Of a stretch of DNA of 64,000 bases, positions 1 through 64,000 are shown piece by piece; position 1 is the stretch's first letter, and every line of letters starts with the position of its first letter. The notes under the pieces were generated by a model. The model was not told the origin of the DNA and did no database searches. It saw only the letters and a list, made by a program, of their open reading frames with translations. The stretch is from positions 7,812,001-7,876,000 of the forward strand of contig NZ_CP109427.1 in assembly GCF_036250695.1 (NCBI RefSeq). The letters run 5' to 3'. The DNA comes from Streptomyces sp. NBC_01497 (lineage in GTDB: Bacteria > Actinomycetota > Actinomycetes > Streptomycetales > Streptomycetaceae). A program made the position numbers and the translations under genes.

Positions 1-1
1 T

Positions 2-598
2 CCGCAGAACCCGCAACAGCGCATCATCAGCGGCGTGGCCCAGAACATCCGTTCCGGGGCACTTGTCGCGTATCCGACCGACTCCTGCTACGCGTTGGGC
101 TGCGCACTGGGTGATCGTGACGGCATCAACCGTATCCGGTCGATCCGCAATCTCGACGATCGTCACCACTTCACGCTGGTCTGCCAGAATTTCGCGCAGC
201 TGGGTCAGTTCGTGCAGATCGACAACGACGTGTTCCGCGCGATCAAGGCGGCGACACCGGGCAGGTACACCTTCATCCTGCCCGCGACGAAGGAAGTCCC
301 CCGCCAACTGCAGCACCCGAAGAAGAAGACGGTGGGGGTGCGCATCCCCGATCACGTGGTCGCCCAGGCCCTCGTCGCCGAACTCGGCGAACCCCTGCTG
401 TCGAGCACGCTGCTGCTGCCCGACGAGCCCGAACCGATGACGCAAGGGTGGGAGATCAAGGACCGGCTCGACCATGTCGTGGACGTCGTCCTGGACTCGG
501 GTGACTGCGGCACCGAACCGACGACCGTCATCGACTTCTCCGGCGGGGAGATGGAGATCGTCCGCCGGGGCGCCGGCGACACGGCACGCTTCGAGTAG
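2..598 (+). CDS. L-threonylcarbamoyladenylate synthase-family protein (YciO type), 5' end outside window
   Basis: The reading frame is open from base 2, so the gene starts upstream of the window and its N-terminus is missing. The visible protein follows the Sua5/YciO/YrdC fold. It has the YPTDSCYALGC nucleotide/carbonate-site segment, a KKKTVGVRIPDH strand and a C-terminal PTTVIDFS motif. The first residues (PQNPQQRII) match the YciO N-terminus rather than YrdC, so this is the YciO paralogue group. Its role in tRNA t6A modification is less certain than for YrdC/Sua5. The protein is about 200 aa, the usual YciO size, and lacks the extra Sua5 C-terminal domain. Family assignment is firm; biochemical role is inferred. 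Confidence 0.9.
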   Translation, partial: PQNPQQRIISGVAQNIRSGALVAYPTDSCYALGCALGDRDGINRIRSIRNLDDRHHFTLVCQNFAQLGQFVQIDNDVFRAIKAATPGRYTFILPATKEVPRQLQHPKKKTVGVRIPDHVVAQALVAELGEPLLSSTLLLPDEPEPMTQGWEIKDRLDHVVDVVLDSGDCGTEPTTVIDFSGGEMEIVRRGAGDTARFE

Positions 599-683
599 GT
601 CGCTCCCGAGCCGCCGGCCCCGCGCCCACCGCCGCGCACGTGCCGCCAAGGGGCGGCCGGGCCGGTCGGGTTACGGTGTGCGG

Positions 684-1907
684 GTGGAGAAACCGGAGGT
701 GGCCGGGGTTACGGGTGTGGTGGTGCTGCTCGCGGCCGCCCCGGTCGGCAAGGGCCGTCTGATCGATGCGGCGGCGGTGCTGCCCGCGCTCGCGGCCGTC
801 CCGCCGGACGCGTTCACCGGCACGCCCGTGTCGAGCGTGATCGAACTCGCCGATCCGCTCGACCCCCAGACCGTGCTCACCCGTATCCGTGCCGCGGCCG
901 CGTCGCCCGGTCCGCTGTCCGTGTGCGTCGCGGGCCAGCTCCACGTGGACCGGCGGCAACGGCTGCTGCACGTGGCGCTCGCCCGGACGAGCGTGAACAC
1001 GCTGCGCTACACGGCCCTTCCGTGGCACTGGCTCGCGGCCGAACTGGGGCGCCGCGCTCCCGGTACGACGACGGTACTGGTCGATCTGGTGGCCGACGCC
1101 GAGGCCTGGCGGGAGGCGAGCGACCCCCAGCGGCTGCTCCTCGGGGCCGGGGTGCGGTTGTACGGACGCGTCGCCGCGCACCCGGCACGCGGACCGCTCG
1201 CGGTTCCGGCCTACCTGGGGGCGTGCGCCGGCCTGTGGCGCAGTGGCGCCCGCCCGGGGCCGGTCCGACTCCACGAGCACGCTGCCGTCCGGGCGGCCCA
1301 GGACGGCCACGAGGACGCGGTGTTCCTGGCGTTCGAGCCGGTGCCGGGAGGCGGGGCACCGTCGCCCGACAGCCGGCCCCCGCGCCGGCCATCGACGCCC
1401 TCCGGCCCTGCCGGCCCCGTTCCTGCCGGCCCTGCCGTGTCCGTCCCGGCCGCCTCTGACGCCTCCTCCGTCGAGGCGGCGGATCCGCACCCCGCGATCC
1501 TGGCGGCCGCGCGGGCCGGGCGCCACGGTGAGGCGGCGGCGATGGCGGCCGCGTGGGAGAGCGAGGCCCTGCGCGCGCACGGGCCGCGTTCCCTGCAGGC
1601 GGTCCACTGGCTCGAGGTACGGGCCGACCTGGCACGCCTCGCGGAAGACCCGGCCCGTTCCTGCCAGTTGTGGACGACCGCCGCCCAGACGCGTCTCGCT
1701 CTCGGACAGGGTTCCGACGCTCCCGATCTCCAGGGCGCGGTCGACCGCGCGCACCATCAGTGGCAGCGCCTGACCGATCCCGAGCAGGCCCGTACCCTCG
1801 GCCGGTCCCTGCTCACGGTACGGTCCAGGGTCCCCGGGCGGGACGGCGCCGCGCTCGGCGCGCTGGAGCAGGCGCTGGCGGTCGAGGCCCCGCACCCCGC
1901 GACGTAG
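684..1907 (+). CDS. Hypothetical protein with helical C-terminal region
   Basis: About 407 aa, not recognised as a named family. The open frame extends far upstream, but codon quality and the preceding YciO gene argue for a GTG start at 684 (or 678); no good ribosome binding site is visible. The N-terminal ~220 residues look like an alpha/beta domain with alternating hydrophobic strands (VTGVVVLLAAAP, TTTVLVDLVAD). Its order recalls the caspase-like folds of Streptomyces effector proteins, but no His-Gly or catalytic Cys motif is present, so that resemblance is only a guess. A Pro/Ala-rich linker follows. The last ~130 residues are Ala-rich helices of TPR-like character. It lies 85 bp after the YciO gene and could share its transcript. 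Confidence 0.6.
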   Translation: MEKPEVAGVTGVVVLLAAAPVGKGRLIDAAAVLPALAAVPPDAFTGTPVSSVIELADPLDPQTVLTRIRAAAASPGPLSVCVAGQLHVDRRQRLLHVALARTSVNTLRYTALPWHWLAAELGRRAPGTTTVLVDLVADAEAWREASDPQRLLLGAGVRLYGRVAAHPARGPLAVPAYLGACAGLWRSGARPGPVRLHEHAAVRAAQDGHEDAVFLAFEPVPGGGAPSPDSRPPRRPSTPSGPAGPVPAGPAVSVPAASDASSVEAADPHPAILAAARAGRHGEAAAMAAAWESEALRAHGPRSLQAVHWLEVRADLARLAEDPARSCQLWTTAAQTRLALGQGSDAPDLQGAVDRAHHQWQRLTDPEQARTLGRSLLTVRSRVPGRDGAALGALEQALAVEAPHPAT

Positions 1908-1973
1908 CCGAACGGCGCGGAGGAAGGGCCGATTTGGTCGGAGGGGGAGCGGTGAACCGCCCCACCCGGTGTG

Positions 1974-2462
1974 TCACAGCGGGCCGCCCTCCCCGGCCCC
2001 CGGGCCGTCGTCGGCTGCCGCGCGGGGCGCCGTGCCGGTGAGCGCGGTGGTGTCGGTGCAGCGGACCTCGTAGCGGCGCTCGGAGAACTTCCAGCCGTCC
2101 GGGGTGCGTCGGTAGTGGTCGTGGTATATGGCGTGGTTCTGGTGCGTACGGCCGTCGCGCAGGCGCCCGAACTCCGAGACGTACGCGCGGCCTTCCGCGC
2201 CGTCCCTGTCCCCGTCCAGCCGGATCGTGCCCGGGTGAGTGTGCTGCACGAAGAAGTCCCAGAGTCCCTGCAGGCGTTCGACCCCGGCGCGGATCTCTCC
2301 CCGGCCGACGAGGTCGACACCGATGCCGGGGATCCGCCACCTGCCGTCCTCGGTGAACAGCGCCGCGAAGCGGTCGTAGTCACCCATCGTGCCCGCGTCC
2401 GTGAACTCGCCGCGCAGCGACTCGATCTCGAAGCGGTCGGCGATGACGCGCATGTCGTTCAT
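1974..2462 (-). CDS. SnoaL-like / NTF2-family protein
   Basis: 162 aa with the single-domain NTF2/SnoaL alpha+beta cone fold. The sequence shows the FEIESLRGEFTDAGTMGDYD helix, an LFTEDGRWRIPG strand and the C-terminal WKFSERRYEVRCTD strand typical of the polyketide-cyclase-like hydratase/isomerase superfamily. The ATG at 2462 is chosen because GGGAGG lies just upstream on the minus strand. The open frame continues upstream, but with poor codon use. The gene is divergent from an ECF41 sigma factor. Families next to ECF41 factors are commonly COE proteins (carboxymuconolactone decarboxylase, oxidoreductase, epimerase) or SnoaL-like proteins, so it may belong to the same regulon. Substrate unknown. 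Confidence 0.8.
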   Translation of the reverse strand: MNDMRVIADRFEIESLRGEFTDAGTMGDYDRFAALFTEDGRWRIPGIGVDLVGRGEIRAGVERLQGLWDFFVQHTHPGTIRLDGDRDGAEGRAYVSEFGRLRDGRTHQNHAIYHDHYRRTPDGWKFSERRYEVRCTDTTALTGTAPRAAADDGPGAGEGGPL

Positions 2463-2811
2463 GGTTTCCTCCCTTGTCCGATTCGCCGGCATCGCACGGC
2501 AGCGCGCGGCCGGGGAATCCCCGTGAGTACGATCGGCCCGATCGGCGCAGGGACGCCCCCCATCACGCCGGACCGTCGCGGGCGGGTGCCCGCCGACCGG
2601 CCCTCGGCCGGGCGGCCCTGGACAGGCCGGCCGGCCGAACGGCACGCTCGTCGAGAACACCCGCGCCGAAGGGCCCTGGGGGTCGTCGGTGTTCGTCTCA
2701 GCGATACGACGACGCAGATCCTGAAAGTGTGAGTGACGTACGGCCTCACGCATCGGTGCGCTGTTTCGTCGAAGGAGTGAGGCAACCGCGATCGAGGGGG
2801 ACGACGACACG
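2463..2811. promoter_or_regulatory. Divergent intergenic region, SnoaL-like gene / ECF41 sigma gene
   Basis: 349 bp with no credible gene. It must hold the promoters for both divergent genes. I looked for the ECF41-type promoter (a TGTCACA-like -35 with a CGTC -10) and found only partial matches around 2722-2740 and 2765-2772, so no promoter is called. The GC-rich central part contains short GGCCGG repeats. Confidence 0.4.
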
Positions 2812-3759
2812 ATGAGTACTCAGGCAGAACCGGCGGACGCCCGGCCCGATCCGGGCCTGAACGCGGTCATGGACGAGCGGCGCAGGCTCGTCCATCTCGC
2901 CTACCGGCTCCTCGGCTCCCTCTCCGACGCCGAGGACGTCGTCCAGGAGACCTACGCCCGCTGGTACGCCATGTCCCCGCGGCAGCGGACGGACATCGTG
3001 TCGCCCGGCGGCTGGCTGACGACCGTCGCCAGTCGCATCTGTCTCGACCTGCTCGGTTCGGCCCGGGCCCGGCGGGAGAGGTACGTCGGCGCGTGGGTCC
3101 CGGAGCCGCTGCCCGGCCGCGGGGAGTGGATCAGCGGCTGGTCGGGCGGCGATCCCGCGGATCCGGCCGACAGGGTCACCCTCGACGAGTCGATCGGCAT
3201 GGCCTTCCTCGTCGTGCTCGAATCGATGACCCCGGCGCAGCGGGTGGCGTTCATCCTCCACGACGTCTTCCGTTACCCCTTCGCCGACGTCGCCGGGATC
3301 GTCGGCCGTACGCCTGCGGCATGCCGTCAACTGGCCACGTCGGCCCGGCGGCGCCTGCAGGCGTCGCGGGGTGCGCAGACGTCCGCGATCCGGCGTTCGG
3401 CCCTCGTCAGGGACTTCAAGGCGGCGTGGGAGACCAGGGATCTCGACGCGCTCATCGGGCTCCTGGATCCCGGCGCCACGGCGACCGGCGACGGAGGCGG
3501 CATCGTCAGCGCGTCGCTCCACCCGATCGAGGGCGGCGAACAGGTGGCGCGCTACGTCGTCGACATCGCGGGCCGGGCACCCGACGCGACGGTCCTGGAG
3601 CGTCTGGTCAACGCCCAGCCGGGACTGCTGATCCGGCAGGACGGTGTCGCGGTGGCGGTGCTGGCGTTCGATGTCGCGGGCGACCGGATCACCCGCGTCT
3701 GGGCCGTGCGGAACCCGGAGAAGCTGCGCGCCTGGACGGCGGACCCCGAACCGCGCTGA
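2812..3759 (+). CDS. ECF41-family RNA polymerase sigma factor with SnoaL-like C-terminal domain
   Basis: 315 aa, longer than a simple ECF factor. Residues ~18-85 are sigma region 2 (LVHLAYRLLGSLSDAEDVVQE) and ~125-180 are region 4 (LDESIGMAFLVVLESMTPAQRVAFILHD). Residues ~195-310 form an NTF2/SnoaL-like extension. Three ECF41 signature segments are visible: YVGAWVPEPLP in the linker, DGGG at the start of the extension and NPEKL near the C-terminus. In this family the extension replaces an anti-sigma factor and tunes activity, so no anti-sigma gene is expected and none is found. The ATG at 2812 follows a purine-rich stretch (gaggggg). The divergent SnoaL-like gene is a plausible target. Confidence 0.93.
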   Translation: MSTQAEPADARPDPGLNAVMDERRRLVHLAYRLLGSLSDAEDVVQETYARWYAMSPRQRTDIVSPGGWLTTVASRICLDLLGSARARRERYVGAWVPEPLPGRGEWISGWSGGDPADPADRVTLDESIGMAFLVVLESMTPAQRVAFILHDVFRYPFADVAGIVGRTPAACRQLATSARRRLQASRGAQTSAIRRSALVRDFKAAWETRDLDALIGLLDPGATATGDGGGIVSASLHPIEGGEQVARYVVDIAGRAPDATVLERLVNAQPGLLIRQDGVAVAVLAFDVAGDRITRVWAVRNPEKLRAWTADPEPR

Positions 3760-4145
3760 GCCCGCGACGGCCTGTACGCGGGGACCGGTGCGGGCTCGGC
3801 CGGCAGAGTCGGCCGGGGCGCCCACCGGTTGCGGTCGCGCGCGGGGTCCGCCGCACCGGTTGCTGCGGCGTGCCCTCTTCCTCACGGGGTCCGGCTCTGT
3901 CACGGGGTCCGGCTGGACGGTTCCTGTTCGTCCTGGGGACCCCGCTGGGCGGACGGCCGTGAGGACGTCGGCGGGCGAAGTACGGCCGCCGTGCGTCGGG
4001 GCTCACCCGGACGCGGCCGGCCCGGCGGGCGCGCGGTCACTGCCCTCCGCGTCCGGGGCGGTCGGTGGGGAACGAGAGCGGGTCGCCCGGCCCGGTCATC
4101 CGGACGGAACGCCTCAGGGTTCGCCCACGCCGCGGGGGCGTGGCC
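3760..4145. other. Intergenic region between convergent sigma-factor and Rrf2 genes
   Basis: 386 bp without a supported gene. It contains two direct copies of a 15-bp sequence beginning tcacggggtc (3882-3896 and 3900-3914, 18-bp period) and the first copy of the duplication described at 4111-4175. The very high GC gives several spurious frames. No strong hairpin terminator was seen. Confidence 0.5.
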
Positions 4146-4175
4146 TCAGGGGTTGGCCCACGCCGCGGGGGCGTC
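4111..4175. repeat. ~33-bp imperfect tandem duplication across the 3' end of the Rrf2 gene
   Basis: Two adjacent copies (4111-4142 and 4143-4175) both run from gcctcaggg to a 19-bp identical core, at 4123-4141 and 4156-4174. They differ by one inserted base and one substitution. The second copy encodes the last residues and stop codon of the Rrf2 protein (APAAWANP, stop). The first copy is outside the gene, so the duplication leaves the protein intact. Confidence 0.8.
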
Positions 4176-4604
4176 GGTCAGGGCCAGCACGTCGGCCGGG
4201 AGCCGGCCAGAAACGACGTCGTGAAGCGTGACGCCGTCGAGGATCTGGCGGACGCCGGCCCGCAGGGCGATCCACAGGGGCAGCAGCGAGTCGGCCGCTC
4301 CCGTGTACGACAGGTCGGGAGGCCGGACGCCCTGCACGGAGACGAGTGGCCCGTCCACCATGCGGATGACGTCCGCGATGCTGATCGTGTCCGGGGCGGC
4401 GGCCAGGCGGTAGCCCCCGTTCGCCCCGCGCTGGCTCAGCACGAGGCCGCCCCTGCGCATGTCGTTCAGGATGGCTTCGAGGAACTTGTGCGGGATCTGC
4501 TGGGCGTCCGCGATGGTCTCCGCCTTCAGCGAATCGCCGTCGGGGGCGGCCGCGAGCTGGAGGGCGGCCCGCACCGCGTAGTCCGCCTTGGCCGAGATCC
4601 GCAT
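4146..4604 (-). CDS. Rrf2-family transcriptional regulator (no cysteines)
   Basis: 152 aa. The N-terminal winged helix-turn-helix (MRISAKADYAVRAALQLA, then ETIADAQQIPHKFLEAILNDMRRGGLV and RGANGGYRLA) is the classic Rrf2 signature. The protein contains no cysteine at all, so it cannot bind an iron-sulfur cluster as IscR, NsrR or RirA do; it is closer in type to CymR-like regulators. It is divergent from a DszC-like flavin monooxygenase/acyl-CoA dehydrogenase across 147 bp that contain an excellent inverted repeat (4709-4740). A second, weaker inverted repeat (CCGTAC at 4617-4622, GTACGG at 4637-4642) lies right in front of its own start. A role in sulfur or thiol metabolism is inferred from context only. 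Confidence 0.9.
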   Translation of the reverse strand: MRISAKADYAVRAALQLAAAPDGDSLKAETIADAQQIPHKFLEAILNDMRRGGLVLSQRGANGGYRLAAAPDTISIADVIRMVDGPLVSVQGVRPPDLSYTGAADSLLPLWIALRAGVRQILDGVTLHDVVSGRLPADVLALTDAPAAWANP

Positions 4605-4708
4605 GACGCCATTATTCCGTACATGGGCCCCGGTACGTACGGCGCGGCCCTTCGACGGGTGTCTGATGGGCGGACAGGCCTTGCACGGTACGGTATCCGT
4701 GGCGCATA

Positions 4709-4740
4709 TTCCCTACTATTCAGATAGGAATAGTGGGGAA
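4709..4740. promoter_or_regulatory. Inverted repeat, candidate Rrf2 operator
   Basis: Two 13-bp arms, ttccctactattc (4709-4721) and gaatagtggggaa (4728-4740), match at 12 of 13 positions across a 6-bp spacer. The element is AT-rich inside very GC-rich DNA. It sits 12 bp upstream of the GTG start of the acyl-CoA dehydrogenase gene and about 105 bp from the divergent Rrf2 start, a position suited to repressing the monooxygenase. Binding by the neighbouring Rrf2 protein is inferred. Confidence 0.7.
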
Positions 4741-4751
4741 GTGGTGGGACG

Positions 4752-6014
4752 GTGAGCAGCGCGATCGAGCGGCGCCCCGGGGACACGGCGGAGAGTGGCG
4801 AGACCATGGGCGGCGCCGACGACTTCTGGCTGCGCGTCGGCCGTGAGCTGGCGGACGACCTCGCTGTCGACGCCGTGGAGAGGGACCGCGCGGGCAAGCC
4901 CCCGTACGACGAGATGGTGCGCGTCCGCGAATCGGGTCTCCTGGCAGCGCTGGCGCCCCCGGACGCCCGGGGCTTCGGGATGGGTTGGCGGACGGCCTGC
5001 GCCGTCGTACGTCGCATCGCCGCCGCGGACGGGTCGATGGGCGAACTCCTGGGCCGTCACTACGTGCTCTCGTGGAGCGCCCGTTTCTTCGCGGGCCCGG
5101 AGCGCGCGGCCGAGTGGGAGGCCGACGCACGCAAGGAGCAGTGGCTGTGGGCGGGTGACACCGGAACGACGCGCCCGCATGCCTTCGCCCGGGACACCGG
5201 CACCGGACCCTCCCTCATACGGGCCGCCCGCCGGGGCGGCGGCGGCGTCCTGCGGGGCAGCCGCACCGTGGCCTCGGCGGTGACCCTGGCCGACCGGCTC
5301 GTCCTCAACGCCACCGCGGACGACACGGGCGAACCGCTCGTCGTGTGCGTGGCACCCGGGGACGCGGGCATCCTGCGCGAGGCGGCGCACGACCGGCTCG
5401 GCCAGCGCCTCACCGACGCGGGAACCGTCCACTTCGACGAGGTCGCGACGGACGCGGAGGCCGTACTCGGCCCGTTCTGGACCGACGAGGACGTGGCGCC
5501 GCCGTTCACGATGCTCGCCTCCGCGGCCCTGCGGCTCATGCTGACGCACGTGGCGCTCGGCATCGCCGAGGGGGCGTTGGCGGAGGCAGGGGACCTGAGC
5601 CGCGCGGAGGCACGCCGCCTGCGGGCCGTCGAGGATCCCGGCGGTCCGCTCGCCGCGACGGACGGGGACGTACTGCTCGCCTTCGGCTCGCTCGCGCTCG
5701 ACCTGCACAGCGCCTCGGCCGTCGTGGACCGGGCCACCACCGCGCTTGCCGATTCCCTCCGTGAGGGGCGAAAGCTCGACGAGGAACGCCGTACGGGCAC
5801 CGCCGTCCTCGTGGCGGCGGCGGAAGCCGTCACGGTCCCGGCGGCTCTGCGCACCGGCGAAGGGGTCCTGGGGCTGGGGGAGGCGGAAGGACTCGACCGG
5901 TTCTGGCGGGACCTGCGGACCCTGGTGGGACGCGTCCCCGCCGGTCACGCTCTCCGCGTCCTGGGGGAGTACTACCTGAGCGGAGACCTCGGCCCGGCGA
6001 CGGCCGGCGGCTGA
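4752..6014 (+). CDS. Acyl-CoA dehydrogenase-family protein (DszC/SfnB-like flavin monooxygenase type)
   Basis: 420 aa with the three-part acyl-CoA dehydrogenase fold: N-terminal helices (residues ~20-130), a central beta domain (~130-235, including WLWAGDTGTTR) and a C-terminal four-helix bundle (~240-410). The overall pattern resembles the DszC / SfnB / SfnC group, flavin-dependent monooxygenases that act on sulfur compounds, more than true fatty-acid beta-oxidation enzymes; the catalytic Glu of classical dehydrogenases is not evident. The start is GTG 4752, 12 bp after a strong inverted repeat with a short ggaagtggtggg binding region. Control by the divergent Rrf2 protein is likely. Substrate unknown. 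Confidence 0.8.
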   Translation: MSSAIERRPGDTAESGETMGGADDFWLRVGRELADDLAVDAVERDRAGKPPYDEMVRVRESGLLAALAPPDARGFGMGWRTACAVVRRIAAADGSMGELLGRHYVLSWSARFFAGPERAAEWEADARKEQWLWAGDTGTTRPHAFARDTGTGPSLIRAARRGGGGVLRGSRTVASAVTLADRLVLNATADDTGEPLVVCVAPGDAGILREAAHDRLGQRLTDAGTVHFDEVATDAEAVLGPFWTDEDVAPPFTMLASAALRLMLTHVALGIAEGALAEAGDLSRAEARRLRAVEDPGGPLAATDGDVLLAFGSLALDLHSASAVVDRATTALADSLREGRKLDEERRTGTAVLVAAAEAVTVPAALRTGEGVLGLGEAEGLDRFWRDLRTLVGRVPAGHALRVLGEYYLSGDLGPATAGG

Positions 6015-6134
6015 GAGGCGGATCCGTCCGCCACCCGGGCGCCGGCCGGCGGCAGGGCGCGGCCCGTCCGGGAGGCCGGCGGGCCGGGGTTCGCGCCCGT
6101 GCACGCCCGCGACCCGGCCCGGGGCCGGGGAGCC

Positions 6135-6461
6135 TCACTCGACCCCGAGGTCGGTGTCGGGCCGGCATCCGCTGCAGGCCTCCGCTCCCTGAGCCAGGGC
6201 TTCGAGCGCCTCGCGGCGTGTGCAGGCGCCTCCGGTGTCGTGGCGGGAGATGAAGAAACAGCCCGAGGCGTGCAGACGTACGGGCTTCCCGTCCTCGTGG
6301 TGGAGCCACCAGGGGCGCTCGGCCGCCCGCGTGGCGCGCAGGTGTGCGCCGCGCCTGCCTTCGTCACGGAGCGTCTCCTGCTGGATCCATCCGTCGACGC
6401 GCGCGAGTTCGTTGAGCAGGTAGCGGCGCAGGAACCGCAGGAGTTCCAGCCGCGACGGCAT
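6135..6461 (-). CDS. DUF6233 family protein
   Basis: 108 aa. It matches the Streptomyces-specific DUF6233 pattern: an N-terminal amphipathic helix (LLRFLRRYLLNELARVDGWI), a central WWLHHEDGKPVRLHASGC segment and the ending ALAQGAEACSGCRPDTDLG with paired cysteines. The Cys near residue 68, Cys 80 and the CSGC pair could bind a metal. Function is unknown; such proteins are numerous and variable in Streptomyces. The ATG at 6461 is 17 bp downstream of the stop of a small upstream frame (6479-6745), suggesting a two-gene unit. Confidence 0.8.
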   Translation of the reverse strand: MPSRLELLRFLRRYLLNELARVDGWIQQETLRDEGRRGAHLRATRAAERPWWLHHEDGKPVRLHASGCFFISRHDTGGACTRREALEALAQGAEACSGCRPDTDLGVE

Positions 6462-6478
6462 CGCCGGTTCGGACCCGC

Positions 6479-6745
6479 TCACGGGCACGGACCGGCAAGG
6501 GGGCGGCCCGGCCGGCGGGCCCGCGGGGCGTGGCGCACCGTACTCGCACGGACCGGTTCCCGGCGGGGAGAACCGGCGAGAGACGGCCGGGACGGGGATG
6601 CGAGGCGTGTGCCGTCCCCCGGGCGGGCCGCCGTGAGCGCCGAGGGCGCGACGAACACCCGCCTGTACGACGGCGCGTGCGACACGCCGCCGCGCGACAG
6701 CTCGTCGCGGCGTCCGAGCAGGTTTGCGGGGAAGTCGTCGGCCAT
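6479..6745 (-). CDS. Small hypothetical protein, possibly leaderless
   Basis: 88 aa, beginning MADDFPANLLGRRDELSRGG. The first ~45 codons have the strong G/C third-position bias of real Streptomyces genes; the second half is Arg/Pro-rich and less convincing. On the minus strand, the hexamer TATCAT (plus-strand 6752-6757) lies only 6 nt before the ATG, in an AT-rich stretch, which would suit a leaderless transcript. It ends 17 bp before the DUF6233 gene. No family recognised. It may be a real small gene, a decayed one or the promoter-proximal part of a longer leader. Confidence 0.4.
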   Translation of the reverse strand: MADDFPANLLGRRDELSRGGVSHAPSYRRVFVAPSALTAARPGDGTRLASPSRPSLAGSPRREPVRASTVRHAPRARRPGRPLAGPCP

Positions 6746-6785
6746 AGGCGAATGATACGTGTGTTCGATTTATGAGAGCCACCGG

Positions 6786-6851
6786 CCGCCGGCCCCCGGC
6801 ACCTCCGCCGGCCCCCGGCACCTCCGCCGGCCCCCGGCACCTCCGCCGGCC
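6786..6851. repeat. 19-bp tandem repeat, about 3.4 copies
   Basis: Identical 19-bp units (ccgccggcccccggcacct) occupy 6786-6804, 6805-6823 and 6824-6842, with a partial fourth copy to 6851. The array lies between the small hypothetical gene and the stop of pspAB, outside genes. Each unit contains a self-complementary ccgg core. There are no spacers between units. Confidence 0.9.
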
Positions 6852-6889
6852 GTGGTCGCCCCGCTGCCGAGGTCGGCGCCGCGCCGGGC

Positions 6890-7474
6890 TCACAGACCCG
6901 GCGCGCCCCAGACCGGGAACCAGCGCGCGAGATCCGGCTCGATCCGGAGGTCGTCCCCGAGGATCGCCCTGACCTGGAGTTCCCGCTGGTTGTCCCGCTT
7001 GCCCGGAGCGCCGGGCAGGGGTGCGAACGGGTAGAAGCTGCCGCGCTTGTAGAGATAGACGAGCGCGAGGGGCCGGTCCTCGGTGTCCCGGAAACCGAGC
7101 AGCGAGCAGAGCAGATGAGGGCCGAACCCGCCGTCCTGCAGGAGGGTGTTGACAGCGTGCAGGTCGTTGACCAGGGCCGCCGTGTCGTCGGGCGGCTGCC
7201 GTGCGAGCAGCCAGGTGTAGCCGAACGAGTCCTCGGTGAACTCCACCGGGACGCTGCCAGGACCCGCGTCGGTGTCCAGCAGTTCCTGGACGTCCTGCCT
7301 GATCCGGGCGAAGCCACCGCCCTCGACCCCCGCGAAGCAGACCGAACCGAGACCGGTGGGCGTGTAGCCGGCGCCGGCCCGGAGGGTCAGCGAGGCGGAG
7401 GGGACGGCGAAGAGCTGATCGAGATCCGGGCGGACCGGCTTGCTCCGGCCGAGGATGCTGTCGAGGAGGCCCAC
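6890..7474 (-). CDS. pspAB: PspA-associated protein PspAB
   Basis: 194 aa beginning MGLLDSILGRSKPVRPDLDQLFAVPSA, the conserved start of the actinobacterial PspAB family. The middle carries GSVCFAGVEGGGFARI and SFGYTWLLAR, and the end RWFPVWG. No membrane segment or catalytic motif is visible. It is encoded 178 bp downstream of htpX on the same strand, the usual actinobacterial pairing, which links it to envelope-stress handling with PspA. Exact function is not established. Identification rests on the protein's conserved start and on the HtpX neighbour. Confidence 0.85.
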   Translation of the reverse strand: MGLLDSILGRSKPVRPDLDQLFAVPSASLTLRAGAGYTPTGLGSVCFAGVEGGGFARIRQDVQELLDTDAGPGSVPVEFTEDSFGYTWLLARQPPDDTAALVNDLHAVNTLLQDGGFGPHLLCSLLGFRDTEDRPLALVYLYKRGSFYPFAPLPGAPGKRDNQRELQVRAILGDDLRIEPDLARWFPVWGAPGL

Positions 7475-7652
7475 CGGGCCACCTCCTCCCTGCGAGAGGC
7501 GGGCGGAACGCGTGGGACGGCGCGGCGGCCAGGACGGGGGTCCCCGGGCGAACGCGCCACGGTACGGCTCGCGCCGCCCGGGGCAGGGCCGCAGGTCCCC
7601 GGGCCCCGGACCGGGACCTGAGCCGGGACCCGGGGCGGGCGGCCGTCCGCGC

Positions 7653-8558
7653 TCACGGGCGGCCGAGTTCGGCCGAGATGCGCGCCAGCTGCTCCAGCCG
7701 CTGCTCCAGCGTCGGGTGCGAGGAGAACAGTCGGCCGAGGCTCTGCTTCGAGGCGAAGGCCGGCACGAAGTAGAAGGCGTTGTACGGTTCGGCCCGCCGC
7801 AGGTCCTGCGTCGGGATGCGCGCCATCTGCCCGCTCACCTTGGTCAGTGCGGAGGCGAGCGCCGAAGGCCGGCCGGTCAGCTGCGCGGCGGCGCGGTCCG
7901 CGGAGAGCTCGCGGTACCGGGAGAGCAGCCGTGTCAGCAGGAATCCGATCACGTACACCAGCGCGCTTGCCAGCGGGATCAGCAGGATCGCGATTCCCGC
8001 GGGCCCGGCGCTCCGCGCGCTCCTCGACAGTCCACTGAAGAGGGCGATCCGCGTGACCACGCCCGCGAGTACGCCCAGGAAGGAGGCGATGGTCATCACG
8101 GCGACGTCGCGGTGGGCGACGTGGGACATCTCGTGCGCGAGGACGCCTTCCAGTTCCTCCGGCTCCAGCCGGCGCAGCAGGCCGGTGGTGGCGCAGACCA
8201 GGGCGCTGCGTTCGCTGCGGCCGGTGGCGAAGGCGTTCGGTATGTCGCTCCGCGCGATGGCCACCTTGGGTTTGGGCATGTCGGCCAGCGCGCAGATCCG
8301 GTCGACGGCGCCGTGCAGCTCGGGGGCCTGTTCCGGGGTGACCTGGTGCGCCCCCATGCCGAAGGCCGCGATCTTGTCGCTGAACCAGAACTGGGCGACG
8401 AAGAGCCCCGCGGCGAGGATCAGGATGATCGGCCAGAACTTTCCGAGCACGACCAGCAGGACGCCGACGAGGACCACGTACAGCAGGCCGATCAGGAACA
8501 TGGAGGTCACCATGCGGGCGGTCAGACCGCGGTCCTGCGTGTAACGGGTCTGTGTCAT
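7653..8558 (-). CDS. htpX: Zinc metalloprotease HtpX
   Basis: 301 aa, typical HtpX length. Two N-terminal membrane segments (~residues 15-35 and ~38-58) are followed by the HExxH zinc motif in VLAHEMSHVAHRD, two further hydrophobic stretches (~150-215) and the third-ligand region RYRELSADRAAAQLTG, where the Glu completes zinc binding. HtpX is an inner-membrane protease that degrades misfolded membrane proteins. The ATG at 8558 is preceded on the minus strand by a GACGGAGG-like site. An unusually AT-rich element lies ~60 bp upstream (8618-8645), and pspAB follows, so the two probably form an envelope-stress unit. Confidence 0.95.
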   Translation of the reverse strand: MTQTRYTQDRGLTARMVTSMFLIGLLYVVLVGVLLVVLGKFWPIILILAAGLFVAQFWFSDKIAAFGMGAHQVTPEQAPELHGAVDRICALADMPKPKVAIARSDIPNAFATGRSERSALVCATTGLLRRLEPEELEGVLAHEMSHVAHRDVAVMTIASFLGVLAGVVTRIALFSGLSRSARSAGPAGIAILLIPLASALVYVIGFLLTRLLSRYRELSADRAAAQLTGRPSALASALTKVSGQMARIPTQDLRRAEPYNAFYFVPAFASKQSLGRLFSSHPTLEQRLEQLARISAELGRP

Positions 8559-8617
8559 GGCACGCCTCCGTCGATTCCAGCTCCTGCCTACATCTTGCTC
8601 CTTCGCGGACCCGAAAG

Positions 8618-8645
8618 TGATAAATGGAATATATGGAAAATGATG
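8618..8645. promoter_or_regulatory. AT-rich element upstream of htpX
   Basis: A 28-bp island almost without GC (containing ggaatatatgga) in DNA that is otherwise over 70% GC. Read on the minus strand it contains two spaced ttccat units and a TATATT hexamer that could serve as a -10 box for htpX. It does not match the CIRCE (HrcA) or HAIR (HspR) consensus. Promoter or operator role is inferred from position and composition. Confidence 0.5.
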
Positions 8646-8795
8646 CCCAAGATCGCCTGGCCGGACGGTCGTCGTCCGGTGCCGGTCCGGGACGGGACCC
8701 CCGGGGCAGCGGACCCCGGGACCCCGGACAGCGGACCCCCGGAAACCCCGGACATGGGACCCCCGGGACGTCGGGCTCCGGGCCCTGAGGCAGCC

Positions 8796-8827
8796 GTGCC
8801 CCGGCCGGAACGCACCGGCCGGGGCAC
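8796..8827 (-). terminator. Perfect hairpin after the GH2 gene
   Basis: Arms gtgccccggccgg (8796-8808) and ccggccggggcac (8815-8827) pair perfectly over 13 bp around a 6-nt loop. The hairpin starts 12 bp past the GH2 stop codon in the direction of transcription, fitting an intrinsic terminator of the GC-rich type without a U-tract. Confidence 0.8.
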
Positions 8828-8838
8828 AGCGGGCGTGA

Positions 8839-11800
8839 TCAGCCCCGGTCGAGGGTGAAACCGGAGATGCGCTGCGCGCCCGAGGCCGTCCCGGGAGCCG
8901 CGCTGGTCAGGTCCAGGCGCACGCTCACGGTGCGGACGGGCGTGAAGGTGACGACGGTCGGGGCGTCGCTGCCGGTCGCCCAGGTGATCGCGGGGTGCTT
9001 CACGGGGGACCACCGGTCGCCGTCCCAGTAGGAGACCGCCAGGGTGGCCGGGAGCGCGTGCGTGCCGTCCACGGTGAAGTTGACGGAGAGCCCCCGCACG
9101 TTCCCGGCGGTCTCCCAGGTGACGGAGACCCAGTCCCCGGGGCGGGCGCCGTTGAAGGCGGGCAGCAGTGCCGTCGCGCTCTTGTTGAAGGCGTTCGACC
9201 ACCCGGTGGCCGGGTTGCCGTCGACCATCGCCGCCGGGAGTGAGGTGTTCGCGCCGGAGTAGCTCGCGTCGGCGACCGGGTAGACCGGCGCGTCCGGGCC
9301 GGGACCGGGCGCGAACCGGACCGGGGCGGTGGCGGCCACCGCGCCGGACGCGCGGGTGGTGCGCACCGACGCGGAGGCGGTGTGCAGGCCGGGCGCGCTC
9401 GCGGTCACGGTGAGGCGGCCCGCGCTGGTGCCCGAGCGGACGATCGCGAGGGCCTTGCCGTGGAAGGCCGTCCGGGTGGTGGCCTGGTACCGCTCGGCGC
9501 TCTCCTGCTGTCCGTTGTCGAGGCCGGCCAGTGAGCCGCCCGATGCCGCGAAGGTGATCAGGTGGTCGGCGCCGGGTACCACGACGCCATGGGAGTCGAT
9601 CACCTCGGCGGTGAAGTAGACGAGCGCGTCGCCGTCCGCGACCGCGGAGGTGCGGTCGGGCGTGAGCCGGATGGTGCTCGGTTCGCCGGCAGTGCGCAGG
9701 ACGTCGGTCGCCACGGTCCTGCCGTTCTTGCGGGCCACCGCCTTCAGCTCCCCGCTGCGAAACGGCACGTCCCAGGTCAGGTGCAGCTTGCCCGCGCTGC
9801 CGTTGGGGCTCGTGTAACTGCCGGGGAAGCGGCCGGTGGTGACCGTCTTGTCGTCACCGCTCGCCTCGGTGGTCTCCAGGTACGTCCGCCCGTCCAGGGT
9901 CTTCTTGGTGTCGAAGCGGCGCACACCGAGCGAACGACCGTTGAGGTAGAGCTCGACCGTGTCCACGTTGGCGTACGCCCACACCTGGACCGTCTCGCCC
10001 GGCTTGTGGTCCGTCCAGTCCATGGGCAGCAGGTGCACCATCGGCTCGGAGGTCCACTGGCTCCGGAAGAGGTGGTACATGTCCTTCGGGAAGCCGGCCG
10101 TGTCGACCGCGCCGAAGAAGGACGCCTTCACCGGGAAGACGCCGTACGGGGTCGGTTCGCCGATGTAGTCCGTGCCCGACCAGAGGAACTCGCCCGCGAA
10201 GAAGGCCCGGTCACGGTCCTTCTTCAGACCGTACTCGCCACTCATGGTCCACGACGCGAGGTTGTTGTCGTAGGACGAGGCGGCGCGCTTGCCCGGGGTG
10301 TAGTTCTCCCCCGTGTTGAGGTGCTCGGGCTCCTGGTAGGCGCCGCGCGTCGAGGTCTCCGAGGACGACTCGGACTCGAAGAGGAACAGGTGCGGGTAGC
10401 GGGCGTGCAGAGCGTCCACCGAGGCCGCGGTGTTGTAGTTCAGTCCGAGGCCGTCGAGTTTGGCGAGCATCAGGTCGGCGGGTGAGCCGACGGCGGGCAG
10501 CGACCGGTACTTGTCGGAGCCGATGACGATCGGGCGGCTGGTGTCGAGGGCGCGGATCGCGGTGATCAGCCCGTCGGCCATGGCCAGACCCGCGGTGCTG
10601 GTGGAGTCGGGGATCTCGTTGCCGATCGACCACATCATCACCGCGGGCGAGTTGCGGGCGGCGTTCACCATCTCCGCGATGTCCAGGGCGCTGTTGGCGT
10701 CGAAGAAGCGGCCGTAGTCGTAGGTGTTCTTGCCGTTGTGCCAGCAGTCGAAGGCCTCGACCATCATGACGATGCCCAGTTCCTCGCAGACGCGGATCAT
10801 CTCCGGCGAGGGCGGGTTGTGCGAGGTCCGGAAGGCGTTGACGCCCATGGACTTCATGATGGACATCTGGCGCAGCACCGCGTCGTAGTGGATCGCGGAA
10901 CCGAGCGCGCCCTGGTCGTGGTGGAGGTCGACCCCCTGGATCTTGGCGTACTCCCCGTTGACGGTCAGTCCGTGTTCCGCGTCGAGGGTGATGTAGCGCA
11001 GGCCGAAGGTGGTGGTGACGGTGTCCACCGTCTCCCCGTGGACCCGGACGTCGCTCTGCAGCGTGTAGCGGTTCTGCGGGGTCGCGTGGGACCAGAGGTC
11101 GGGCCGGTCCACCCGTATCTCCACCGCGACCTGCTGGGCGCCGGCCGTGACCGCCAGCGCCAGCGGTGAACTGGCCTGCGCGACCTTGCGGTTGTCGCGG
11201 TCCCTGACGGTGTGGACCACGGTGGCGGCGACCGGGGCCGCGCTCTCGTTGACGACGCCGATCCGGGCGTGGACGGTGGCGTAGCCGTTGCCGTGGCCGG
11301 GCTTCACCGTGTCGGCGAGGTCCGGCGTGGTCACGTACGTGCCGTGGCGGGCCACATGCACCGGGTCGGTGATGACCAGCCGGGCTGCCCGGTAGATGCC
11401 GCTGCCCGAGTACCAGCGACTGCTGGGGAGCTGGTTGCGGACCTCCACCGCGATCACGTTCGGCGTGCGGCCGTCCGTGTGCAGCAGGTCGGTGATGTCG
11501 AAGGCGAAACCGGTGTAGCCGTAAGGGTGGTTGCCCACCAGCGTTCCGTTGCAGTAGACGTAGCTGTCCATGTAGACGCCGTCGAACTCGACGGAGACGC
11601 GGCGGCCACCGACGGCGGCCGGCAGGGTGAACGATCTGCGGTACCAGCCGAGGCCACCCGGCAGATAACCGGTGCCGCCCGACGTCCCGTTCGCGGTGCT
11701 CGGCGTCTGCTCGATGCTCCAGTCGTGCGGTACGTGGACCGTGCGCCAGCGCGAATCGTCGAAGCCGGGGGTGGCCGCGTCCGCGTAGGCGCCGGTGGGG

Positions 11801-11997
11801 TCGGTGATCCCGGCGGGGTTGACGAGGGCGAAACGCCACCCGTCCGCGAGGTCGACGGTTCTGGGGATCGCGGACCCCGCGGGGCGGGTGTGTTCCGGGT
11901 CCGACTGGGCGCTCGCTGTCCCGGTGAGGCCGGGGAGGGCGGGAACCGCGGCTCCGGCCGCTCCGGCGATCAGGAACGACCTGCGGTTGACGGGCAT
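8839..11997 (-). CDS. Secreted GH2 beta-galactosidase-like glycoside hydrolase
   Basis: 1052 aa. The N-terminus carries a Tat signal (RRSFLIAGAAGAA, export predicted). Then come the GH2 sugar-binding domain (~45-220, with the LGWYRRSF and EFDGVYMDSYVYCNG motifs), an immunoglobulin-like domain (~230-340) and the TIM barrel (~340-640). The acid/base Glu is in SIGNEIP, and the likely nucleophile Glu lies in FLFESESSSETSTRG. C-terminal domains (DUF4982-like, Big-like and a discoidin-like module near ~920-1050) suggest polysaccharide binding. The ATG at 11997 is chosen for the Tat motif and an AAGGG site upstream. Orientation opposite to the neighbouring lacI gene, and the rest of the locus, suggest it removes galactose from xyloglucan-type side chains; this is inferred. 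Confidence 0.9.
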   Translation of the reverse strand: MPVNRRSFLIAGAAGAAVPALPGLTGTASAQSDPEHTRPAGSAIPRTVDLADGWRFALVNPAGITDPTGAYADAATPGFDDSRWRTVHVPHDWSIEQTPSTANGTSGGTGYLPGGLGWYRRSFTLPAAVGGRRVSVEFDGVYMDSYVYCNGTLVGNHPYGYTGFAFDITDLLHTDGRTPNVIAVEVRNQLPSSRWYSGSGIYRAARLVITDPVHVARHGTYVTTPDLADTVKPGHGNGYATVHARIGVVNESAAPVAATVVHTVRDRDNRKVAQASSPLALAVTAGAQQVAVEIRVDRPDLWSHATPQNRYTLQSDVRVHGETVDTVTTTFGLRYITLDAEHGLTVNGEYAKIQGVDLHHDQGALGSAIHYDAVLRQMSIMKSMGVNAFRTSHNPPSPEMIRVCEELGIVMMVEAFDCWHNGKNTYDYGRFFDANSALDIAEMVNAARNSPAVMMWSIGNEIPDSTSTAGLAMADGLITAIRALDTSRPIVIGSDKYRSLPAVGSPADLMLAKLDGLGLNYNTAASVDALHARYPHLFLFESESSSETSTRGAYQEPEHLNTGENYTPGKRAASSYDNNLASWTMSGEYGLKKDRDRAFFAGEFLWSGTDYIGEPTPYGVFPVKASFFGAVDTAGFPKDMYHLFRSQWTSEPMVHLLPMDWTDHKPGETVQVWAYANVDTVELYLNGRSLGVRRFDTKKTLDGRTYLETTEASGDDKTVTTGRFPGSYTSPNGSAGKLHLTWDVPFRSGELKAVARKNGRTVATDVLRTAGEPSTIRLTPDRTSAVADGDALVYFTAEVIDSHGVVVPGADHLITFAASGGSLAGLDNGQQESAERYQATTRTAFHGKALAIVRSGTSAGRLTVTASAPGLHTASASVRTTRASGAVAATAPVRFAPGPGPDAPVYPVADASYSGANTSLPAAMVDGNPATGWSNAFNKSATALLPAFNGARPGDWVSVTWETAGNVRGLSVNFTVDGTHALPATLAVSYWDGDRWSPVKHPAITWATGSDAPTVVTFTPVRTVSVRLDLTSAAPGTASGAQRISGFTLDRG

Positions 11998-12640
11998 AGT
12001 GGGGCCCTTCTCGTCGATACGTGCACACGCCGGCGCCCCGGGACAGGGCGTCCTGGCTGACGGCCCGAGGGGCCTTGAGAACTGACCAGCAATGAACAAA
12101 GTCCACCAAGCACCGGGGATTCTGCCACCGTCGTACCGCGAGGGGTCAAGGGTCGCGCAGTGGCTGTCGGAGCCGCGACGGTCCCGTCGTGCGCGCGAGG
12201 CGGGCCCGCGCCGGTGTCCCCGCGCGGGCCGAGCGGCGCGTCGCGCCTGGTGGGCAGCCCGGTGTCCGGTGAGTGGCCCGCGCCCTCCGGGGCTCCACCG
12301 GAGATCGTTGCTCCAACAACAAGTGGTGCGTTCGCTCTTGCTGCCCCGGGCAGGCCGCCGACGGTCTCCGGTAGCCCTGATGGAAACCGTTGATATTTGT
12401 CGCATGCCGTGTCCCCGGGACCGGTGCCGGGGTCCAGGGGCACGGGCAGCGGCAGGGGTCCCTGGGCAGGGCAGGGCAGGTCAGGTCCTGGTCCGGCGGT
12501 TCCCCTGCCCGAAGGGGCCGAGGAGACGCGCGCCCCCGCGTCGCGCGAGGGGGGAACCGGGAGCCGGTGCCGGCCGCGGGGCGGGGAGCCGGCCCGCCCG
12601 TTGGATACGATGGCCGCACGTGTCGTGGAAGGGCTCGAAG
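11998..12640. promoter_or_regulatory. Divergent intergenic region, GH2 gene / lacI-type regulator
   Basis: 643 bp. Open frames run through it but lack a start signal and good codon bias, so I do not call a gene. An AT-richer patch at 12381-12399 (ggaaaccgttgatatttgt) has a central CG and could be a degenerate LacI-type site, but it is not a good palindrome and is unlike the perfect one at 14046-14059. The rest is GC-rich with many short repeats. Confidence 0.4.
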
Positions 12641-13708
12641 ATGGCCACCATCAGGGACGTCGCCCAGCGCGCGGGGGTCGCTCCGAGCACCGTCTCGTAC
12701 GTGTTGAACGGCTCGCGTTCGATCTCCGAGGAGACGCGGCGCCGGGTGCGCGAGGCCATCGACGGCCTCGGCTATCACCCGCGCGCCAGCGCCAGGACGC
12801 TGCGCAGCAGCCGCACCAGCGTGATCGCGCTCGCGCTGCCGCGCGCCGCCGGCGGCCTGCACGCCGTGGACGGCAGGTTCGCCATCGAACTGAGCGACGC
12901 CGCCCACGTCCTCGGGTACGACCTGCTGCTGACCACCAGCCAGGACAAGGCCGAGGGGCTTCGCCGGGTGGCGCTGAGCGGCCTCGCGGACGCGGCGGTG
13001 CTGATGGCCGTGGACATGGAGGACGCCCGTATCGACGTCGTCCGCGAAGTGGCCTTCCCCGCCGCCCTGATCGGTAGGCCCGCCGACGAGGACGCACTGC
13101 CGTGGACGGACCTCGACTGGGCCGAGGCGGCGGCGATGACCGTACGCGCCCTGGCTGCGGCGGGGCACCGGCAGATGGTGTACCTGGCCCCCGCCCGGCG
13201 CGAGGTGGACTCCCGCCGCAGTTACGCGCTGCGCGGTATCGCGGGAGCGCGGCAGGGGGCGGCGGGGACGGGCTGCGCCGTCGAGGTGGCTCATGCCGTG
13301 GACGACCCGGCCCGGATGGCGGCGCTGCTGCGCGAGCTGTTCGCGCGTCACGCCACCGAGCGGCGGCCGACCGCTCTGGTGGTGCAGCACCCCTCGGCCC
13401 ACCACCACATCCTGACGTCGATGTACGCGGCGACGGGGCTGCGGGTGCCCGAGGACCTGACGATGGTGGTCGTCGGCACGCTGCCGGGGGACCCGCCCAG
13501 CAGTGTGCTGCCCCGGGTCGAACTGCCGGTGGCGACGCTGGCCGCCGAGGTCACGCGGCTCGCGGTGGCGGCGGCCGAGGCGCTGCGGACACCGCACGCG
13601 GGCACCGGGGAGCCGGACGCACGGCTGCTCGCCGCGTCCGTGGGGCACCTGCTGATCCCACCGGTCCTGCTGCCAGGATCCGGGCCGGGCCTGCTGCCGC
13701 CCGGCTGA
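12641..13708 (+). CDS. LacI-family transcriptional regulator
   Basis: 355 aa. The N-terminal DNA-binding domain starts MATIRDVAQRAGVAPSTVSYVLNGSRSISEETRRRV, followed by the hinge helix (HPRASARTLRSSRT) and a periplasmic-binding-protein-like effector domain to the C-terminus. The ATG at 12641 is chosen because the HTH begins there and GGAAGGG lies upstream; the frame is open further upstream but that part is low-quality sequence. It sits between the GH2 gene and the sugar importer/hydrolase operon and most likely represses both in the absence of an oligosaccharide inducer. The palindrome at 14046-14059 is the best candidate operator. Confidence 0.93.
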   Translation: MATIRDVAQRAGVAPSTVSYVLNGSRSISEETRRRVREAIDGLGYHPRASARTLRSSRTSVIALALPRAAGGLHAVDGRFAIELSDAAHVLGYDLLLTTSQDKAEGLRRVALSGLADAAVLMAVDMEDARIDVVREVAFPAALIGRPADEDALPWTDLDWAEAAAMTVRALAAAGHRQMVYLAPARREVDSRRSYALRGIAGARQGAAGTGCAVEVAHAVDDPARMAALLRELFARHATERRPTALVVQHPSAHHHILTSMYAATGLRVPEDLTMVVVGTLPGDPPSSVLPRVELPVATLAAEVTRLAVAAAEALRTPHAGTGEPDARLLAASVGHLLIPPVLLPGSGPGLLPPG

Positions 13709-14000
13709 TTCCCGGGGCGGCGCAGGCACCGCTGAGGCCGATCCGCCGCGCAGGTACCGGCGCGCGGCGCCGCGCGCGTGCCGTCGCGCGCCCGGCCCGT
13801 ACCGCTGTGCCTGCGCCGCCGACCGGCCGCCCCGATGCGCCCGTTCGGCGGGTGGCTCTTTCCCTCTCGTGGCGCGTCATGCCCACCGCGTCCGCGTACC
13901 GCCCGGTGTACGGGCCCACGCGGCACGCGGCACTTCATGGCGTCCACGCCGTCCGGTGCCGGCGTGCCGGGAGTGGGACCCCGGGTTTCGTACCGGAGTC
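13709..14000. other. Intergenic region after lacI
   Basis: No gene supported. A perfect 18-bp palindrome of alternating GC (13760-13777) about 50 bp past the lacI stop could act as a terminator. The remaining DNA leads into the importer promoter (14001-14029). Confidence 0.45.
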
Positions 14001-14029
14001 TTGTCGGGGTCCCCGCCAGCGCCTAGCAT
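14001..14029 (+). promoter_or_regulatory. Promoter of the sugar importer operon
   Basis: TTGTCG (14001-14006) and TAGCAT (14024-14029) are separated by exactly 17 bp, a good match to the principal-sigma (HrdB) consensus. A start of transcription near 14036 is expected. The -35 is flanked by the inverted pair gggacccc (13975-13982) and ggggtccc (14006-14013). The LacI-type palindrome begins about 10 bp downstream of the predicted start point. Confidence 0.75.
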
Positions 14030-14045
14030 CACCGCGTCGCCCCAG

Positions 14046-14059
14046 TCGAATCGATTCGA
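14046..14059. promoter_or_regulatory. Perfect 14-bp palindrome, probable LacI-family operator
   Basis: tcgaatcgattcga is fully self-complementary, with the central CG step expected of LacI/GalR operators. It lies just downstream of the predicted transcription start and 70 bp before the binding-protein gene, where a bound repressor would block initiation or early elongation. The adjacent LacI gene is the natural candidate regulator. The binding itself is inferred. Confidence 0.75.
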
Positions 14060-14128
14060 TGATGGTCCGCTTCCCCGGGTGACCTCCGCGTTCTCACCGA
14101 GTCGCAGACCGAACGGAGAGCCCCGACC

Positions 14129-15358
14129 ATGCTTTTGATCCGCCGTCGCCGCCGGGCGGCGGTCGCGATGTCCGCCGCCGCGCTGGCGGCGTCCGCGCTC
14201 ACGGGATGCGCGAGTGTCCCCGACCCGGGCACCATCACGGTGCTCAACTCCGCCACCGACAGCCTGGAACACCAGCAGGAACAGGCGTACTTCGACCGCT
14301 GCGCCAAACCCCTCGGCGTCCGGGTGCGCCAGACGAGCGTGCCGGCCGACCAGGTCAGCTCCAAGGCCCTGAGGATGGCCTCCTCCCACTCGCTGACGGA
14401 CATCCTCGAACTGGACGGTTCCGAGGTGCCGCAGTTCGCGGGGACCGGCGGACTCGTCCCCGTACGGCAGGCGGGGGTCGATGTATCGGGCATGTCGGGC
14501 AGCGCGGTCACCATGGGCAGTTACCGGGGCACGCAGTACGGAGTGGCACGAGCGGTCAACTCCCTGGCCCTGATCTACAACACGGATCTGCTCCACAAAG
14601 CGGGCCTGCGACCGCCCAGGACCTGGGACGAGTTGAAGCAGACGGCCAAGAAACTCACCCATGGATCGACATTCGGCATGGCGTTCAGCGCGACGCCCGA
14701 CGCCGACGGCGTCTACCAGTTCCTGCCGTTCTTCTGGTCGGCCGGCGGGGACGAGGCACACCTGGACGACGGCAAGGGTGCGCCCGCCCTCCAGCTGTGG
14801 AAGGACCTGGTGTCCGAGAAGGCCGCCTCCAGCGCGGTGGTCACCTGGAACCAGCAGGACGTCAACGACCAGTTCATCGCCGGCAGGGCGGCCATGATGG
14901 TGAACGGCCCGTGGCAGGTCCCGGTGCTCAGCGCCCACAAGGACCTGCACTGGGCCGTCGCGACGATCCCGGTGCCGCACGCCGGCGAACCCCCGGTGCC
15001 CCCCATCGGCGGCACGGTGATGACGATCCCGCAGACCAAGGACAAGGGCCGGCAGCGAACCGCCGCGAAGATCATCAACTGTCTCAACGAGCAGCACAAC
15101 CAGGTGGCATGGGGCGAGTCCGTCAACAACGTACCCACGCTCACGGCGGCGTCCGCGCAGTACAAGAAGCAGAACCCGAAGCTGGCCGCGTTCGCGGACG
15201 AGGTCGCCACCGCCAGGTCGCGCACCGACCGGGTCGGTGCGAACTGGCCCGTCGTCTCGGACGCGCTGGCCGGCGCCTTCCAGTCCGTACTGACCGGCGG
15301 CGCGGGGCCGCAGGCGGCACTGCGGCAGGCCCAGACCCGGGCCGCGGCCGGCGAGTGA
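14129..15358 (+). CDS. Sugar ABC transporter substrate-binding lipoprotein
   Basis: 409 aa. A charged N-terminus (RRRRR) and hydrophobic stretch lead to the lipobox LTGC, so Cys27 would be lipidated and the protein anchored outside the membrane. The body is a family 1 extracellular solute-binding protein (TITVLNSATDS..., VNSLALIYNTDLLHKAGL..PPRTWDELKQTAKKL, FIAGRAAMMVNGPW), the class that binds oligosaccharides. The ATG at 14129 has GGAGA 8 bp upstream. The two permease genes follow directly. No ATPase gene is present nearby; Streptomyces importers of this type usually share the ATPase MsiK. The ligand is probably a xyloglucan-type oligosaccharide, judged from the enzymes next door. Confidence 0.93.
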   Translation: MLLIRRRRRAAVAMSAAALAASALTGCASVPDPGTITVLNSATDSLEHQQEQAYFDRCAKPLGVRVRQTSVPADQVSSKALRMASSHSLTDILELDGSEVPQFAGTGGLVPVRQAGVDVSGMSGSAVTMGSYRGTQYGVARAVNSLALIYNTDLLHKAGLRPPRTWDELKQTAKKLTHGSTFGMAFSATPDADGVYQFLPFFWSAGGDEAHLDDGKGAPALQLWKDLVSEKAASSAVVTWNQQDVNDQFIAGRAAMMVNGPWQVPVLSAHKDLHWAVATIPVPHAGEPPVPPIGGTVMTIPQTKDKGRQRTAAKIINCLNEQHNQVAWGESVNNVPTLTAASAQYKKQNPKLAAFADEVATARSRTDRVGANWPVVSDALAGAFQSVLTGGAGPQAALRQAQTRAAAGE

Positions 15359-15371
15359 GGAGATCTTCGAC

Positions 15372-16328
15372 ATGACCGTCACCGCCACCACAGGCGCGCT
15401 CACCGCCGCCCCGTCCAGCCCGCGGGCCTCCGCCGCCCGCAGGCGAAGGGCAGGCCTCGCGCGCTGGTGCTTCGTCGCGCCCGCCGTCCTCTACATGCTG
15501 GCCTTCTTCGGCTACCCGCTCGTACGCAACATCGTGATGAGCTTCCAGCACTACACACCGAGCACCTACTTCACCGGGCGCTCGCCGTTCAACGGGCTGG
15601 ACAACTGGCGCGCGGTGTTCTCGAACCCGCTGTTCGCCCACTCGCTGTGGCACACACTCCTGTTCACCGTCGGTTCCCTGCTCGGGCAGTTCGTGATCGG
15701 CCTCGCCCTCGCGGTGTTCTTCTCCCGCCGCTTCCGCCTGTCAGGCCTCGCGCGCGCCCTCCTGCTGCTGCCGTGGCTGGTGCCGATGGTGGTCACCTCC
15801 ATCGTCTGGCGCAAGCTGCTCGACCAGGACAGCGGGGTCGTCAACAGCCTCCTCGCGGACCTGCACCTCACCTCCGCGCCGGTGCCCTGGCTCAGCAGCC
15901 CGGGAGTGGCACTGCTCTCCGCCGTCCTGGTGAACGTGTGGATCGGCATCCCGTTCAACATGGTGATCCTCTACGGCGGGCTGCAGGAGATACCCCGGGA
16001 CGTGTACGAGGCGGTGGCCCTCGACGGCGCCGGCGCCTGGCGGACCTTCCGGAGTGTGACACTGCCGCTGCTGCGGCCGGTGGTCACGGTGGTGCTCGTC
16101 CTCGGCTTCATGTCCACGGTGAAGATCCTCGACCTGATCCTCGCCCTGACGGCGGGCGGCCCCGCGGACGCCACCCAGACACTGGGCACCGTCACCTATC
16201 AACTTTCTTTCCAGCAACTCGACTTCGGGCAGGGAGCGGTGGTGGGGAACGTACTCATCGCGGTGAGCGCGGTCTTCGCCGTGTTCTACCTGCGTGCCAA
16301 CAGGGCCGACTTCGGCCGGGGAAGGTGA
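15372..16328 (+). CDS. Sugar ABC transporter permease (MalF/UgpA type)
   Basis: 318 aa with six predicted membrane segments. The EAA loop that docks the ATPase is visible (VYEAVALDGAGAWRTFRSVTLPLLRP). The N-terminal ~30 residues are a cytoplasmic Arg/Ala-rich tail before the first membrane helix. The ATG at 15372 follows a strong GAGGAGA site that overlaps the end of the binding-protein gene, 13 bp upstream. The stop codon overlaps the GTG of the next permease gene, so translation of the two is coupled. Confidence 0.94.
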   Translation: MTVTATTGALTAAPSSPRASAARRRRAGLARWCFVAPAVLYMLAFFGYPLVRNIVMSFQHYTPSTYFTGRSPFNGLDNWRAVFSNPLFAHSLWHTLLFTVGSLLGQFVIGLALAVFFSRRFRLSGLARALLLLPWLVPMVVTSIVWRKLLDQDSGVVNSLLADLHLTSAPVPWLSSPGVALLSAVLVNVWIGIPFNMVILYGGLQEIPRDVYEAVALDGAGAWRTFRSVTLPLLRPVVTVVLVLGFMSTVKILDLILALTAGGPADATQTLGTVTYQLSFQQLDFGQGAVVGNVLIAVSAVFAVFYLRANRADFGRGR

Positions 16329-17152
16329 GCGCCGTGAGGTCCTCGTCGACGGCGCGACGCGCCACGAACACCGTGATCGCCGTCGCCATCCTGATCGTGC
16401 TGCTCTTCCCGCTGTACTGGATGGTCAACATCGCGCTGCAGCCCGGCGAGAGCCTGGCCTCGACCGACTGGTTCCCCGTCCAGGCGGGCCTCGCCAACTT
16501 CCGCCGCGCACTGGACAGCCAGGGCGGCTCCCTCGTCACCAGCCTCGTCGTCGCCCTGGGCGCCGTCGTGGTGTGCCTGGCCCTGGCCGCACCCGCGGCC
16601 TACGGACTCGCCCGGTTCTCCCTGCGCGGCGGCCGGTCCATCGTCTTCGGCACACTCATCACGCAGATGGTGCCGGGCATCGTCGTCGCCAACGCCCTCT
16701 ACAGCGCCTACGTCGACCTGCACCTCACCAACTCGCTCCTGGGGCTGATCCTCGCGGACGCCTCGCTGGGCCTGCCCTTCTCGCTCGTCCTGCTGCGGGC
16801 CTTCATGGTCTCGATCCCGCGCGAGGTGGTGGAGGCGTCGCTCGTCGACGGCGCGAACACGTTCACCTCGTTCGTCCGGATCGTGCTCCCCATGAGCCGC
16901 AACGCCCTCCTCACGGCGGGGCTGTTCACCTTCCTCTTCGCCTGGTCGGACTTCATGTTCGCCCTGACCCTCAACACCACCGACGCCGTCAAGCCCATCA
17001 CTTTGAGCATGTACGAGTACATCGGCGCACACGTCAGCGACTGGGGCGCCGTGATGGCGACGGCCGTCGTCTCCGCCGTACCCGCCGCGATCCTGCTGAT
17101 CCTCGCCCAGAAGTACGTCGCGGCCGGGATCACCGGCGGATCCGTCAAGTAA
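16325..17152 (+). CDS. Sugar ABC transporter permease (MalG type)
   Basis: 275 aa with six predicted membrane segments and the EAA motif EVVEASLVDGANTFTSFVRI. It pairs with the upstream permease. The GTG at 16325 overlaps the previous stop (GTGA), the usual arrangement of coupled permease genes; a second GTG at 16334 is also possible. The C-terminus (KYVAAGITGGSVK) is the conserved end of carbohydrate MalG-like permeases. The alpha-xylosidase gene starts 19 bp downstream, so import and hydrolysis genes form one operon. Confidence 0.94.
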   Translation: MSAVRSSSTARRATNTVIAVAILIVLLFPLYWMVNIALQPGESLASTDWFPVQAGLANFRRALDSQGGSLVTSLVVALGAVVVCLALAAPAAYGLARFSLRGGRSIVFGTLITQMVPGIVVANALYSAYVDLHLTNSLLGLILADASLGLPFSLVLLRAFMVSIPREVVEASLVDGANTFTSFVRIVLPMSRNALLTAGLFTFLFAWSDFMFALTLNTTDAVKPITLSMYEYIGAHVSDWGAVMATAVVSAVPAAILLILAQKYVAAGITGGSVK

Positions 17153-17170
17153 CACCGGACAGGAGCACCG

Positions 17171-19480
17171 ATGAAGTTCACCGACGGCTACTGGATGATG
17201 CGCCCCGGGGTGAGCGCCCACCACGCGGCCTCCGTGGCGGACGCCGTCGTCGCCGACGACCGCTTCACCCTGTACGCCCCCGTCGGCCCGGTCGGACACC
17301 GGGGCGCCACCCTCAACGCCCCGCTGTTGAGCGTGGATTGCTGGTCGCCGGCGGAAGGCGTGATCGGCGTGCGCCTGACCCACCACGCCGGGGCGCCCTC
17401 CGCCGGCCCGGAGTTCGCCCTGTCCGTACAGGAGGAGGGCGATCACGCGAAGACCCGACGGGACGGTTCGCTGCTCCACCTGGACTCGGGGGAGCTGTCG
17501 TTGACCGTCGACACGCAAGGCCCGTGGCGGCTCGACTTCGCGGCCGGCGGACGCGTCCTGACCTCGCTCGGCGCGCGTGGCGCGGGATTCGTCACGGACG
17601 CCGAAGGACGCCACTTCATGGTGGCCCGGCACGCGCTCGCCGTGGGGGAGACGGTGTACGGGCTCGGTGAGCGCTTCACGCCGTTCGCCAAGAACGGCCA
17701 GAGCGTCGACATCTGGCAGGCCGACGGCGGGACGAGCAGTGAACAGGCGTACAAGAACATCCCGTTCCACCTCACCGACCGGGGCTACGGCGTCTTCGTC
17801 AACCACCCGGGCCTGGTCTCCTACGAGGTGGGTTCCGAGGCCGTGGGGCAGGTCCAGTTCAGCGTCGAGGACCAGACCCTGGAGTTCTTCGTCGTCCACG
17901 GCCCCACGCCCAAGGAGGTGCTGGCCCGCTACACGTCCCTGACCGGCCGGCCCGCGCTGCCGCCGGACTGGTCCTTCGGCCTGTGGCTGTCGACGTCCTT
18001 CACGACGGACTACGACGAGGCCACCGTCGGCCGTTTCGTGGACGGGATGACCGACGCCGGAATCCCGTTGAGTGTGTTCCACTTCGACTGCTTCTGGATG
18101 CGCGCCTACCACTGGAGCGACTTCGTCTGGAACCCCGAGGTGTTCCCCGATCCCGACGGCATGCTCGCCCGGCTGAAGGACCGGGGTCTGCGGGTCTGCG
18201 TGTGGATCAATCCGTACATTGCCCAGCGGTCCGCACTGTTCGAGGAGGGCATGGCACACGGCTACCTGCTGCGGCGCCCGGACGGCGGCGTCTGGCAGTG
18301 GGACAAGTGGCAGGCCGGCATGGCCCTGGTGGACTTCACCAATCCCGCGGCCCGGGCGTGGTACGCGGACAAGCTGAGGGTCCTGCTCGACCAGGGCGTG
18401 GACTGCTTCAAGACGGACTTCGGCGAGCGCGTCCCCCTCGACGTGTCCTGGCACGACGGCTCCGACCCCGAGCGCATGCACAACCACTACACGCAGCTGT
18501 ACAACGAGACCGTCTTCGACCTGCTGCGCGAGGTACGTGGCGAGGGTGAGGCGGTGGTGTTCGCGCGCTCGACCACCGTGGGCGGACAGCGTCTTCCCGT
18601 GCACTGGGGCGGTGACTGCGAGTCGACGTTCGAGGCGATGGCGGAGTCCCTCCGCGGCGGCCTCTCACTCGGACTGTCCGGGTTCGGCTTCTGGAGCCAC
18701 GACATCGGCGGCTTCGAGGGCACACCGACGCCGGCGGTGTTCAAACGGTGGGTCCAGTTCGGGCTGCTCTCCTCCCACAGCAGGCTGCACGGCTCCACGT
18801 CGTACCGGGTGCCCTGGGAGTACGGCGAGGAGGCCGTCGCGGTCACCCGCGCCTTCACACGGCTCAAGCACCGTCTCATGCCGTACCTGTACGGGGCGGC
18901 CGTGCAGGCGCGGGAGAGCGGCACACCGACGATGCGCGCGATGCTGCTGGAGTTCCCCGAGGACCCCGCCTGCCGGACGCTGGACCGCCAGTACATGCTC
19001 GGTGACGACCTGCTGGTGGCGCCCGTGTTCGACGAGAGCGGCACGGTGGAGTACTACGTACCGGCCGGCACCTGGACCGACATCCTGACCGGGCGGGAGG
19101 TCACCGGTCCCGGCTGGCAGCGCGAGACCCACGGCTTCGACACACTGCCGCTGCTCGCCCGGCCGGGCTCCGTCATCCCCTTCGGCGCCCGGGACGAGCA
19201 CCCGGCGTACGACTGGTGCGACGGGGTGACACTGCGCGTGCACCGGCCGGCCGACGGCTCCGGGACCGTCACCTCGGTCCCGGCCCGCGACGGCTCTCCA
19301 GCCGCGGTCTTCACGGTGCGGCGCACCGGCGGCACAGTCACCGTCGAGACGGACAGCGCGCTGCCGTGGCGGCTCCTGCTCGTCGGTGCCGCGGCCGGGG
19401 GCGACGCCACGGCGGACCCGCTCGGCGCGCTGCACACCTGCCCGGCCGGCACCCGGCGCCTCGCCGTCGAGTGGAGCTGA
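17171..19480 (+). CDS. yicI: GH31 alpha-xylosidase (YicI type)
   Basis: 769 aa, close to E. coli YicI (772 aa), and colinear with it. It has an N-terminal beta-sandwich, then the TIM barrel. The nucleophile Asp is in DCFKTDFGERVP and the acid/base Asp in VHWGGDCES. A YicI-like specificity segment FDCFWMRAYHWSDFVWNPEVFPDP is also present. YicI-group enzymes release alpha-xylose from isoprimeverose-type ends. There is no signal peptide, so it should act in the cytoplasm on imported oligosaccharides. The ATG at 17171 has AGGAG upstream. It is the most telling gene of the locus, since alpha-xylosyl residues are the hallmark of xyloglucan. Specificity is inferred from family resemblance. Confidence 0.92.
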   Translation: MKFTDGYWMMRPGVSAHHAASVADAVVADDRFTLYAPVGPVGHRGATLNAPLLSVDCWSPAEGVIGVRLTHHAGAPSAGPEFALSVQEEGDHAKTRRDGSLLHLDSGELSLTVDTQGPWRLDFAAGGRVLTSLGARGAGFVTDAEGRHFMVARHALAVGETVYGLGERFTPFAKNGQSVDIWQADGGTSSEQAYKNIPFHLTDRGYGVFVNHPGLVSYEVGSEAVGQVQFSVEDQTLEFFVVHGPTPKEVLARYTSLTGRPALPPDWSFGLWLSTSFTTDYDEATVGRFVDGMTDAGIPLSVFHFDCFWMRAYHWSDFVWNPEVFPDPDGMLARLKDRGLRVCVWINPYIAQRSALFEEGMAHGYLLRRPDGGVWQWDKWQAGMALVDFTNPAARAWYADKLRVLLDQGVDCFKTDFGERVPLDVSWHDGSDPERMHNHYTQLYNETVFDLLREVRGEGEAVVFARSTTVGGQRLPVHWGGDCESTFEAMAESLRGGLSLGLSGFGFWSHDIGGFEGTPTPAVFKRWVQFGLLSSHSRLHGSTSYRVPWEYGEEAVAVTRAFTRLKHRLMPYLYGAAVQARESGTPTMRAMLLEFPEDPACRTLDRQYMLGDDLLVAPVFDESGTVEYYVPAGTWTDILTGREVTGPGWQRETHGFDTLPLLARPGSVIPFGARDEHPAYDWCDGVTLRVHRPADGSGTVTSVPARDGSPAAVFTVRRTGGTVTVETDSALPWRLLLVGAAAGGDATADPLGALHTCPAGTRRLAVEWS

Positions 19481-19568
19481 ACGGCCCGGCCGGGCAGGCC
19501 CGCCACCCCGCGCCGTACCGGTGCGTACAGCTCGGAACCCTCATTTCTCCCCCGTGAAGGACAACGAA

Positions 19569-22500
19569 ATGAACCGGAATCCGCACGCCGAACCGGATCG
19601 CTCCGACCACCCGGTCAGCCGCAGGACGCTGCTCGGCGTCCTCGCGGCGGGCACCGGCGTCATCGCCTTCGGGCTGCCCGCACCCACCGCGGGCGCGGCG
19701 CAGAGGGCCGCGGCCGAACAGGCCGTCGCCGACTACCTCGACACCTCACTGCCGCTCGATCGCAGGGTGGACGCGCTGCTCGCGGAACTCACCGACGAGC
19801 AGAAGCTCCTGTGCCTGACGGGACTGCCCGCCCTGACCCTGGCCGACGGCTACCACCTGCCCGCGCGTTCCAGCGCGGGGGTCGAGGGGCTGCACGGGTC
19901 CGGACAGGTCGCAGAGGCGACGATGTTCCCGCAGGCCATCGGCTTCGGCTCGACCTGGGACACCGAACTCGTCGAGGCCATGGGGCAGGTGGTGGGCTTC
20001 GAGGTCCGGTCGAGGAACCCGGCGAACCTGCGCGCCTGGGCACCGGTGGCCGACGTGCGCTCGAACCCCCTCGCCGGCCGCTACGAGGAGGGCTACGGCG
20101 AGGATCCGTTCCTCGCCGGGACGCTCGGCACCGCGTACGGCTTCGGCATCAAGGGCCGCCACCCGCTCTACGTCCTGGCCAAGCCCGAGATGAAGCACTT
20201 CTTCGCCTACAACCACGAATGGAACAGAGCCCGTTCGAGCAGCAGCATGAGCGCGCGGGCCCTGCACGAGTTCAACCTCGTCAGCTACCGCATGCCGATC
20301 ACCGCCGGCGCGGTGCTCGGCGCGATGGTCTCCTACAACCTCGTCAACGGCGTCCCCGGCAACATGAACCCGCTCCTGCGCACCGTGCGGGACGATTGGG
20401 CACCGGGCAGCTTCATGTTCGTCTCGGACGCCTGGGACGAGTTCAACGTCCACACCACCAAGGGCGCCCCGTACGTCTTCCCGCTCACCGTGCCGGACGG
20501 CGCCGACGTCTCGTACACCGCGGCACTCAGCCCCGATCCCTCGGACGAGGCCACCCACCGCGCCACCACCGGGGCGCTGCTCCTGCACGCCGGGATGTCG
20601 AACTTCTCGGACGGCAACGGCGCGGACTTCCACCCGGACGACGCCGCCCGCGACGCGGTCGCGCGCGGGGTGCTGGGCGCGTCGATGGACGAGGTGGACC
20701 GGGTCGTACGGGACTGGCTCGCCTACCAGATACGCAGCGGCGCGCTGGACGGCGACGCCTGCCCGTACACCGTGCGGACGGTGCCGCCCGACGACCAGCC
20801 GCAGGAGCGTGCGAGCAGCAGGGAACTGGCGCTGCGGGCGGCCCGCGAGCAGATGGTCCTGCTCAAGAACCCGCACGGCCTGCTGCCCCTCGACCCCGCG
20901 AAGGCGCGTCGCGTCGCGCTGGTGGGGCCCCTGGCCGACGTCAACCTGCGCGACTACTACAGCCCCGCGCCGCCCGATGACCGCAGGGTCACCCCGCTCC
21001 AGGGCCTCACCGCCGAACTGGGTTCCCACGCAGTCGTGTTCACGCCGGGTACCGACGTCGTCGCCTGGCGGTCCCGCGCATACGGCACCTACGTCACCGC
21101 GGCGAGCGGCGACGCCCAGATGACGGCGGGTTTCGCACCCTCGGAACAGGAGATCGAGGGCGGCTACGAACTGCCGGACGGCGCCGGGCAGATCGGCCCC
21201 GAGCAGGCCTTCCGGATCTACGACTGGGGCTACGACCAGCACTTCTTCCGCAGCGTCGCGACCGGTGCCTACGTCGACACCGACCAGGACGTGGTGAACG
21301 ACGCCACCCGGCTGCGCACCTCCACCGCGACCATGCCGGACAGCGACACGCAGTGGAACACCAACACGAATTTCCACTACCGGAGCAATGCCAACGGCAC
21401 CCGGTCCCTCTACGGAGTGGACTACATCGAGAACGACCAGTTCTACCGGCAGTTCCCCACCGGCCGTTACGTCCAGGCGGCTCCCGACGCGCCCCACCCG
21501 CTGGCGCCGGTGCTCGGCCACGACGACTACCGCGACGGTACCGCCGGCCTGCGTGCGACCGCCGAGTTCACCGAAGCCGTCCTCGAAAGCGGGCCCGGAC
21601 GGGCGGCGGAACTCGCCAGGTCGGCCGACTACGCCGTCGTGGTCGTCGGCAACAACGTCCGGGTCAACGCGCGCGAGAGCCAGGACCGGCCGGGCCTCGC
21701 GCTGGCGCCCCGGCAGAAGGCGCTGGTGCACGCCACCGCCGCGGCGCGCCCCGGCCGCACGGTGGTGGTGATCGTCAGCAGCTACCCCTACGCGGTCCAG
21801 GACATCGAGGACGACCCGAACGTCGGGGCGGTCCTGTACACCTCGCATGCCGGACAGGCGGCGGGGACCGCCCTGGCCGACGTGCTGTTCGGCCGGTACG
21901 CGCCGGCGGGCAGGCTCAGCTCCACCTGGCTGCGCGACGAGTCCTCGCTCCCGCGGATGCTCGCCGACGCGGACAGTCACGAGCCGCAGTACACCGTCGA
22001 CATGCTGCAGTACGACCAGCTCGCGGCGGGGCTGACATACCGCTACTCGAAGGCTCCGCACACCTACGCCTTCGGCCACGGCCTGACCTACACGGCCTTC
22101 CGCTACGGGGACCTGTCCGTTCCCCGCTCCTCCTCCGCCGACCGGCTCCTGAGCGTCGCCCTGCGGCTGACGAACACCGGCCGCGTCACGAGCGACGAGG
22201 TGGTGCAGGTGTACGCCCGCTCCCTGGACTCGGCCTACGGGACGAACGTGCCTCGCGGGCAACTGGTCGGCTTCGAGCGGGTCAAGACCCTGCGGCCCGG
22301 TGAGACACGGCGGGTGGCCATCGAGGTGGATCCCCGGGACCTGGCGGTGTGGGACCCCGCCGGCGGGGCCACCGTCGTCGAGAGCGGACACTACGAGGTG
22401 ATGGTCGGGGCGTCCTTCGACGACATCCGGCTGCGCGCGACGGTGCGGCTCACGGGACACACCATCGGCACGCTCGACCTGACCGGCCCCGCGCACAACG

Positions 22501-22919
22501 CGTGGGAGTACTACACGGTCAGCAGCCCCGGTGTCACACACTGGGAGGTGTCCAAGGAGAACACCTTCCGGCGGCGCGGCGGATACCACTCGGTGGGCTC
22601 GCGGCAGGCCGGCGACCACATCGGATTCACCCGGGTGGATCTGAGCGCGGCACGCGGCATCGAGCTGCGGGTCGCCACCACGACCGCCGCGTGGGCGGAG
22701 GTCCGCGAGCCCGCCGTGCGCGTGCACGCCGACGCACCGGACGGCCCGCTCCTCGCCACCGTGGCCTTCGGCCCGACCGGTGGGCTCCAGGACTTCCGTA
22801 CGGTGTCGGCCCGGCTGGCGGCGGCACCTGGCGCGGCCCGGCAGCGGTCCCTGTACCTGGTGTTCACCGAACCCGGCGTGTACCTGGACACACTGCGTCT
22901 GACGGGAGAAGGGGACTGA
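19569..22919 (+). CDS. Secreted multidomain GH3 beta-glucosidase-like hydrolase
   Basis: 1116 aa. A Tat signal (SRRTLLGVLAAGTG) starts the protein. The GH3 N-terminal barrel (~60-330) carries the likely nucleophile Asp287 in FVSDAWDEF, and the alpha/beta sandwich domain begins near 420. An extra block at ~500-640 (GTYVTAASGDAQ..., TGAYVDTDQDV..., TGRYVQAAPD) interrupts the sandwich; its repeated strand pattern resembles a fascin-like beta-trefoil. After the fibronectin-III-like domain (~840-960), the last ~115 residues look like a CBM6-type module. The ATG at 19569 has AAGGA upstream. It would cleave the glucan backbone of oligosaccharides outside the cell or at the surface. Confidence 0.9.
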   Translation: MNRNPHAEPDRSDHPVSRRTLLGVLAAGTGVIAFGLPAPTAGAAQRAAAEQAVADYLDTSLPLDRRVDALLAELTDEQKLLCLTGLPALTLADGYHLPARSSAGVEGLHGSGQVAEATMFPQAIGFGSTWDTELVEAMGQVVGFEVRSRNPANLRAWAPVADVRSNPLAGRYEEGYGEDPFLAGTLGTAYGFGIKGRHPLYVLAKPEMKHFFAYNHEWNRARSSSSMSARALHEFNLVSYRMPITAGAVLGAMVSYNLVNGVPGNMNPLLRTVRDDWAPGSFMFVSDAWDEFNVHTTKGAPYVFPLTVPDGADVSYTAALSPDPSDEATHRATTGALLLHAGMSNFSDGNGADFHPDDAARDAVARGVLGASMDEVDRVVRDWLAYQIRSGALDGDACPYTVRTVPPDDQPQERASSRELALRAAREQMVLLKNPHGLLPLDPAKARRVALVGPLADVNLRDYYSPAPPDDRRVTPLQGLTAELGSHAVVFTPGTDVVAWRSRAYGTYVTAASGDAQMTAGFAPSEQEIEGGYELPDGAGQIGPEQAFRIYDWGYDQHFFRSVATGAYVDTDQDVVNDATRLRTSTATMPDSDTQWNTNTNFHYRSNANGTRSLYGVDYIENDQFYRQFPTGRYVQAAPDAPHPLAPVLGHDDYRDGTAGLRATAEFTEAVLESGPGRAAELARSADYAVVVVGNNVRVNARESQDRPGLALAPRQKALVHATAAARPGRTVVVIVSSYPYAVQDIEDDPNVGAVLYTSHAGQAAGTALADVLFGRYAPAGRLSSTWLRDESSLPRMLADADSHEPQYTVDMLQYDQLAAGLTYRYSKAPHTYAFGHGLTYTAFRYGDLSVPRSSSADRLLSVALRLTNTGRVTSDEVVQVYARSLDSAYGTNVPRGQLVGFERVKTLRPGETRRVAIEVDPRDLAVWDPAGGATVVESGHYEVMVGASFDDIRLRATVRLTGHTIGTLDLTGPAHNAWEYYTVSSPGVTHWEVSKENTFRRRGGYHSVGSRQAGDHIGFTRVDLSAARGIELRVATTTAAWAEVREPAVRVHADAPDGPLLATVAFGPTGGLQDFRTVSARLAAAPGAARQRSLYLVFTEPGVYLDTLRLTGEGD

Positions 22920-23086
22920 CCTCCGGCCTCCCGTCCGCCGTGCCGGCTGTTCCCCCCGGCCGCGTGCGCCCAGCACTGTGCGGGCACGCGGGGCCGGGGG
23001 AGCGGCGGGTCGGCAATCGGGGACCGGCGTCGCGCCAGGCTGACGCTCTTTCACCTGGGCGGCGTCTCACGGGGGTGGGCCTGGCG

Positions 23087-23530
23087 ATGGCGGTGCGCGC
23101 GTGGGAACCGCGCGTCCGCACGGAGTGGGGGGCGGAGTTCCGGGCGCGGACGGAAGCCTCCCGGCGCGATCCGGCATCGCCGGCTCCGGACGCCCCGCCC
23201 GCATCGGATGCCTGCTCCGCCTCGCCCGCCGACAGCGGACCGCGGGACACGGGGCAACGGGAACCGCGTACGGCGGGGGCCGTCGCGCTGGGCGAGGCGG
23301 AGCGATGGTCGAAGGCGGCGGACGACTCGGCACGGACGCCCGCGTCGACGCGTCCCCGGCGGCGAGGCCGCGACCTCGGTGTGTCCGGGCCGGAGCCCGC
23401 CCTCGCCCTGATCGTCACGGCCTCACTCACCTCCACCACCTGCACCACGAGCGGCGGTTCCGGATCGTCGGGTGGCGGGAGCTCCGACTCCGGTGGGGGA
23501 GTCGGCGGCGAGGGCGGCGGCTCCTGGTGA
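23087..23530 (+). CDS. Low-confidence hypothetical protein ending in a Gly/Ser-rich tail
   Basis: 147 aa from ATG 23087 (an alternative GTG lies slightly upstream). The N-terminal two thirds are Arg/Ala/Pro-rich and uninformative. The last ~40 residues (IVTASLTSTTCTTSGGSGSS... ending GGEGGGSW) resemble the Gly-rich tails of small Streptomyces membrane or secreted proteins, but no membrane segment is convincing. Codon third-position bias is weaker than in neighbours. The gene lies between convergent genes (GH3, lipoamide dehydrogenase). It may be spurious, in which case 22920-23590 is an empty 670-bp spacer. Confidence 0.25.
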   Translation: MAVRAWEPRVRTEWGAEFRARTEASRRDPASPAPDAPPASDACSASPADSGPRDTGQREPRTAGAVALGEAERWSKAADDSARTPASTRPRRRGRDLGVSGPEPALALIVTASLTSTTCTTSGGSGSSGGGSSDSGGGVGGEGGGSW

Positions 23531-23590
23531 CCGCGCTCCGTGACGAACCGGTCCGTACGGTCCGGTCCCGCCGCCCGTCCGCTTCCGCTC

Positions 23591-24991
<1,401 letters not shown>

Positions 24992-25371
24992 AAGGCAAGA
25001 ATCCTTGCCCGACCATGTCGCACCGCGCAACCTGGCCGAACCGGCCGAGGGAGTCGCGTAGTCGAAGGAACAGGTCATCAGTGCCCGCTGCTACGTTCGA
25101 GGTGAGGTTTGCCACACGCCGCGCGTGAGACGACGGGTGCGTGTGGCCGGGGCCGGGGACAGCGAGGGTCCTTGACGGCTTGGGCCGGTGCGGTGGTGGT
25201 GTCCGGCGGCCGAGGGGGCGTCCCGGCAGGGACGCGCGATCGCCCGTACGGGCCGGTCAGCGCGCCCGGCGGATCCGCGGGGCGCTCGCGCGCCGGTCGC
25301 CTCCGGACGGCGCAGCCCCCGTCCTGGCACCGCGATCAGGGGCGCGGCCGGCGGTACGTAGGCTTGCGGAC
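24992..25371. promoter_or_regulatory. Divergent intergenic region, lpdA / ACT-domain gene
   Basis: 380 bp without a supported gene. Immediately before the lpdA start is a 6-bp-arm inverted repeat (ggcaag 24994-24999, cttgcc 25004-25009, loop aatc) that overlaps the ribosome binding region and could weakly control translation. At the other end TAGGCT (near 25359) lies shortly before the GTG of the ACT gene and may be a -10 box. Confidence 0.45.
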
Positions 25372-25773
25372 GTGACGGGCGAGAGCGATCTGCGAAAACT
25401 GCTGAACGGCATGAGCCCCCGGCTGGACCCGGGCCGCTACGTGTTCACCACCGTGGCCCACGGCGACGTACCGCCCGGCGTCGTGCCGGCCGTCACGGTC
25501 GCCGAGGAGGAGGGCCTCACCCTGGTGCTGCGGCAGGCCGACGCCGACGCCGCCGGCCTGCCGTACGACTACGTGGCCGGCTGGATCACCCTGCGCGTCC
25601 ACTCCGACCTGGCGGCCGTCGGCCTGACCGCCGCGGTCGCGGGCGAACTCGCCGCCGCCGGCCTGAGCTGCAACGTGGTCGCGGGTTTCCACCACGACCA
25701 CCTCTTCGTGCCGCGGGAGAGTGCGTCCCGGGCCATGGCGATCCTGGTGGCACTCGCGGGGAAGGGCGCCTGA
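25372..25773 (+). CDS. ACT-domain protein (DUF6941/YkkA-like ACT family)
   Basis: 133 aa. The sequence SPRLDPGRYVFTTV, GLTLVLRQADADAAGLPYDYVAGWITLRVHSDLAAVGLTAAVA and the ending FHHDHLFVPRESASRAMAIL fit the small duplicated ACT-like proteins of bacteria (ACT domain PF10000 and PF13840 type). These probably bind amino acids; their partners are unknown. The GTG at 25372 is chosen because it is where conserved sequence begins. There is no clear ribosome binding site, and a TAGGCT hexamer just upstream suggests a leaderless message. The exact subfamily name in the call is tentative. Confidence 0.75.
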   Translation: MTGESDLRKLLNGMSPRLDPGRYVFTTVAHGDVPPGVVPAVTVAEEEGLTLVLRQADADAAGLPYDYVAGWITLRVHSDLAAVGLTAAVAGELAAAGLSCNVVAGFHHDHLFVPRESASRAMAILVALAGKGA

Positions 25774-25892
25774 GCCTGAGCCACCGCGTCTCCCCGCCGC
25801 GTGTCCCCGCCACGTCTCCCCGGCGCGTCCCGAACCGCGGGCTGTCGTCCCGCGATGCCGTCAGGCCACGGGTCCGTGCGATGCGGGGTGTC

Positions 25893-25923
25893 CTGGGACG
25901 GCGACGCGCCGTCGCCGTCCCAG
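25893..25923. terminator. Perfect hairpin between convergent genes
   Basis: Arms ctgggacggcgacg (25893-25906) and cgtcgccgtcccag (25910-25923) pair over 14 bp around a 3-nt loop. It lies between the convergent ACT gene (ends 25773) and the AhpD-like gene (ends 25961) and is likely a bidirectional terminator. Confidence 0.8.
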
Positions 25924-25960
25924 CGCCGAGGCGTCGGAAAGCGCGGTCGGCGCTCACGGA

Positions 25961-26449
25961 TCACTGGTGCGGGATCGCGCGCACCGGATGGCGGCTCATG
26001 ATCGAGACGCGGTTGAAGGCGTTGATGGTGAGGGCCACCCAGATCGCGGCGGAGATCTCGTCGTCGGTGAGCGCCTGGCGCGCGGCGGCGTAGGCGGCCT
26101 CCTGGGCGGCGACGTCCGCGGGTTCGGTGGTCGACTCCGCGAGGGCGAGAGCCGCTCGCTCCCGTGGGGTGAAGAGTTCCGTGCTCCGCCAGGCCGCCAG
26201 CACCCCCAGGCGCTGTGTGCTCTCGCCGGCGCGCAAGGCCGCGTCGGTGTGCACGTTGAGGCAGTAGGCACAGCCGTTGATCTGCGACACGCGCAGGTTG
26301 ATCAGTTCCACGGCCAGCCGGTCCAGGCCGGCGTCGGCGGCGACCGCGCGGACCGCTTCGGCGGTCTTGACCAGGGCGTGGTAGGCGGCGGGGCTCTGCT
26401 TGTCGATGAAGACGCGCCTGTCGGTGAGGCCCTGTGCCGTGCCGCTCAT
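25961..26449 (-). CDS. Carboxymuconolactone decarboxylase / AhpD-like family protein
   Basis: 162 aa helical protein with the redox CxxC motif in INGCAYCLNVHTDAALRAG, the AhpD signature (Cys-x-x-Cys plus His). Such proteins act as thiol-disulfide adaptors or peroxidases. The ATG at 26449 opens the conserved sequence (GLTDRRVFIDKQSPAAYHALV). It is divergent from a pirin gene across 112 bp with an inverted repeat (26515-26537). Context suggests a redox-stress pair. The precise electron donor is unknown. Confidence 0.88.
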   Translation of the reverse strand: MSGTAQGLTDRRVFIDKQSPAAYHALVKTAEAVRAVAADAGLDRLAVELINLRVSQINGCAYCLNVHTDAALRAGESTQRLGVLAAWRSTELFTPRERAALALAESTTEPADVAAQEAAYAAARQALTDDEISAAIWVALTINAFNRVSIMSRHPVRAIPHQ

Positions 26450-26514
26450 CCCGCACTCCTTCGGGCCCTTGCAGGCCCTGCTCGTTCCGTCTGCCGGCGT
26501 CCTATCATCAGGAC

Positions 26515-26537
26515 ATGGTCATTGAATATAGAACCAT
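26515..26537. promoter_or_regulatory. Inverted repeat between divergent AhpD-like and pirin genes
   Basis: atggt (26515-26519) and accat (26533-26537) flank a 13-bp AT-rich spacer (cattgaatatag plus one base). The element sits 25 bp before the pirin GTG and could hold -10 boxes for either direction. It may be the operator of a redox or HxlR-type regulator encoded elsewhere. Evidence is only the symmetry and position. Confidence 0.4.
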
Positions 26538-26561
26538 CTTCGGAACGGGAGGCGGTGCGCG

Positions 26562-27599
26562 GTGAGCACCACCGAGGCGGATCACGCCGCGTCCGATCCC
26601 GCCGGGTCCGGTCCGGCCGCGCCCGAGGCCGCCCGACCCCGGCACGAGGCAGCGGCCGACGGCGTACGCAAGGGACCGGGGGCGCCCCACGTCGAGATTC
26701 TCTCCGCACGTGAGGTCCCCCTGGGCGGGCCCCGGGCGATGACCGTACGGCGGACGCTGCCGCAGCGGTCCAGGACGCTGATCGGGGCCTGGTGCTTCGC
26801 CGACCACTACGGGCCCGACGCCGTCTCCGGGGCGGGCGCCATGGACGTGGCTCCGCATCCGCACACCGGCCTGCAGACGGTGAGCTGGCTGTTCAGCGGG
26901 GAGATCGAGCACCGGGACAGCCTGGGCACGCACGCCCTCGTGCGTCCGGGCGAACTCAACCTCATGACCGGCGGATACGGCATCAGCCACTCCGAGGTGT
27001 CGACCGCCGCGACCACCGTCCTGCACGGCGTGCAGCTGTGGGTCGCCCTGCCGGAGGCGCACCGTGACGCCGCCCGCGACTTCCAGAGCCACGCCCCCGA
27101 CGCCGTCCGGCTCGGCGGGGCCGAACTCCGCGTCTTCCTGGGCTCCCTGGCGGGGTCGGTCTCCCCGGTGCGGACCTTCACTCCTCTGCTCGGCGCCGAA
27201 GTCGTCCTTGCGCCGGGCGCCACCGTCACGCTCCCCGTGGACCCCGGGTTCGAGCACGGGGTGCTCGTCGACCAGGGCAGGATCCGGATGGGCGAAGCGC
27301 TGCTCAACCCGGCGGAGTTGGGCTTCGCCGCCACGGGCCTCGATACGCTGGCGCTGACGAACGACTCGGAAACGCCCGCCCGGCTGATCCTGCTCGGCGG
27401 CACACCGTTCGAGGAGCGGATCGTCATGTGGTGGAATTTCGTCGGCCGCGGCCACGAGGACATCGTCCGGGCCCGGGAGGCGTGGCAGAACGCGTCCGAC
27501 CGGTTCGGCGCCGTCACGGGGTACGACGGGGACCGCCTTCCGGCACCCGCCCTGCCGAACGCCACCCTCACACCGCGCGGTAATCCGCGGCACAGCTGA
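26562..27599 (+). CDS. Pirin-family protein
   Basis: 345 aa bicupin. The first ~45 residues are a low-complexity tail. The N-terminal cupin (~65-190) has the pirin metal-ligand pattern HPHTGLQTVSWLFSGEIEHRDSLG and the GELNLMTGGYGISHSE strand; the C-terminal cupin runs ~200-310. Pirins bind iron and some oxidise quercetin-like flavonols or act as redox sensors. The start is GTG at 26562, close after a GGGAGG site. It is followed by a GNAT gene 12 bp downstream on the same strand, a probable two-gene operon. Confidence 0.92.
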   Translation: MSTTEADHAASDPAGSGPAAPEAARPRHEAAADGVRKGPGAPHVEILSAREVPLGGPRAMTVRRTLPQRSRTLIGAWCFADHYGPDAVSGAGAMDVAPHPHTGLQTVSWLFSGEIEHRDSLGTHALVRPGELNLMTGGYGISHSEVSTAATTVLHGVQLWVALPEAHRDAARDFQSHAPDAVRLGGAELRVFLGSLAGSVSPVRTFTPLLGAEVVLAPGATVTLPVDPGFEHGVLVDQGRIRMGEALLNPAELGFAATGLDTLALTNDSETPARLILLGGTPFEERIVMWWNFVGRGHEDIVRAREAWQNASDRFGAVTGYDGDRLPAPALPNATLTPRGNPRHS

Positions 27600-27611
27600 A
27601 AGGTGCACACC

Positions 27612-27950
27612 ATGCCCGAGCCCTCCACCGCTGCGACCGTCGAGCGGGTCGACGCCAGGCACCGGTACGAGATCCTCGTCGACGGCGCGGCCGCGGGCTT
27701 CACCGCGTACCGTGACCGCGGCGAACAGCGGGTCTTCTACCACACGAAGATCGACGACGCCTTCGCGGGACAGGGCCTGGCCTCCCATCTCGTGCGGGAG
27801 GCCCTGACCGACGTACGCGGCGCGGGCAAGCGGATCGTGCCGGTCTGTCCGTACGTGGCGAAATTCCTGAAGAGGCACGACGAGTTCGCCGACATCGTCG
27901 ATCCGGTGACGCCCGAAGTCCTGCAGTGGCTCGAAGCCGGGCGGGGCTGA
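27612..27950 (+). CDS. Small GNAT-family N-acetyltransferase (YjdJ-like)
   Basis: 112 aa. The short GCN5-related acetyltransferase fold (PF14542 type) is seen in RYEILVDGAAAGFTAYRDRGEQRVFYHTKIDDAFAGQGLASHLVREAL, where GQGLAS is the acetyl-CoA pyrophosphate loop, followed by GKRIVPVCPYVAKFLKRH. ATG 27612 is preferred over the GTG at 27603 because AAAGG lies 8 bp upstream of it. It forms an operon with the pirin gene. The acceptor substrate is unknown. Confidence 0.9.
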   Translation: MPEPSTAATVERVDARHRYEILVDGAAAGFTAYRDRGEQRVFYHTKIDDAFAGQGLASHLVREALTDVRGAGKRIVPVCPYVAKFLKRHDEFADIVDPVTPEVLQWLEAGRG

Positions 27951-28247
27951 CGGCGCGTCATGGGAGTGCGGCCGGCGCGGGCCCGGGCGGATGCGGCGCG
28001 CCGGCGGCCGGTCCACTGACGGCCGGTCCGACGGTGCCGCGCGATGCGACGGCGCCGCGCCGCCCGGTCTTGGCTGAGGCCGATCGTACGGTCCGGCCCT
28101 GACGGCGGGCGCGCTCGCCGCCACCGGCCCCGCGCCGTGGCTCGCGCCGTCGCGCCGTCGTCTCGTCCCCTTGGCTGAGGCCCCGGCCGGTCCGGTGCCG
28201 GTGACGGTCCGGTGCCACGCGAGGGCGATCACGTCATGCGAGAGCGG
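27951..28247. other. Intergenic region before the XRE-cupin regulator
   Basis: About 300 bp of low-complexity GC-rich DNA with repeated short words (ttggctgaggcc at about 28073 and 28172; ggccggtcc and ggtccggtg repeats). No gene or clear terminator hairpin recognised. Confidence 0.4.
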
Positions 28248-28265
28248 CATAGCATATTGCTCATG
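28248..28265. promoter_or_regulatory. Inverted repeat over the start of the XRE-cupin gene
   Basis: catAGCAtatTGCTcatg: arms AGCA (28251-28254) and TGCT (28258-28261) around TAT, with outer cat/atg extending the symmetry. It overlaps the ATG at 28263 and a TAGCAT hexamer that would serve as -10 box for a leaderless mRNA. A site bound by the encoded regulator itself (autoregulation) is a reasonable guess. Confidence 0.45.
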
Positions 28266-28850
28266 ACGCAAAACGACGTCGAGCTGGACAGCCTGGTGCG
28301 CAAACGGATCCGCGCGCTGCGCGTGGCGCAGGGCTGGTCCCTGGAGGAACTGGCCACCCGCGCCAAGCTCAGCCAGTCCACACTCAGCCGCATCGAGAAC
28401 GGACAGCGCCGCCTCGCCCTGGACAGCCTCGTCACCCTTGCCCGTGCCCTGGACACGACCCTCGACCAGCTCGTCGAGACCGCCACCGACGATGTCGTCT
28501 CCAGTCCGACGATCGACGGGCCGCACGGCACGATGCGCTGGCCCGTCAAAGCGGACCCCGGTATGAGCGTCGTGCGACGGCGCATGACCGAGCCGCCCCC
28601 CGACAGTCCCGCACGCCTGCGCGCCCACCCCGGCCGCGAATGGTTCGTCGTCCTGTCCGGGGCGGCGGTCCTCCTTCTGGGCAACCGCCGCATCCGCGTC
28701 GAGACCAACCAGGCCGCGGAGTTCCCCACCATGCTGCCGCACGCGATCGGCGCGGAGGGCGGACCCTGCGAGATCCTGGGCATCTTCGACCGCGACGCCC
28801 GCCGCGGCCACCAACGCGGCGAAGGGGGCGGGGACCCGAAGGGCACGTGA
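28263..28850 (+). CDS. XRE-family regulator with C-terminal cupin
   Basis: 195 aa. An HTH_3 domain (~8-65; RIRALRVAQGWSLEELATRAKLSQSTLSRIENGQRRLALDSL) is joined to a cupin_2 domain (~110-190; HPGREWFVVLSGAAVLLLGNRRIRV and PHAIGAEGGPCEILGIF). This class usually senses a small molecule through the cupin. ATG 28263 is preferred; an alternative ATG at 28236 exists, but the TAGCAT hexamer (28250-28255) seven nucleotides before ATG 28263 suggests a leaderless transcript. Targets are unknown. Confidence 0.92.
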   Translation: MTQNDVELDSLVRKRIRALRVAQGWSLEELATRAKLSQSTLSRIENGQRRLALDSLVTLARALDTTLDQLVETATDDVVSSPTIDGPHGTMRWPVKADPGMSVVRRRMTEPPPDSPARLRAHPGREWFVVLSGAAVLLLGNRRIRVETNQAAEFPTMLPHAIGAEGGPCEILGIFDRDARRGHQRGEGGGDPKGT

Positions 28851-29038
28851 GCGGTTGATCGAGGTCACGCGAGACCGGCGCCGGACCGCGATCGGGCAGG
28901 ATGCCGGGGCAGGTGGGCACCCTGCGCATCGGGAGGGCATCGGGGGTCACTTGCGTCTTCGGCCGCTCGTCCGGCCATCGTCTTGCGTAAACGGAAAGCA
29001 GTCGTGCCGCACAGGCATGACCGTCCTAGCGTGTCCGT

Positions 29039-29986
29039 ATGAGTCACACACCCCAGCGGGCCGGCCATCAAGGCGGGCACGGCGCCCGCTCGCACCCCAT
29101 CGGCCCTCACGTCGGCGCCCCCCGCACCGACCGCGCCGACCCTCGCACCGGCACCCACACCGGCCCTCACTCCGGCGGCGACAGCCAGGCGGAGATTCTC
29201 GATCTGGACGCGGAAGTACTGGCGGAGCACATCGCGTCCATCATTACCTGGCTCCCCCTCACGAGCGCCCCCCGCCACATCGTGGACCTGGGGTGTGGCA
29301 CCGGGGCCGGTACCTTCGCTCTGCTGCGTCGCTTCCCGCAGGGCGAGGTGACCGCCGTCGACAGTTCGGCCGACCACCTGAGCCGCTTGCGGGAGAAAGC
29401 CCGGGCCAGCGGTGCGGTCGATCGGGTACGTACCGTGCGGGCGGACCTCGACGCGCACTGGCCGCAGCTCGGGACGCCCGAACTGGTGTGGGCCTCGGCC
29501 TCGATGCACCACATGGCCGATCCCGACCGGGCACTGCGCACGGTCCTCGATCTGCTGGCGCCCGGCGGGCTGTTCGCCGTCGTGGAGCTGGCGGCCTTCC
29601 CCCGCTTCCTGCCCCCCGACGCCCCGGGGGAGCGGCCCGGCCTGGAGGAGCGCTGCCACGCGGCGCGCGACGGCTACCGCGCCGAGCACGTGCCTCACCT
29701 CGGCGCCGACTGGGGGCCGAAACTGACCGCTGCCGGTTTCACCGTCGAGGGTGAACGCACGATCACCGTGAACCTCGACCGCTCCCAGGGCGACGCGATC
29801 GGCCGTTACGCCCTGGAGAGCCTGCGGCGCCTGCGCGGCGCTGTCGCGCCAACTCTCCCGGCCGAGGACCTCGCCGCGCTCGACCGGTTGCTCGACACCG
29901 CCGGCCCTCACAGCATCGTGCGCCGCGACGACCTCGCGATACGCACCGAACGCACCGTCTGGGCCGCGCGCCGACCGCGTCAGTGA
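29039..29986 (+). CDS. SAM-dependent class I methyltransferase
   Basis: 315 aa. The first ~50 residues are His/Thr/Pro-rich and poorly conserved. Motif I for S-adenosylmethionine (IVDLGCGTGAGTFALL) and the acidic loop (VTAVDSSADHL) follow, then the motif-IV-like WASASMHHMADPDRAL and motif V (LLAPGGLFAVVEL). The fold is that of methyltransf_12/25 enzymes of small-molecule metabolism. Upstream, TAGCGT is 6 nt before the ATG, suggesting a leaderless transcript. Substrate unknown; no related biosynthetic genes are adjacent. Confidence 0.88.
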   Translation: MSHTPQRAGHQGGHGARSHPIGPHVGAPRTDRADPRTGTHTGPHSGGDSQAEILDLDAEVLAEHIASIITWLPLTSAPRHIVDLGCGTGAGTFALLRRFPQGEVTAVDSSADHLSRLREKARASGAVDRVRTVRADLDAHWPQLGTPELVWASASMHHMADPDRALRTVLDLLAPGGLFAVVELAAFPRFLPPDAPGERPGLEERCHAARDGYRAEHVPHLGADWGPKLTAAGFTVEGERTITVNLDRSQGDAIGRYALESLRRLRGAVAPTLPAEDLAALDRLLDTAGPHSIVRRDDLAIRTERTVWAARRPRQ

Positions 29987-30083
29987 GCCGCGCGCCACGG
30001 CGACGAAGACCGGAAGGTGCCGACGCGGGCCTTGTGACGGGATGACGGGAGTCTGCCGCGGGGCTCCGGGTCGCGCCCGTACG

Positions 30084-30136
30084 CGTCAACGGTGGCGTCC
30101 GCGGCGGTGCTGCCGCCGCGGACGCCACCGTTGACG
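30084..30136. terminator. Very strong bidirectional hairpin (24-bp perfect stem)
   Basis: Left arm 30084-30107 (starting cgtcaacggtggcg) and right arm 30113-30136 are exact reverse complements over 24 bp with a 5-nt loop (tgctg). It lies between the convergent methyltransferase gene (ends 29986) and the DUF4232 gene, whose stop codon is only 7 bp away. A bidirectional terminator is the obvious reading. Confidence 0.9.
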
Positions 30137-30142
30137 GAGGGC

Positions 30143-30652
30143 TCAGGCTCCGCGCTGGACCGGGCCGACCAGGGTGCCGGCGGCCACCTTGAGCCTGCCT
30201 TCGGCGAAGGACGTGCCGGGGATCTCCCCGCCCGGCGCCCGGAGCGTGAACGACGCCTCGTCCGCGGGGGTGCTGTGGCCGCGGCTGGGGACCTGGATGT
30301 CGAAGTGGACCGGGTGGCCGGGGCCGAAGGTCACCGTTGCGTGCTGGTCGCCGTGGTGGCCGGTGCTGATCCTGATCTTCGAGCCGTGGTTCGAGAACCG
30401 CACGCCGGTGGGCGAGCCCGCCAGCGTGCATGACGCGTACCCGCGAGGTGCGCTCAGAGTGACGCGGTAGTGGTGGTTCCCCCGGGTGCCGGGCGCCGTG
30501 GTGATCCTCGCGATGTGGTTGGCCGGACGGCAGGCGGAGGGAGCCGCGGTGTGGGCCGTCCCCGGCGAAGCCTGGGCCAGTCCCGCACCGGCGGTGCCGG
30601 CCAGCGCGGTGGCGGCGAGGATGACGGCGATCTTGCGGTTGGTACGCATCAT
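30143..30652 (-). CDS. Secreted DUF4232-like protein
   Basis: 169 aa. A Sec signal peptide (NRKIAVILAATALAGTAGAGLAQA, cleavage after AQA) precedes one beta-sandwich domain with two cysteines (SACRPANHIARI and ASCTLAGSPTGVRF) that could pair. The pattern HHYRVTLSAPRGYASCTL fits the DUF4232 family, exported proteins of actinobacteria of unknown role. Of three clustered ATGs, 30652 is best spaced from AAGGA on the minus strand; 30649 or 30658 are possible. Confidence 0.8.
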   Translation of the reverse strand: MMRTNRKIAVILAATALAGTAGAGLAQASPGTAHTAAPSACRPANHIARITTAPGTRGNHHYRVTLSAPRGYASCTLAGSPTGVRFSNHGSKIRISTGHHGDQHATVTFGPGHPVHFDIQVPSRGHSTPADEASFTLRAPGGEIPGTSFAEGRLKVAAGTLVGPVQRGA

Positions 30653-31228
30653 GAACATTCCTTGCCTTGCTCAATGGCCCTGCGGGTGTTCCCCGTCAGG
30701 ATCATGGTCATCACGATTACTGCCCTCTTCTCTGCGAGGGAAATGTCCCGGAATGGCCACGACCGTATGGCCGGTGTGCGCGGTCGGCTCCCGCCGCTGG
30801 AGATCGAGCGCGCACCCGGACGGTCCGGCCTGCTGGGCGCGGCTGGCCGCGTCGCTGGTCAGCCGCGCCTGCGAGGCGTGCCGACCACGATGAGGCCCAG
30901 GATCCCCGTTCGGTCCCCGGACGCCGTCGGGGTGATGCTCGCTCACCTGGACGAATGGAGTGACCGGTCAGGTCCGGTGCCACGCGGGGACGCTCCTCGG
31001 GGACGCGGCCCGGGGCCGTGCCGGGCGGCGGCCTGGCGCCACGACGCCCGCCTCCGCTGCCGTCCCGGCACTCGGCTCGGACGCCGTGCCGCCCGGCCCG
31101 TCCGCGGCGGACGGCCGTCAGCCGCGCGACGGCATCCCGGTGCCGCTCCCGGTAAGTCCTCGATACCGCCCTGCTGTTCGGGCCACCGACGCCGCGCAGG
31201 GACGAAGGCCACCTCTGTCCTCAAGCGC
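30653..31228. other. Intergenic region between divergent DUF4232 gene and hydrolase remnant
   Basis: 576 bp. Several frames are open, but all have mixed codon bias and no ribosome binding site, so no gene is called. The part next to the DUF4232 gene (30660-30740) is the least GC-rich and probably contains its promoter, with a TAATCG hexamer on the minus strand near 30715. The rest may be decayed coding DNA, as its neighbour 31229-32020 is frame-disrupted. Confidence 0.4.
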
Positions 31229-32020
31229 ATGCTGAGTGACGCGGTGTCCTCCTTCCATGGCCGTGACGGTGTGCGCCGCGCCTACCGGGAGGTGGGGGAG
31301 GGCCGCCCTCTGGTCCTGCTGCACGGCATCACCGAGGACGCGACGCTCTGGCTGCGCCAGGGGTCAGGCCGAGGCGTTCGCGGCACGCGGTCACCGCGTG
31401 GGCATGCCGGATTTCCGGGGGCACGGCAGGAGCGCGAAACTCCATGACGTCAGCGCCTGTCCCGCAGACGTGCCGGCCGATGACGGCTTCGCCCTCCTCG
31501 ACCACTTGGGGCTGGACGCCCATGACCTCGGCGGGTATTCGCTCGGTGCGCGCGTCGTGGTCAGGATGCTGGTGCGTGGCGTGGCGCCCGGGCGGGCGGT
31601 GGCCGCGGGCCAGGGCCTGGCCCAGGTGCTCGGCGTCGGCGGCGGCGCGGGCTCCTTCATAGGGCGGCCCTTCGCCGGGGCGGCATCGTCTCTGCCGGAT
31701 TCGCCTGAGGGGCGCTTCGCCCACGGGCTGCGGTCGAGGGGCGAGGACCCTGTGGCGCTGCTTCATGTGCTGGATTCGGTCGTCGCCACACCGGTGGAGT
31801 CGCTCCGCCGTGTCCAGGTGCCCACCCTCGTGCTGGTGGGCACCGACGACCAGCGTTCCGACTCGGCCGGCCAGCTCACCGCGGCGCTGCCGTACGGGAC
31901 TCGGGCCCCGGTGCCGGGAAGCACGCGATGGCGATCGCCGCACCGGAGTTCGTCGCGTCCATGGTGGACTTCCTGGCCGCCCACTCGTCATCACCGCCCA
32001 CGCGTGGTCACCGGCGCTGA
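31229..32020 (+). pseudogene. Alpha/beta hydrolase gene with two compensating frameshifts
   Basis: A complete alpha/beta-hydrolase reads across three frame segments. The start (MLSDAVSSFHGRDGVRRAYREVGEGRPLVLLHGITEDATLW) is in one frame. A shift at a run of four G (31360-31363) moves to the next frame (QAEAFAARGHRVGMPDFRGHGRS, with the nucleophile elbow GYSLGAR and the Asp region VGTDDQ). A second shift near 31895-31918 returns to the first frame (KHAMAIAAPEFVASMVDFLAA) with the catalytic His and stop TGA 32018-32020. All triad residues survive. The net change is zero, so either two sequencing errors or recent inactivation is possible. Substrate class cannot be told. Confidence 0.75.
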
Positions 32021-32200
32021 GACATCACCGGCCCTCAGCCATCACGGCGTCCGGGCCCGGCCGCGCCGTTCCCCGGTCGGCGATCGTCCGGGGCGCCTGA
32101 TGCGAAGGCGCCGGTGGGACCCGCCGCCGCAACGCGCGGCGGGTCCGCACGGCCGCGAACGGCCCGGCGCCGCATGCGCGCCGACGGGACCTGGGTCTCT

Positions 32201-33064
32201 TCAAAAGCGCGGGTCGCCTCGGTCCGGCGGAGCGGAACGGAGCGCCGCGGCCACGAACGACGCGACCAGCGGCCGGCGGTCCCGCTCGTTCCACGCGAGT
32301 AGGAGGCGGCTGGGCGGCGCGTCGGACACCGGTACGCAGATCAGGCCGGCGGCGGCCGGCGCGACCAGCGAGCGGGGCAGCATCCCGATCATCCGGCTGA
32401 CCGTGATCATGTGGAGCATCTGCACCACGTCCTTGACCTCGGGACCGGTGTCGTCGCCCGGGGGGACCCCCATCCAGCGCGGTAGTGTCTCGCCCTCCAG
32501 GTCGGCCAGGCACACCGAGGTGTGCCCGGCGAGCCGGTGTCCGGGCGGGAGGACGACGACACGGTCCTCGGTGTGCAGCGTCTCGTGGGCGAGGCCGTCG
32601 AGAGGGTCGAACGGAACGTAGAGCAGGCCGACGTCGGCCCGTCCGTCCCGCAGGTGGTCGGCCCGGTCGGTGGGGCCACTGAACAGGATGTCTACCCGGC
32701 GTGCGTCCGGCTGGTGGGCGTACTCGGCGAGCATCCCGGAGAGCAGACCGGCGTCGCCACCGGGCTTGAGGACGAGCCTGAGGTGGGCCTGGGTGTCGCC
32801 GGCGCGCCGGGCGTTGCGGACGGCGGCGCTGACCGCGTTGAGCGCATGCCGGCCGTGTTCCCTCAAAGCCTCCCCGGCCGGGGTGAGTTCCACGTGCCGG
32901 CTGGAGCGGAGGAACAGGGGGACGCCGAGCCGGGTCTCGATCCGCCGGATCGCCTTGGACAGCGCCGGCTGGGCGATCGAGAGCCGGACGGCCGCCCGGC
33001 CGAAGTGCAGCTCGTCGGCGACCGCCATGAAGTACTCCAGCTCGCGGGTCTCCAGTTCAACCAT
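32201..33064 (-). CDS. LysR-family transcriptional regulator
   Basis: 287 aa. The N-terminal winged HTH (LEYFMAVADELHFGRAAVRLSIAQPALSKAIRRIETRLGVPLF) is typical, and the effector-binding domain spans ~90-285. The ATG at 33064 opens the HTH. It is divergent from the small gene at 33135, and a perfect GGT-N11-ACC element sits in the 70-bp gap, 8 bp before its own start. By LysR convention it probably represses itself and activates the divergent gene and the (now broken) SDR after it. Confidence 0.93.
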   Translation of the reverse strand: MVELETRELEYFMAVADELHFGRAAVRLSIAQPALSKAIRRIETRLGVPLFLRSSRHVELTPAGEALREHGRHALNAVSAAVRNARRAGDTQAHLRLVLKPGGDAGLLSGMLAEYAHQPDARRVDILFSGPTDRADHLRDGRADVGLLYVPFDPLDGLAHETLHTEDRVVVLPPGHRLAGHTSVCLADLEGETLPRWMGVPPGDDTGPEVKDVVQMLHMITVSRMIGMLPRSLVAPAAAGLICVPVSDAPPSRLLLAWNERDRRPLVASFVAAALRSAPPDRGDPRF

Positions 33065-33071
33065 GCCTCCA

Positions 33072-33088
33072 GGTTATCGCCGCGTACC
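33072..33088. promoter_or_regulatory. LysR-type T-N11-A box
   Basis: GGT (33072-33074) and ACC (33086-33088) are separated by exactly 11 bp, giving the T-N11-A motif with extended symmetry. It lies between the divergent lysR-type gene and the gene at 33135, in the position expected for the recognition site of the adjacent regulator. Confidence 0.7.
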
Positions 33089-33134
33089 GAAGAGGTCTTG
33101 GACGGCAGCAGCGTGCTCGGGCAAGGATGGACAC

Positions 33135-33452
33135 ATGATCCAGCACACGATGATGGTTTCCTTTGATCAGCCCCTGCCTGCCACCGAGCTCGACCGATAT
33201 CTCTCGGATATCGAACGGGTCATGCTCGACTCCGGTTTCGTCCAGTCGTTCGCGGCCAGGCGACACATCCCCATGCCCGGTGAGGAGACGATTCCGGCGC
33301 TGATCGCGTCGGTGATCGTGCTGCTCGGCGTGGCCGACGCCGACGCGCTGGCGCAGTCGTTCACCGCACCCGGTCTGCACGAGGTCATCGGCCGCTGGCA
33401 GTCGCGGTACCCGTACAAGGTCGCCTTCGCCAACCACGCACCGTTGGCATGA
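33135..33452 (+). CDS. Hypothetical protein divergent from LysR regulator
   Basis: 105 aa beginning MIQHTMMVSFDQPLPATELDRYLSDIERVM. The size and the strand-helix-helix-strand pattern suggest a ferredoxin-like dimeric alpha/beta barrel (Dabb or YCII-like), but no signature residues are certain. The ATG at 33135 is where good codon bias begins. Its stop overlaps the ATG of an SDR remnant (ATGA at 33449-33452), so the two were once translated together under the LysR regulator. Function unknown. Confidence 0.7.
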   Translation: MIQHTMMVSFDQPLPATELDRYLSDIERVMLDSGFVQSFAARRHIPMPGEETIPALIASVIVLLGVADADALAQSFTAPGLHEVIGRWQSRYPYKVAFANHAPLA

Positions 33453-33903
33453 GCGCAGCCCGGCGCGGGGTGGGACTGGTCACCGGCGCCGGAAGTGGCA
33501 TCGGCCGCGCGCCGGCACGGGTGTTCGCCCGGAGCGGCGCCGCGGTCGCCGGACTCGACATCGAGGAGAGCCCGGCGGCCGGGACGACCCGGGTGATCAC
33601 GGACGAGGGCGGCGAAGCGACACCGTCACCGTGGACATCGCCGACGAACCCTCCGTGCGGGCGGCCGTCGAGCGCACGGTGGCGCCTAGGATGGCCTCGA
33701 CTTCGCCGTGAACAGCCTGGCTGCTCTCCCAGGGGGACGGCATCGCCCCGATCCCCGGCACCGAGCGTGTCGCGCGCGTTGTGACGAACACCGGCGCGGA
33801 CGCGGTGGAACCGGTACCCGGGCAAATGGAGCATCCGGCCACCCTCACCGCCGCCGCGGGCGACACGCACGACGAGGCCGGGATGCGCCTTCTCGAACGC
33901 TGA
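33449..33903 (+). pseudogene. Short-chain dehydrogenase remnant
   Basis: The start reads as a normal SDR cofactor site (MSAARRGVGLVTGAGSGIGRA, then VAGLDIEES). Homology then jumps frames: VTVDIADEPSVRAAVERTVA (from 33625, frame +2), GLDFAVNSLAAL (from 33693, another frame), and IAPIPGTERVARVVTNTG (from 33736, back). At least three frameshifts are needed, and the catalytic Tyr-x-x-x-Lys region is absent, so this is a decayed gene, not sequencing error. It overlaps the upstream gene by ATGA, showing former translational coupling. The last good frame ends with TGA at 33901-33903. Confidence 0.75.
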
Positions 33904-34078
33904 GCGGCACCCGGCCGCACACCCACGGGCCGCGAAGCCCGTGAGCCCGGGACGGAGCCACAGGGCCACAGAGCCACAGGGCTACACGGTCACACGGGCC
34001 GCGCGGCGCTCACCCCTCGACGCGTTCGCGCGCGCGAGGGGTGAGCGACGACCACTGCGGGGAGGGAGCGGGCGTGGC

Positions 34079-35251
34079 TCAAAAGCGCGGCCGGAACTCC
34101 GGCCCGTAGTTGCCCGGGGCGTTCGGGAGGGTGAGGTTCATGAGTTCCACCGCCGGGCCCTCCATCCCCCGCATGGCGTGGACCGCCGCGTTCAGGCTGC
34201 TCGCCCCGCCGCCCGCCCAGGCCTTGTCGAGGCCGGCCAGCACACTGTTGTACGAGCCGTTGCACTGGTCGAGGAGCTTCTGCACCTGCCGAGACGGGTG
34301 GGGCCAGCCGCCGGCGGGGACACGCGCCATGGGCCGCACCCGCGGGAAGGGGACCTGCGCGCCGGTGAACTGCCAGCTGCCGCCCGTCCGGCGCAGCCGC
34401 CGGCCGTGGTAGATCTCGCCGAAGGCGTAGTAGTGCGCCGGGTTGTCGTCCTTGAAGGCGGTGGCCGGGGAGCTGCTGGTGCCCTCGCCCTGCTCCTTGA
34501 TGGTCTCGATGCAGCGCTCGACGTCGTCGAGGCTGCGCACGGGCGTCAGCGAGTCGGAGCCGATGCGCTCGGAGAGCTGGCCCTTGGCCGACAGTTCCGG
34601 GTCCACGCTCCGGAAGGCGTCCAGCAGGTCGGCGTAGAAGTCGCCGACACCGGGGGCCTCGTCCAGGCTCCGGGCGAGCGGGTCGTCCGGGGCTTCGATC
34701 GCCATCATCACGTCCCGGACGAAGGCCTTCGTCAGACCCGAGAGGTACACGTGCACTCCGGGACGTACGCCGCCCGGCAGCGGGCTGGGGTAGGTGGTCG
34801 CCGCTTCCTTGATACGCGGCCGCTCGCCCACGGCCGTCAGGAGGTTGCACACGACGCCCATGTGGTACATCTCGTCGCCCACGACGCGGCGGATCAGCCG
34901 TGCCGCCTCGCTGCCGCGGTCGATGACGGACCACCAGCCGCACAGGTACGGCGGGATGGTGGCGAGTTCGAGTTGCAGGGCGACCTGCAGGCCCTCTCGG
35001 AGCCAGTCGATCCCGCGGTCACTCGCGGGCACCGCGAGCAGCCGCGCCACGCTCCCGTCCGCCGCCCGGACCTCGGGGGTATCCGCCGCTGCCGTGGCAC
35101 CGTGCGCCGCCCCCTGCTCGGCCGCGGCGGCGGGGCCGGCGGCCGCCACGGCCGCCGCGGGCGCCGCCGCCAGGACGGCTGACGCCAGGAAGTTCCTGCG
35201 TGCGAACGGAGAGACCTCCGATCCCTCCCGACCTGCTCTCTTACCAGTCAC
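34079..35251 (-). CDS. Tat-exported ferritin-like domain protein (VioB/PF12902 type)
   Basis: 390 aa. A twin-arginine signal (SPFARRNFLASAVLAAAPAAA) is followed by the ferritin-like region LREGLQVALQLELATIPPYLCGWWS, with the metal-ligand pattern E..IPPYL and a later RRVVGDEMYHMGVVCNLL (E..H helix). This is the PF12902 ferritin-like family found in VioB-type iminophenylpyruvate-forming enzymes and in stand-alone proteins. Four helices with acidic/His ligands are visible; the C-terminal part (~240-390) is helical. GTG at 35251 is the first start in frame. Secretion fits an extracellular di-iron protein; substrate unknown. It is divergent from the beta-helix gene. Confidence 0.85.
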   Translation of the reverse strand: MTGKRAGREGSEVSPFARRNFLASAVLAAAPAAAVAAAGPAAAAEQGAAHGATAAADTPEVRAADGSVARLLAVPASDRGIDWLREGLQVALQLELATIPPYLCGWWSVIDRGSEAARLIRRVVGDEMYHMGVVCNLLTAVGERPRIKEAATTYPSPLPGGVRPGVHVYLSGLTKAFVRDVMMAIEAPDDPLARSLDEAPGVGDFYADLLDAFRSVDPELSAKGQLSERIGSDSLTPVRSLDDVERCIETIKEQGEGTSSSPATAFKDDNPAHYYAFGEIYHGRRLRRTGGSWQFTGAQVPFPRVRPMARVPAGGWPHPSRQVQKLLDQCNGSYNSVLAGLDKAWAGGGASSLNAAVHAMRGMEGPAVELMNLTLPNAPGNYGPEFRPRF

Positions 35252-35458
35252 CGTCGTCCTCCGCTCTGACAGGCGGCCCTGCCTCGGCCGAGGCGCCGTG
35301 GACCCACCGACGGCTCGCGAAGCTAGCAGTGATCTTGGCTACGGTCGGGGTGCGCGAGCCGCCCGGCGCATCCATCACCCGGTCGGCGCAGTTGCCGCCG
35401 AGTATCCGTTTGGTCACTCTGTGTGGCAGTTTGGCGCTTTGTCTCTTACCGTCAGAAC

Positions 35459-36514
35459 ATGAAGAAACTGCAGGTCACAGCCATTGCATGCGCGACTGCC
35501 GCGCTCGCTTGCGGCGTCGGCGCGGCCGCCCCGGCCCACTTGGTCCGGCACGAGGTCCATCCGGGTCAGTCGATCCAGAAGGCGGTGGACGCGGCACGGG
35601 CGGGCGACGTCGTCGCGCTCGCGCCGGGCACCTACCGGGAGAGCGTGCTGATCACCAAGCCCGGCATCACTCTCGAAGGAGCGGGGCCCCGCACGGTGAT
35701 CACCCCGGCCGCCGGTGACGCGCAGGGCGCCTGCGCGCGCCTGGGCGACGGCGTGTGCGTCCTCGGCACGGGCGACACCGCCGTCGACGGCGTGCGGGTG
35801 CGCTCGCTGACCGTCTCCGGGTTCAAGAAGAACGGTCTGTGGGCCTCGGGCACCGACCACCTCGTGGTCGACCATCTCGTCGCGGAGAAGAACGGCGTCC
35901 GGGGTGTCGCGGAGGAGAAGTCGGTGCGTTCCGTGATCAAGAGGGTCACCGCGCGCGACAACGGCGACGCCGGCCTCTTCGTCACGAACTTCGCCGACAG
36001 CGAGGGCGGGGCCACCGACACCCACGGCACCGTGGTCGAGAACAACACCCTGACGGGCAACGCGACGGGCATGACGCTCAGGCGGGTCAGGAACCTGTCC
36101 GTGTACGGCAATGACATCGCCGCGAACTGCGCCGGTGTGTTCGTGGTCGGCGACGAGTCCAAGCCGGCGGCCGGCGCCATGACGATCAGCCACAACAAGG
36201 TCCACGAGAACAACAAGTACTGCCCCGCCACCGCACGGCTGTCCGAGGTCCAGGGCGCCGGCATCGTACTGACCGGAACCGAGGACGCCCTCGTACGCGA
36301 CAACGCGATCAGCGCGAACGTCGGCACCGCGCCGATGTCCGGCGGCATCGTGCTGTTCAAGAGCTTCGTGGGTGTGCACAACAGTCACAACACCATCAGG
36401 GACAACGTGCTGGAGGGCAACAAGCCCGCCGACCTCGCCGACCGGGAGACCGGGACCACGAACGCGTTCGCCGACAACCGCTGCACGGCCTCCCTGCCCA
36501 AGGGCATGTGCTGA
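35459..36514 (+). CDS. Secreted right-handed parallel beta-helix protein
   Basis: 351 aa. A short signal peptide (KKLQVTAIACATAALACGVGAAAPAHL) precedes repeated ~22-25-residue turns of a parallel beta-helix: VALAPGTYRESVLITKPGITLEGAG, VRVRSLTVSGFKKNGLWA, VENNTLTGNATGMTL, ISHNKVHENNK, IRDNVLEGNK. The pattern is that of pectate-lyase-like / NosD-like periplasmic beta-helix proteins (PF13229). Catalytic lyase residues are not identifiable, so enzyme activity is unsure. ATG 35459 is chosen because the signal peptide begins there. The O-methyltransferase gene follows by 33 bp with a GAGGAGAG site, so the two may be cotranscribed. Confidence 0.88.
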   Translation: MKKLQVTAIACATAALACGVGAAAPAHLVRHEVHPGQSIQKAVDAARAGDVVALAPGTYRESVLITKPGITLEGAGPRTVITPAAGDAQGACARLGDGVCVLGTGDTAVDGVRVRSLTVSGFKKNGLWASGTDHLVVDHLVAEKNGVRGVAEEKSVRSVIKRVTARDNGDAGLFVTNFADSEGGATDTHGTVVENNTLTGNATGMTLRRVRNLSVYGNDIAANCAGVFVVGDESKPAAGAMTISHNKVHENNKYCPATARLSEVQGAGIVLTGTEDALVRDNAISANVGTAPMSGGIVLFKSFVGVHNSHNTIRDNVLEGNKPADLADRETGTTNAFADNRCTASLPKGMC

Positions 36515-36547
36515 CCGCCCATCGCCTCACGAGGAGAGACACACGGC

Positions 36548-37630
36548 ATGACCACCCTCAGCACCACCACTGCCGCACCCGTCCCGAATCCGGACCGGAG
36601 TGCGGCCTGCACCTGCTCGGCCACGTCCCAGCCGTCCATGCGGCTGCGTGAACTCGCCTTCGGCGCCGCGTGTTCGGCCGCCCTGCGCGCGGCGGCACGG
36701 CTGCGGGTCGCTGACGCGCTGGACGACCCCGTCCCGGTCGCCGACCTGGCGGCCGCGGTGGGCATCGAGCCGGGGCCCCTTCGCCGGCTGCTGCACTGCC
36801 TCGCCTGCTATGGCGTGTTCACGGAGGCGGAGGACGGCACCTTCGGCCACACGGAACTCTCGCGGCGGCTGCGCGAGGACGACCCGAACAGTCTGCGCGA
36901 CATCGTGCTGTGGTGCACCGAGCCGTGGACGTGGGACGTCTGGCCGCGCCTCGACGAGGCCGTACGGTCGGGTTCCAGTGTGTTCCAGGACGTCTTCGGC
37001 AAGGAGTTCTTCGACTACCTGCACGAGGACGCGACCGAGTCGGCCCGCGTGTTCAACCGGGCCATGACGACATCGAGCGTGCAGTCCGCCCTGGACGTCG
37101 CCGACCTGCTCGACCTCACCGGCGTGCGGACCGTCGCCGACATCGGCGGGGGCCAGGGCCATGTGCTCGCCAGCCTGCTGGAGAGGCACCCGGACGTCAC
37201 CGGCACGCTCATGGACCTGCCGGGTGTGGTCGCGCGGGCCGACGCCCGGCTGCGGGACGAGGGACCGCTCGCCGCCAGGACGAGGATCGTCGCGGGGGAC
37301 TGCCGGGAGGCGGTGCCGTTCGAGGCGGACCTCTACGTCATCAAGAACATCCTGGAATGGGACGACGAGAGCACCCGCAGGTGTCTGGCGAACATCACCG
37401 CCGCGGCGCGCCCCGGCGCGCGGGTCGTGGTCATCGAGAACCTCGTCGACGACTCCGCCTCGATGCGCTTCACCACCGCCATGGACCTGCTCCTGCTGCT
37501 CAACGTGGGAGGCGCCAAGCACACGCGGCAGAGCCTCGTCGACCGCATCACCGCGGCCGGGCTCACGGTCGGTGACGTACAACCCGTCAACGCTTACCTG
37601 CACGCGTTCGAGTGCGCCGTCCCGGTCTGA
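36548..37630 (+). CDS. O-methyltransferase (TcmN/DnrK family) near the spore-pigment cluster
   Basis: 360 aa. The N-terminal dimerisation domain (~30-110, LAFGAACSAALRAAARLRVADAL) is followed by the SAM domain with motif I VADIGGGQGHVLASLLERHPDVTGTLMDLP and the conserved DLYVIKNILEWDDE segment (motif V-like). This is the methyltransf_2 family common in aromatic polyketide pathways. It lies on the plus strand facing the type II PKS operon, separated by a strong terminator (37662-37709). It may methylate the pigment aglycone, but it is not part of the canonical whiE operon, so its link to it is inferred. Confidence 0.88.
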   Translation: MTTLSTTTAAPVPNPDRSAACTCSATSQPSMRLRELAFGAACSAALRAAARLRVADALDDPVPVADLAAAVGIEPGPLRRLLHCLACYGVFTEAEDGTFGHTELSRRLREDDPNSLRDIVLWCTEPWTWDVWPRLDEAVRSGSSVFQDVFGKEFFDYLHEDATESARVFNRAMTTSSVQSALDVADLLDLTGVRTVADIGGGQGHVLASLLERHPDVTGTLMDLPGVVARADARLRDEGPLAARTRIVAGDCREAVPFEADLYVIKNILEWDDESTRRCLANITAAARPGARVVVIENLVDDSASMRFTTAMDLLLLLNVGGAKHTRQSLVDRITAAGLTVGDVQPVNAYLHAFECAVPV

Positions 37631-37661
37631 GGCCGGCCCCGTACACATCGGCATCACATGA

Positions 37662-37709
37662 CAAGGACGCCCCGGGCGCCGGCTCACCGAGCCGCCCGGG
37701 GCGTCCTTG
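37662..37709. terminator. Perfect 16-bp hairpin between methyltransferase and PKS operon
   Basis: Arms caaggacgccccgggc (37662-37677) and gcccggggcgtccttg (37694-37709) are exact reverse complements. The loop contains its own small ggctc/gagcc stem. It lies between the convergent methyltransferase (ends 37630) and cyclase (ends 37727) genes and probably terminates both. Confidence 0.88.
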
Positions 37710-37726
37710 GCACGCGCCACTTCGTG

Positions 37727-38050
37727 TCAGGCGCGCTGCCACCGGTAGAACTGGTGGGCCATCGCGTCCTTCGGGCCGCGCCAGGTGTCGGGGTCGTAGG
37801 GGCTGATGTAGGCGTCGAGCCGGTCGCTGAGCTCGCGGAACTGCGGCGTCTTCGACACCTTCGCGATCTCGGGGCCCGGCAGCCGGTCCGTCTCGACGAG
37901 GTGCATGTAGACGTCGCCGAACTGGAAGAGGCTGCGGCGCACGACACCGACCATGTGCGGCAGGTCGCCTGCGTCCGACTCCTCGAACAGCTTGGCCACG
38001 TCCGGGGCGGCGCCTGGCGCGATCCGGGCGACGATCAGGGCTTGGTGCAT
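37727..38050 (-). CDS. whiE-VII: Polyketide cyclase, TcmI/WhiE ORFVII type
   Basis: 107 aa ferredoxin-like dimeric alpha/beta-barrel cyclase. MHQALIVARIAPGAAPDVAKLFEESDAGDLPHMVGVVRRSLFQFGDVYMHLVE and the ending AMAHQFYRWQRA match the TcmI / WhiE ORFVII family, which closes the later rings of aromatic polyketides. ATG 38050 is chosen because GAGGTGGA lies just upstream; the longer frame start is not needed. It is the last gene of the whiE-type operon. Confidence 0.9.
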   Translation of the reverse strand: MHQALIVARIAPGAAPDVAKLFEESDAGDLPHMVGVVRRSLFQFGDVYMHLVETDRLPGPEIAKVSKTPQFRELSDRLDAYISPYDPDTWRGPKDAMAHQFYRWQRA

Positions 38051-38132
38051 GGGATCCACCTCTTGGGCCACCGGCCCGGGGAAGGGGGCGTGCCGCCCCC
38101 CGGGGCGGGGGCGGCACGTACCGAGCGGGACC

Positions 38133-38871
<739 letters not shown>

Positions 38872-38938
38872 GCTCTTCTCCTTGGTCCAGTCGGTCGGGG
38901 GACCGCCGCGGCGGGCGGCCCCCCAGGGGGTGCCGTCC

Positions 38939-40189
38939 TCAGGAGGTGCCGTCCGCGATGTGCCGGACCACCAGCGCCGAGTTCGAGCCCATCAGCCCGC
39001 GGCTGAGCACCAGCGCGGTCCGAAGTTCCGCGGCGCGCGCGCGACCCGTGACGACGTCCAGGTCGTGGCAGACGTCGAAGACGTTCGGGGTCGGCGGGAC
39101 CGCCCCGTACTCCATCGCCAGGACAGCCGCGGCCACATCGAGCACCGGGCCGCCGCAGTAGGCGCGTCCCGTGCCCGTCTTGGGGGCGGTCACCGGCACC
39201 CGGGTGCCGTGGGCACCCAGCGCGTCGGCGAGCGCCAGTGCCTCCGCACGGTCCGCCTCCGGGATCCCGAGCGCGTCCGCGAAGACGACGTCGATCTCCT
39301 CGGGAGCGCAGTGCGCCTCGGCGAGTGCTCCGCGCACGGCGTGCGCGAGGCCCTCGCGGGACGCGGCCCACCGGGCCTCGCCGGTGAAGGTGGTGGCGTG
39401 GCCCGCCACCTCCGCCCTGACGGGCGCGCCCCGGCGGCGGGCCGCCCGCTCGTCCTCGACGAGCAGGAAGGCGCCGCCCTCCGCCGGCACGAACCCGCAG
39501 GCGCTGGAGGTGAAGGGCCGGTAGGCGCGGTCCGGCTCCTCACGAAGGCTCAGGCCCTCGTAACCGAGCTGGCAGACCACGGAGTACGGCGCCAGGGGTG
39601 CTTCCGCGGCCCCGACGACCATGGTGTCCGTGCCCCGCATGACGGTCGCGGCCGCGTGCCGCAGCGCGTCGAGACCGCCCGCCTCGTCGCTGGCGACGAC
39701 GCCGCAGGGGCCCTTGAACCCGCCGCGGATGGAGATCTGCCCGGTGCTCGCCGCGTAGAACCACGCGATGGACTGGTACGGACCCACGGAGCGCGGCCCG
39801 GGGCCCCACAGCCGCTGCAGTTCGCGCTGGCCGAACTCGCCGCCGCCCGAACCCGCGGCCGTCACCACACCGATGTTGAACGGTGAGTTCTCGTAGTCGG
39901 TGCGGCTGAGCCTGGCGTCCGCCAGCGCGGCCTGAGCCGCCGCCAGCGCGAAGTGCGTGAACCGGTCGGTCTGCGCGAGGAAACGCTCCTCGATCAGGGA
40001 CGCCGGGTCGAAGTCGCGTACCTGGCCCGCGACGCGCAGCGGCATCGCCTCGCAGCCCTCCCGGGTGATGCGGTCGAGCACACTGATGCCTTCCACCGTG
40101 CTCTTCCAGAACGTCTCCGTGGTGATGCCGTTGGGCGCCACGACGCCGATGCCGGTGATCACCGGGCGCCTGCCCGTCGATGCGCTCAT
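38939..40189 (-). CDS. whiE-IV: Ketosynthase beta / chain length factor
   Basis: 416 aa ketosynthase-fold subunit lacking the active-site Cys. The region corresponding to the KSalpha Cys reads GPCGVVASDEAGGLDAL. In most chain-length factors the residue in this place is Gln (…EQAGG…), which drives malonyl-ACP decarboxylation; here it is Glu169. The rest (GFVPAEGGAFLLVED, TAPKTGTGRAYCGGPVLDV) is conserved. It dimerises with KSalpha and sets chain length; spore-pigment systems make long chains (about C24). The ATG overlaps the KSalpha stop by one base (TGATG at 40187-40191). Confidence 0.94.
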   Translation of the reverse strand: MSASTGRRPVITGIGVVAPNGITTETFWKSTVEGISVLDRITREGCEAMPLRVAGQVRDFDPASLIEERFLAQTDRFTHFALAAAQAALADARLSRTDYENSPFNIGVVTAAGSGGGEFGQRELQRLWGPGPRSVGPYQSIAWFYAASTGQISIRGGFKGPCGVVASDEAGGLDALRHAAATVMRGTDTMVVGAAEAPLAPYSVVCQLGYEGLSLREEPDRAYRPFTSSACGFVPAEGGAFLLVEDERAARRRGAPVRAEVAGHATTFTGEARWAASREGLAHAVRGALAEAHCAPEEIDVVFADALGIPEADRAEALALADALGAHGTRVPVTAPKTGTGRAYCGGPVLDVAAAVLAMEYGAVPPTPNVFDVCHDLDVVTGRARAAELRTALVLSRGLMGSNSALVVRHIADGTS

Positions 40190-41451
40190 CAGGACCTCCC
40201 GTCACCGCGGCTCATGACGACCGCGGACTGGAAACCGCCGAACCCACTGCCGACCGACAGGACACTGCGCAGGTCCGCGTTCCGCGCGGTGCGCGGCACG
40301 TAGTCGAGATCGCACTCCGGATCAGGGGTCTCGTAGTTGGCCGTCGGCGGCACCACCTGGTGGGCGAGTGCGAGGACGCACGCGGCGACCTCGATCGCCC
40401 CGATGGCGCCGAGCGAGTGGCCGATCATCGACTTGATCGAACTCATCGGGGTGCGGCGGGCGTGTTCGCCGAGCGACTTCTTCACCGCGGCCGTCTCGTG
40501 CCGGTCGTTCTGCTTGGTGCCCGAGCCGTGCGCGTTGACGTAGTCGATCCGGGTCGCGTCGAGTCGCGCCTGGTCGAGGGCCGTCGTGATGGCCCGCGCC
40601 ATCTCGTCGCCCTCGGTGGTCAGGCCCGTCATGTGGTACGCGTTGCCGAAGGTGGCGTAACCCTGGACCTCGCAGTACACCGACGCGCCTCTGGCGCGCG
40701 CGTGTTCCAGCTCCTCCAGCACGAGCACCGCGCCGCCTTCGCCGAGGACGAACCCGTTGCGGTCGGCGTCGAACGGCCGTGAGGCGTGAGCGGGGTCGTC
40801 GTTGCTGGGCGAGGTGGCCTTGATGGCGTCGAAGCAGGCCACCGTGATCGGCGAGATCGGTGAGTCGGACGCGCCCGCGACCACCACGTCGGCGCGGCCG
40901 TCCTCGATGGCGTGGAAGGCGTAGCCGACCGCGTCGAGGCCCGATGTGCACCCGGTGGACACCGTCTGCACGGGACCTCGGGCGCCGATCCGCTCCGCCA
41001 CGGTGGAGGAGAGGGAGCTCGGCGAGAACGCGCGCTGCAGATGCGGGCGGGCGTGCTGGTGGTCGACGTCCCAGCGTGCGCCCTTCCCGCTGACGGCGAC
41101 GTAGTCGTCCTCCAGCCGGGAGGTGCCGCCGACGGCCGTACCGAGCGAGACGCCCACGCGCCACGCGTCGACCCGTTCGAGGTCGAACTCCGCGTCACGC
41201 AGGGCCTCGTCTGCGGCGGCCATGGCGAACTGGATGTACCGGTCGCAGCGGGCGACCTCGTCGCCGAGGCCGTGCGCCGCCGGTTCGAAGTCGCACTCGC
41301 CGGCGATCCGGGAGCGGAAGCCCGTGGGATCGAAGAGCGTGATGCCGCGCGTCGCGGTCCTGCCGTTCGCCAGCAGATCCCAGAACGCGGGTACGCCTAT
41401 GCCACCGGGCGCGACGACTCCTATGCCGGTGACCGCCACCCGCCGGGTCAT
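40189..41451 (-). CDS. whiE-III: Ketosynthase alpha
   Basis: 420 aa. The active-site Cys168 is in [16 protein letters not shown], the standard KSalpha motif; the His-rich loops [12 protein letters not shown] and [17 protein letters not shown] provide the catalytic histidines. With KSbeta it performs all chain-extension condensations. Start ATG 41451 overlaps the cupin stop (ATGA), so the two are translationally coupled. Confidence 0.97.
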
Positions 41452-41882
41452 GAGAGGGCACCCGTTCGCTCCGGGGGCGGGCCCTGGTCCGCCGTGCCGG
41501 TCTCCTCCGTGTCCACGTGGCCCTCCTGGGGCGTGGGGGCCAGCGGGCCCAGGTGGAAGACCATGCGCGCCTCGGTGTCCCCGACGTTGCGGAACCGGTG
41601 GCGCACGTGCGGAGGGATCAGGAGGCCCTGGTCCACCTGCATGCTGTGGGTCTCGCCGTCCAGGTCGACTTCGAGGCGCCCGCTCACCACGTACACGAAC
41701 TCCTCGGAGTGCGGGTGGTAGTGCTCGCCGATGCGGTCGCCCGGGTCGATCGTCGCGAGGCCCATGAAGCCGCTGGTCGCGCCCACGGCCGTGGGGGTGA
41801 GCAGGGCCCGCAGGTCCCCACCGCGCTTGGTGTTGTGGGGTGCCTCCGCGAGGTCCACGATGCGTGGCCTGTGCAGGTTCAT
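41448..41882 (-). CDS. whiE-II: Cupin-domain protein, WhiE ORFII type
   Basis: 144 aa. A cupin_2 fold with metal-ligand histidines in [26 protein letters not shown] and PPHVRHRF. This matches the TcmJ/WhiE ORFII cupins found in aromatic polyketide clusters, which assist folding or cyclisation. The C-terminal ~25 residues are low-complexity. It precedes KSalpha with an ATGA overlap. Confidence 0.93.
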
Positions 41883-41948
41883 GACAGTTCCTTCTCGTCC
41901 GTGTGTGTTCGAGTGGAGGATGCCGAGGCCGGCGGCCGGCCGCGTACC

Positions 41949-43064
41949 TCAGGATTCCGGAGCGCTGCGGTCGGTGATCGGGGACATCAGGCACCGGTCG
42001 AGGAGCAGGGCGACGTCCTCGTCGCTGGTCGGCACGTCCCCCTCGTGCAGCAGCCGGCCGAGGACGGCGGCCCTGCGCGGGCCGTAGCCGAGACCGAGTG
42101 CCACATCGGGCCGCTTGTGCAGATCGTCGTTCACGTCGACGACCCGGACCACCAGATCGTCCCGCTGGAAGATCGTGCTGCGCACGACATGGTGCGACGG
42201 GTCGTCGGCCGCCGCCTCGTCCTGCCCCGCGAGGAACTGCGCCAGCGCCATGCCCCGGCCCTCCTTCGCCCGGTAGTACAGCCCGTGCCTGCGCACATCG
42301 GACAGATCGTGGCCCGGAGAGGTCAGGTGGTGCACCATGGGCAGGGCCGCACGGGTGAAGAACGTCCTGGCGGACAGGGGGTCGTCAAGGTCCCGGTCCA
42401 GCTCCAGGTACGGGTTGACGGCCTCCTCGACCGCGCGCACCTCGGGCTGCTGCGCGACATGGCGCAGCGCCGTGAGCAGGTCGCCCTCGACCTCCACCGA
42501 GCGCACCACCCGGTTGCCGTGCATGAACAGCGACGTCCGGCGCAGCCGGGTGACGGCGTCGACGCGCGCGGTCGGCGAGGCGTAGTCGGAGAGGATCTTC
42601 GCGACGATCTCCTCGGTGCCCGGCTTCACGGTGAACGTGAGCGCGTGGCGCACCACACCGTCCCCGAGCCTGGGCGGGGCCTGCTGCCCGACATCCTGCG
42701 ACGTCGTACGGTTCTTGACGGTCGTTCCCGTCTCGCGCAGCACGGCGTACCGCAGCGAGCGCGTGTTGAGCACGCAGTCGTGCAGCGGCTGGACCATGCG
42801 CACGTGCTCCTCGCTGTTGATCCAGGCGAGGAAGGGCGGCGCGCTCTCCCACTCGCTCGTGATCAGCCACTGCGAGGGGTTCTCGATGGACTGGCACAGC
42901 TGGTCGACGACGTGGCCGGGGACCGCGGCGACCTGGCGGTGCATCTCCTCGTACGCCTGCAGGAACCGCGTCTGGGCGCCCTCGTGCAGGTCGAGCAGGA
43001 GAACGACGCGCAGCCGCGACCCGTCGAACACGGATTGCGTGACCCGCTCCGACAAAACTGTCAT
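41949..43064 (-). CDS. whiE-I: SchA/CurD-like protein, WhiE ORFI type
   Basis: 371 aa. It contains the SchA/CurD-like region found at the head of spore-pigment operons ([30 protein letters not shown]...[30 protein letters not shown], then a second related half from ~130). The duplicated alpha+beta barrel resembles antibiotic-biosynthesis monooxygenases (ABM); its biochemical role in pigment formation is not firmly known. The ATG at 43064 has GAAGGAG upstream. It is the first gene of the seven-gene pigment operon, 66 bp before the cupin. Confidence 0.9.
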
Positions 43065-43335
43065 GCGAACGCTCCTTCACTGTCACGTGGCGGGCGGACA
43101 GGCCGCCGCGTTGGCCGGTGCTCAGCGCGATCGGGAGCGGTGCCGTTGCCGCTGCGGGCGCAGGCGGAGGGGGAGCCGCGGATGCGTGAGCCTCACCCCC
43201 TGTCACGATCGTGTGGTGCGTCGGGCGCAGGCGCGAGACGTGGGAACCATGCGGGTGAATCCGGTCCGGCCCGACTCGTCAAAGGGAAGGGCTAGTTCGT
43301 CCCTTCTTCTGCGCGATATCCCTGCTGGGAGTCTC
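43065..43335. promoter_or_regulatory. Divergent promoter region of the spore-pigment locus
   Basis: 271 bp between the divergent ORFI and FAD-hydroxylase genes, where whiEP1 and the sporulation-sigma whiEP2 lie in S. coelicolor. Two perfect palindromes are present: GTGAG-C-CTCAC (43186-43196) and CACGATCGTG (43204-43213), 8 bp apart. I could not find a convincing SigF-type pair of boxes. The palindromes are candidate sites for a developmental regulator. Confidence 0.55.
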
Positions 43336-44970
43336 ATGAACGAGAACGTCGAACACCATGTGCCTGTCCTGATCGTGGGCGGCTCGCTGGTGGGCCTGTC
43401 CGCGGCCCTCTTCCTCGGCCGTCTCGGCGTCGGGTACACGGTGGTCGAGAAACACGCCACCACCTCGACCCACCCGAGAGGGCGCGGCAACAACGTCAGA
43501 ACGATGGAACTGTTCCGCACCGCGGGCGCGGAGACGGCGATCAAGGACGCGGCCTCCGTCCTCGCGGGCAACCACGGCATCCTCCAGGCCGGCTCCCTCG
43601 TGGGTGAGGACCAGGAATGGCTGTTCAAGGAGATCGATCCGGGCGGCGGCCTCGCCCGGTTCAGCCCGGAGCAGTGGTGTCTGTGCAGCCAGAACGACCT
43701 GGAGCCCGTCCTCGTCGACAGCATCCGCGCACAGGGCGGCGACCTGCGGTTCTCCACCGAACTGATGTCCTTCGAGCAGGACGGCTCGGGCGTCACCGCG
43801 GTGACGAAGAACCGCGAGACCGGTGAGCACACCACCGTGCGCGCCCAGTACCTGATCGCCGCGGACGGTCCGCGCAGCCCCGTCAGGGAACGGCTCGGCA
43901 TCGGTATGACGGGCGCGGGCGAGCTGTTCCACAACGTGAGCGTCACCTTCCGCTCGCGGGCGCTGGCCGATGTGGTCGGCGACCGGCGTTTCATCGTCTG
44001 CTACCTGACGAACCCCGAGGCGGACGGCGCGCTGCTGCCCGTGGACAACGTGGAGAAGTGGGTCTTCCACCTGCCGTGGCACCCCGACCGGGGCGAGACC
44101 CTGGAGGACTTCACCGACGAGCGCTGCGTACGCCACATCCGCGCGGCCGTGGGCGTGCAGGACCTGGACGTGGAGATCACCGGCCGGGCCCCCTGGCACG
44201 CGGCCGAGCGGGTGGCGGAGCGGTACGCCGAGGGCAGGGTCTTCCTGGCGGGCGACGCCGTCCACGAGATGTCACCCACGGGCGCGTTCGGCTCGAACAC
44301 CGGCATCCAGGACGCCCACAACCTGGCCTGGAAGCTCGCAGCGGTCCTCGAAGGCCACGCGGACCCCGGCCTGCTGAGCACCTACGAGGCGGAGCGGCTG
44401 CCGGTCGCCGAGGCCACGTCACAGCGCGCGTCGGCCCGCTCCGCCGAGCACAGCCACCCCGGATACGTGCCGGTGCCCGGAACGGGCGGCCCCAAGGGCG
44501 GCGGCATGCTCCCCGTCGTGCTGGCCTACCGCTACCCCAGGGGCGCGGTGCTGGGCGCCGACCAGGAGGAGCCCGTCGTACCGAAGGGCATGCGGCTCGC
44601 GGGCGACCCCGGTAGCCGCGCCCCCCACCTGTGGCTGCGGCGCGCCGGCAGCAGGCTCTCCACCCTCGACCTGTACGAGCGCTCCTTCGTGCTGCTCACG
44701 GGAGCCGGCGGCGGGGCGTGGCGGACAGCGGCGGAACGGGTGGCGCGGCGGATGTCCCTGCCGCTCGACGTGTACGCCGTGGGGGACGGGCAGGAAGCGG
44801 ATCTGGTGACCGAGGAGGGCACCGACTGGGCACAGGCCCACGGGACGACGGAGGAGGGCGCGGTCCTCGTACGCCCTGACGGATTCGTCGCCTGGCGGGA
44901 GACAGCCGGCGTCAGCGACCCGGAGGAGACGCTGAGCAAGGCCCTCACGGCGCTGCTGGGAGCGAACTGA
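43336..44970 (+). CDS. whiE-VIII: FAD-dependent hydroxylase, WhiE ORFVIII type
   Basis: 544 aa. It has the FAD site VLIVGGSLVGLSAALFLG, the RxxEL-type loop NNVRTMELFRTAG, and the second FAD motif VFLAGDAVHEMSPTGAFGSNTGIQDAHNLAWKL. A C-terminal thioredoxin-like domain (~430-544) is typical of PHBH-type aromatic polyketide hydroxylases. In S. coelicolor the divergent ORFVIII is transcribed late, in spores, and modifies the pigment. ATG 43336 has GGGAG four bases upstream. Gene order and direction match the whiE locus exactly. Confidence 0.95.
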   Translation: MNENVEHHVPVLIVGGSLVGLSAALFLGRLGVGYTVVEKHATTSTHPRGRGNNVRTMELFRTAGAETAIKDAASVLAGNHGILQAGSLVGEDQEWLFKEIDPGGGLARFSPEQWCLCSQNDLEPVLVDSIRAQGGDLRFSTELMSFEQDGSGVTAVTKNRETGEHTTVRAQYLIAADGPRSPVRERLGIGMTGAGELFHNVSVTFRSRALADVVGDRRFIVCYLTNPEADGALLPVDNVEKWVFHLPWHPDRGETLEDFTDERCVRHIRAAVGVQDLDVEITGRAPWHAAERVAERYAEGRVFLAGDAVHEMSPTGAFGSNTGIQDAHNLAWKLAAVLEGHADPGLLSTYEAERLPVAEATSQRASARSAEHSHPGYVPVPGTGGPKGGGMLPVVLAYRYPRGAVLGADQEEPVVPKGMRLAGDPGSRAPHLWLRRAGSRLSTLDLYERSFVLLTGAGGGAWRTAAERVARRMSLPLDVYAVGDGQEADLVTEEGTDWAQAHGTTEEGAVLVRPDGFVAWRETAGVSDPEETLSKALTALLGAN

Positions 44971-44989
44971 GGAACCGCCGGGGACGGCT

Positions 44990-45019
44990 GAGGGGCCCGC
45001 CGTCCCCGGCGGGCCCCTC
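44990..45019. terminator. Perfect 13-bp hairpin between hydroxylase and sortase genes
   Basis: Arms gaggggcccgccg (44990-45002) and cggcgggcccctc (45007-45019) pair perfectly around a 4-nt loop, 20 bp after the hydroxylase stop and 27 bp before the end of the convergent sortase gene. Likely bidirectional. Confidence 0.87.
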
Positions 45020-45045
45020 ACCCTCACGCTCCGGCCGTTCGCGGA

Positions 45046-45732
45046 TCAGGAGTCGGTCGCCGAGTCCAGGTGGGCGAAGACCACGACGTTGTCGGTGTAG
45101 TCCTTGGCCTGACGGTCGTAGCTGCCCCCGCAGGTGATCAGCCGCAGTTGGGGCGTCGACGTCCTGCCGTACACCCGCTCGTCGGGGAACTCGGCCTTGC
45201 TGAAGGTCTCGACCGAGTCGACCTTGAAGGTCGCGACGATCCCGTCCTGCCGCGTGATGTTGATGAGGGCACCCTGCCTGACATCGTCGAGCAGCAGGAA
45301 CACGGCAGGACCCGTCTTCGTGTCGACGTGCCCGGCCACGATCGCGTTGCCGTTCTCCCCGGGCGTCACACCGCCCTTGTACCAGCCGACGAGGTTCTTG
45401 TTGTCCCCGGGCGGAGGGTTCAGCGCTCCGCTCGCGGCCAGAGTGAGCGTGGTGAAGGGCGCGTCGACGGCGATGGAGGGAATCACCAGGCGAGTCGGCG
45501 CCGAACGGGGCAGCGCGAGATCGGTGGTGGGTGAGACGGACGGCGCGGCCGCCGGCGCGGGGGCGCTCGCCGTAGACACGGCGGCCGGCCGGGAGCCCGG
45601 AGTGCCCGTGGGCGTGCCGTCGATGGCGTTGTGCATCAGGAGCGCTCCGGCGAGTACTGCGGCCGCCGGCCACACCAGAGCGCGGACCGAGGAGCGAGGA
45701 GCGACGGGAGGCGGGTCGGATGGGGCTGCCAT
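45046..45732 (-). CDS. Class F sortase
   Basis: 228 aa. An N-terminal membrane anchor (~residues 17-35) and Pro/Ala/Ser-rich stalk (~40-75) precede the sortase beta-barrel. The catalytic His135 is in AIVAGHVDTKTGP and Cys201 in LRLITCGGSYD, with the expected spacing. Class F sortases are the actinobacterial group with poorly known substrates. ATG 45732. The surface protein gene (45954-46409) is upstream on the same strand with a 221-bp gap, a likely partner. Confidence 0.93.
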   Translation of the reverse strand: MAAPSDPPPVAPRSSVRALVWPAAAVLAGALLMHNAIDGTPTGTPGSRPAAVSTASAPAPAAAPSVSPTTDLALPRSAPTRLVIPSIAVDAPFTTLTLAASGALNPPPGDNKNLVGWYKGGVTPGENGNAIVAGHVDTKTGPAVFLLLDDVRQGALINITRQDGIVATFKVDSVETFSKAEFPDERVYGRTSTPQLRLITCGGSYDRQAKDYTDNVVVFAHLDSATDS

Positions 45733-45953
45733 GGGGCTACGGCCTTACTCGGTCGGGGAACGGACAGCCCGGAGACGGGAACCGGCGGCCGGTGGCCGGG
45801 GTGTCCGGCGGGCTGGCGGACGAGGGGAGGCGGGGCGCGGGCCGCCGCCGGCGATTCGGCCGGCGGCGGTGTGTTCCGCTCCCCACGCACTGCGCGCGGT
45901 CACCGCCCCGACGTACGAGGAAGGCGGTGACTGCGCGTCGGAGGGGCAGTGCG

Positions 45954-46409
45954 TCAGCCGAGGGCGGGGGCGCCCACGGCGGCGCGGCGGCGGCGCAGAA
46001 CGAACGCGCCGGCACCGAGGCCACCGAGCACCAGCACGGAACCAGCGGCCAGGCTGCTGCCGTTCAGCGCCAGACCGCCACCGCCGGTGTGAACGCCGCC
46101 GTGGGGCATACCGCCCTCGTGCATGCCGTTCTGGCCACCGTCGTCGTTGCCGTTCCAGCCACCGTCCTCGGAGGACGACGAGTCGCCGCGTCCGTTCTCG
46201 GAAGGACGGCCGCCGTCGTGCTGGCTGGACGACGAGTCGCCGCGTCCGTTCTCGGCGGGGCGGCCGCCGTCGTGCTGGCCGGAGCTGCTGGAGGACGAGT
46301 TGCCGTCCGGGCTCCACTCGGCGGGTGAGGCGGCCATCGCGGCCGGGGCGGAGAGGGCGATGACCGCGGTCGCGGCGGCGGCCGCGGCGAGGGTACGGGC
46401 AGTACGCAT
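45954..46409 (-). CDS. Repeat-containing secreted/wall-associated protein
   Basis: 151 aa. A signal peptide (RTARTLAAAAAATAVIALSAPAAMA) precedes a hydrophilic repeat region built of SSSSQHDGGRPAENGRGD-like units (two full copies plus a SSSSEDGG partial, ~residues 40-82). It then has a Gly/Asn/His-rich part, and at the end a transmembrane segment (LAAGSVLVLGGLGAGAFVL) with a RRRR tail. This is the layout of a wall-anchored protein, but no LPxTG/LAxTG motif is visible before the membrane helix. ATG 46409 has GAAGGAA upstream. It is encoded beside a class F sortase. Confidence 0.8.
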   Translation of the reverse strand: MRTARTLAAAAAATAVIALSAPAAMAASPAEWSPDGNSSSSSSGQHDGGRPAENGRGDSSSSQHDGGRPSENGRGDSSSSEDGGWNGNDDGGQNGMHEGGMPHGGVHTGGGGLALNGSSLAAGSVLVLGGLGAGAFVLRRRRAAVGAPALG

Positions 46410-46829
46410 GGAGATGTGTTCCTTCCAGGGGAGGTCCGCGCTTTCCGTCCAACGTCCGAAAAGCGCAGTGGCTATGACCTCACCGTCAACGGCACACGCC
46501 GTACGCACCACCGGAGCGGTGGCATATGGGGCGTTCGCTGCACCCTCCGTGTGGTATCCGACGTCCTGTCACCCGCCCGCCACACTTCGATGTGTAAATC
46601 CCGGCGTACATGTCACGCCGCGTCCGGAGTGGACCCGAACGGCGGTGATGTGACCTCCCCGCAGGGCCCGCGAACGCGGCCACCGCGAAGGGAGAAGTGG
46701 TGATGCCGGGCACGGCACCAGTGTGCACCGTGGCGGCTCGTCACACTCCTTTCTCCGTGCGGGCGAGCGCTTCCGCCCTTCGTGACGGGGCGTGGGGCGG
46801 GTACGTGCCGCACCGCTCGCGTTCCGGGA
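46410..46829. other. Intergenic region between surface protein and PfaC-like genes
   Basis: 420 bp with no supported gene; the reading frames have mixed codon bias. It should contain the promoter of the surface-protein gene. The part 46555-46610 is less GC-rich (tgtgtaaatcccggcgtaca). No obvious terminator hairpin for the giant minus-strand operon was found. Confidence 0.4.
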
Positions 46830-49800
46830 TCACCGGCGACGGGCGGGGAGCCCAGGCGGGTCACCTGCCCCGGACCTCCCGGGCCCTTTGGACCCCTGCC
46901 CCGGCACCACACGCATGCCCAGACCGCGTACGCGGTAGATGCAGGTGTCGTCGCCCCACAGGGTCGCCTCGGCCGTGGCGTACGCACCCCGCGCGTCCCG
47001 GCCGGCCTCCAGGATCTCCATGTCCACCCTGATCAGCCGGCTGGCCGGGGTGATCTGGCCGCGGTAGGTCCACGTCACCTCCCGGCCGGGCAGCACCGGT
47101 TCGAACCGCGGGTGCGGGACACCGGCGGTCATGCCGCGTTCGAGCAGGTAGTACTGGAGCAGCTGGCACATCGCCTCGACGCCCAACGAGCCGGGCTGCA
47201 CCGGGTCCTGGAAGAAATGCGCCCGGAAGAACCACGCGCCCGCGTCGACGTCCTTCTCCGACCGCAGGCGGCCGAGCCCCGCCCTGCCGCCGGCCGGCCA
47301 GTAACCGGTGACGCGGTCCAGCATCAGCAGCATGGGGCCGGGCAGCCGGACAGGACCGGCACAGTGGCGTGCGGGCCGCGCGGTGAGGTCGACGGTGTAC
47401 GCGCACGGTTCGTCGAGACGGACCCGGTCCTGTGCCGACACCGTCAGACCGGCCTGCTGGTCGAAGGCCGAGGGTGGGAAGTAGCCGAACACGGTGGAGA
47501 GTTCGAAGAGCGGGGCGCCGTCCGCTGTGCACCGGACCTCGAAGGCCTCGATGATCATGCCACCGCTGCGCGAGATACGGATCACCTCGGCGTGGGTGCG
47601 TACCGTCCTCGTCTCGGGAGTGACCTCGCCGGTGACGGTTCCCGATCCGTCGAGGTTGCGGAACAGCAGGTCCGCGTCGGTGCTCAGCGCGCTGCCGACG
47701 TAGGAGGCCAGCCACCCGCACGGTTGCAGCGCGACCTCCAGGAGGACGGCGAAGGGCATCGTCGTGCCGCCGCTCTGCTCGAAGTACCAGGCCGCGTCCG
47801 GCACGTCGTACTCGGCCACGACACCGCTGCCCTCCCGCATGCCGCCCTGCGGACCGTCCGTCCCCACGACGCGGGTCATGAAGTGGTACGGGGGGCCGGG
47901 CAGGCGTGCCACCCTGCGGGCACTGTCGAACGGGGCGTACGCGGCGCCGAACGCCTCACTCGGCCTGCCCCAGGCACAGGCCAGCAAGGAGGCGTATCCG
48001 AAGGAGAACCCGTCCACGGTGGCCACCTGCCCGCTCTCCCGGTGGCCGGCCAGCCCGCCGAGCGCCGGGAGCGGCACCTCGGCCCCGCTGGTCTGCGGGG
48101 CGGGTGGGCCCGAGTGACGCCAGTGCGAGAGCGGCCAGTCGGGCACCAGCCGCAGCGCCACGTCCCGGCCGTGGAACGCCTTGATCCCGTCCACGGTGCC
48201 CAGGACATCGGCGTACAGCGTCGGCGAAGGACCGGACGAGACTCCGCGCACGAACACCTCGTAGACGACCCGGCGGCTGTCCACGGTGGCCTGGCCGCGG
48301 CAACTGGCCGAGAAGGGGACCTCGTCGACGGGCTCGAAACGCCATCCGTCCCGGTCCACGGTGTAGCCCAGGGCCGCCAGGTAGAACGCCATCGCCTGGA
48401 GGCCGCCCTGCAGCATCAGGGTGCCGGGCATGCACGGATCGTTCTTGAAGTGCCCGGCGAAGAACCAGTCGTCCGGCCTCACCGGTGTCTCGGCGCGCAG
48501 ATAGCCCCGGCCCCACGGCCCCCCGGCCGGGTCGAAGGCCGTGACCTCGTGGAGCAGGCGCAGCCGGCCGTCGTCGATCCGAGGCGGGCGGACGTGGGAC
48601 GCGGTCGCCTCCCAGCCGGGACCGAAACAGTCCGCCGGCCGCCCCTGAGCCAGGGCCCGCACCTGTCGCGCGGTAAAAGCGCTCACAGCGCAGCGCACGG
48701 AGGGAGGGTCGAGGGGCAGCCCGTCGCCGGGCCGGTCGTCGGCGGGGTCCCACCGCACACCGGCGCTGCCCAGCAGTTCGGCCGGGGTGAAGAAGCCGGC
48801 CCGGCCGTCGCGGACGCTGAGCCGGAGTTCGCCGTCGACCCGGCAGTCGTAGTGGAAGAAGAACAGCCGGACACCGTCGTGTTCGGCGTGGCCGTCGATA
48901 TGGATCTCGTAGCACAGTGTGTCACCCGCTTCGGGCGGCCCGCCGTGGAAGGTCAGCTCGCAGCCGAGCAACCGGTAGGCGCGCTCGCCCCGGTTGAGGA
49001 GGTCCACACCGAGCCAACTGGCCAGCAGCAGGTCGGCCTGGCCGGCTTCGATCATCAAGCCGGCCGGCATCCGGCCCGTGGCGTCGAGATACCAGCTGTC
49101 GCTCCTCACGTCGGTCTCGGTCCATACCGTTCCGCTCGTACGCACCGGTCCTGGCGCGGCGAGCGCCGCCGGTACCGCGTCGATGCCGGTCACGCGGTCG
49201 GCGAGCAGCATGGGCGGTTCGGGCATACGGGTCTGCACCGCGTACCCGTCCTGCGCGGCGAACCGGGCTCCGAAGAGGGCGGAGACCGGCCGGGAGGCGA
49301 GGTGTTCGAGCTGGGCCCGGTCGAACTTCGGTCCTGGCAGGGGCGGTTGTGGCGGCGCCTTCGGCTCGGGACACCGGCCGGGCGCGGGGGACCGGCCGGG
49401 AAGGGTCTCGGGAACGGTCCGGGAAACGGAGACGGGAGGGGACGCGGGCGACGGTGACGGCGACTGGTCGGTGGCTGCGGTGGCAGCCGGGCTCGGCGTG
49501 GGGGCGCCGGCCACTCGTACGGGGACCGCGGGCGTCCCGACACCGCTGCCGGCGCGCGCCAGCATGGTGACGGCCCGGGCGGACACCCGCAGGAACTGCT
49601 GATGGGCCTCGGCGTGCCGGGCGGTGATCTCCTGGTGGAGCGCGATCGCCCGGCGGGTCTGGCGGGCGACCAGGTCCTGAACGCTCCCTGGTGCTGGTGC
49701 TGGTGCTGGTGCTGGTGCTGGTGCTGGTGCGGGGGAGCGGCCGGCCGGCTCCTGCTCCTGACGGGGCACGGGCACGGCGTCGGGGGAGACAGCGGGCACG

Positions 49801-52800
49801 GGCACGGCGTCGGGGGAGACACCGGGCACGGGCACGGCGTCGGGGGAGACACCGGGAGAGGACGTGATGTCGGCAGAGGTGTCAGGGGCGGGCACGGTTT
49901 CGAAGGAGGCGGCGGGGGCCGCCGCCGGGTGGGCGGGCCGGTCCGGTACCGGCGCCAGTTCGGGAGCCCTCGGCATGATCACCACAGGTGCCTGCGAGGA
50001 GACGGGGTCCGGCGCCGGCAGCCGCGGTGGCCCGGGCACGGCCACCGTGAGGGTGGGACCGGGCCCGGCGGGGTCCACCGCGGCTGCCTGGAGCCGCCCG
50101 AAGAGTTCGTCGGCCCGTAGGGGCACTCCGGCGACCACGAGTTCGGCCACCGCGAGGCTCAGCTGCCGCAGCCCCTGATCGTCCGGGGCGTCGAGCGCGA
50201 CGGCCACATGGTCCCGTTCGCCCAGCACGCGCCTGATCCAGCCCGTGCACAGCGCGCGTGGCCCGTGCTCGACGAAGACCCGGACCCCGTCGGCCCACGC
50301 CTGTTCGACCGTACCCGCGAAGTCGATCGTGCCGAGGCCCTGTGCGGTCAGCGCGTCGGCGGCCCGCTCGGACGTCGGGGCGTACGACTGCCGACTCGCC
50401 CCGCTGTAGAACCGCACCCCGGGTACCTCGACGGTGGGCCGGTGGTGCACCGCGCGCCACTCCTCCCGCACCTCGGCGACCTCCGGCACGTGGGCGGCGA
50501 TGTCGTAGTCGATCGCGAGGGCGCGGTCGGCACCGAGCCGGGCCACGACGGCCGCACAGGCCCGTGACTCGCCGCCGATGACGCACACGCCCGGCGCGTT
50601 CACCGCCATCAGGTGTACCGCGGCCTCGGCCGCGAGTTCCGCACGGACCGAGTCGAGGGGCGCGCTGACCAGGTGGCTCGACCAGCGGGAGCCCCGGACA
50701 CCCGCACGTTCCCAGGCGTGCCGTACCGCCCGCAGCTCACCGGTGAGTTCGTGGGTGAACAGGCCGCTTCGCCTGATGTCCTCGTACAGGCCGGCGGCGT
50801 CCGGCCAGGCCCCGAGGGCGATCAGCGCCGCCGATTCGCCGGAGGAGTATCCAAGGGCGGCGTCCGGCCGCAGGCCGAGCACCTCGCGGGTCAGGACGGT
50901 GTGGACGGTGGCGAGTTCGGCGGCGCCCCAGATCTTCTCGAGCACCCCCGTCACCGGTGCGGACCGCATCCGGCGGCCGACGGCCCCGTGGGACGACCTG
51001 ATGCTCTCGCCCAGCGAGGGCAGCGCGAGCATCAGCGCGTGCCCCATCCCCCGGTAGGAGGCCGAGCCGTTGGTGTACACGAAAGCGGTGCGTCCCGTCA
51101 CCGGCTCGTCCCGGTAGCGCACGTCGGCAGGCCGGGGACCGCCCTCGGTCAGCCAGCGTCGGGCGGCCTCCTGTCGACCCGGCAGTTCCGCGTCGTCCCG
51201 CACCACGATCGCCAGCCGGGCCGGGCCGTCGCCGGAGCGGGTACCTGATTCCAGTGCGGCCAGCACCTCCCGGCGGTCGCCCCCGGAGAAGACGTGCAGA
51301 CGCGGGGCGGGCCCCCGCAGCCACGGCCGGGCGTCGCCCGCGCGCAGCCTGACCCGGACGGCCGGGCCCTGCAGCGGTGAGACGACCGCCGCCGCCGTAC
51401 GGGGCGAGGCACCAGTGTCCGCGGGCTCACCCGGACGGGGCACCGCACGGTGCTGCAGGGCCGTCGCCGCGACCGCGACGGAGACGAGCCCCTGGGCCGC
51501 GTGAGCGCGGCCGAACGCCGCGGCCGGGTCGAACCCGGCGTCCTCACCGTCTCCGATGACCATGTCGGGCGGCTCGGTTCCGGGCGCGTCGCCGGGCTCC
51601 TCGTCGAGCAGCGCCATGACGGTGTCGCCGTCCCTGCGGGCGGCGTCCAGCGACTTGAGGACCAGGACCACGGCGGCGTCACCCGGTTCGGCGTCCCGGC
51701 CGAGTTCGCGCAGGGCGGCCCGGTGGACCGGCTCGCAGGACAGGTCGACGGCACCGACGAGCGCCGCGTCCGCCTCGCCCGCCCGGATGGCCCGGGCCGC
51801 GAGGTTCAGCGCCACCAGACCGGACGCCTCCTCCGCCGACACCGCGAAGCCCGGCCCCGCCAGGTCGAGCTGGGTGTTGATCCGGTTCGCCACGAGATTG
51901 GGCAGGCTGCCGACCACCCGCTCCGCGCTCATGGGCGGTGCGAAGGCGTCCCCGGCGCCGGGCGCCGCCGGGGACGGGGGAGCGTCCGGCCCTGCCTGCT
52001 CCAGCCAGTACGGCAGCCGCCAGCGGGCACCGGCGCGCGCCACCCCGGGGTCGACGCCGGCCCCGATGACCACCATGGTCCGCTCACGGGGCAGCGCCAC
52101 CCCCCGTACGGCCTCACGGGCGGCTTCGAGCACCAGGAGCTGCTGGGGCAGGGTCTGCTCCAGCGCGAGCGGCGGGAAGGCCAGGCCCGCCAGATCCACC
52201 GTGATCGCGGTGGCCCGGCCGCGCCGTTCACCGCCGAGCACCGCGCGCCGGAAGTCCTCGGTGCCGGTCCCGTCGCCGACCCGGGCGCCGAGGGCGACGA
52301 CGGCCACTCGGGGGGAATACCCGTGCGTTCCCGGCGCCGGACGCGCGGGGGGCCGCCCGGCCGTGAGGACGGGCGACCCGGGGAGCGCCGGGGCCGTGGA
52401 GCCCGCGCCCGCGCGTCCCGGCGCGGGCACGGCGAAGACCGGCGCGTCGTCCGGGAGGTCCAGGATCAGGTGGGCGTTGGTGCCGCCGAAACCGAAGGCG
52501 CTGACCGCCGCCCGGCGCGGACCCGGCCACGGCTCCGGCGCGGTCAGCACCCGCAGCGGCGCCCCGCGCAGCGCGGCGATCGGACGCTCGGCGCCGAGCG
52601 AGGCCGGGCGGATTCCCGTACGCAGGGCACCGAGCACCTTCAGCAGTCCGGTCACGCCCGCCGAGGCCAGCAGGTGTCCGACATTGGATTTCGCCGAGCC
52701 GACGGGCATGTCGTCCGCCGCGCCGTAGATCCGGGCCATGCTCCGCGCTTCCACCGCGTCCCCGACGGGAGTCCCCGTCGCGTGGCACTCGACGAGGGAC

Positions 52801-53765
52801 ACCGACTCCGGCGCGACGCCCGCCCCGGCGTACGCCAGGCGCATCGCCCGCACCTGACCCTCTTCCGCCGGGCTGAGCAGCCCGCCCCCGCGCCCGTCGT
52901 TGGACAGCCCGATGCCGCGGATCACCCCGAGAACGGGCAGGCCCGCGGAGCGCGCCTGCGACAGCCGCGCCAGTGCGACGAATCCGGCGCCCTCGCCGTG
53001 CATCAGCCCGTCCGCGTCCTCGTGGAAGGGCCGGCTGCGGCCGGTCCTGCTCACCGCGGACAGGCCGCAGAACCCGACGTGCAGGAAGAGGTTGTCGACC
53101 CGGTTGACCGCGCCGGCCACCATCAGATCGGCCGTGCCGTCGTGCAGGCGGTCGCATGCCAACTTGATCGCGTACAGCGACGAGGCGCAGGCGGCGTCGA
53201 GCGCCCAGGCCCCCGCGCCGAGACCCAGCGCACGGGCCGCGAGAGCGGCCGGGAGCCCGGAGGAGAACCGGTTGCGCGCGTCGGGCCGCACCCGGCGCTC
53301 CCCCGTCAGCAGGGCGTCGCGGACGGAGGGTTGCTGGGCGGACAGCCACACGTGCTCGGCGAAGGTCGATCCCGCGGCCGTGGGATACGACAGGGTGCCG
53401 AGCACCAGGCCCGCGCGCGGCAGCGGCCCCTCACGTCCGGCCTCCGTGAGCGCCTGCCTGACGCCGTACATGACCCACTGGAAGAGCGGGTCCAGAGCCG
53501 TGATCCGGTCGGGGGCGATCCGGAAGCCCCCCGGGTCGAAGACGGACTCGAACCCCCGCACGTACCCGCCGACATCGGTCCAGGTGCGGTCCAGATGCTC
53601 CTCCACCGAGCCCATGGCCCAGCGGTGCGGCAGCCGCCACCGCCCCTCCGGAACGGCCGACAGGCTGCTGCGGCCCGCCGCGATGTTGTCCCAGAACGTG
53701 TCCGGGTCGAGCGCGTCGGGCAGCACACAGCCCCGGCCGACGACGGCGATCGGTTCGAATCCCAT
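46830..53765 (-). CDS. PfaC-like PUFA-synthase subunit: KS-CLF-AT-DH-DH
   Basis: 2311 aa. KS ~5-440 with Cys193 (LDAACASS), His328 and His364. CLF-like KS ~485-810, where the Cys position is Glu646 (SAEEASG), so inactive in condensation. Acyltransferase ~890-1190 with GYSSGE (Ser974), where Tyr replaces the usual His of GHSxGE. Pro/Ala-rich linker ~1240-1480 with tandem repeats. Then two double-hot-dog FabA-like dehydratases: DH1 with Glu/Gln half (~1565, MIEAGQ) and His1772 (WFFAGHF); DH2 with ~2010 (LLEVAL) and His2183 (WFFRAHF). This KS-CLF-AT-DH-DH order is that of myxobacterial Pfa3, while gammaproteobacterial PfaC lacks the AT. No C-terminal acyltransferase domain follows. Starts 57 bp after the PfaA-like gene. 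Confidence 0.92.
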   Translation of the reverse strand: MGFEPIAVVGRGCVLPDALDPDTFWDNIAAGRSSLSAVPEGRWRLPHRWAMGSVEEHLDRTWTDVGGYVRGFESVFDPGGFRIAPDRITALDPLFQWVMYGVRQALTEAGREGPLPRAGLVLGTLSYPTAAGSTFAEHVWLSAQQPSVRDALLTGERRVRPDARNRFSSGLPAALAARALGLGAGAWALDAACASSLYAIKLACDRLHDGTADLMVAGAVNRVDNLFLHVGFCGLSAVSRTGRSRPFHEDADGLMHGEGAGFVALARLSQARSAGLPVLGVIRGIGLSNDGRGGGLLSPAEEGQVRAMRLAYAGAGVAPESVSLVECHATGTPVGDAVEARSMARIYGAADDMPVGSAKSNVGHLLASAGVTGLLKVLGALRTGIRPASLGAERPIAALRGAPLRVLTAPEPWPGPRRAAVSAFGFGGTNAHLILDLPDDAPVFAVPAPGRAGAGSTAPALPGSPVLTAGRPPARPAPGTHGYSPRVAVVALGARVGDGTGTEDFRRAVLGGERRGRATAITVDLAGLAFPPLALEQTLPQQLLVLEAAREAVRGVALPRERTMVVIGAGVDPGVARAGARWRLPYWLEQAGPDAPPSPAAPGAGDAFAPPMSAERVVGSLPNLVANRINTQLDLAGPGFAVSAEEASGLVALNLAARAIRAGEADAALVGAVDLSCEPVHRAALRELGRDAEPGDAAVVLVLKSLDAARRDGDTVMALLDEEPGDAPGTEPPDMVIGDGEDAGFDPAAAFGRAHAAQGLVSVAVAATALQHRAVPRPGEPADTGASPRTAAAVVSPLQGPAVRVRLRAGDARPWLRGPAPRLHVFSGGDRREVLAALESGTRSGDGPARLAIVVRDDAELPGRQEAARRWLTEGGPRPADVRYRDEPVTGRTAFVYTNGSASYRGMGHALMLALPSLGESIRSSHGAVGRRMRSAPVTGVLEKIWGAAELATVHTVLTREVLGLRPDAALGYSSGESAALIALGAWPDAAGLYEDIRRSGLFTHELTGELRAVRHAWERAGVRGSRWSSHLVSAPLDSVRAELAAEAAVHLMAVNAPGVCVIGGESRACAAVVARLGADRALAIDYDIAAHVPEVAEVREEWRAVHHRPTVEVPGVRFYSGASRQSYAPTSERAADALTAQGLGTIDFAGTVEQAWADGVRVFVEHGPRALCTGWIRRVLGERDHVAVALDAPDDQGLRQLSLAVAELVVAGVPLRADELFGRLQAAAVDPAGPGPTLTVAVPGPPRLPAPDPVSSQAPVVIMPRAPELAPVPDRPAHPAAAPAASFETVPAPDTSADITSSPGVSPDAVPVPGVSPDAVPVPAVSPDAVPVPRQEQEPAGRSPAPAPAPAPAPAPAPGSVQDLVARQTRRAIALHQEITARHAEAHQQFLRVSARAVTMLARAGSGVGTPAVPVRVAGAPTPSPAATAATDQSPSPSPASPPVSVSRTVPETLPGRSPAPGRCPEPKAPPQPPLPGPKFDRAQLEHLASRPVSALFGARFAAQDGYAVQTRMPEPPMLLADRVTGIDAVPAALAAPGPVRTSGTVWTETDVRSDSWYLDATGRMPAGLMIEAGQADLLLASWLGVDLLNRGERAYRLLGCELTFHGGPPEAGDTLCYEIHIDGHAEHDGVRLFFFHYDCRVDGELRLSVRDGRAGFFTPAELLGSAGVRWDPADDRPGDGLPLDPPSVRCAVSAFTARQVRALAQGRPADCFGPGWEATASHVRPPRIDDGRLRLLHEVTAFDPAGGPWGRGYLRAETPVRPDDWFFAGHFKNDPCMPGTLMLQGGLQAMAFYLAALGYTVDRDGWRFEPVDEVPFSASCRGQATVDSRRVVYEVFVRGVSSGPSPTLYADVLGTVDGIKAFHGRDVALRLVPDWPLSHWRHSGPPAPQTSGAEVPLPALGGLAGHRESGQVATVDGFSFGYASLLACAWGRPSEAFGAAYAPFDSARRVARLPGPPYHFMTRVVGTDGPQGGMREGSGVVAEYDVPDAAWYFEQSGGTTMPFAVLLEVALQPCGWLASYVGSALSTDADLLFRNLDGSGTVTGEVTPETRTVRTHAEVIRISRSGGMIIEAFEVRCTADGAPLFELSTVFGYFPPSAFDQQAGLTVSAQDRVRLDEPCAYTVDLTARPARHCAGPVRLPGPMLLMLDRVTGYWPAGGRAGLGRLRSEKDVDAGAWFFRAHFFQDPVQPGSLGVEAMCQLLQYYLLERGMTAGVPHPRFEPVLPGREVTWTYRGQITPASRLIRVDMEILEAGRDARGAYATAEATLWGDDTCIYRVRGLGMRVVPGQGSKGPGRSGAGDPPGLPARRR
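49690..49730. repeat. Hexanucleotide repeat ggtgct, six copies plus five bases, inside the PfaC-like linker
   Basis: Pure ggtgct units (minus-strand codons for Pro-Ala) encode a (Ala-Pro) run in the interdomain linker. In-frame hexamers allow the linker length to change without breaking the protein. Confidence 0.95.
49762..49851. repeat. Three 30-bp tandem repeats inside the PfaC-like linker
   Basis: Copies at 49762-49791, 49792-49821 and 49822-49851 differ by a single base and encode PGVSPDAVPV-type decapeptides on the minus strand, next to the hexamer array. In-frame, so length change is tolerated. Confidence 0.93.
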
Positions 53766-53822
53766 ACGAATCTCACTTCATGACGCGGACACGGTCCGGG
53801 CGCGTGCGGGGCCGGCGTGGGC

Positions 53823-56800
53823 TCAGGACGGACGGCGCACGAGTTCCACGCCCAGCAGTTCGGCACGCACGGACCCGTCGGGATCGAGCAGCGCGACATC
53901 GCACCGCGCCCCCGTCTCATGCGTCTTCCGCGCCCGCACCACGCACCGCACGGTCTCGCGCACCGCGCCGCGCCGGTACACACCGCACTCCGCGACCGCC
54001 ATGGGCAGCGTCGCCTCACCGAGTACGTGCTCCCCCCAGAGCAGGGCGAGTTGGAGCGCGCCGTCCACGGCGGCCGGGTCGAGCGGCCAGGGGCCGCCCG
54101 GCCAGCCCAGCGCCTGCGTGCCCAGCACGGTGGCCTCGGCCCCGTGAGGTGAGACCCCGTGCACACTGCGGAGCGCGCGGAAGCGGGGCCCGTGGAAGAG
54201 GACCCGTCCGTCGTAGACCTCCGGGCCGGCCGGTGGCTCCAGAGCGTCCGGGGTGCCCCACGCGCTCGGATCGGGTTCCGCCGCATCGAACTCCAGCACG
54301 GCGCCGACGTGCGGTACGCCGTCCTCGTCCCGCAGTTCGGCCTCCAGGTGGGAGGGCTCGCCGACGGTGGCACGGCGGCCGGACACCGTGAGCCGGTGGC
54401 CCTCGCCGGCGAGGTGCGGCAGGACGAGCTTCCTGTACACGCGGACATCGCGCAGGACCAGCCGGTCGGTGTCCGGCCGCCAGGCGCCGGCCGCGCCGGT
54501 GAGCCAGTTCAGAGCCATCGCGACGGGCAGTACGGGTACGCCGGCCGGCTGGTGGTCGGCCAGCTGCGGATGGGCGCCCTCCCGGATCAGTACCCGCGCC
54601 GGGCGGGGTCCCGCCGCGGAGGACGTGGCCGACGCGTCGTCGCCGGCCGCGATGACGACGCGGGGCTCCCCGGCCGTGGCGTCCAGCTCGGCCGAGAAGG
54701 CGGCGGCGCCCCGTTCCAGGGGGATGAGCCCGACGCCCGAGCGGCCGAAGTGCCCCGCCAGGGCGGGGGTGACCATGCCACCGTGCCACGGGCCCCAGGC
54801 CACGGAGCGCACCAGGCAGCGGGGGCGGCGCGCGGCCTGCGCGGACGCCACGTGGTTGAGCACTTCGTTGGCCATGGCGTAGTCGCACTGGCCCTCGTTG
54901 CCGAACACGGCGGCAACCGAGGAGAACAGGCAGATCATGTCCAGCGGATCGTCGGCCGTCGCCGTCAGCAGCGCGCGCAGGGCGTCCACCTTGGTCGACA
55001 TCACCTGGTCGAACTGCTCGTCGGTCTTGTCGGCGATCCGCTTGTCGGCCAGCACCCCGGCCCCGTGCACGACACCGGTGATCGGGCCCCACGACGCGCG
55101 GATCTCGCTCAGGGCGGCGGCGAGTGCGTCGCCGTCCCGCGCGTCGACCGCGACGTAGCGTACGGCGGAACCCGCGGCCTCCAGCGCCGCGAGCGTCGCG
55201 CGGACCTCGCGACCCGCCAGGATCTCCCGGGCCCTCACGGCGATCTCGCCGGGAGGGCAGGTGTCCGCGCCCTCGGCGGCCCGCTCCGCCAGCAGCCGGG
55301 TGAGGGCCGGTTCGTCGGCCGCCGCATCCAGCCCTGCCGGTTCCGGGGACGGCCGGGTCCTGCCGAGCAGGACGAGCCGGGGCCGGTGTTTCCTGGCCAG
55401 GTCCAGCAGTGCGGCGGCGGTCACACCCCGCGCCCCTCCGGTGGCCACGATCACCGACTCGGAGGTGATCCGCGCCGCGCCGCCGGGCGCCGGCGCCGAA
55501 GGGAGCGCCCGCAGCGTGTGGCGGGTGCCGTCCGCCCGCAGACCGACCTCCAACTCGGGTCCGCCTTCGAGGAGTTCCCGCACGATGGCCTCAGCGAGTT
55601 CCTCGGGGTCACGCCCGCCGCTCTCGCAGTCGATCGCCTTGACCGAAGCGTCCGGCCACTCCTTCGCCGCCGTCCTGGCCAGAGCGGCGATCCCGCCCAG
55701 CCACGCCCGGTCGGGACGGCGACCGCCGAGCCCGAAGTCACCCCCGGTGTCCTGCACGGTCACGAACAGCCCGCCCGTCGCGGCCATGCGCGCGCCGACT
55801 CGGCGAGCGGCACGAAACGCCGATCGGTGTGCTTCCCGCGCTTCGTCCGCGGCGCCGGTCCCGGTCAGAGCGCCGAGGTGGATCACACCGTGCGCGTCCT
55901 GGGGAACATCCGTCACGGCGGTGGCCTCGATCCCGTATCCGGTCAGCTTCCGCGCGACCAGAGCGGCGACGTCGCCTTCGTCGGTGCCCCCTCCGGTGAC
56001 CACCAGCGGGCCGTCCCCGAGGGACGCCATCGCCAGCCCGGACGGGGGTGATTCCACCGCACGCGGCACCAGCCTGGTCAGGGCGACCGGCCGTACGGGC
56101 TCCCCGCGCATGGCGGGGATCGCCGGCGCGCCGGCCGGCACCGCGGTCTCCGGCTCCGCGGTCTCCGGCGCTCCGGTCTCCGGCTCCCCGGCCTTCGGCT
56201 CCGTGATGTCCTGCTCCTGGGCGGCGCTCTCGCGGTCCGGTGACGCGGCGGCGGGGTAGTCCGGACCGGTGAGGGCGTCCGCGATCTCGCGCAGGGTGCG
56301 GAGCTTGCCGAGCTCGGCGATGCTCTCGGCCGGTACGTCACCCGCCTGTTGGCGCACGGCTGACAGGATCTCGACGCGTTTGATCGAGTCGACGCCCAGA
56401 TCCGCTTCCAGCTCCATGTCCGCGTTGAGCATGGTCTCCGGATAGCCGGTGAGCCGGGCCACCACCGAGATCAGCAGTTCTTCGAGCCCGCGCGCCGTCA
56501 GGGGCTCGGCGACCCGGACGGGCCCCGCCGCTGTCGCCGTGACGCCCTGGCGGGCCGCCGGGACCTTCTGCGGGGCGGGCGGTGTCGCGTCCCGAGGCGG
56601 CCCGGCGAGAACCGGGGGCGCCGGGGCCTCGAACCGCGTCGCCTCCGGTGGCTGCGGCTGCGGTACGGGTGAAGGGTGCCGTACCGCCGGTACCGCCTCG
56701 GGACGCGGCGACGGAGACGGTGGGGGAGAAGGGGCGGGAGAGGGTGACGGCAGGTGGAGCGGTACGGACGACGCGGTGCCGGGCACCCCGTCGATGCCCT

Positions 56801-59800
56801 GCGCCCCGAGCATCGCGCCGAGGGTGGTCTCCGTCATCCTCAGGAAGGCCATATGGCTGTCGATCAGCATGCGCTGACACGCCGTATGGGCTTCCGCCGT
56901 CTGCCGCTGGACGCTCTCGACGAGGGCGTACCAGTCGGAGCCCGCGTGGGGCACGGGCACCGGTTGGTACGCAGGGGTCGGTGTGTACGGCGCCACCGAT
57001 GCGCATTCCGGCGGCATCTGCTCGTACTCCGGCTTCCGCTCGTACGGCGACACCTGCTCGTACTCCGGCTTCCGCTCGTGCTCCGACGCCGGCGCGTACG
57101 ACGGCACCTGCTCGTACGGGGGCATCGGCTCCCGCGGGGACGTCTGCGCCGCCACCGGCTCGGCGACGGGCACGGGTTCCGGGCGCTGCCGGGCCGGCGG
57201 GGTGGGCGCGTCGGGCCGGGGCGTCCGATGCGCGGGAAGGACCGGGTTCCCACCGGTGGGCGGGAAGGGCTGCCCGTAGTTGGCTCCGCCGATCTTCACG
57301 GTCATGCGCGGCTCGCGCTCCTTCGCTGGTGCGCCGGGCGGCCCGTACGGCGCCCAGAGGTGTTCGTAGTCGAGCGGCGTCCCGCCGACGGCGAGTCGGC
57401 CGAGCGCGGCGTGCAGACTGCCGGCCCCGCACCGGCCCGGCCGGTCCAGGGGGACGGCCGCGTGCTCGCGGTCGCCGAGGATCTGACCGACCAGGCCGGT
57501 CAGCGCCGTGCCCGCGCCGACCTCGATGAAGGTCCGCACCCCCGCCGCGTACATCGCCTCGATCTGGTCGTGGAAGAGCACCGGCGAGGCAAGGTGGCGC
57601 GCGAGCCTCACGCGCACCTCGTCCGGGGAGGCGGGGTACGGGGTCGCGTCCGCGTTGCCGTAGACCTCGATGCGGGGCTCCCTGAGGGGGATGCCGTCCA
57701 GCAACGCGGAGAGCCGTTCACCCGCCGGAGCGACCAGGGGACTGTGGAAGGCGATCGATGTGTTCAGCCGGCGGGTGGCGAGCCCCTTGGCCGCGCACGC
57801 CCGCTCGACCTCCGTGATCGCCGCGGTCGTGCCCGAGAGCACCACTTGCCGGGGGGAGTTGTGGTTGGCGGGCCACACGTCCCCGAACCCGCCCCCGGCG
57901 AGGACGGCCGCCACCTCTTCGCGGCCCGCGGCCACCGCCAGCATCGCGCCGGGGGCGACGGCCGCGTCCCGCATCAGTGTGCCGCGTCCGCGGGCCAGCG
58001 CGACCAGGGACCCGGCGTCCAGGACACCGGCGCAGTGCAGGGCGACCAGTTCGCCGAAGCTGTGGCCCGCCACGCAATCCGGCCGCAGACCGAGCCCCCG
58101 CACCACGTCGAGCAGGGCCAGGCTGTTGACCGCGAGGGCGGGCTGCGCCCACTCGGTGGCGGCCAGCCGGGCAGCCGCGTCCGCACGCTCCTCGTCCGAG
58201 AAGGACGGCGGGGGGAACACCACCCGGTGCAGCGGACAGCCGTCGAACTCCACGCTGCCCAGCCGGTCCCAGACCGCCTGCGCGTCGGGTGACAGCATGG
58301 CCAGGTCCGCGCCCATGCCCACGTACTGGGCGCCCTGCCCGGGAAAGAGGAAACCGGTCCGTCCGGGCGCGGGAGCCCCGGCGGCGTAATGGATGTCGTT
58401 CGGCGTGGAGAACGCGGTGTCCGGGTGCTGCCGGATCAGCTCGGTCGCGGCGGCGAACTTCTCCGCCAGGTCCTCGGCTCCGCTGGCGACGACGGCCAGA
58501 CGCACCGGCGCCGTGGGTGAGAACGTGCTCTGGCTCTCCCGGGCGAGTTCGGCCAGCGGCCGGCCGCCGTCGGGGACCGAGGCCCGCAGAGCAGATGGCG
58601 ACGCGGCACTGAACAGGACGAGTTCGCTCCGGGCGCAGCGCTGGCGCCACGCAGCACGGCCCGAGACTGCCGATGCCACGTACTCCTCCAGCGTGACATG
58701 GAAGTTGCTGCCGCCGAACCCGAAACTCGACACCGACGCCCGGCGTGGGTGATCGGGTGCGCGGACCCACGGGCGGGCGCGGGTGTTGACGTAGAAGGGG
58801 CTGTCCGGGGCGGTGGTCGCGGGATTGGGCCGGTCGACCTTGATGGTGGGCGGCAGCACCTTGTGGTGCAGGGACATGACCGCCTTGAGCAGCCCCGCCG
58901 CGCCGGCCGCGCACTTGGTGTGGCCGATCTGCGATTTGACCGAGCCGAGGGCGCACCACTGCCGGTCAGCGCGGCCCGACTCACCGAACACCGCCCGCAG
59001 TGCGGACAGTTCGGCGGTGTCCCCGGACCTGGTCCCGGTGCCGTGCGCCTCGACCAGTTCCACGGTCTCCGGTCCGTAGCCCGCCTCCTCGTAGGCGCGC
59101 CGCAGGGCTCTCGACTGCCCGTCGGGCAGGGGCGCGTAGATCGCGGTGCTCCTGCCGTCGGACGAGGTGCCGATGCCGCGGATCACCGCGTGGATGCGGT
59201 CGCCGTCCCGTTCCGCGTCCGACAGCCGCTTGAGGGCGTACATGACGACGGCCTCGCCGAGCATCGTGCCGTCGGCCGCGTCGGAGAACGGCCTGCAGTC
59301 ACCCGTGGGGGACAGCGCGGGTGTCTTGGAGAAGCACACGAACATGCCGACGTCGTTCCCGGTGTCGACGCCTCCGCTGATCACCAGGTCCGACCGGCCG
59401 AGCTCCAGTTCACCGATCGCGGTGGACAGGGCGGCCAGCGAGCTGGCGCAGGCCGCGTCGGTGGTGTGATTGGTGCCGTGCAGGTCGAACCGGTTGGCGA
59501 TCCGGCCCGCGACGACGTTGCCGAGCAGTCCGGGAAAGGTCGATTCCCGCCACGGCGCGAAGTGTTCCGCGATGCGGTCGCACACGGCCTGCGCCTCGGC
59601 CTCCGGGACACCGCTCTCCCGCAGGGCTTTGAGCCAGACCGGCCGGTGGGTGCGGCCGTACATGTGCGGAAGCAGTTCCAGGGACGCCGCCCCGAGGACG
59701 ACGCCGACCCGGTCCCTGTCCATGCCTGCCACGCCGCCGGCGTCGGCGAGCACCTGGTCGGCGACCATCAGGGCGAGCAGTTGGGCGCTGTCCGTCGCGG

Positions 59801-60125
59801 ACAGGTTGGCGGGCGGCACACCGTAGGCCAGCGGATCGAAGTCGACCTGGGGCAGGAAGGCGCCCCTGCGCGCGTAGGTCTTGTCGGGGGCGGCCGGATC
59901 GGGATCGTAGTGGTCCGCCACGAGCCAGCGGGAGGCGGGGACGTCGGTGATCAGGTCCCGGCCGCCGATCACGGTCCGCCAGTAGCCTCCTGCGTCCGTC
60001 GCGCCCGGAACCAGCGCTCCGACGCCGACCACGGCGACGGGTACCTGACGGCGGGGGCCGGTGCCGGACTCTCCCGGGTGCCGGACGACCGCTGTCGAGG
60101 GCCGTGGGCCGAGGGGGCCGCTCAT
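53823..60125 (-). CDS. PfaA-like PUFA-synthase subunit: KS-MAT-ACP-KR-DH, single ACP
   Basis: 2100 aa. KS ~28-485 (Cys226 in TTDAACASS, His361, His402). Malonyl/acyltransferase ~585-900 (GQGAQ, GHSFGE with Ser689, His794). Linker ~930-1205 with YEQ/Pro repeats. One ACP ~1212-1288 (ADLGVDSIKRVEIL, Ser1247). KR ~1360-1810 (ATGGARGV cofactor site; Ser and Tyr1749 in LFSSVAAVFGNEGQCDYAMANEV). PS-type dehydratase ~1845-2095 (ADHQPAGVPVLP with His1858; Asp in AVDGALQLAL). The layout is Pfa2 of myxobacterial PUFA synthases, which carry several tandem ACPs; the lone ACP is unusual. ATG 60125 overlaps the PfaD-like stop (ATGA), so the two are translated together. TIGR02813-like family. Confidence 0.93.
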   Translation of the reverse strand: MSGPLGPRPSTAVVRHPGESGTGPRRQVPVAVVGVGALVPGATDAGGYWRTVIGGRDLITDVPASRWLVADHYDPDPAAPDKTYARRGAFLPQVDFDPLAYGVPPANLSATDSAQLLALMVADQVLADAGGVAGMDRDRVGVVLGAASLELLPHMYGRTHRPVWLKALRESGVPEAEAQAVCDRIAEHFAPWRESTFPGLLGNVVAGRIANRFDLHGTNHTTDAACASSLAALSTAIGELELGRSDLVISGGVDTGNDVGMFVCFSKTPALSPTGDCRPFSDAADGTMLGEAVVMYALKRLSDAERDGDRIHAVIRGIGTSSDGRSTAIYAPLPDGQSRALRRAYEEAGYGPETVELVEAHGTGTRSGDTAELSALRAVFGESGRADRQWCALGSVKSQIGHTKCAAGAAGLLKAVMSLHHKVLPPTIKVDRPNPATTAPDSPFYVNTRARPWVRAPDHPRRASVSSFGFGGSNFHVTLEEYVASAVSGRAAWRQRCARSELVLFSAASPSALRASVPDGGRPLAELARESQSTFSPTAPVRLAVVASGAEDLAEKFAAATELIRQHPDTAFSTPNDIHYAAGAPAPGRTGFLFPGQGAQYVGMGADLAMLSPDAQAVWDRLGSVEFDGCPLHRVVFPPPSFSDEERADAAARLAATEWAQPALAVNSLALLDVVRGLGLRPDCVAGHSFGELVALHCAGVLDAGSLVALARGRGTLMRDAAVAPGAMLAVAAGREEVAAVLAGGGFGDVWPANHNSPRQVVLSGTTAAITEVERACAAKGLATRRLNTSIAFHSPLVAPAGERLSALLDGIPLREPRIEVYGNADATPYPASPDEVRVRLARHLASPVLFHDQIEAMYAAGVRTFIEVGAGTALTGLVGQILGDREHAAVPLDRPGRCGAGSLHAALGRLAVGGTPLDYEHLWAPYGPPGAPAKEREPRMTVKIGGANYGQPFPPTGGNPVLPAHRTPRPDAPTPPARQRPEPVPVAEPVAAQTSPREPMPPYEQVPSYAPASEHERKPEYEQVSPYERKPEYEQMPPECASVAPYTPTPAYQPVPVPHAGSDWYALVESVQRQTAEAHTACQRMLIDSHMAFLRMTETTLGAMLGAQGIDGVPGTASSVPLHLPSPSPAPSPPPSPSPRPEAVPAVRHPSPVPQPQPPEATRFEAPAPPVLAGPPRDATPPAPQKVPAARQGVTATAAGPVRVAEPLTARGLEELLISVVARLTGYPETMLNADMELEADLGVDSIKRVEILSAVRQQAGDVPAESIAELGKLRTLREIADALTGPDYPAAASPDRESAAQEQDITEPKAGEPETGAPETAEPETAVPAGAPAIPAMRGEPVRPVALTRLVPRAVESPPSGLAMASLGDGPLVVTGGGTDEGDVAALVARKLTGYGIEATAVTDVPQDAHGVIHLGALTGTGAADEAREAHRSAFRAARRVGARMAATGGLFVTVQDTGGDFGLGGRRPDRAWLGGIAALARTAAKEWPDASVKAIDCESGGRDPEELAEAIVRELLEGGPELEVGLRADGTRHTLRALPSAPAPGGAARITSESVIVATGGARGVTAAALLDLARKHRPRLVLLGRTRPSPEPAGLDAAADEPALTRLLAERAAEGADTCPPGEIAVRAREILAGREVRATLAALEAAGSAVRYVAVDARDGDALAAALSEIRASWGPITGVVHGAGVLADKRIADKTDEQFDQVMSTKVDALRALLTATADDPLDMICLFSSVAAVFGNEGQCDYAMANEVLNHVASAQAARRPRCLVRSVAWGPWHGGMVTPALAGHFGRSGVGLIPLERGAAAFSAELDATAGEPRVVIAAGDDASATSSAAGPRPARVLIREGAHPQLADHQPAGVPVLPVAMALNWLTGAAGAWRPDTDRLVLRDVRVYRKLVLPHLAGEGHRLTVSGRRATVGEPSHLEAELRDEDGVPHVGAVLEFDAAEPDPSAWGTPDALEPPAGPEVYDGRVLFHGPRFRALRSVHGVSPHGAEATVLGTQALGWPGGPWPLDPAAVDGALQLALLWGEHVLGEATLPMAVAECGVYRRGAVRETVRCVVRARKTHETGARCDVALLDPDGSVRAELLGVELVRRPS
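57018..57079. repeat. 36-bp direct repeat in the PfaA-like linker
   Basis: The 26-bp sequence starting ctgctcgtactccggc at 57018 recurs at 57054 (36-bp period). On the minus strand it codes for ERKPEYEQ-type units of the linker before the ACP. Confidence 0.85.
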
Positions 60126-61705
60126 GCGAGCCTGACCGGTGTGTAGGTGAACGCCGAATCCGGCAACGGAACCCCGTAGGTGCGCAGTTGGTGGGCGCGG
60201 GTGAGCACGGCCGCGCCTTCGAGGAGGTTGAGAGCGATCTGCACCACGGACCGGTTCGCCGGGTGCGCGAGGAAGGTGCCCGCGGCCCACTGGTTGAACG
60301 CGCCCATCGCGGGGCCGCACCAGATCTGGTAGTCGGAGCGGCGGGCGCTCTCCCCGGTGATCGCCCACCTGCTGGAGTTCCCGAGGTACCAGCGGAAGAC
60401 CAGTGCCATACGGTGTTTGGCGTCCGTCTCCGCCCGCGTGAGCTCTGACCGGTCCCGCTGGTGCCAGAACGCGCGGGTGCGCTGCCAGACCTCGTCGACG
60501 GAGGCGCCGAGCACATCCCTTTCGATGGCGGTGCGCAGCGGCTGCGGAAGCTCCTCCAGCGAGTCGTGCTCCTGGTACGCGGCGAGGAGGCGCGCGGCAC
60601 GCCGGGCGAACAGGGTTCCACGGGAGAGCACTTGGAGTTTGACTCCCCACTCGAACATGTCGGCGGCCGGTGCCATGCTCACGTCGGCGATGTCCGCCTC
60701 GCACAACATGGCCTTGGCCTCGTCGGACAGTCCCGCCTCGGTGGCGGTCTGGTTCACCGATCCGACGACCACGTAGGACGCGCCGAGCGCGAACGCGGCG
60801 GCCACCGCGCCCGGTGTGCCCAGTCCGCCGGCCGCGCCGATCCTGACCGCTTGGCGGTAGCCGAAACGCCGGCCCAGTTCGTCGCGCAGCAGGACGATGC
60901 GCGGCAGCAGGGCCGCCAGAGGACGGTTGTCGGTGTGCCCGCCGCTGTCCGCCTCCACCGTGATGTCCTGGGCCACCGGCACCTGGGCGGCCAAGTCGGC
61001 TTCCTCGGAGGTGAGTTCCCCCTCGGTGACGAGCCGGCGCAGCAGCTCGGGCGGTGCGGGCGTCAGGAACTTCCGGGCCACCTCGGGACGGGAGACCTTG
61101 GCCAGTATCCGGCAGCGCCGCAGGATCCGCCCGTCGCCGGCCCGGTGCAGCCCCCGGGCCGAGCACAGCACGACGGCGGGTGTCAGCTCCATGAACGCCG
61201 AGGCCGAGATACGCGGTACGCCGCGCTGCAGCAGCAGCTTGGCGACGCGGAACTCCAGTGCGGGCTCGGCCGGTGAATGAATCAGGTTCACGCCCCAGTT
61301 CGCACGGCCCCGCAGTTCGTCGGCCAGCGCGCGCACGGCCCGCTCCACCTCGGCGAATCCGAGTCCGCCCGCGCCGAAGAACCCGAGCATCTCCGCCCGG
61401 GCCATCGCGCTCACCATCCGGGTGGTGGCGATACCATTCGCCATCTCGCCCGCCACATAGGGGAAACGGACGCCGTGCGCCTCGCAGAAGGCACGCCCGC
61501 CGAGCCACTCGGGATACAGCGGAGGCAGGGTGCCGAGCACCGGACCGCTGGGCGCAGGGCCGGTGGCAAGCCCCACCTCACGGCCGCTCGGGTCGGTGAC
61601 GATGTGCACGGGTTCCCGGATACGCCGGGCACGGTCGGCGATCTCGTCGGGGGAGTGGACGGTCCGGGAGGGGAGAGCGGGGGCGTGACCGGCGAGGACG
61701 GACAA
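60122..61705 (-). CDS. PfaD-like enoyl reductase (trans-acting, FMN TIM barrel)
   Basis: 527 aa from a TTG start at 61705; this start is chosen because GGAG lies 7 bp upstream and no ATG or GTG occurs in frame before the conserved sequence. The PfaD family fingerprint is complete: VLGTLPPLYPEWLGGRAFCEAHGVRFPYVAGEMANGIAT, HTDNRPLAALLP, IGAAGGLGTPGAVAAAFALGASYVVVGSVNQ and MFEWGVKLQVLSRGTLFARRAARL. It reduces enoyl groups in trans during chain building, belongs to the nitronate-monooxygenase-like flavoproteins, and is the first of the three synthase genes. Start position is the least sure point. Confidence 0.93.
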   Translation of the reverse strand: MSVLAGHAPALPSRTVHSPDEIADRARRIREPVHIVTDPSGREVGLATGPAPSGPVLGTLPPLYPEWLGGRAFCEAHGVRFPYVAGEMANGIATTRMVSAMARAEMLGFFGAGGLGFAEVERAVRALADELRGRANWGVNLIHSPAEPALEFRVAKLLLQRGVPRISASAFMELTPAVVLCSARGLHRAGDGRILRRCRILAKVSRPEVARKFLTPAPPELLRRLVTEGELTSEEADLAAQVPVAQDITVEADSGGHTDNRPLAALLPRIVLLRDELGRRFGYRQAVRIGAAGGLGTPGAVAAAFALGASYVVVGSVNQTATEAGLSDEAKAMLCEADIADVSMAPAADMFEWGVKLQVLSRGTLFARRAARLLAAYQEHDSLEELPQPLRTAIERDVLGASVDEVWQRTRAFWHQRDRSELTRAETDAKHRMALVFRWYLGNSSRWAITGESARRSDYQIWCGPAMGAFNQWAAGTFLAHPANRSVVQIALNLLEGAAVLTRAHQLRTYGVPLPDSAFTYTPVRLA

Positions 61706-61830
61706 GGGCGGGCTCCAGGGCGAGGGGCGGCTGCGGGTCGGGTGCGCGGCGGTGCGAGAAGGCGGGTGCGGTGGCCGTCGTGGGTGAGGGGCACCTCGTG
61801 GGGGAGGGGCGTACTGGGCCGCGGGCGGGG

Positions 61831-62943
61831 TCAGGCCGTCGTCACCCGTCTCGGGCCCAGCCCGGACCACAGGTAGTCCAGGTCCACCCGGACCGCGGAC
61901 GCCGGCGGCCCGAACAGGGTCCGTACGCGGGTGTCGTCGAAGCGGCGACGGTGACTGAGGTAGGCCGTGAAGCCCGGATAGAAGTCCATCAGCGCTTCGA
62001 GCGCGGACGCGTCGCCGGGCTTCTCGGCGACCAGGCCCAGGTCCAGATGCGTGAGGCGTGCCAGGAGGGAGACGATGGCCGAAGCGGGGACGTCGTGGCC
62101 GTGGACGACGTGGTACGTGTCGACCCCGGCCGAGGCAGGCCGGCTGGCCAGCCGCAGCATGATCTCGGCCGCGTCCTCGACCGGCATCAGGTTCAGATGA
62201 CCGTGCGGGTGTCCCACCAGCCGCATCCGGGGGCGGTGGCCCCCGGGGGCGCCGTCGCCGTCGAGACCGGCGGTGCGCATCGAGTCGCGCAGGATCCGCT
62301 CGATGACCTGAAGGGGGTGCGCGGGCAGGTCCGGGTGCGCGGGCAGGTCCGTGACCAGGATGCTCGGCCGCACCACCACGACCGGGCGGCCGTGTTCCCG
62401 TGACCACGCGCGCACCAGCCGCTCCGCCTCGTACTTGGATCGCTCGTAGGCGTTCTCGAAGCCGTACGTGTCGTCCAGCTCGTCCTCGTACGCGACACCC
62501 TCACGCCGTGCCCCGGCCACGAAGGAGGTGCTGACGTGGCGGATCAGGGGGCGTCGGCGCCCAGCGGCGGCCAACTCCAGTACGTGCCGGGTCCCTTCGA
62601 CGTTGATGCGGCGCAGCTGTGCCAGATCCCCTTCGAGGTTGATGCTTCCCGCGCTGTGCCAGATCGCGTCGATCCCGTCGGCCAGTTCCTGGAAGTCGTC
62701 CCCGGACAGCCCCAGTCGCGGCTGCTCCAGTTCGATCTCCACCACGCGGAGCCGGCCGGGGAGCGATGCGATCAGGGCGTCCTCTGTGCCGGACAGTTCG
62801 AGGAACCGCGTGATGCGGTGCCGGGCATCGCCGGAGCCCGCGTGGGTCAGGACCGTCAACGACGCTTGTGTCGCGAGTAGCCGGCGCAGGAGGCGGAGCC
62901 CGAGGAACCCGGTGGCGCCGGTGAGGGCGACGTGCACGACCAT
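61831..62943 (-). CDS. Thioester reductase-like / fatty acyl reductase (NAD-binding_4)
   Basis: 370 aa. Rossmann motif VALTGATGFLGLRLLRRLL, the active-site-type segment YERSKYEAERLVRAW (Tyr-x-x-x-Lys: YERSKYE), and HVSTSFVAG with DTYHVVHG are those of extended SDR reductases of the thioester-reductase and FAR group. Such domains release acyl chains from carrier proteins as aldehydes or, with a second reduction, alcohols. ATG 62943 is used; GGAG is very close (2 bp) upstream, so GTG 62979 is an alternative. It lies 125 bp before the PfaD-like gene on the same strand and likely opens the operon. Confidence 0.85.
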   Translation of the reverse strand: MVVHVALTGATGFLGLRLLRRLLATQASLTVLTHAGSGDARHRITRFLELSGTEDALIASLPGRLRVVEIELEQPRLGLSGDDFQELADGIDAIWHSAGSINLEGDLAQLRRINVEGTRHVLELAAAGRRRPLIRHVSTSFVAGARREGVAYEDELDDTYGFENAYERSKYEAERLVRAWSREHGRPVVVVRPSILVTDLPAHPDLPAHPLQVIERILRDSMRTAGLDGDGAPGGHRPRMRLVGHPHGHLNLMPVEDAAEIMLRLASRPASAGVDTYHVVHGHDVPASAIVSLLARLTHLDLGLVAEKPGDASALEALMDFYPGFTAYLSHRRRFDDTRVRTLFGPPASAVRVDLDYLWSGLGPRRVTTA

Positions 62944-63552
62944 GACTCCAAGGGCCTGGAAGAGGACAGGGACGCACACGGTGGTGCGGACGGCCGGCGG
63001 CCGACAGGGTCCGTCCCGCTCACGCGGGGCGAGCCGGTTGCCCCTCGTCCCCGGGCGTGCCCGGGCCCGGGGTTCACCGACTCAAGAGGAACAGTGGCAG
63101 TCGATGAGGGGAGACGGGGAGCCCCTGCCCCCGCAGCTCACCCGAACGGTGTACTCCGGGCGGGTGCCCGGCTGACGTCCTGTGGCGCGTGTGACAGCAA
63201 CGGCCGGTGCGTACAGGCTCGATGACACGGGCGCCGGCTGCAGCGAGGTCCAGAGCTCCGTCATCATTTCGGGTGAGCCGGCGGACGCTGCCCCGGGAGG
63301 TGGTTCTGGCGGCTCGGGGGCGGGCTGACGAGCGGCGCACGCCGGACGGCTTCGCCGTGGCGCCACTGGCGGGCCGGCGGACCGCGTGCGGGAGCGGCTG
63401 CGGGGCGGGCGGGTGCCCCGATATAACCCTGCGGGTACGAGACGACCGCGGGTGGACGGCGTGGTACGAGCCGGGCCGGCCCCTCGGTGCCGCGCGCCCC
63501 GACCGGCTGCCCCCGTCCGTTCGCGTGCACGCCGACGAGAACTGGAGCCTTC
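62944..63552. promoter_or_regulatory. Divergent intergenic region, reductase / WS-DGAT-like gene
   Basis: 609 bp. Frames crossing it have no start signal or good codon bias. It must carry the promoter of the giant minus-strand synthase operon and of the plus-strand acyltransferase. No clear promoter pair or operator was recognised; the stretch 63415-63440 (ccgatataaccctgcggg) is the least GC-rich and could include a -10 element for the plus-strand gene. Confidence 0.45.
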
Positions 63553-64000
63553 ATGACCGTGCCTGCTCAGCCCGTTCCGTCCGTCCGTCACCGCACACAC
63601 TCCGTGGACCGCGCGTTCCTCAACCTGGAACGGACACATCCGCACGTCCGCTGGGACGCCGGCGGGGTGGCGTATCTGAGCGGCCCCCCGCCGAGCCTGG
63701 CGGATCTGCGCGCGTACGTGGACCTGTGCCTGCCCGGACTCCCCATGTTCACCACCCGTGTGGAGGGCGCCCCCCGGCGCTCCTGGTGGCTGCCGGACGC
63801 CGACTTCACCGTGGAACGGCATGTCCACGAAGCGGTCGCGGACGGACCGGCCCAGTGGGAGTCCGCCATGGACACGGCGCTCAACGCGCCCTTCTCGCCC
63901 GGCGCCCGGTGGGGGATCTGGCTCGTCCACGGCCACTCGCCCGACACGTACGCGGTCTGCTACCGGTTCCAGCACGCCTGCCAGGACGGATCGGCCGCGG
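63553..64000 (+). CDS. WS/DGAT-like acyltransferase, N-terminal part (runs off the window)
   Basis: 149 codons are visible and the frame is open to the window end. The N-terminus (VDRAFLNLERTHPHVRWDAGGVAYLSG) and the following strand-helix pattern fit the wax-ester synthase / diacylglycerol acyltransferase family. The catalytic motif, usually HHxxxDG, appears as FQHACQDG (one of the two His is Gln, the second His and Asp-Gly are kept). ATG 63553 has CTGGAG just upstream. The enzyme would transfer an acyl group to an alcohol or glyceride, which fits its position beside an acyl reductase and a fatty-acid-like synthase. The C-terminal half must be seen to confirm the family. Confidence 0.7.
   Translation, partial: MTVPAQPVPSVRHRTHSVDRAFLNLERTHPHVRWDAGGVAYLSGPPPSLADLRAYVDLCLPGLPMFTTRVEGAPRRSWWLPDADFTVERHVHEAVADGPAQWESAMDTALNAPFSPGARWGIWLVHGHSPDTYAVCYRFQHACQDGSAA

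Follow-up and report, generated by a model that had tools for sequence, protein, structure and literature searches.

Predicted wax-type ester pathway in Streptomyces sp. NBC_01497 combining a Type L Pfa synthase, a stand-alone reductase and a divergent WS/DGAT-like gene

The right-hand end of the window (the whole stretch of 64,000 nucleotides of Streptomyces sp. NBC_01497 analysed here) carries genes for a predicted Pfa-type secondary lipid synthase, headed by a stand-alone reductase gene and facing a divergent WS/DGAT-like gene. A wax-type ester, unproven as it is, appears to be the likeliest product of this set. In the proposed pathway, a long acyl chain would be assembled on the acyl carrier protein (ACP) by PfaA, PfaC and PfaD acting as an iterative synthase. 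The reductase would then take the chain off the ACP by thioester reduction, giving the alcohol either through two successive steps or by way of an aldehyde. The WS/DGAT-like enzyme would esterify the alcohol with an acyl thioester, and the resulting wax-type ester is probably exported in relatives of the cluster. We infer the substrates, the electron count of the reductase, and the length and unsaturation of the chain. In Streptomyces, expression of both divergent transcripts would probably begin at a late stage of sporulation, controlled through BldM-WhiI-type sites, which would make the product a candidate spore or aerial-hypha lipid. Taken as a whole, from the Pfa chain through reductive release and esterification to late-sporulation expression, we rate this model as somewhat better than an even bet.

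On the reverse strand, the genes for the reductase (61831..62943, 370 aa), a PfaD-like enoyl reductase (60122..61705, 527 aa from a TTG start set by comparison with relatives), a PfaA-like subunit (53823..60125, 2100 aa) and a PfaC-like subunit corresponding to a fused PfaBC (46830..53765, 2311 aa) follow one another in this order. They are separated by a 609-bp intergenic region (62944..63552), taken as the divergent promoter region, from the forward-strand gene for a WS/DGAT-like O-acyltransferase of 436 aa (63553..64863). Coordinates and domain searches thus bear out the genes and order described by the first-pass annotation, including the ATGA it had claimed, a 4-base overlap of the PfaD stop and the PfaA start at 60122-60125. 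The same annotation had proposed looking beyond position 64000 for the rest of the acyltransferase gene, only 63553..64000 of which lies in the window, and for a PPTase. The gene was completed and ends at 64863 (L001:5553-6863), but no PPTase gene was found among the flanking genes scanned around the cluster; two PPTase matches lie elsewhere in the genome. As had also been claimed for actinomycetes, the reductase-PfaD-PfaA-PfaC block recurs in many genomes, so the arrangement is not due to chance.

PfaA scored 1155 bits against TIGR02813 (cut-off 1010) and contains KS, AT, a single ACP, KR and PS-DH domains by Pfam, while PfaD, scanned from a longer 582-aa start, scored 648 bits against TIGR02814 (cut-off 449). 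In PfaC, Pfam found a KS, a KS-like CLF, an AT and three FabA stretches (PF07977), with the dehydratases being two of the double-hotdog FabA type. Its best solved relative is the ORF10 chain of 6riw (residues 4-686, E 8.8e-98), which we take to be the Moritella PUFA KS-CLF. Read by eye, the KS motif DAACASS is intact in both subunits, as are the AT motifs GHSFGE (PfaA) and GYSSGE (PfaC), the ACP motif DLGVDSIK and the FabA-type His in the two HF motifs of PfaC (WFFAGHF and WFFRAHF); the CLF lacks the active Cys and has AEEASG at that place. The family models for PfaA and PfaD and the PUFA-synthase KS-CLF kind of PfaC assign these proteins to the Pfa-type secondary lipid synthases at the level of sequence.

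Several known systems resemble this cluster. Myxobacterial Pfa1-3 have the same gene and domain order, and their Pfa3 carries a terminal AGPAT domain. By Pfam, no acylglycerophosphate acyltransferase match was found in the 2311 aa of PfaC at E 0.001, and the stand-alone reductase and WS/DGAT-like gene are present here instead. Heterocyst glycolipid (hgl) synthases, or Type F, are likewise Pfa-like and release their product reductively. Type F is set apart by its description in passages of PMC3098273 (Shulse and Allen 2011) as being without the PfaC DH/I domains, both of which are present here. The same passages define a Type L with PfaD at the 5' end, PfaA and a fused PfaBC, list it for S. coelicolor A3(2), S. 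ghanensis, the myxobacterial Sorangium and others, and give its product as unknown. Judged by its domain content, the synthase in the window has this Type L layout, sharing the 5' PfaD and the fused pfaBC, so that what the first-pass annotation proposed as a candidate new pathway belongs to a kind of cluster already in print. Two differences can be noted: the passages on Type L mention neither a stand-alone reductase gene nor one for an acyltransferase, and they print KS-CLF-DH2-AT, perhaps as shorthand, where we find KS-CLF-AT-DH-DH. The further statement that no product had been assigned to a cluster with this reductase and acyltransferase holds for the literature searched, where no product of such clusters was found.

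The reductase, an SDR protein, scored 162 bits against PF07993 (NAD_binding_4, cut-off 20). It has a Rossmann motif, TGATGFLG, and a YxxxK motif, YERSK, and the G9-G15 region, Y166 and K170 are invariant in nine reductase sequences. Its best solved relative is MxaA (4u7w, E 1.9e-28), and it stays below the curated cut-off of TIGR01746 (144.8 versus 213.35 bits). No C-terminal sterile domain was listed by Pfam at E 0.1 (PF03015, presumably the sterile domain of eukaryote-type fatty acyl reductases). The NAD_binding_4 match, Rossmann motif and YxxxK place the protein with thioester reductase R domains, and the corresponding activity is predicted. We also considered hydrocarbon formation from an aldehyde released by this enzyme; the neighbours scanned include no enzyme that would process an aldehyde.

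The WS/DGAT-like protein passed the PF03007 cut-off (26.3 versus 23.6 bits) and fell below the curated one of TIGR02946 (107.3 versus 309.95 bits). Its predicted fold is closest to the solved wax ester synthases 6chj and 7nxg, with which it shares the catalytic His and DG at an identity of 16-18%. In contrast to these enzymes, the first His of HHxxxDG is mostly replaced: the window protein reads QHACQDG, and 9 of 11 Streptomyces sequences (window included) have lost this residue while retaining the second His and the DG. HH is present in the other 2 of the 11, and HHALLDG in the cluster proteins of four Pseudonocardiaceae. The PF03007 match and the modelled wax synthase fold place the protein with the WS/DGAT enzymes, and ester formation from a long-chain alcohol is predicted. 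Ccb1, a member of the WS/DGAT family likened here by description, does other chemistry (PMC5416915). Two acyltransferases, L126 from the strain's own genome and L135, fall in the tree group of the cluster-linked proteins although neither a reductase nor a Pfa gene was detected next to them. These unlinked relatives, the altered motif and the TIGR02946 and TIGR01746 scores below cut-off count against the proposed pathway.

Reductase and PfaD genes are adjacent in 49 of the 58 loci compared, and four of the remaining nine lack an adjacent PfaD for want of room. Five of the 49 were set aside for short flanks, leaving 44 loci, which are related and hence do not give independent counts; a WS/DGAT-like gene is linked in 33 of them (28 divergent, 5 fused or co-directional) and absent from 11. 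All 12 genomes first scored as negative at the locus contain a WS_DGAT match somewhere, which in two of them is solely a truncated linked gene (L062) or an 89-aa fragment. These figures bear on an alternative in which the long-chain alcohol or aldehyde made by the reductase is itself the end product or receives a different head group, with the WS/DGAT-like gene as an optional extra. Besides the 11 loci, the Frankiaceae support it, as they show reductase-PfaD-PfaA with no WS/DGAT-like gene in the examined stretch in all nine loci with room (one of the nine is record L093, which the 11 loci already include). However, the acyltransferase orthologue is conserved in the 33 linked loci and is kept by the two closest relatives compared (L043 and L160), and we regard this alternative as unlikely, though worth serious attention. 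Other combinations, which likewise count against the proposed pathway, also occur: locus L159 has WS-PfaD-PfaA with no adjacent reductase and, among seven close synthases found in 150 genomes, one (G060) is without a reductase or WS match and another (G133) without a WS match.

Furthermore, two Allokutzneria genomes encode the reductase and wax-synthase domains in one open frame, three loci carry the reductase-WS pair with no Pfa gene alongside, and an MmpL exporter gene lies within the operon in two other Pseudonocardiaceae. No second protein matching the whole Allokutzneria fusion was listed in 394 class-wide genomes, in a search that scored two candidates per genome and may miss some. The fusion and the Pfa-free pairing make the product of the reductase the likelier partner of the acyltransferase. 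They therefore argue against a scheme in which the WS/DGAT-like enzyme moves the Pfa chain directly from the ACP to some other acceptor and the reductase supplies either that acceptor or a separate molecule. Precedents for such transfer exist, PapA5 taking its acyl group from a carrier protein. Ccb1 takes its own from CoA (PMC5416915). We place this scheme below the preceding alternative and doubt it. The first-pass annotation had the chain reduced off the synthase and then esterified; linkage, fusion, Pfa-free pairs, MmpL genes and the wax-synthase-like fold all strengthen this sequence of events, with the wax product itself staying a prediction.

Beyond the acyltransferase gene, 13 of the 57 mapped loci have a member of an FMO-like family and 21 have genes for an ABC ATPase-permease pair (Pfam was run on the L044 copies only, of which the permease had no match), and a P450-like gene, identified by reading, precedes PfaD in L031. 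Such genes would suit a hybrid specialised metabolite (an amine, glycolipid, peptide or oxidised lipid) to which the chain contributes and of which the ester is only a part. Passages of PMC13291983 describe the zeamine and fabclavine pathways as pairing a Pfa-like synthase with a stand-alone thioester reductase, a pairing shared by the present cluster. In contrast to those pathways, neither the two megasynthase subunits nor the scanned neighbours include an aminotransferase, no NRPS or PKS genes were found here, and a WS/DGAT-like gene is present instead. Since the genes scanned around the window cluster encode no aminotransferase, glycosyltransferase or NRPS, the hybrid product is improbable. 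When the relatives' FMO, ABC and second WS genes were sought in a joined 98-kb stretch, the query neighbours that matched were confined to the WS, reductase and PfaD places; no ABC orthologue was found in the strain's own genome, the best of 42 ABC matches reaching 40%. A search for plasmid copies gave 3 weak records, 2 of them from the same strain.

In S. coelicolor, the "EPA cluster" of the literature is SCO0124-29 (passages of PMC2374992, PMC5932044 and PMC7324645; 2007, 2018 and 2020). We infer that it is the same cluster from S. anthocyanicus and S. lividans reductases that are 68-69% identical to ours. The PfaA described here has a single ACP, whereas 2-4 are present in 8 of 10 PfaA proteins from the other Streptomyces group. 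A separate scan for the ACP motif left four ORFs with none: the PfaC of the window, the L069 PfaA and a pair of Nocardia PKSs. Tandem ACPs are usual but not obligatory according to passages of PMC3098273, whose authors did not bar single-ACP clusters. A PUFA (EPA-like) synthase serving membrane or protective fatty acids, as the old label has it, would agree with the PfaA and PfaD scores above cut-off, the likeness of PfaC to ORF10 and the published name, but PUFA production was undemonstrated in S. coelicolor according to the same passages, one ACP stands in place of a tandem, and the conserved reductase heading the operon would consume the acid, making this reading very improbable.

Within the intergenic region, the site TACACCGTTCGGGTGA (63138..63153, reverse strand) faces the reductase gene and fits 11 of the 12 fixed positions of the BldM-WhiI Group II promoter consensus TGnnCCGnnCGGGTGA (PMC4125116), and a second half-site, TTTCGGGTGA (63267..63276, forward strand), faces the WS/DGAT-like gene. 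The first site is conserved in relatives, most of which have A or C at position 2 in place of the consensus G. This comparison covered the window and 57 of the 58 loci, one being dropped for too little upstream DNA, with Saccharothrix L095 assigned by hand to the 'other' group. Single matches at 10 of 12 positions are common, occurring in 32 of 122 control intergenics (29 of 151 having been removed as overlapping those tested), and three of six one-mismatch sites lie inside genes. Across the cluster, 0 sigma-70 promoters were found, along with 2 terminators versus 2.8 expected, and a WhiG-type and one other promoter pattern gave one unconvincing match over 30 intergenics. The conserved site before the reductase gene resembles the consensus of a late-sporulation regulator pair and is a candidate site. 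It fits the published, sporulation-timed expression of the S. coelicolor cluster; BldM-WhiI would be the regulator, and late sporulation the time of expression, in the present strain as well.

Given the linkage, the fusion and the sporulation-type site conserved in relatives, the EPA-labelled cluster now poses a concrete question that is cheap to address, namely whether the spores of S. coelicolor contain wax esters and long-chain alcohols, as opposed to free PUFA in vegetative membranes. A wider proposal, which we advance tentatively and hold to be on balance doubtful, is that Streptomyces makes a sporulation-specific, exported wax-type lipid, that reductase and WS enzyme form a portable "wax-ending" module used with different actinobacterial chain builders (Pfa synthases and discrete FAS-like enzymes), and that this pathway is what the orphan EPA cluster in S. 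coelicolor encodes. If true, a spore-stage neutral lipid of Streptomyces would be named and Pfa synthases would gain a new use.

Neighbouring genes were left out of the cluster on both sides. To its left, whiE-like spore pigment genes (37727-44970) were not counted; in passages on S. coelicolor, the equivalent SCO5314-20 lies far from SCO0124-29, and the comparison with relatives covered this side as far as PfaC or about 1 kb past it. To the right of the WS/DGAT-like gene, a 593-aa secreted protein was rejected because none of the 58 loci contains a match to it. A 118-aa CHMI-like protein and a 137-aa zinc-ribbon protein were also left out.

The window spans 7,812,001-7,876,000 of an 8.55-Mb contig within a 9.08-Mb genome. 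The first-pass annotation was correct in its gene calls: the genes for a stand-alone SDR thioester/acyl reductase (61831-62943), PfaD (60122-61705), PfaA (53823-60125) and PfaC (46830-53765) lie on the minus strand, with the WS/DGAT-like gene (WS), encoding a putative wax-ester-type O-acyltransferase, divergent from them on the plus strand. For PfaD, TTG at 61705 was chosen as the start from relatives' proteins that begin at the same place. Extension past position 64000, as that annotation had proposed, revealed that WS crosses the window end and occupies 63553-64863. WS/DGAT homologues of S. coelicolor were reportedly studied in a 2008 paper. The synthase itself is already known; what is added here is its coupling to a reductase-WS pair, a fusion, exporter genes and a sporulation-type site. 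The consulted portions of PMC5932044, PMC7324645 and PMC6414726 use the label EPA (S. coelicolor SCO0124-29, the probable counterpart of the window cluster). In the literature searched, partly as excerpts, no paper tied the cluster to a reductase and WS/DGAT or gave its product, an absence that is unproven with subscription papers mostly outside the scope.

Conserved linkage was evaluated in 58 named loci obtained by a scan with a reductase alignment, one genome per species. PfaD adjoins the reductase in 49 of them, and among the 44 loci with a judgeable flank WS is divergent in 28, co-directional in 5 (counting L062, with a truncated copy) and absent in 11. Some WS_DGAT match was found in all 12 genomes first scored WS-negative, one match being the linked copy of L062 and another a fragment. 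Across 150 Streptomyces genomes, the reductase is present in 7; six of the 7 also carry WS, as does one of the remaining 143. Co-occurrence with the synthase is close, not perfect: of seven genomes with a close synthase, G060 matches neither reductase nor WS, and WS is also missing from G133. Conversely, G036 carries the reductase and WS but lacks PfaC.

The two enzymes are also joined more directly. Two genomes of Allokutzneria encode the reductase together with a WS/DGAT domain in one open frame (779 and 814 aa; Pfam confirmation for one, L089). PfaD follows the fusion, but PfaA is absent from the 10 kb examined, which may reflect partial dispersal or decay of these clusters. The pairing recurs with no Pfa gene alongside in three loci. 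Actinoallomurus (whose Pfa-like cluster lies elsewhere) has WS-AurF-reductase beside MmpL, and genes for ACP and KS come next; Streptomyces G036 has WS-acyl-CoA dehydrogenase-reductase; and in L097, from a genome without a PfaC match, WS-reductase sits where the contig ends. Actinophytocola and Saccharothrix display the order reductase-WS-PfaD-PfaA-MmpL with PfaC convergent, the Saccharothrix MmpL being assigned by clustering with Pfam-confirmed MmpLs. Beyond WS in Streptomyces relatives (57 loci mapped), an ABC ATPase-permease pair (21 loci), a secreted 173-aa protein (21) and an FMO (13) were found, as identified from the copies in L044; none of the three was found next to the cluster in the window strain. 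A close relative (L160, reductase 82% identical) carries the whole set. A second, distant WS/DGAT-like gene sits just past the main WS in this locus (6276-7469) and in L045, L047 and L049. A second Allokutzneria Pfa cluster (L117 and L118) has, by eye, OleC- and OleD-like genes ahead of it, with an OleA-like gene as well in L118; Ole proteins are head-to-head hydrocarbon enzymes, and the part of PMC3098273 consulted mentions ole-pfa linkage.

The mechanism proposed in the first-pass annotation, reductive release followed by esterification to a wax-like lipid, is favoured by this comparative evidence, its first step more firmly than its last. The chain is quite probably released by reduction; a wax-type ester would be the main product by a modest preference. 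Several loci weigh against this mechanism. In Frankiaceae, reductase-PfaD-PfaA occurs in all nine loci with room (a tenth contig, L161, stops at the reductase), and no WS was found within the fetched stretches (L150-L158, L161), which reach 0.1-2.2 kb past PfaA, such that a PfaC farther out would not show. Frankia might make long-chain alcohols with this arrangement. Similarly, no WS is linked to the cluster in L085-L088 and some further loci, and one locus (L159) has WS-PfaD-PfaA with no adjacent reductase. In a synthase relative (L031, 3148-6307), a gene read as P450-like, and no reductase, precedes PfaD, suggesting that chain-ending enzymes are exchangeable.

In a WS tree of 30 rows, the reductase- or Pfa-linked acyltransferases split from six other WS/DGATs of Pseudonocardiaceae genomes (100/100). 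Pfa-linked Streptomyces and Pseudonocardiaceae forms fall in separate subclades, with long branches flagged by the tree program. For two members on the linked side (L126, from the window strain itself, and L135), the fetched stretches showed neither a reductase nor a Pfa gene, and the subfamily is therefore not confined to this pairing. Also counting against the proposed mechanism, the consulted part of PMC5416915, on Ccb1, indicates that the acceptors acylated by WS/DGAT-family enzymes in actinomycete secondary metabolism can be of quite another kind. Besides the WS of the cluster, a single WS_DGAT gene was found in the strain's genome (L138, 7473-11064, near 0.17 Mb); it lies directly behind an MmpL gene, with terpene-type genes nearby by eye.

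The PfaC dehydratase region had matches in 23 of 150 Streptomyces genomes, own included: 7 matches are close (at least 59% identity, counting the window), 12 share 33-38% identity and 4 are partial. Those at 33-38% are a different branch from the window's synthase; PfaD sits after PfaC wherever their maps show it, and the ten with a readable PfaA (two with split gene calls) have 1-4 ACP motifs each, at least two in eight. Among 45 ORFs longer than 1500 aa from the reductase-fetched loci and the window, 41 have exactly one ACP motif and four have none (the window PfaC, two Nocardia PKSs and one PfaA).

Two elements stand in the 609-bp reductase-WS intergenic region: TACACCGTTCGGGTGA (63138-63153) is oriented toward the reductase, and the half-site TTTCGGGTGA (63267-63276) toward WS. 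According to the consulted part of PMC4125116, TGnnCCGnnCGGGTGA is the BldM-WhiI Group II promoter consensus, a group including the whiE spore pigment genes. A best match of 10/12 was reached in 29 of 30 reductase-WS intergenics (29 relatives plus the window; shuffles expect 6.75), the relatives not being independent. Control intergenics of these loci, which are shorter (mean 463 versus 715 bp), reached it in 32 of 122 cases. Exact CGGGTGA within 400 bp faces the reductase in 29 of 42 Streptomyces-clade loci, compared with 5 of 42 for the reverse direction and 1 of 16 loci outside that clade. Of 209 other same-composition 7-mers, the best reaches 21. With one mismatch allowed, the core faces WS in 16 of 30 intergenics. 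At consensus position 2, most copies in these loci carry A or C instead of G. A single site proves nothing, because the window has 6 matches with up to one mismatch (1.6 expected), three of them inside genes, and its own whiE-like promoter scores 10; the evidence for this candidate BldM-WhiI-like site is its conservation. Sporulation control of the cluster is a tentative reading, somewhat short of even. Expression of the S. coelicolor cluster timed to sporulation, which the site would fit, is reported in the consulted part of PMC2374992.

Further intergenic matches lie near the pigment cluster (35375-35390, no mismatch) and left of PfaC (46569-46584, one mismatch). That whiE-like spore pigment cluster (37727-44970), separated by some 2 kb from the lipid genes, contains two KS genes, a SchA/CurD protein and a divergent FAD hydroxylase. 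Between the two clusters (45046-46511), a class F sortase lies beside a small GVDTG sorting-domain protein. At 8839-22919, several genes for glycoside hydrolases (GH2, GH31, GH3) and one for a sugar-binding protein probably form a carbohydrate uptake locus.
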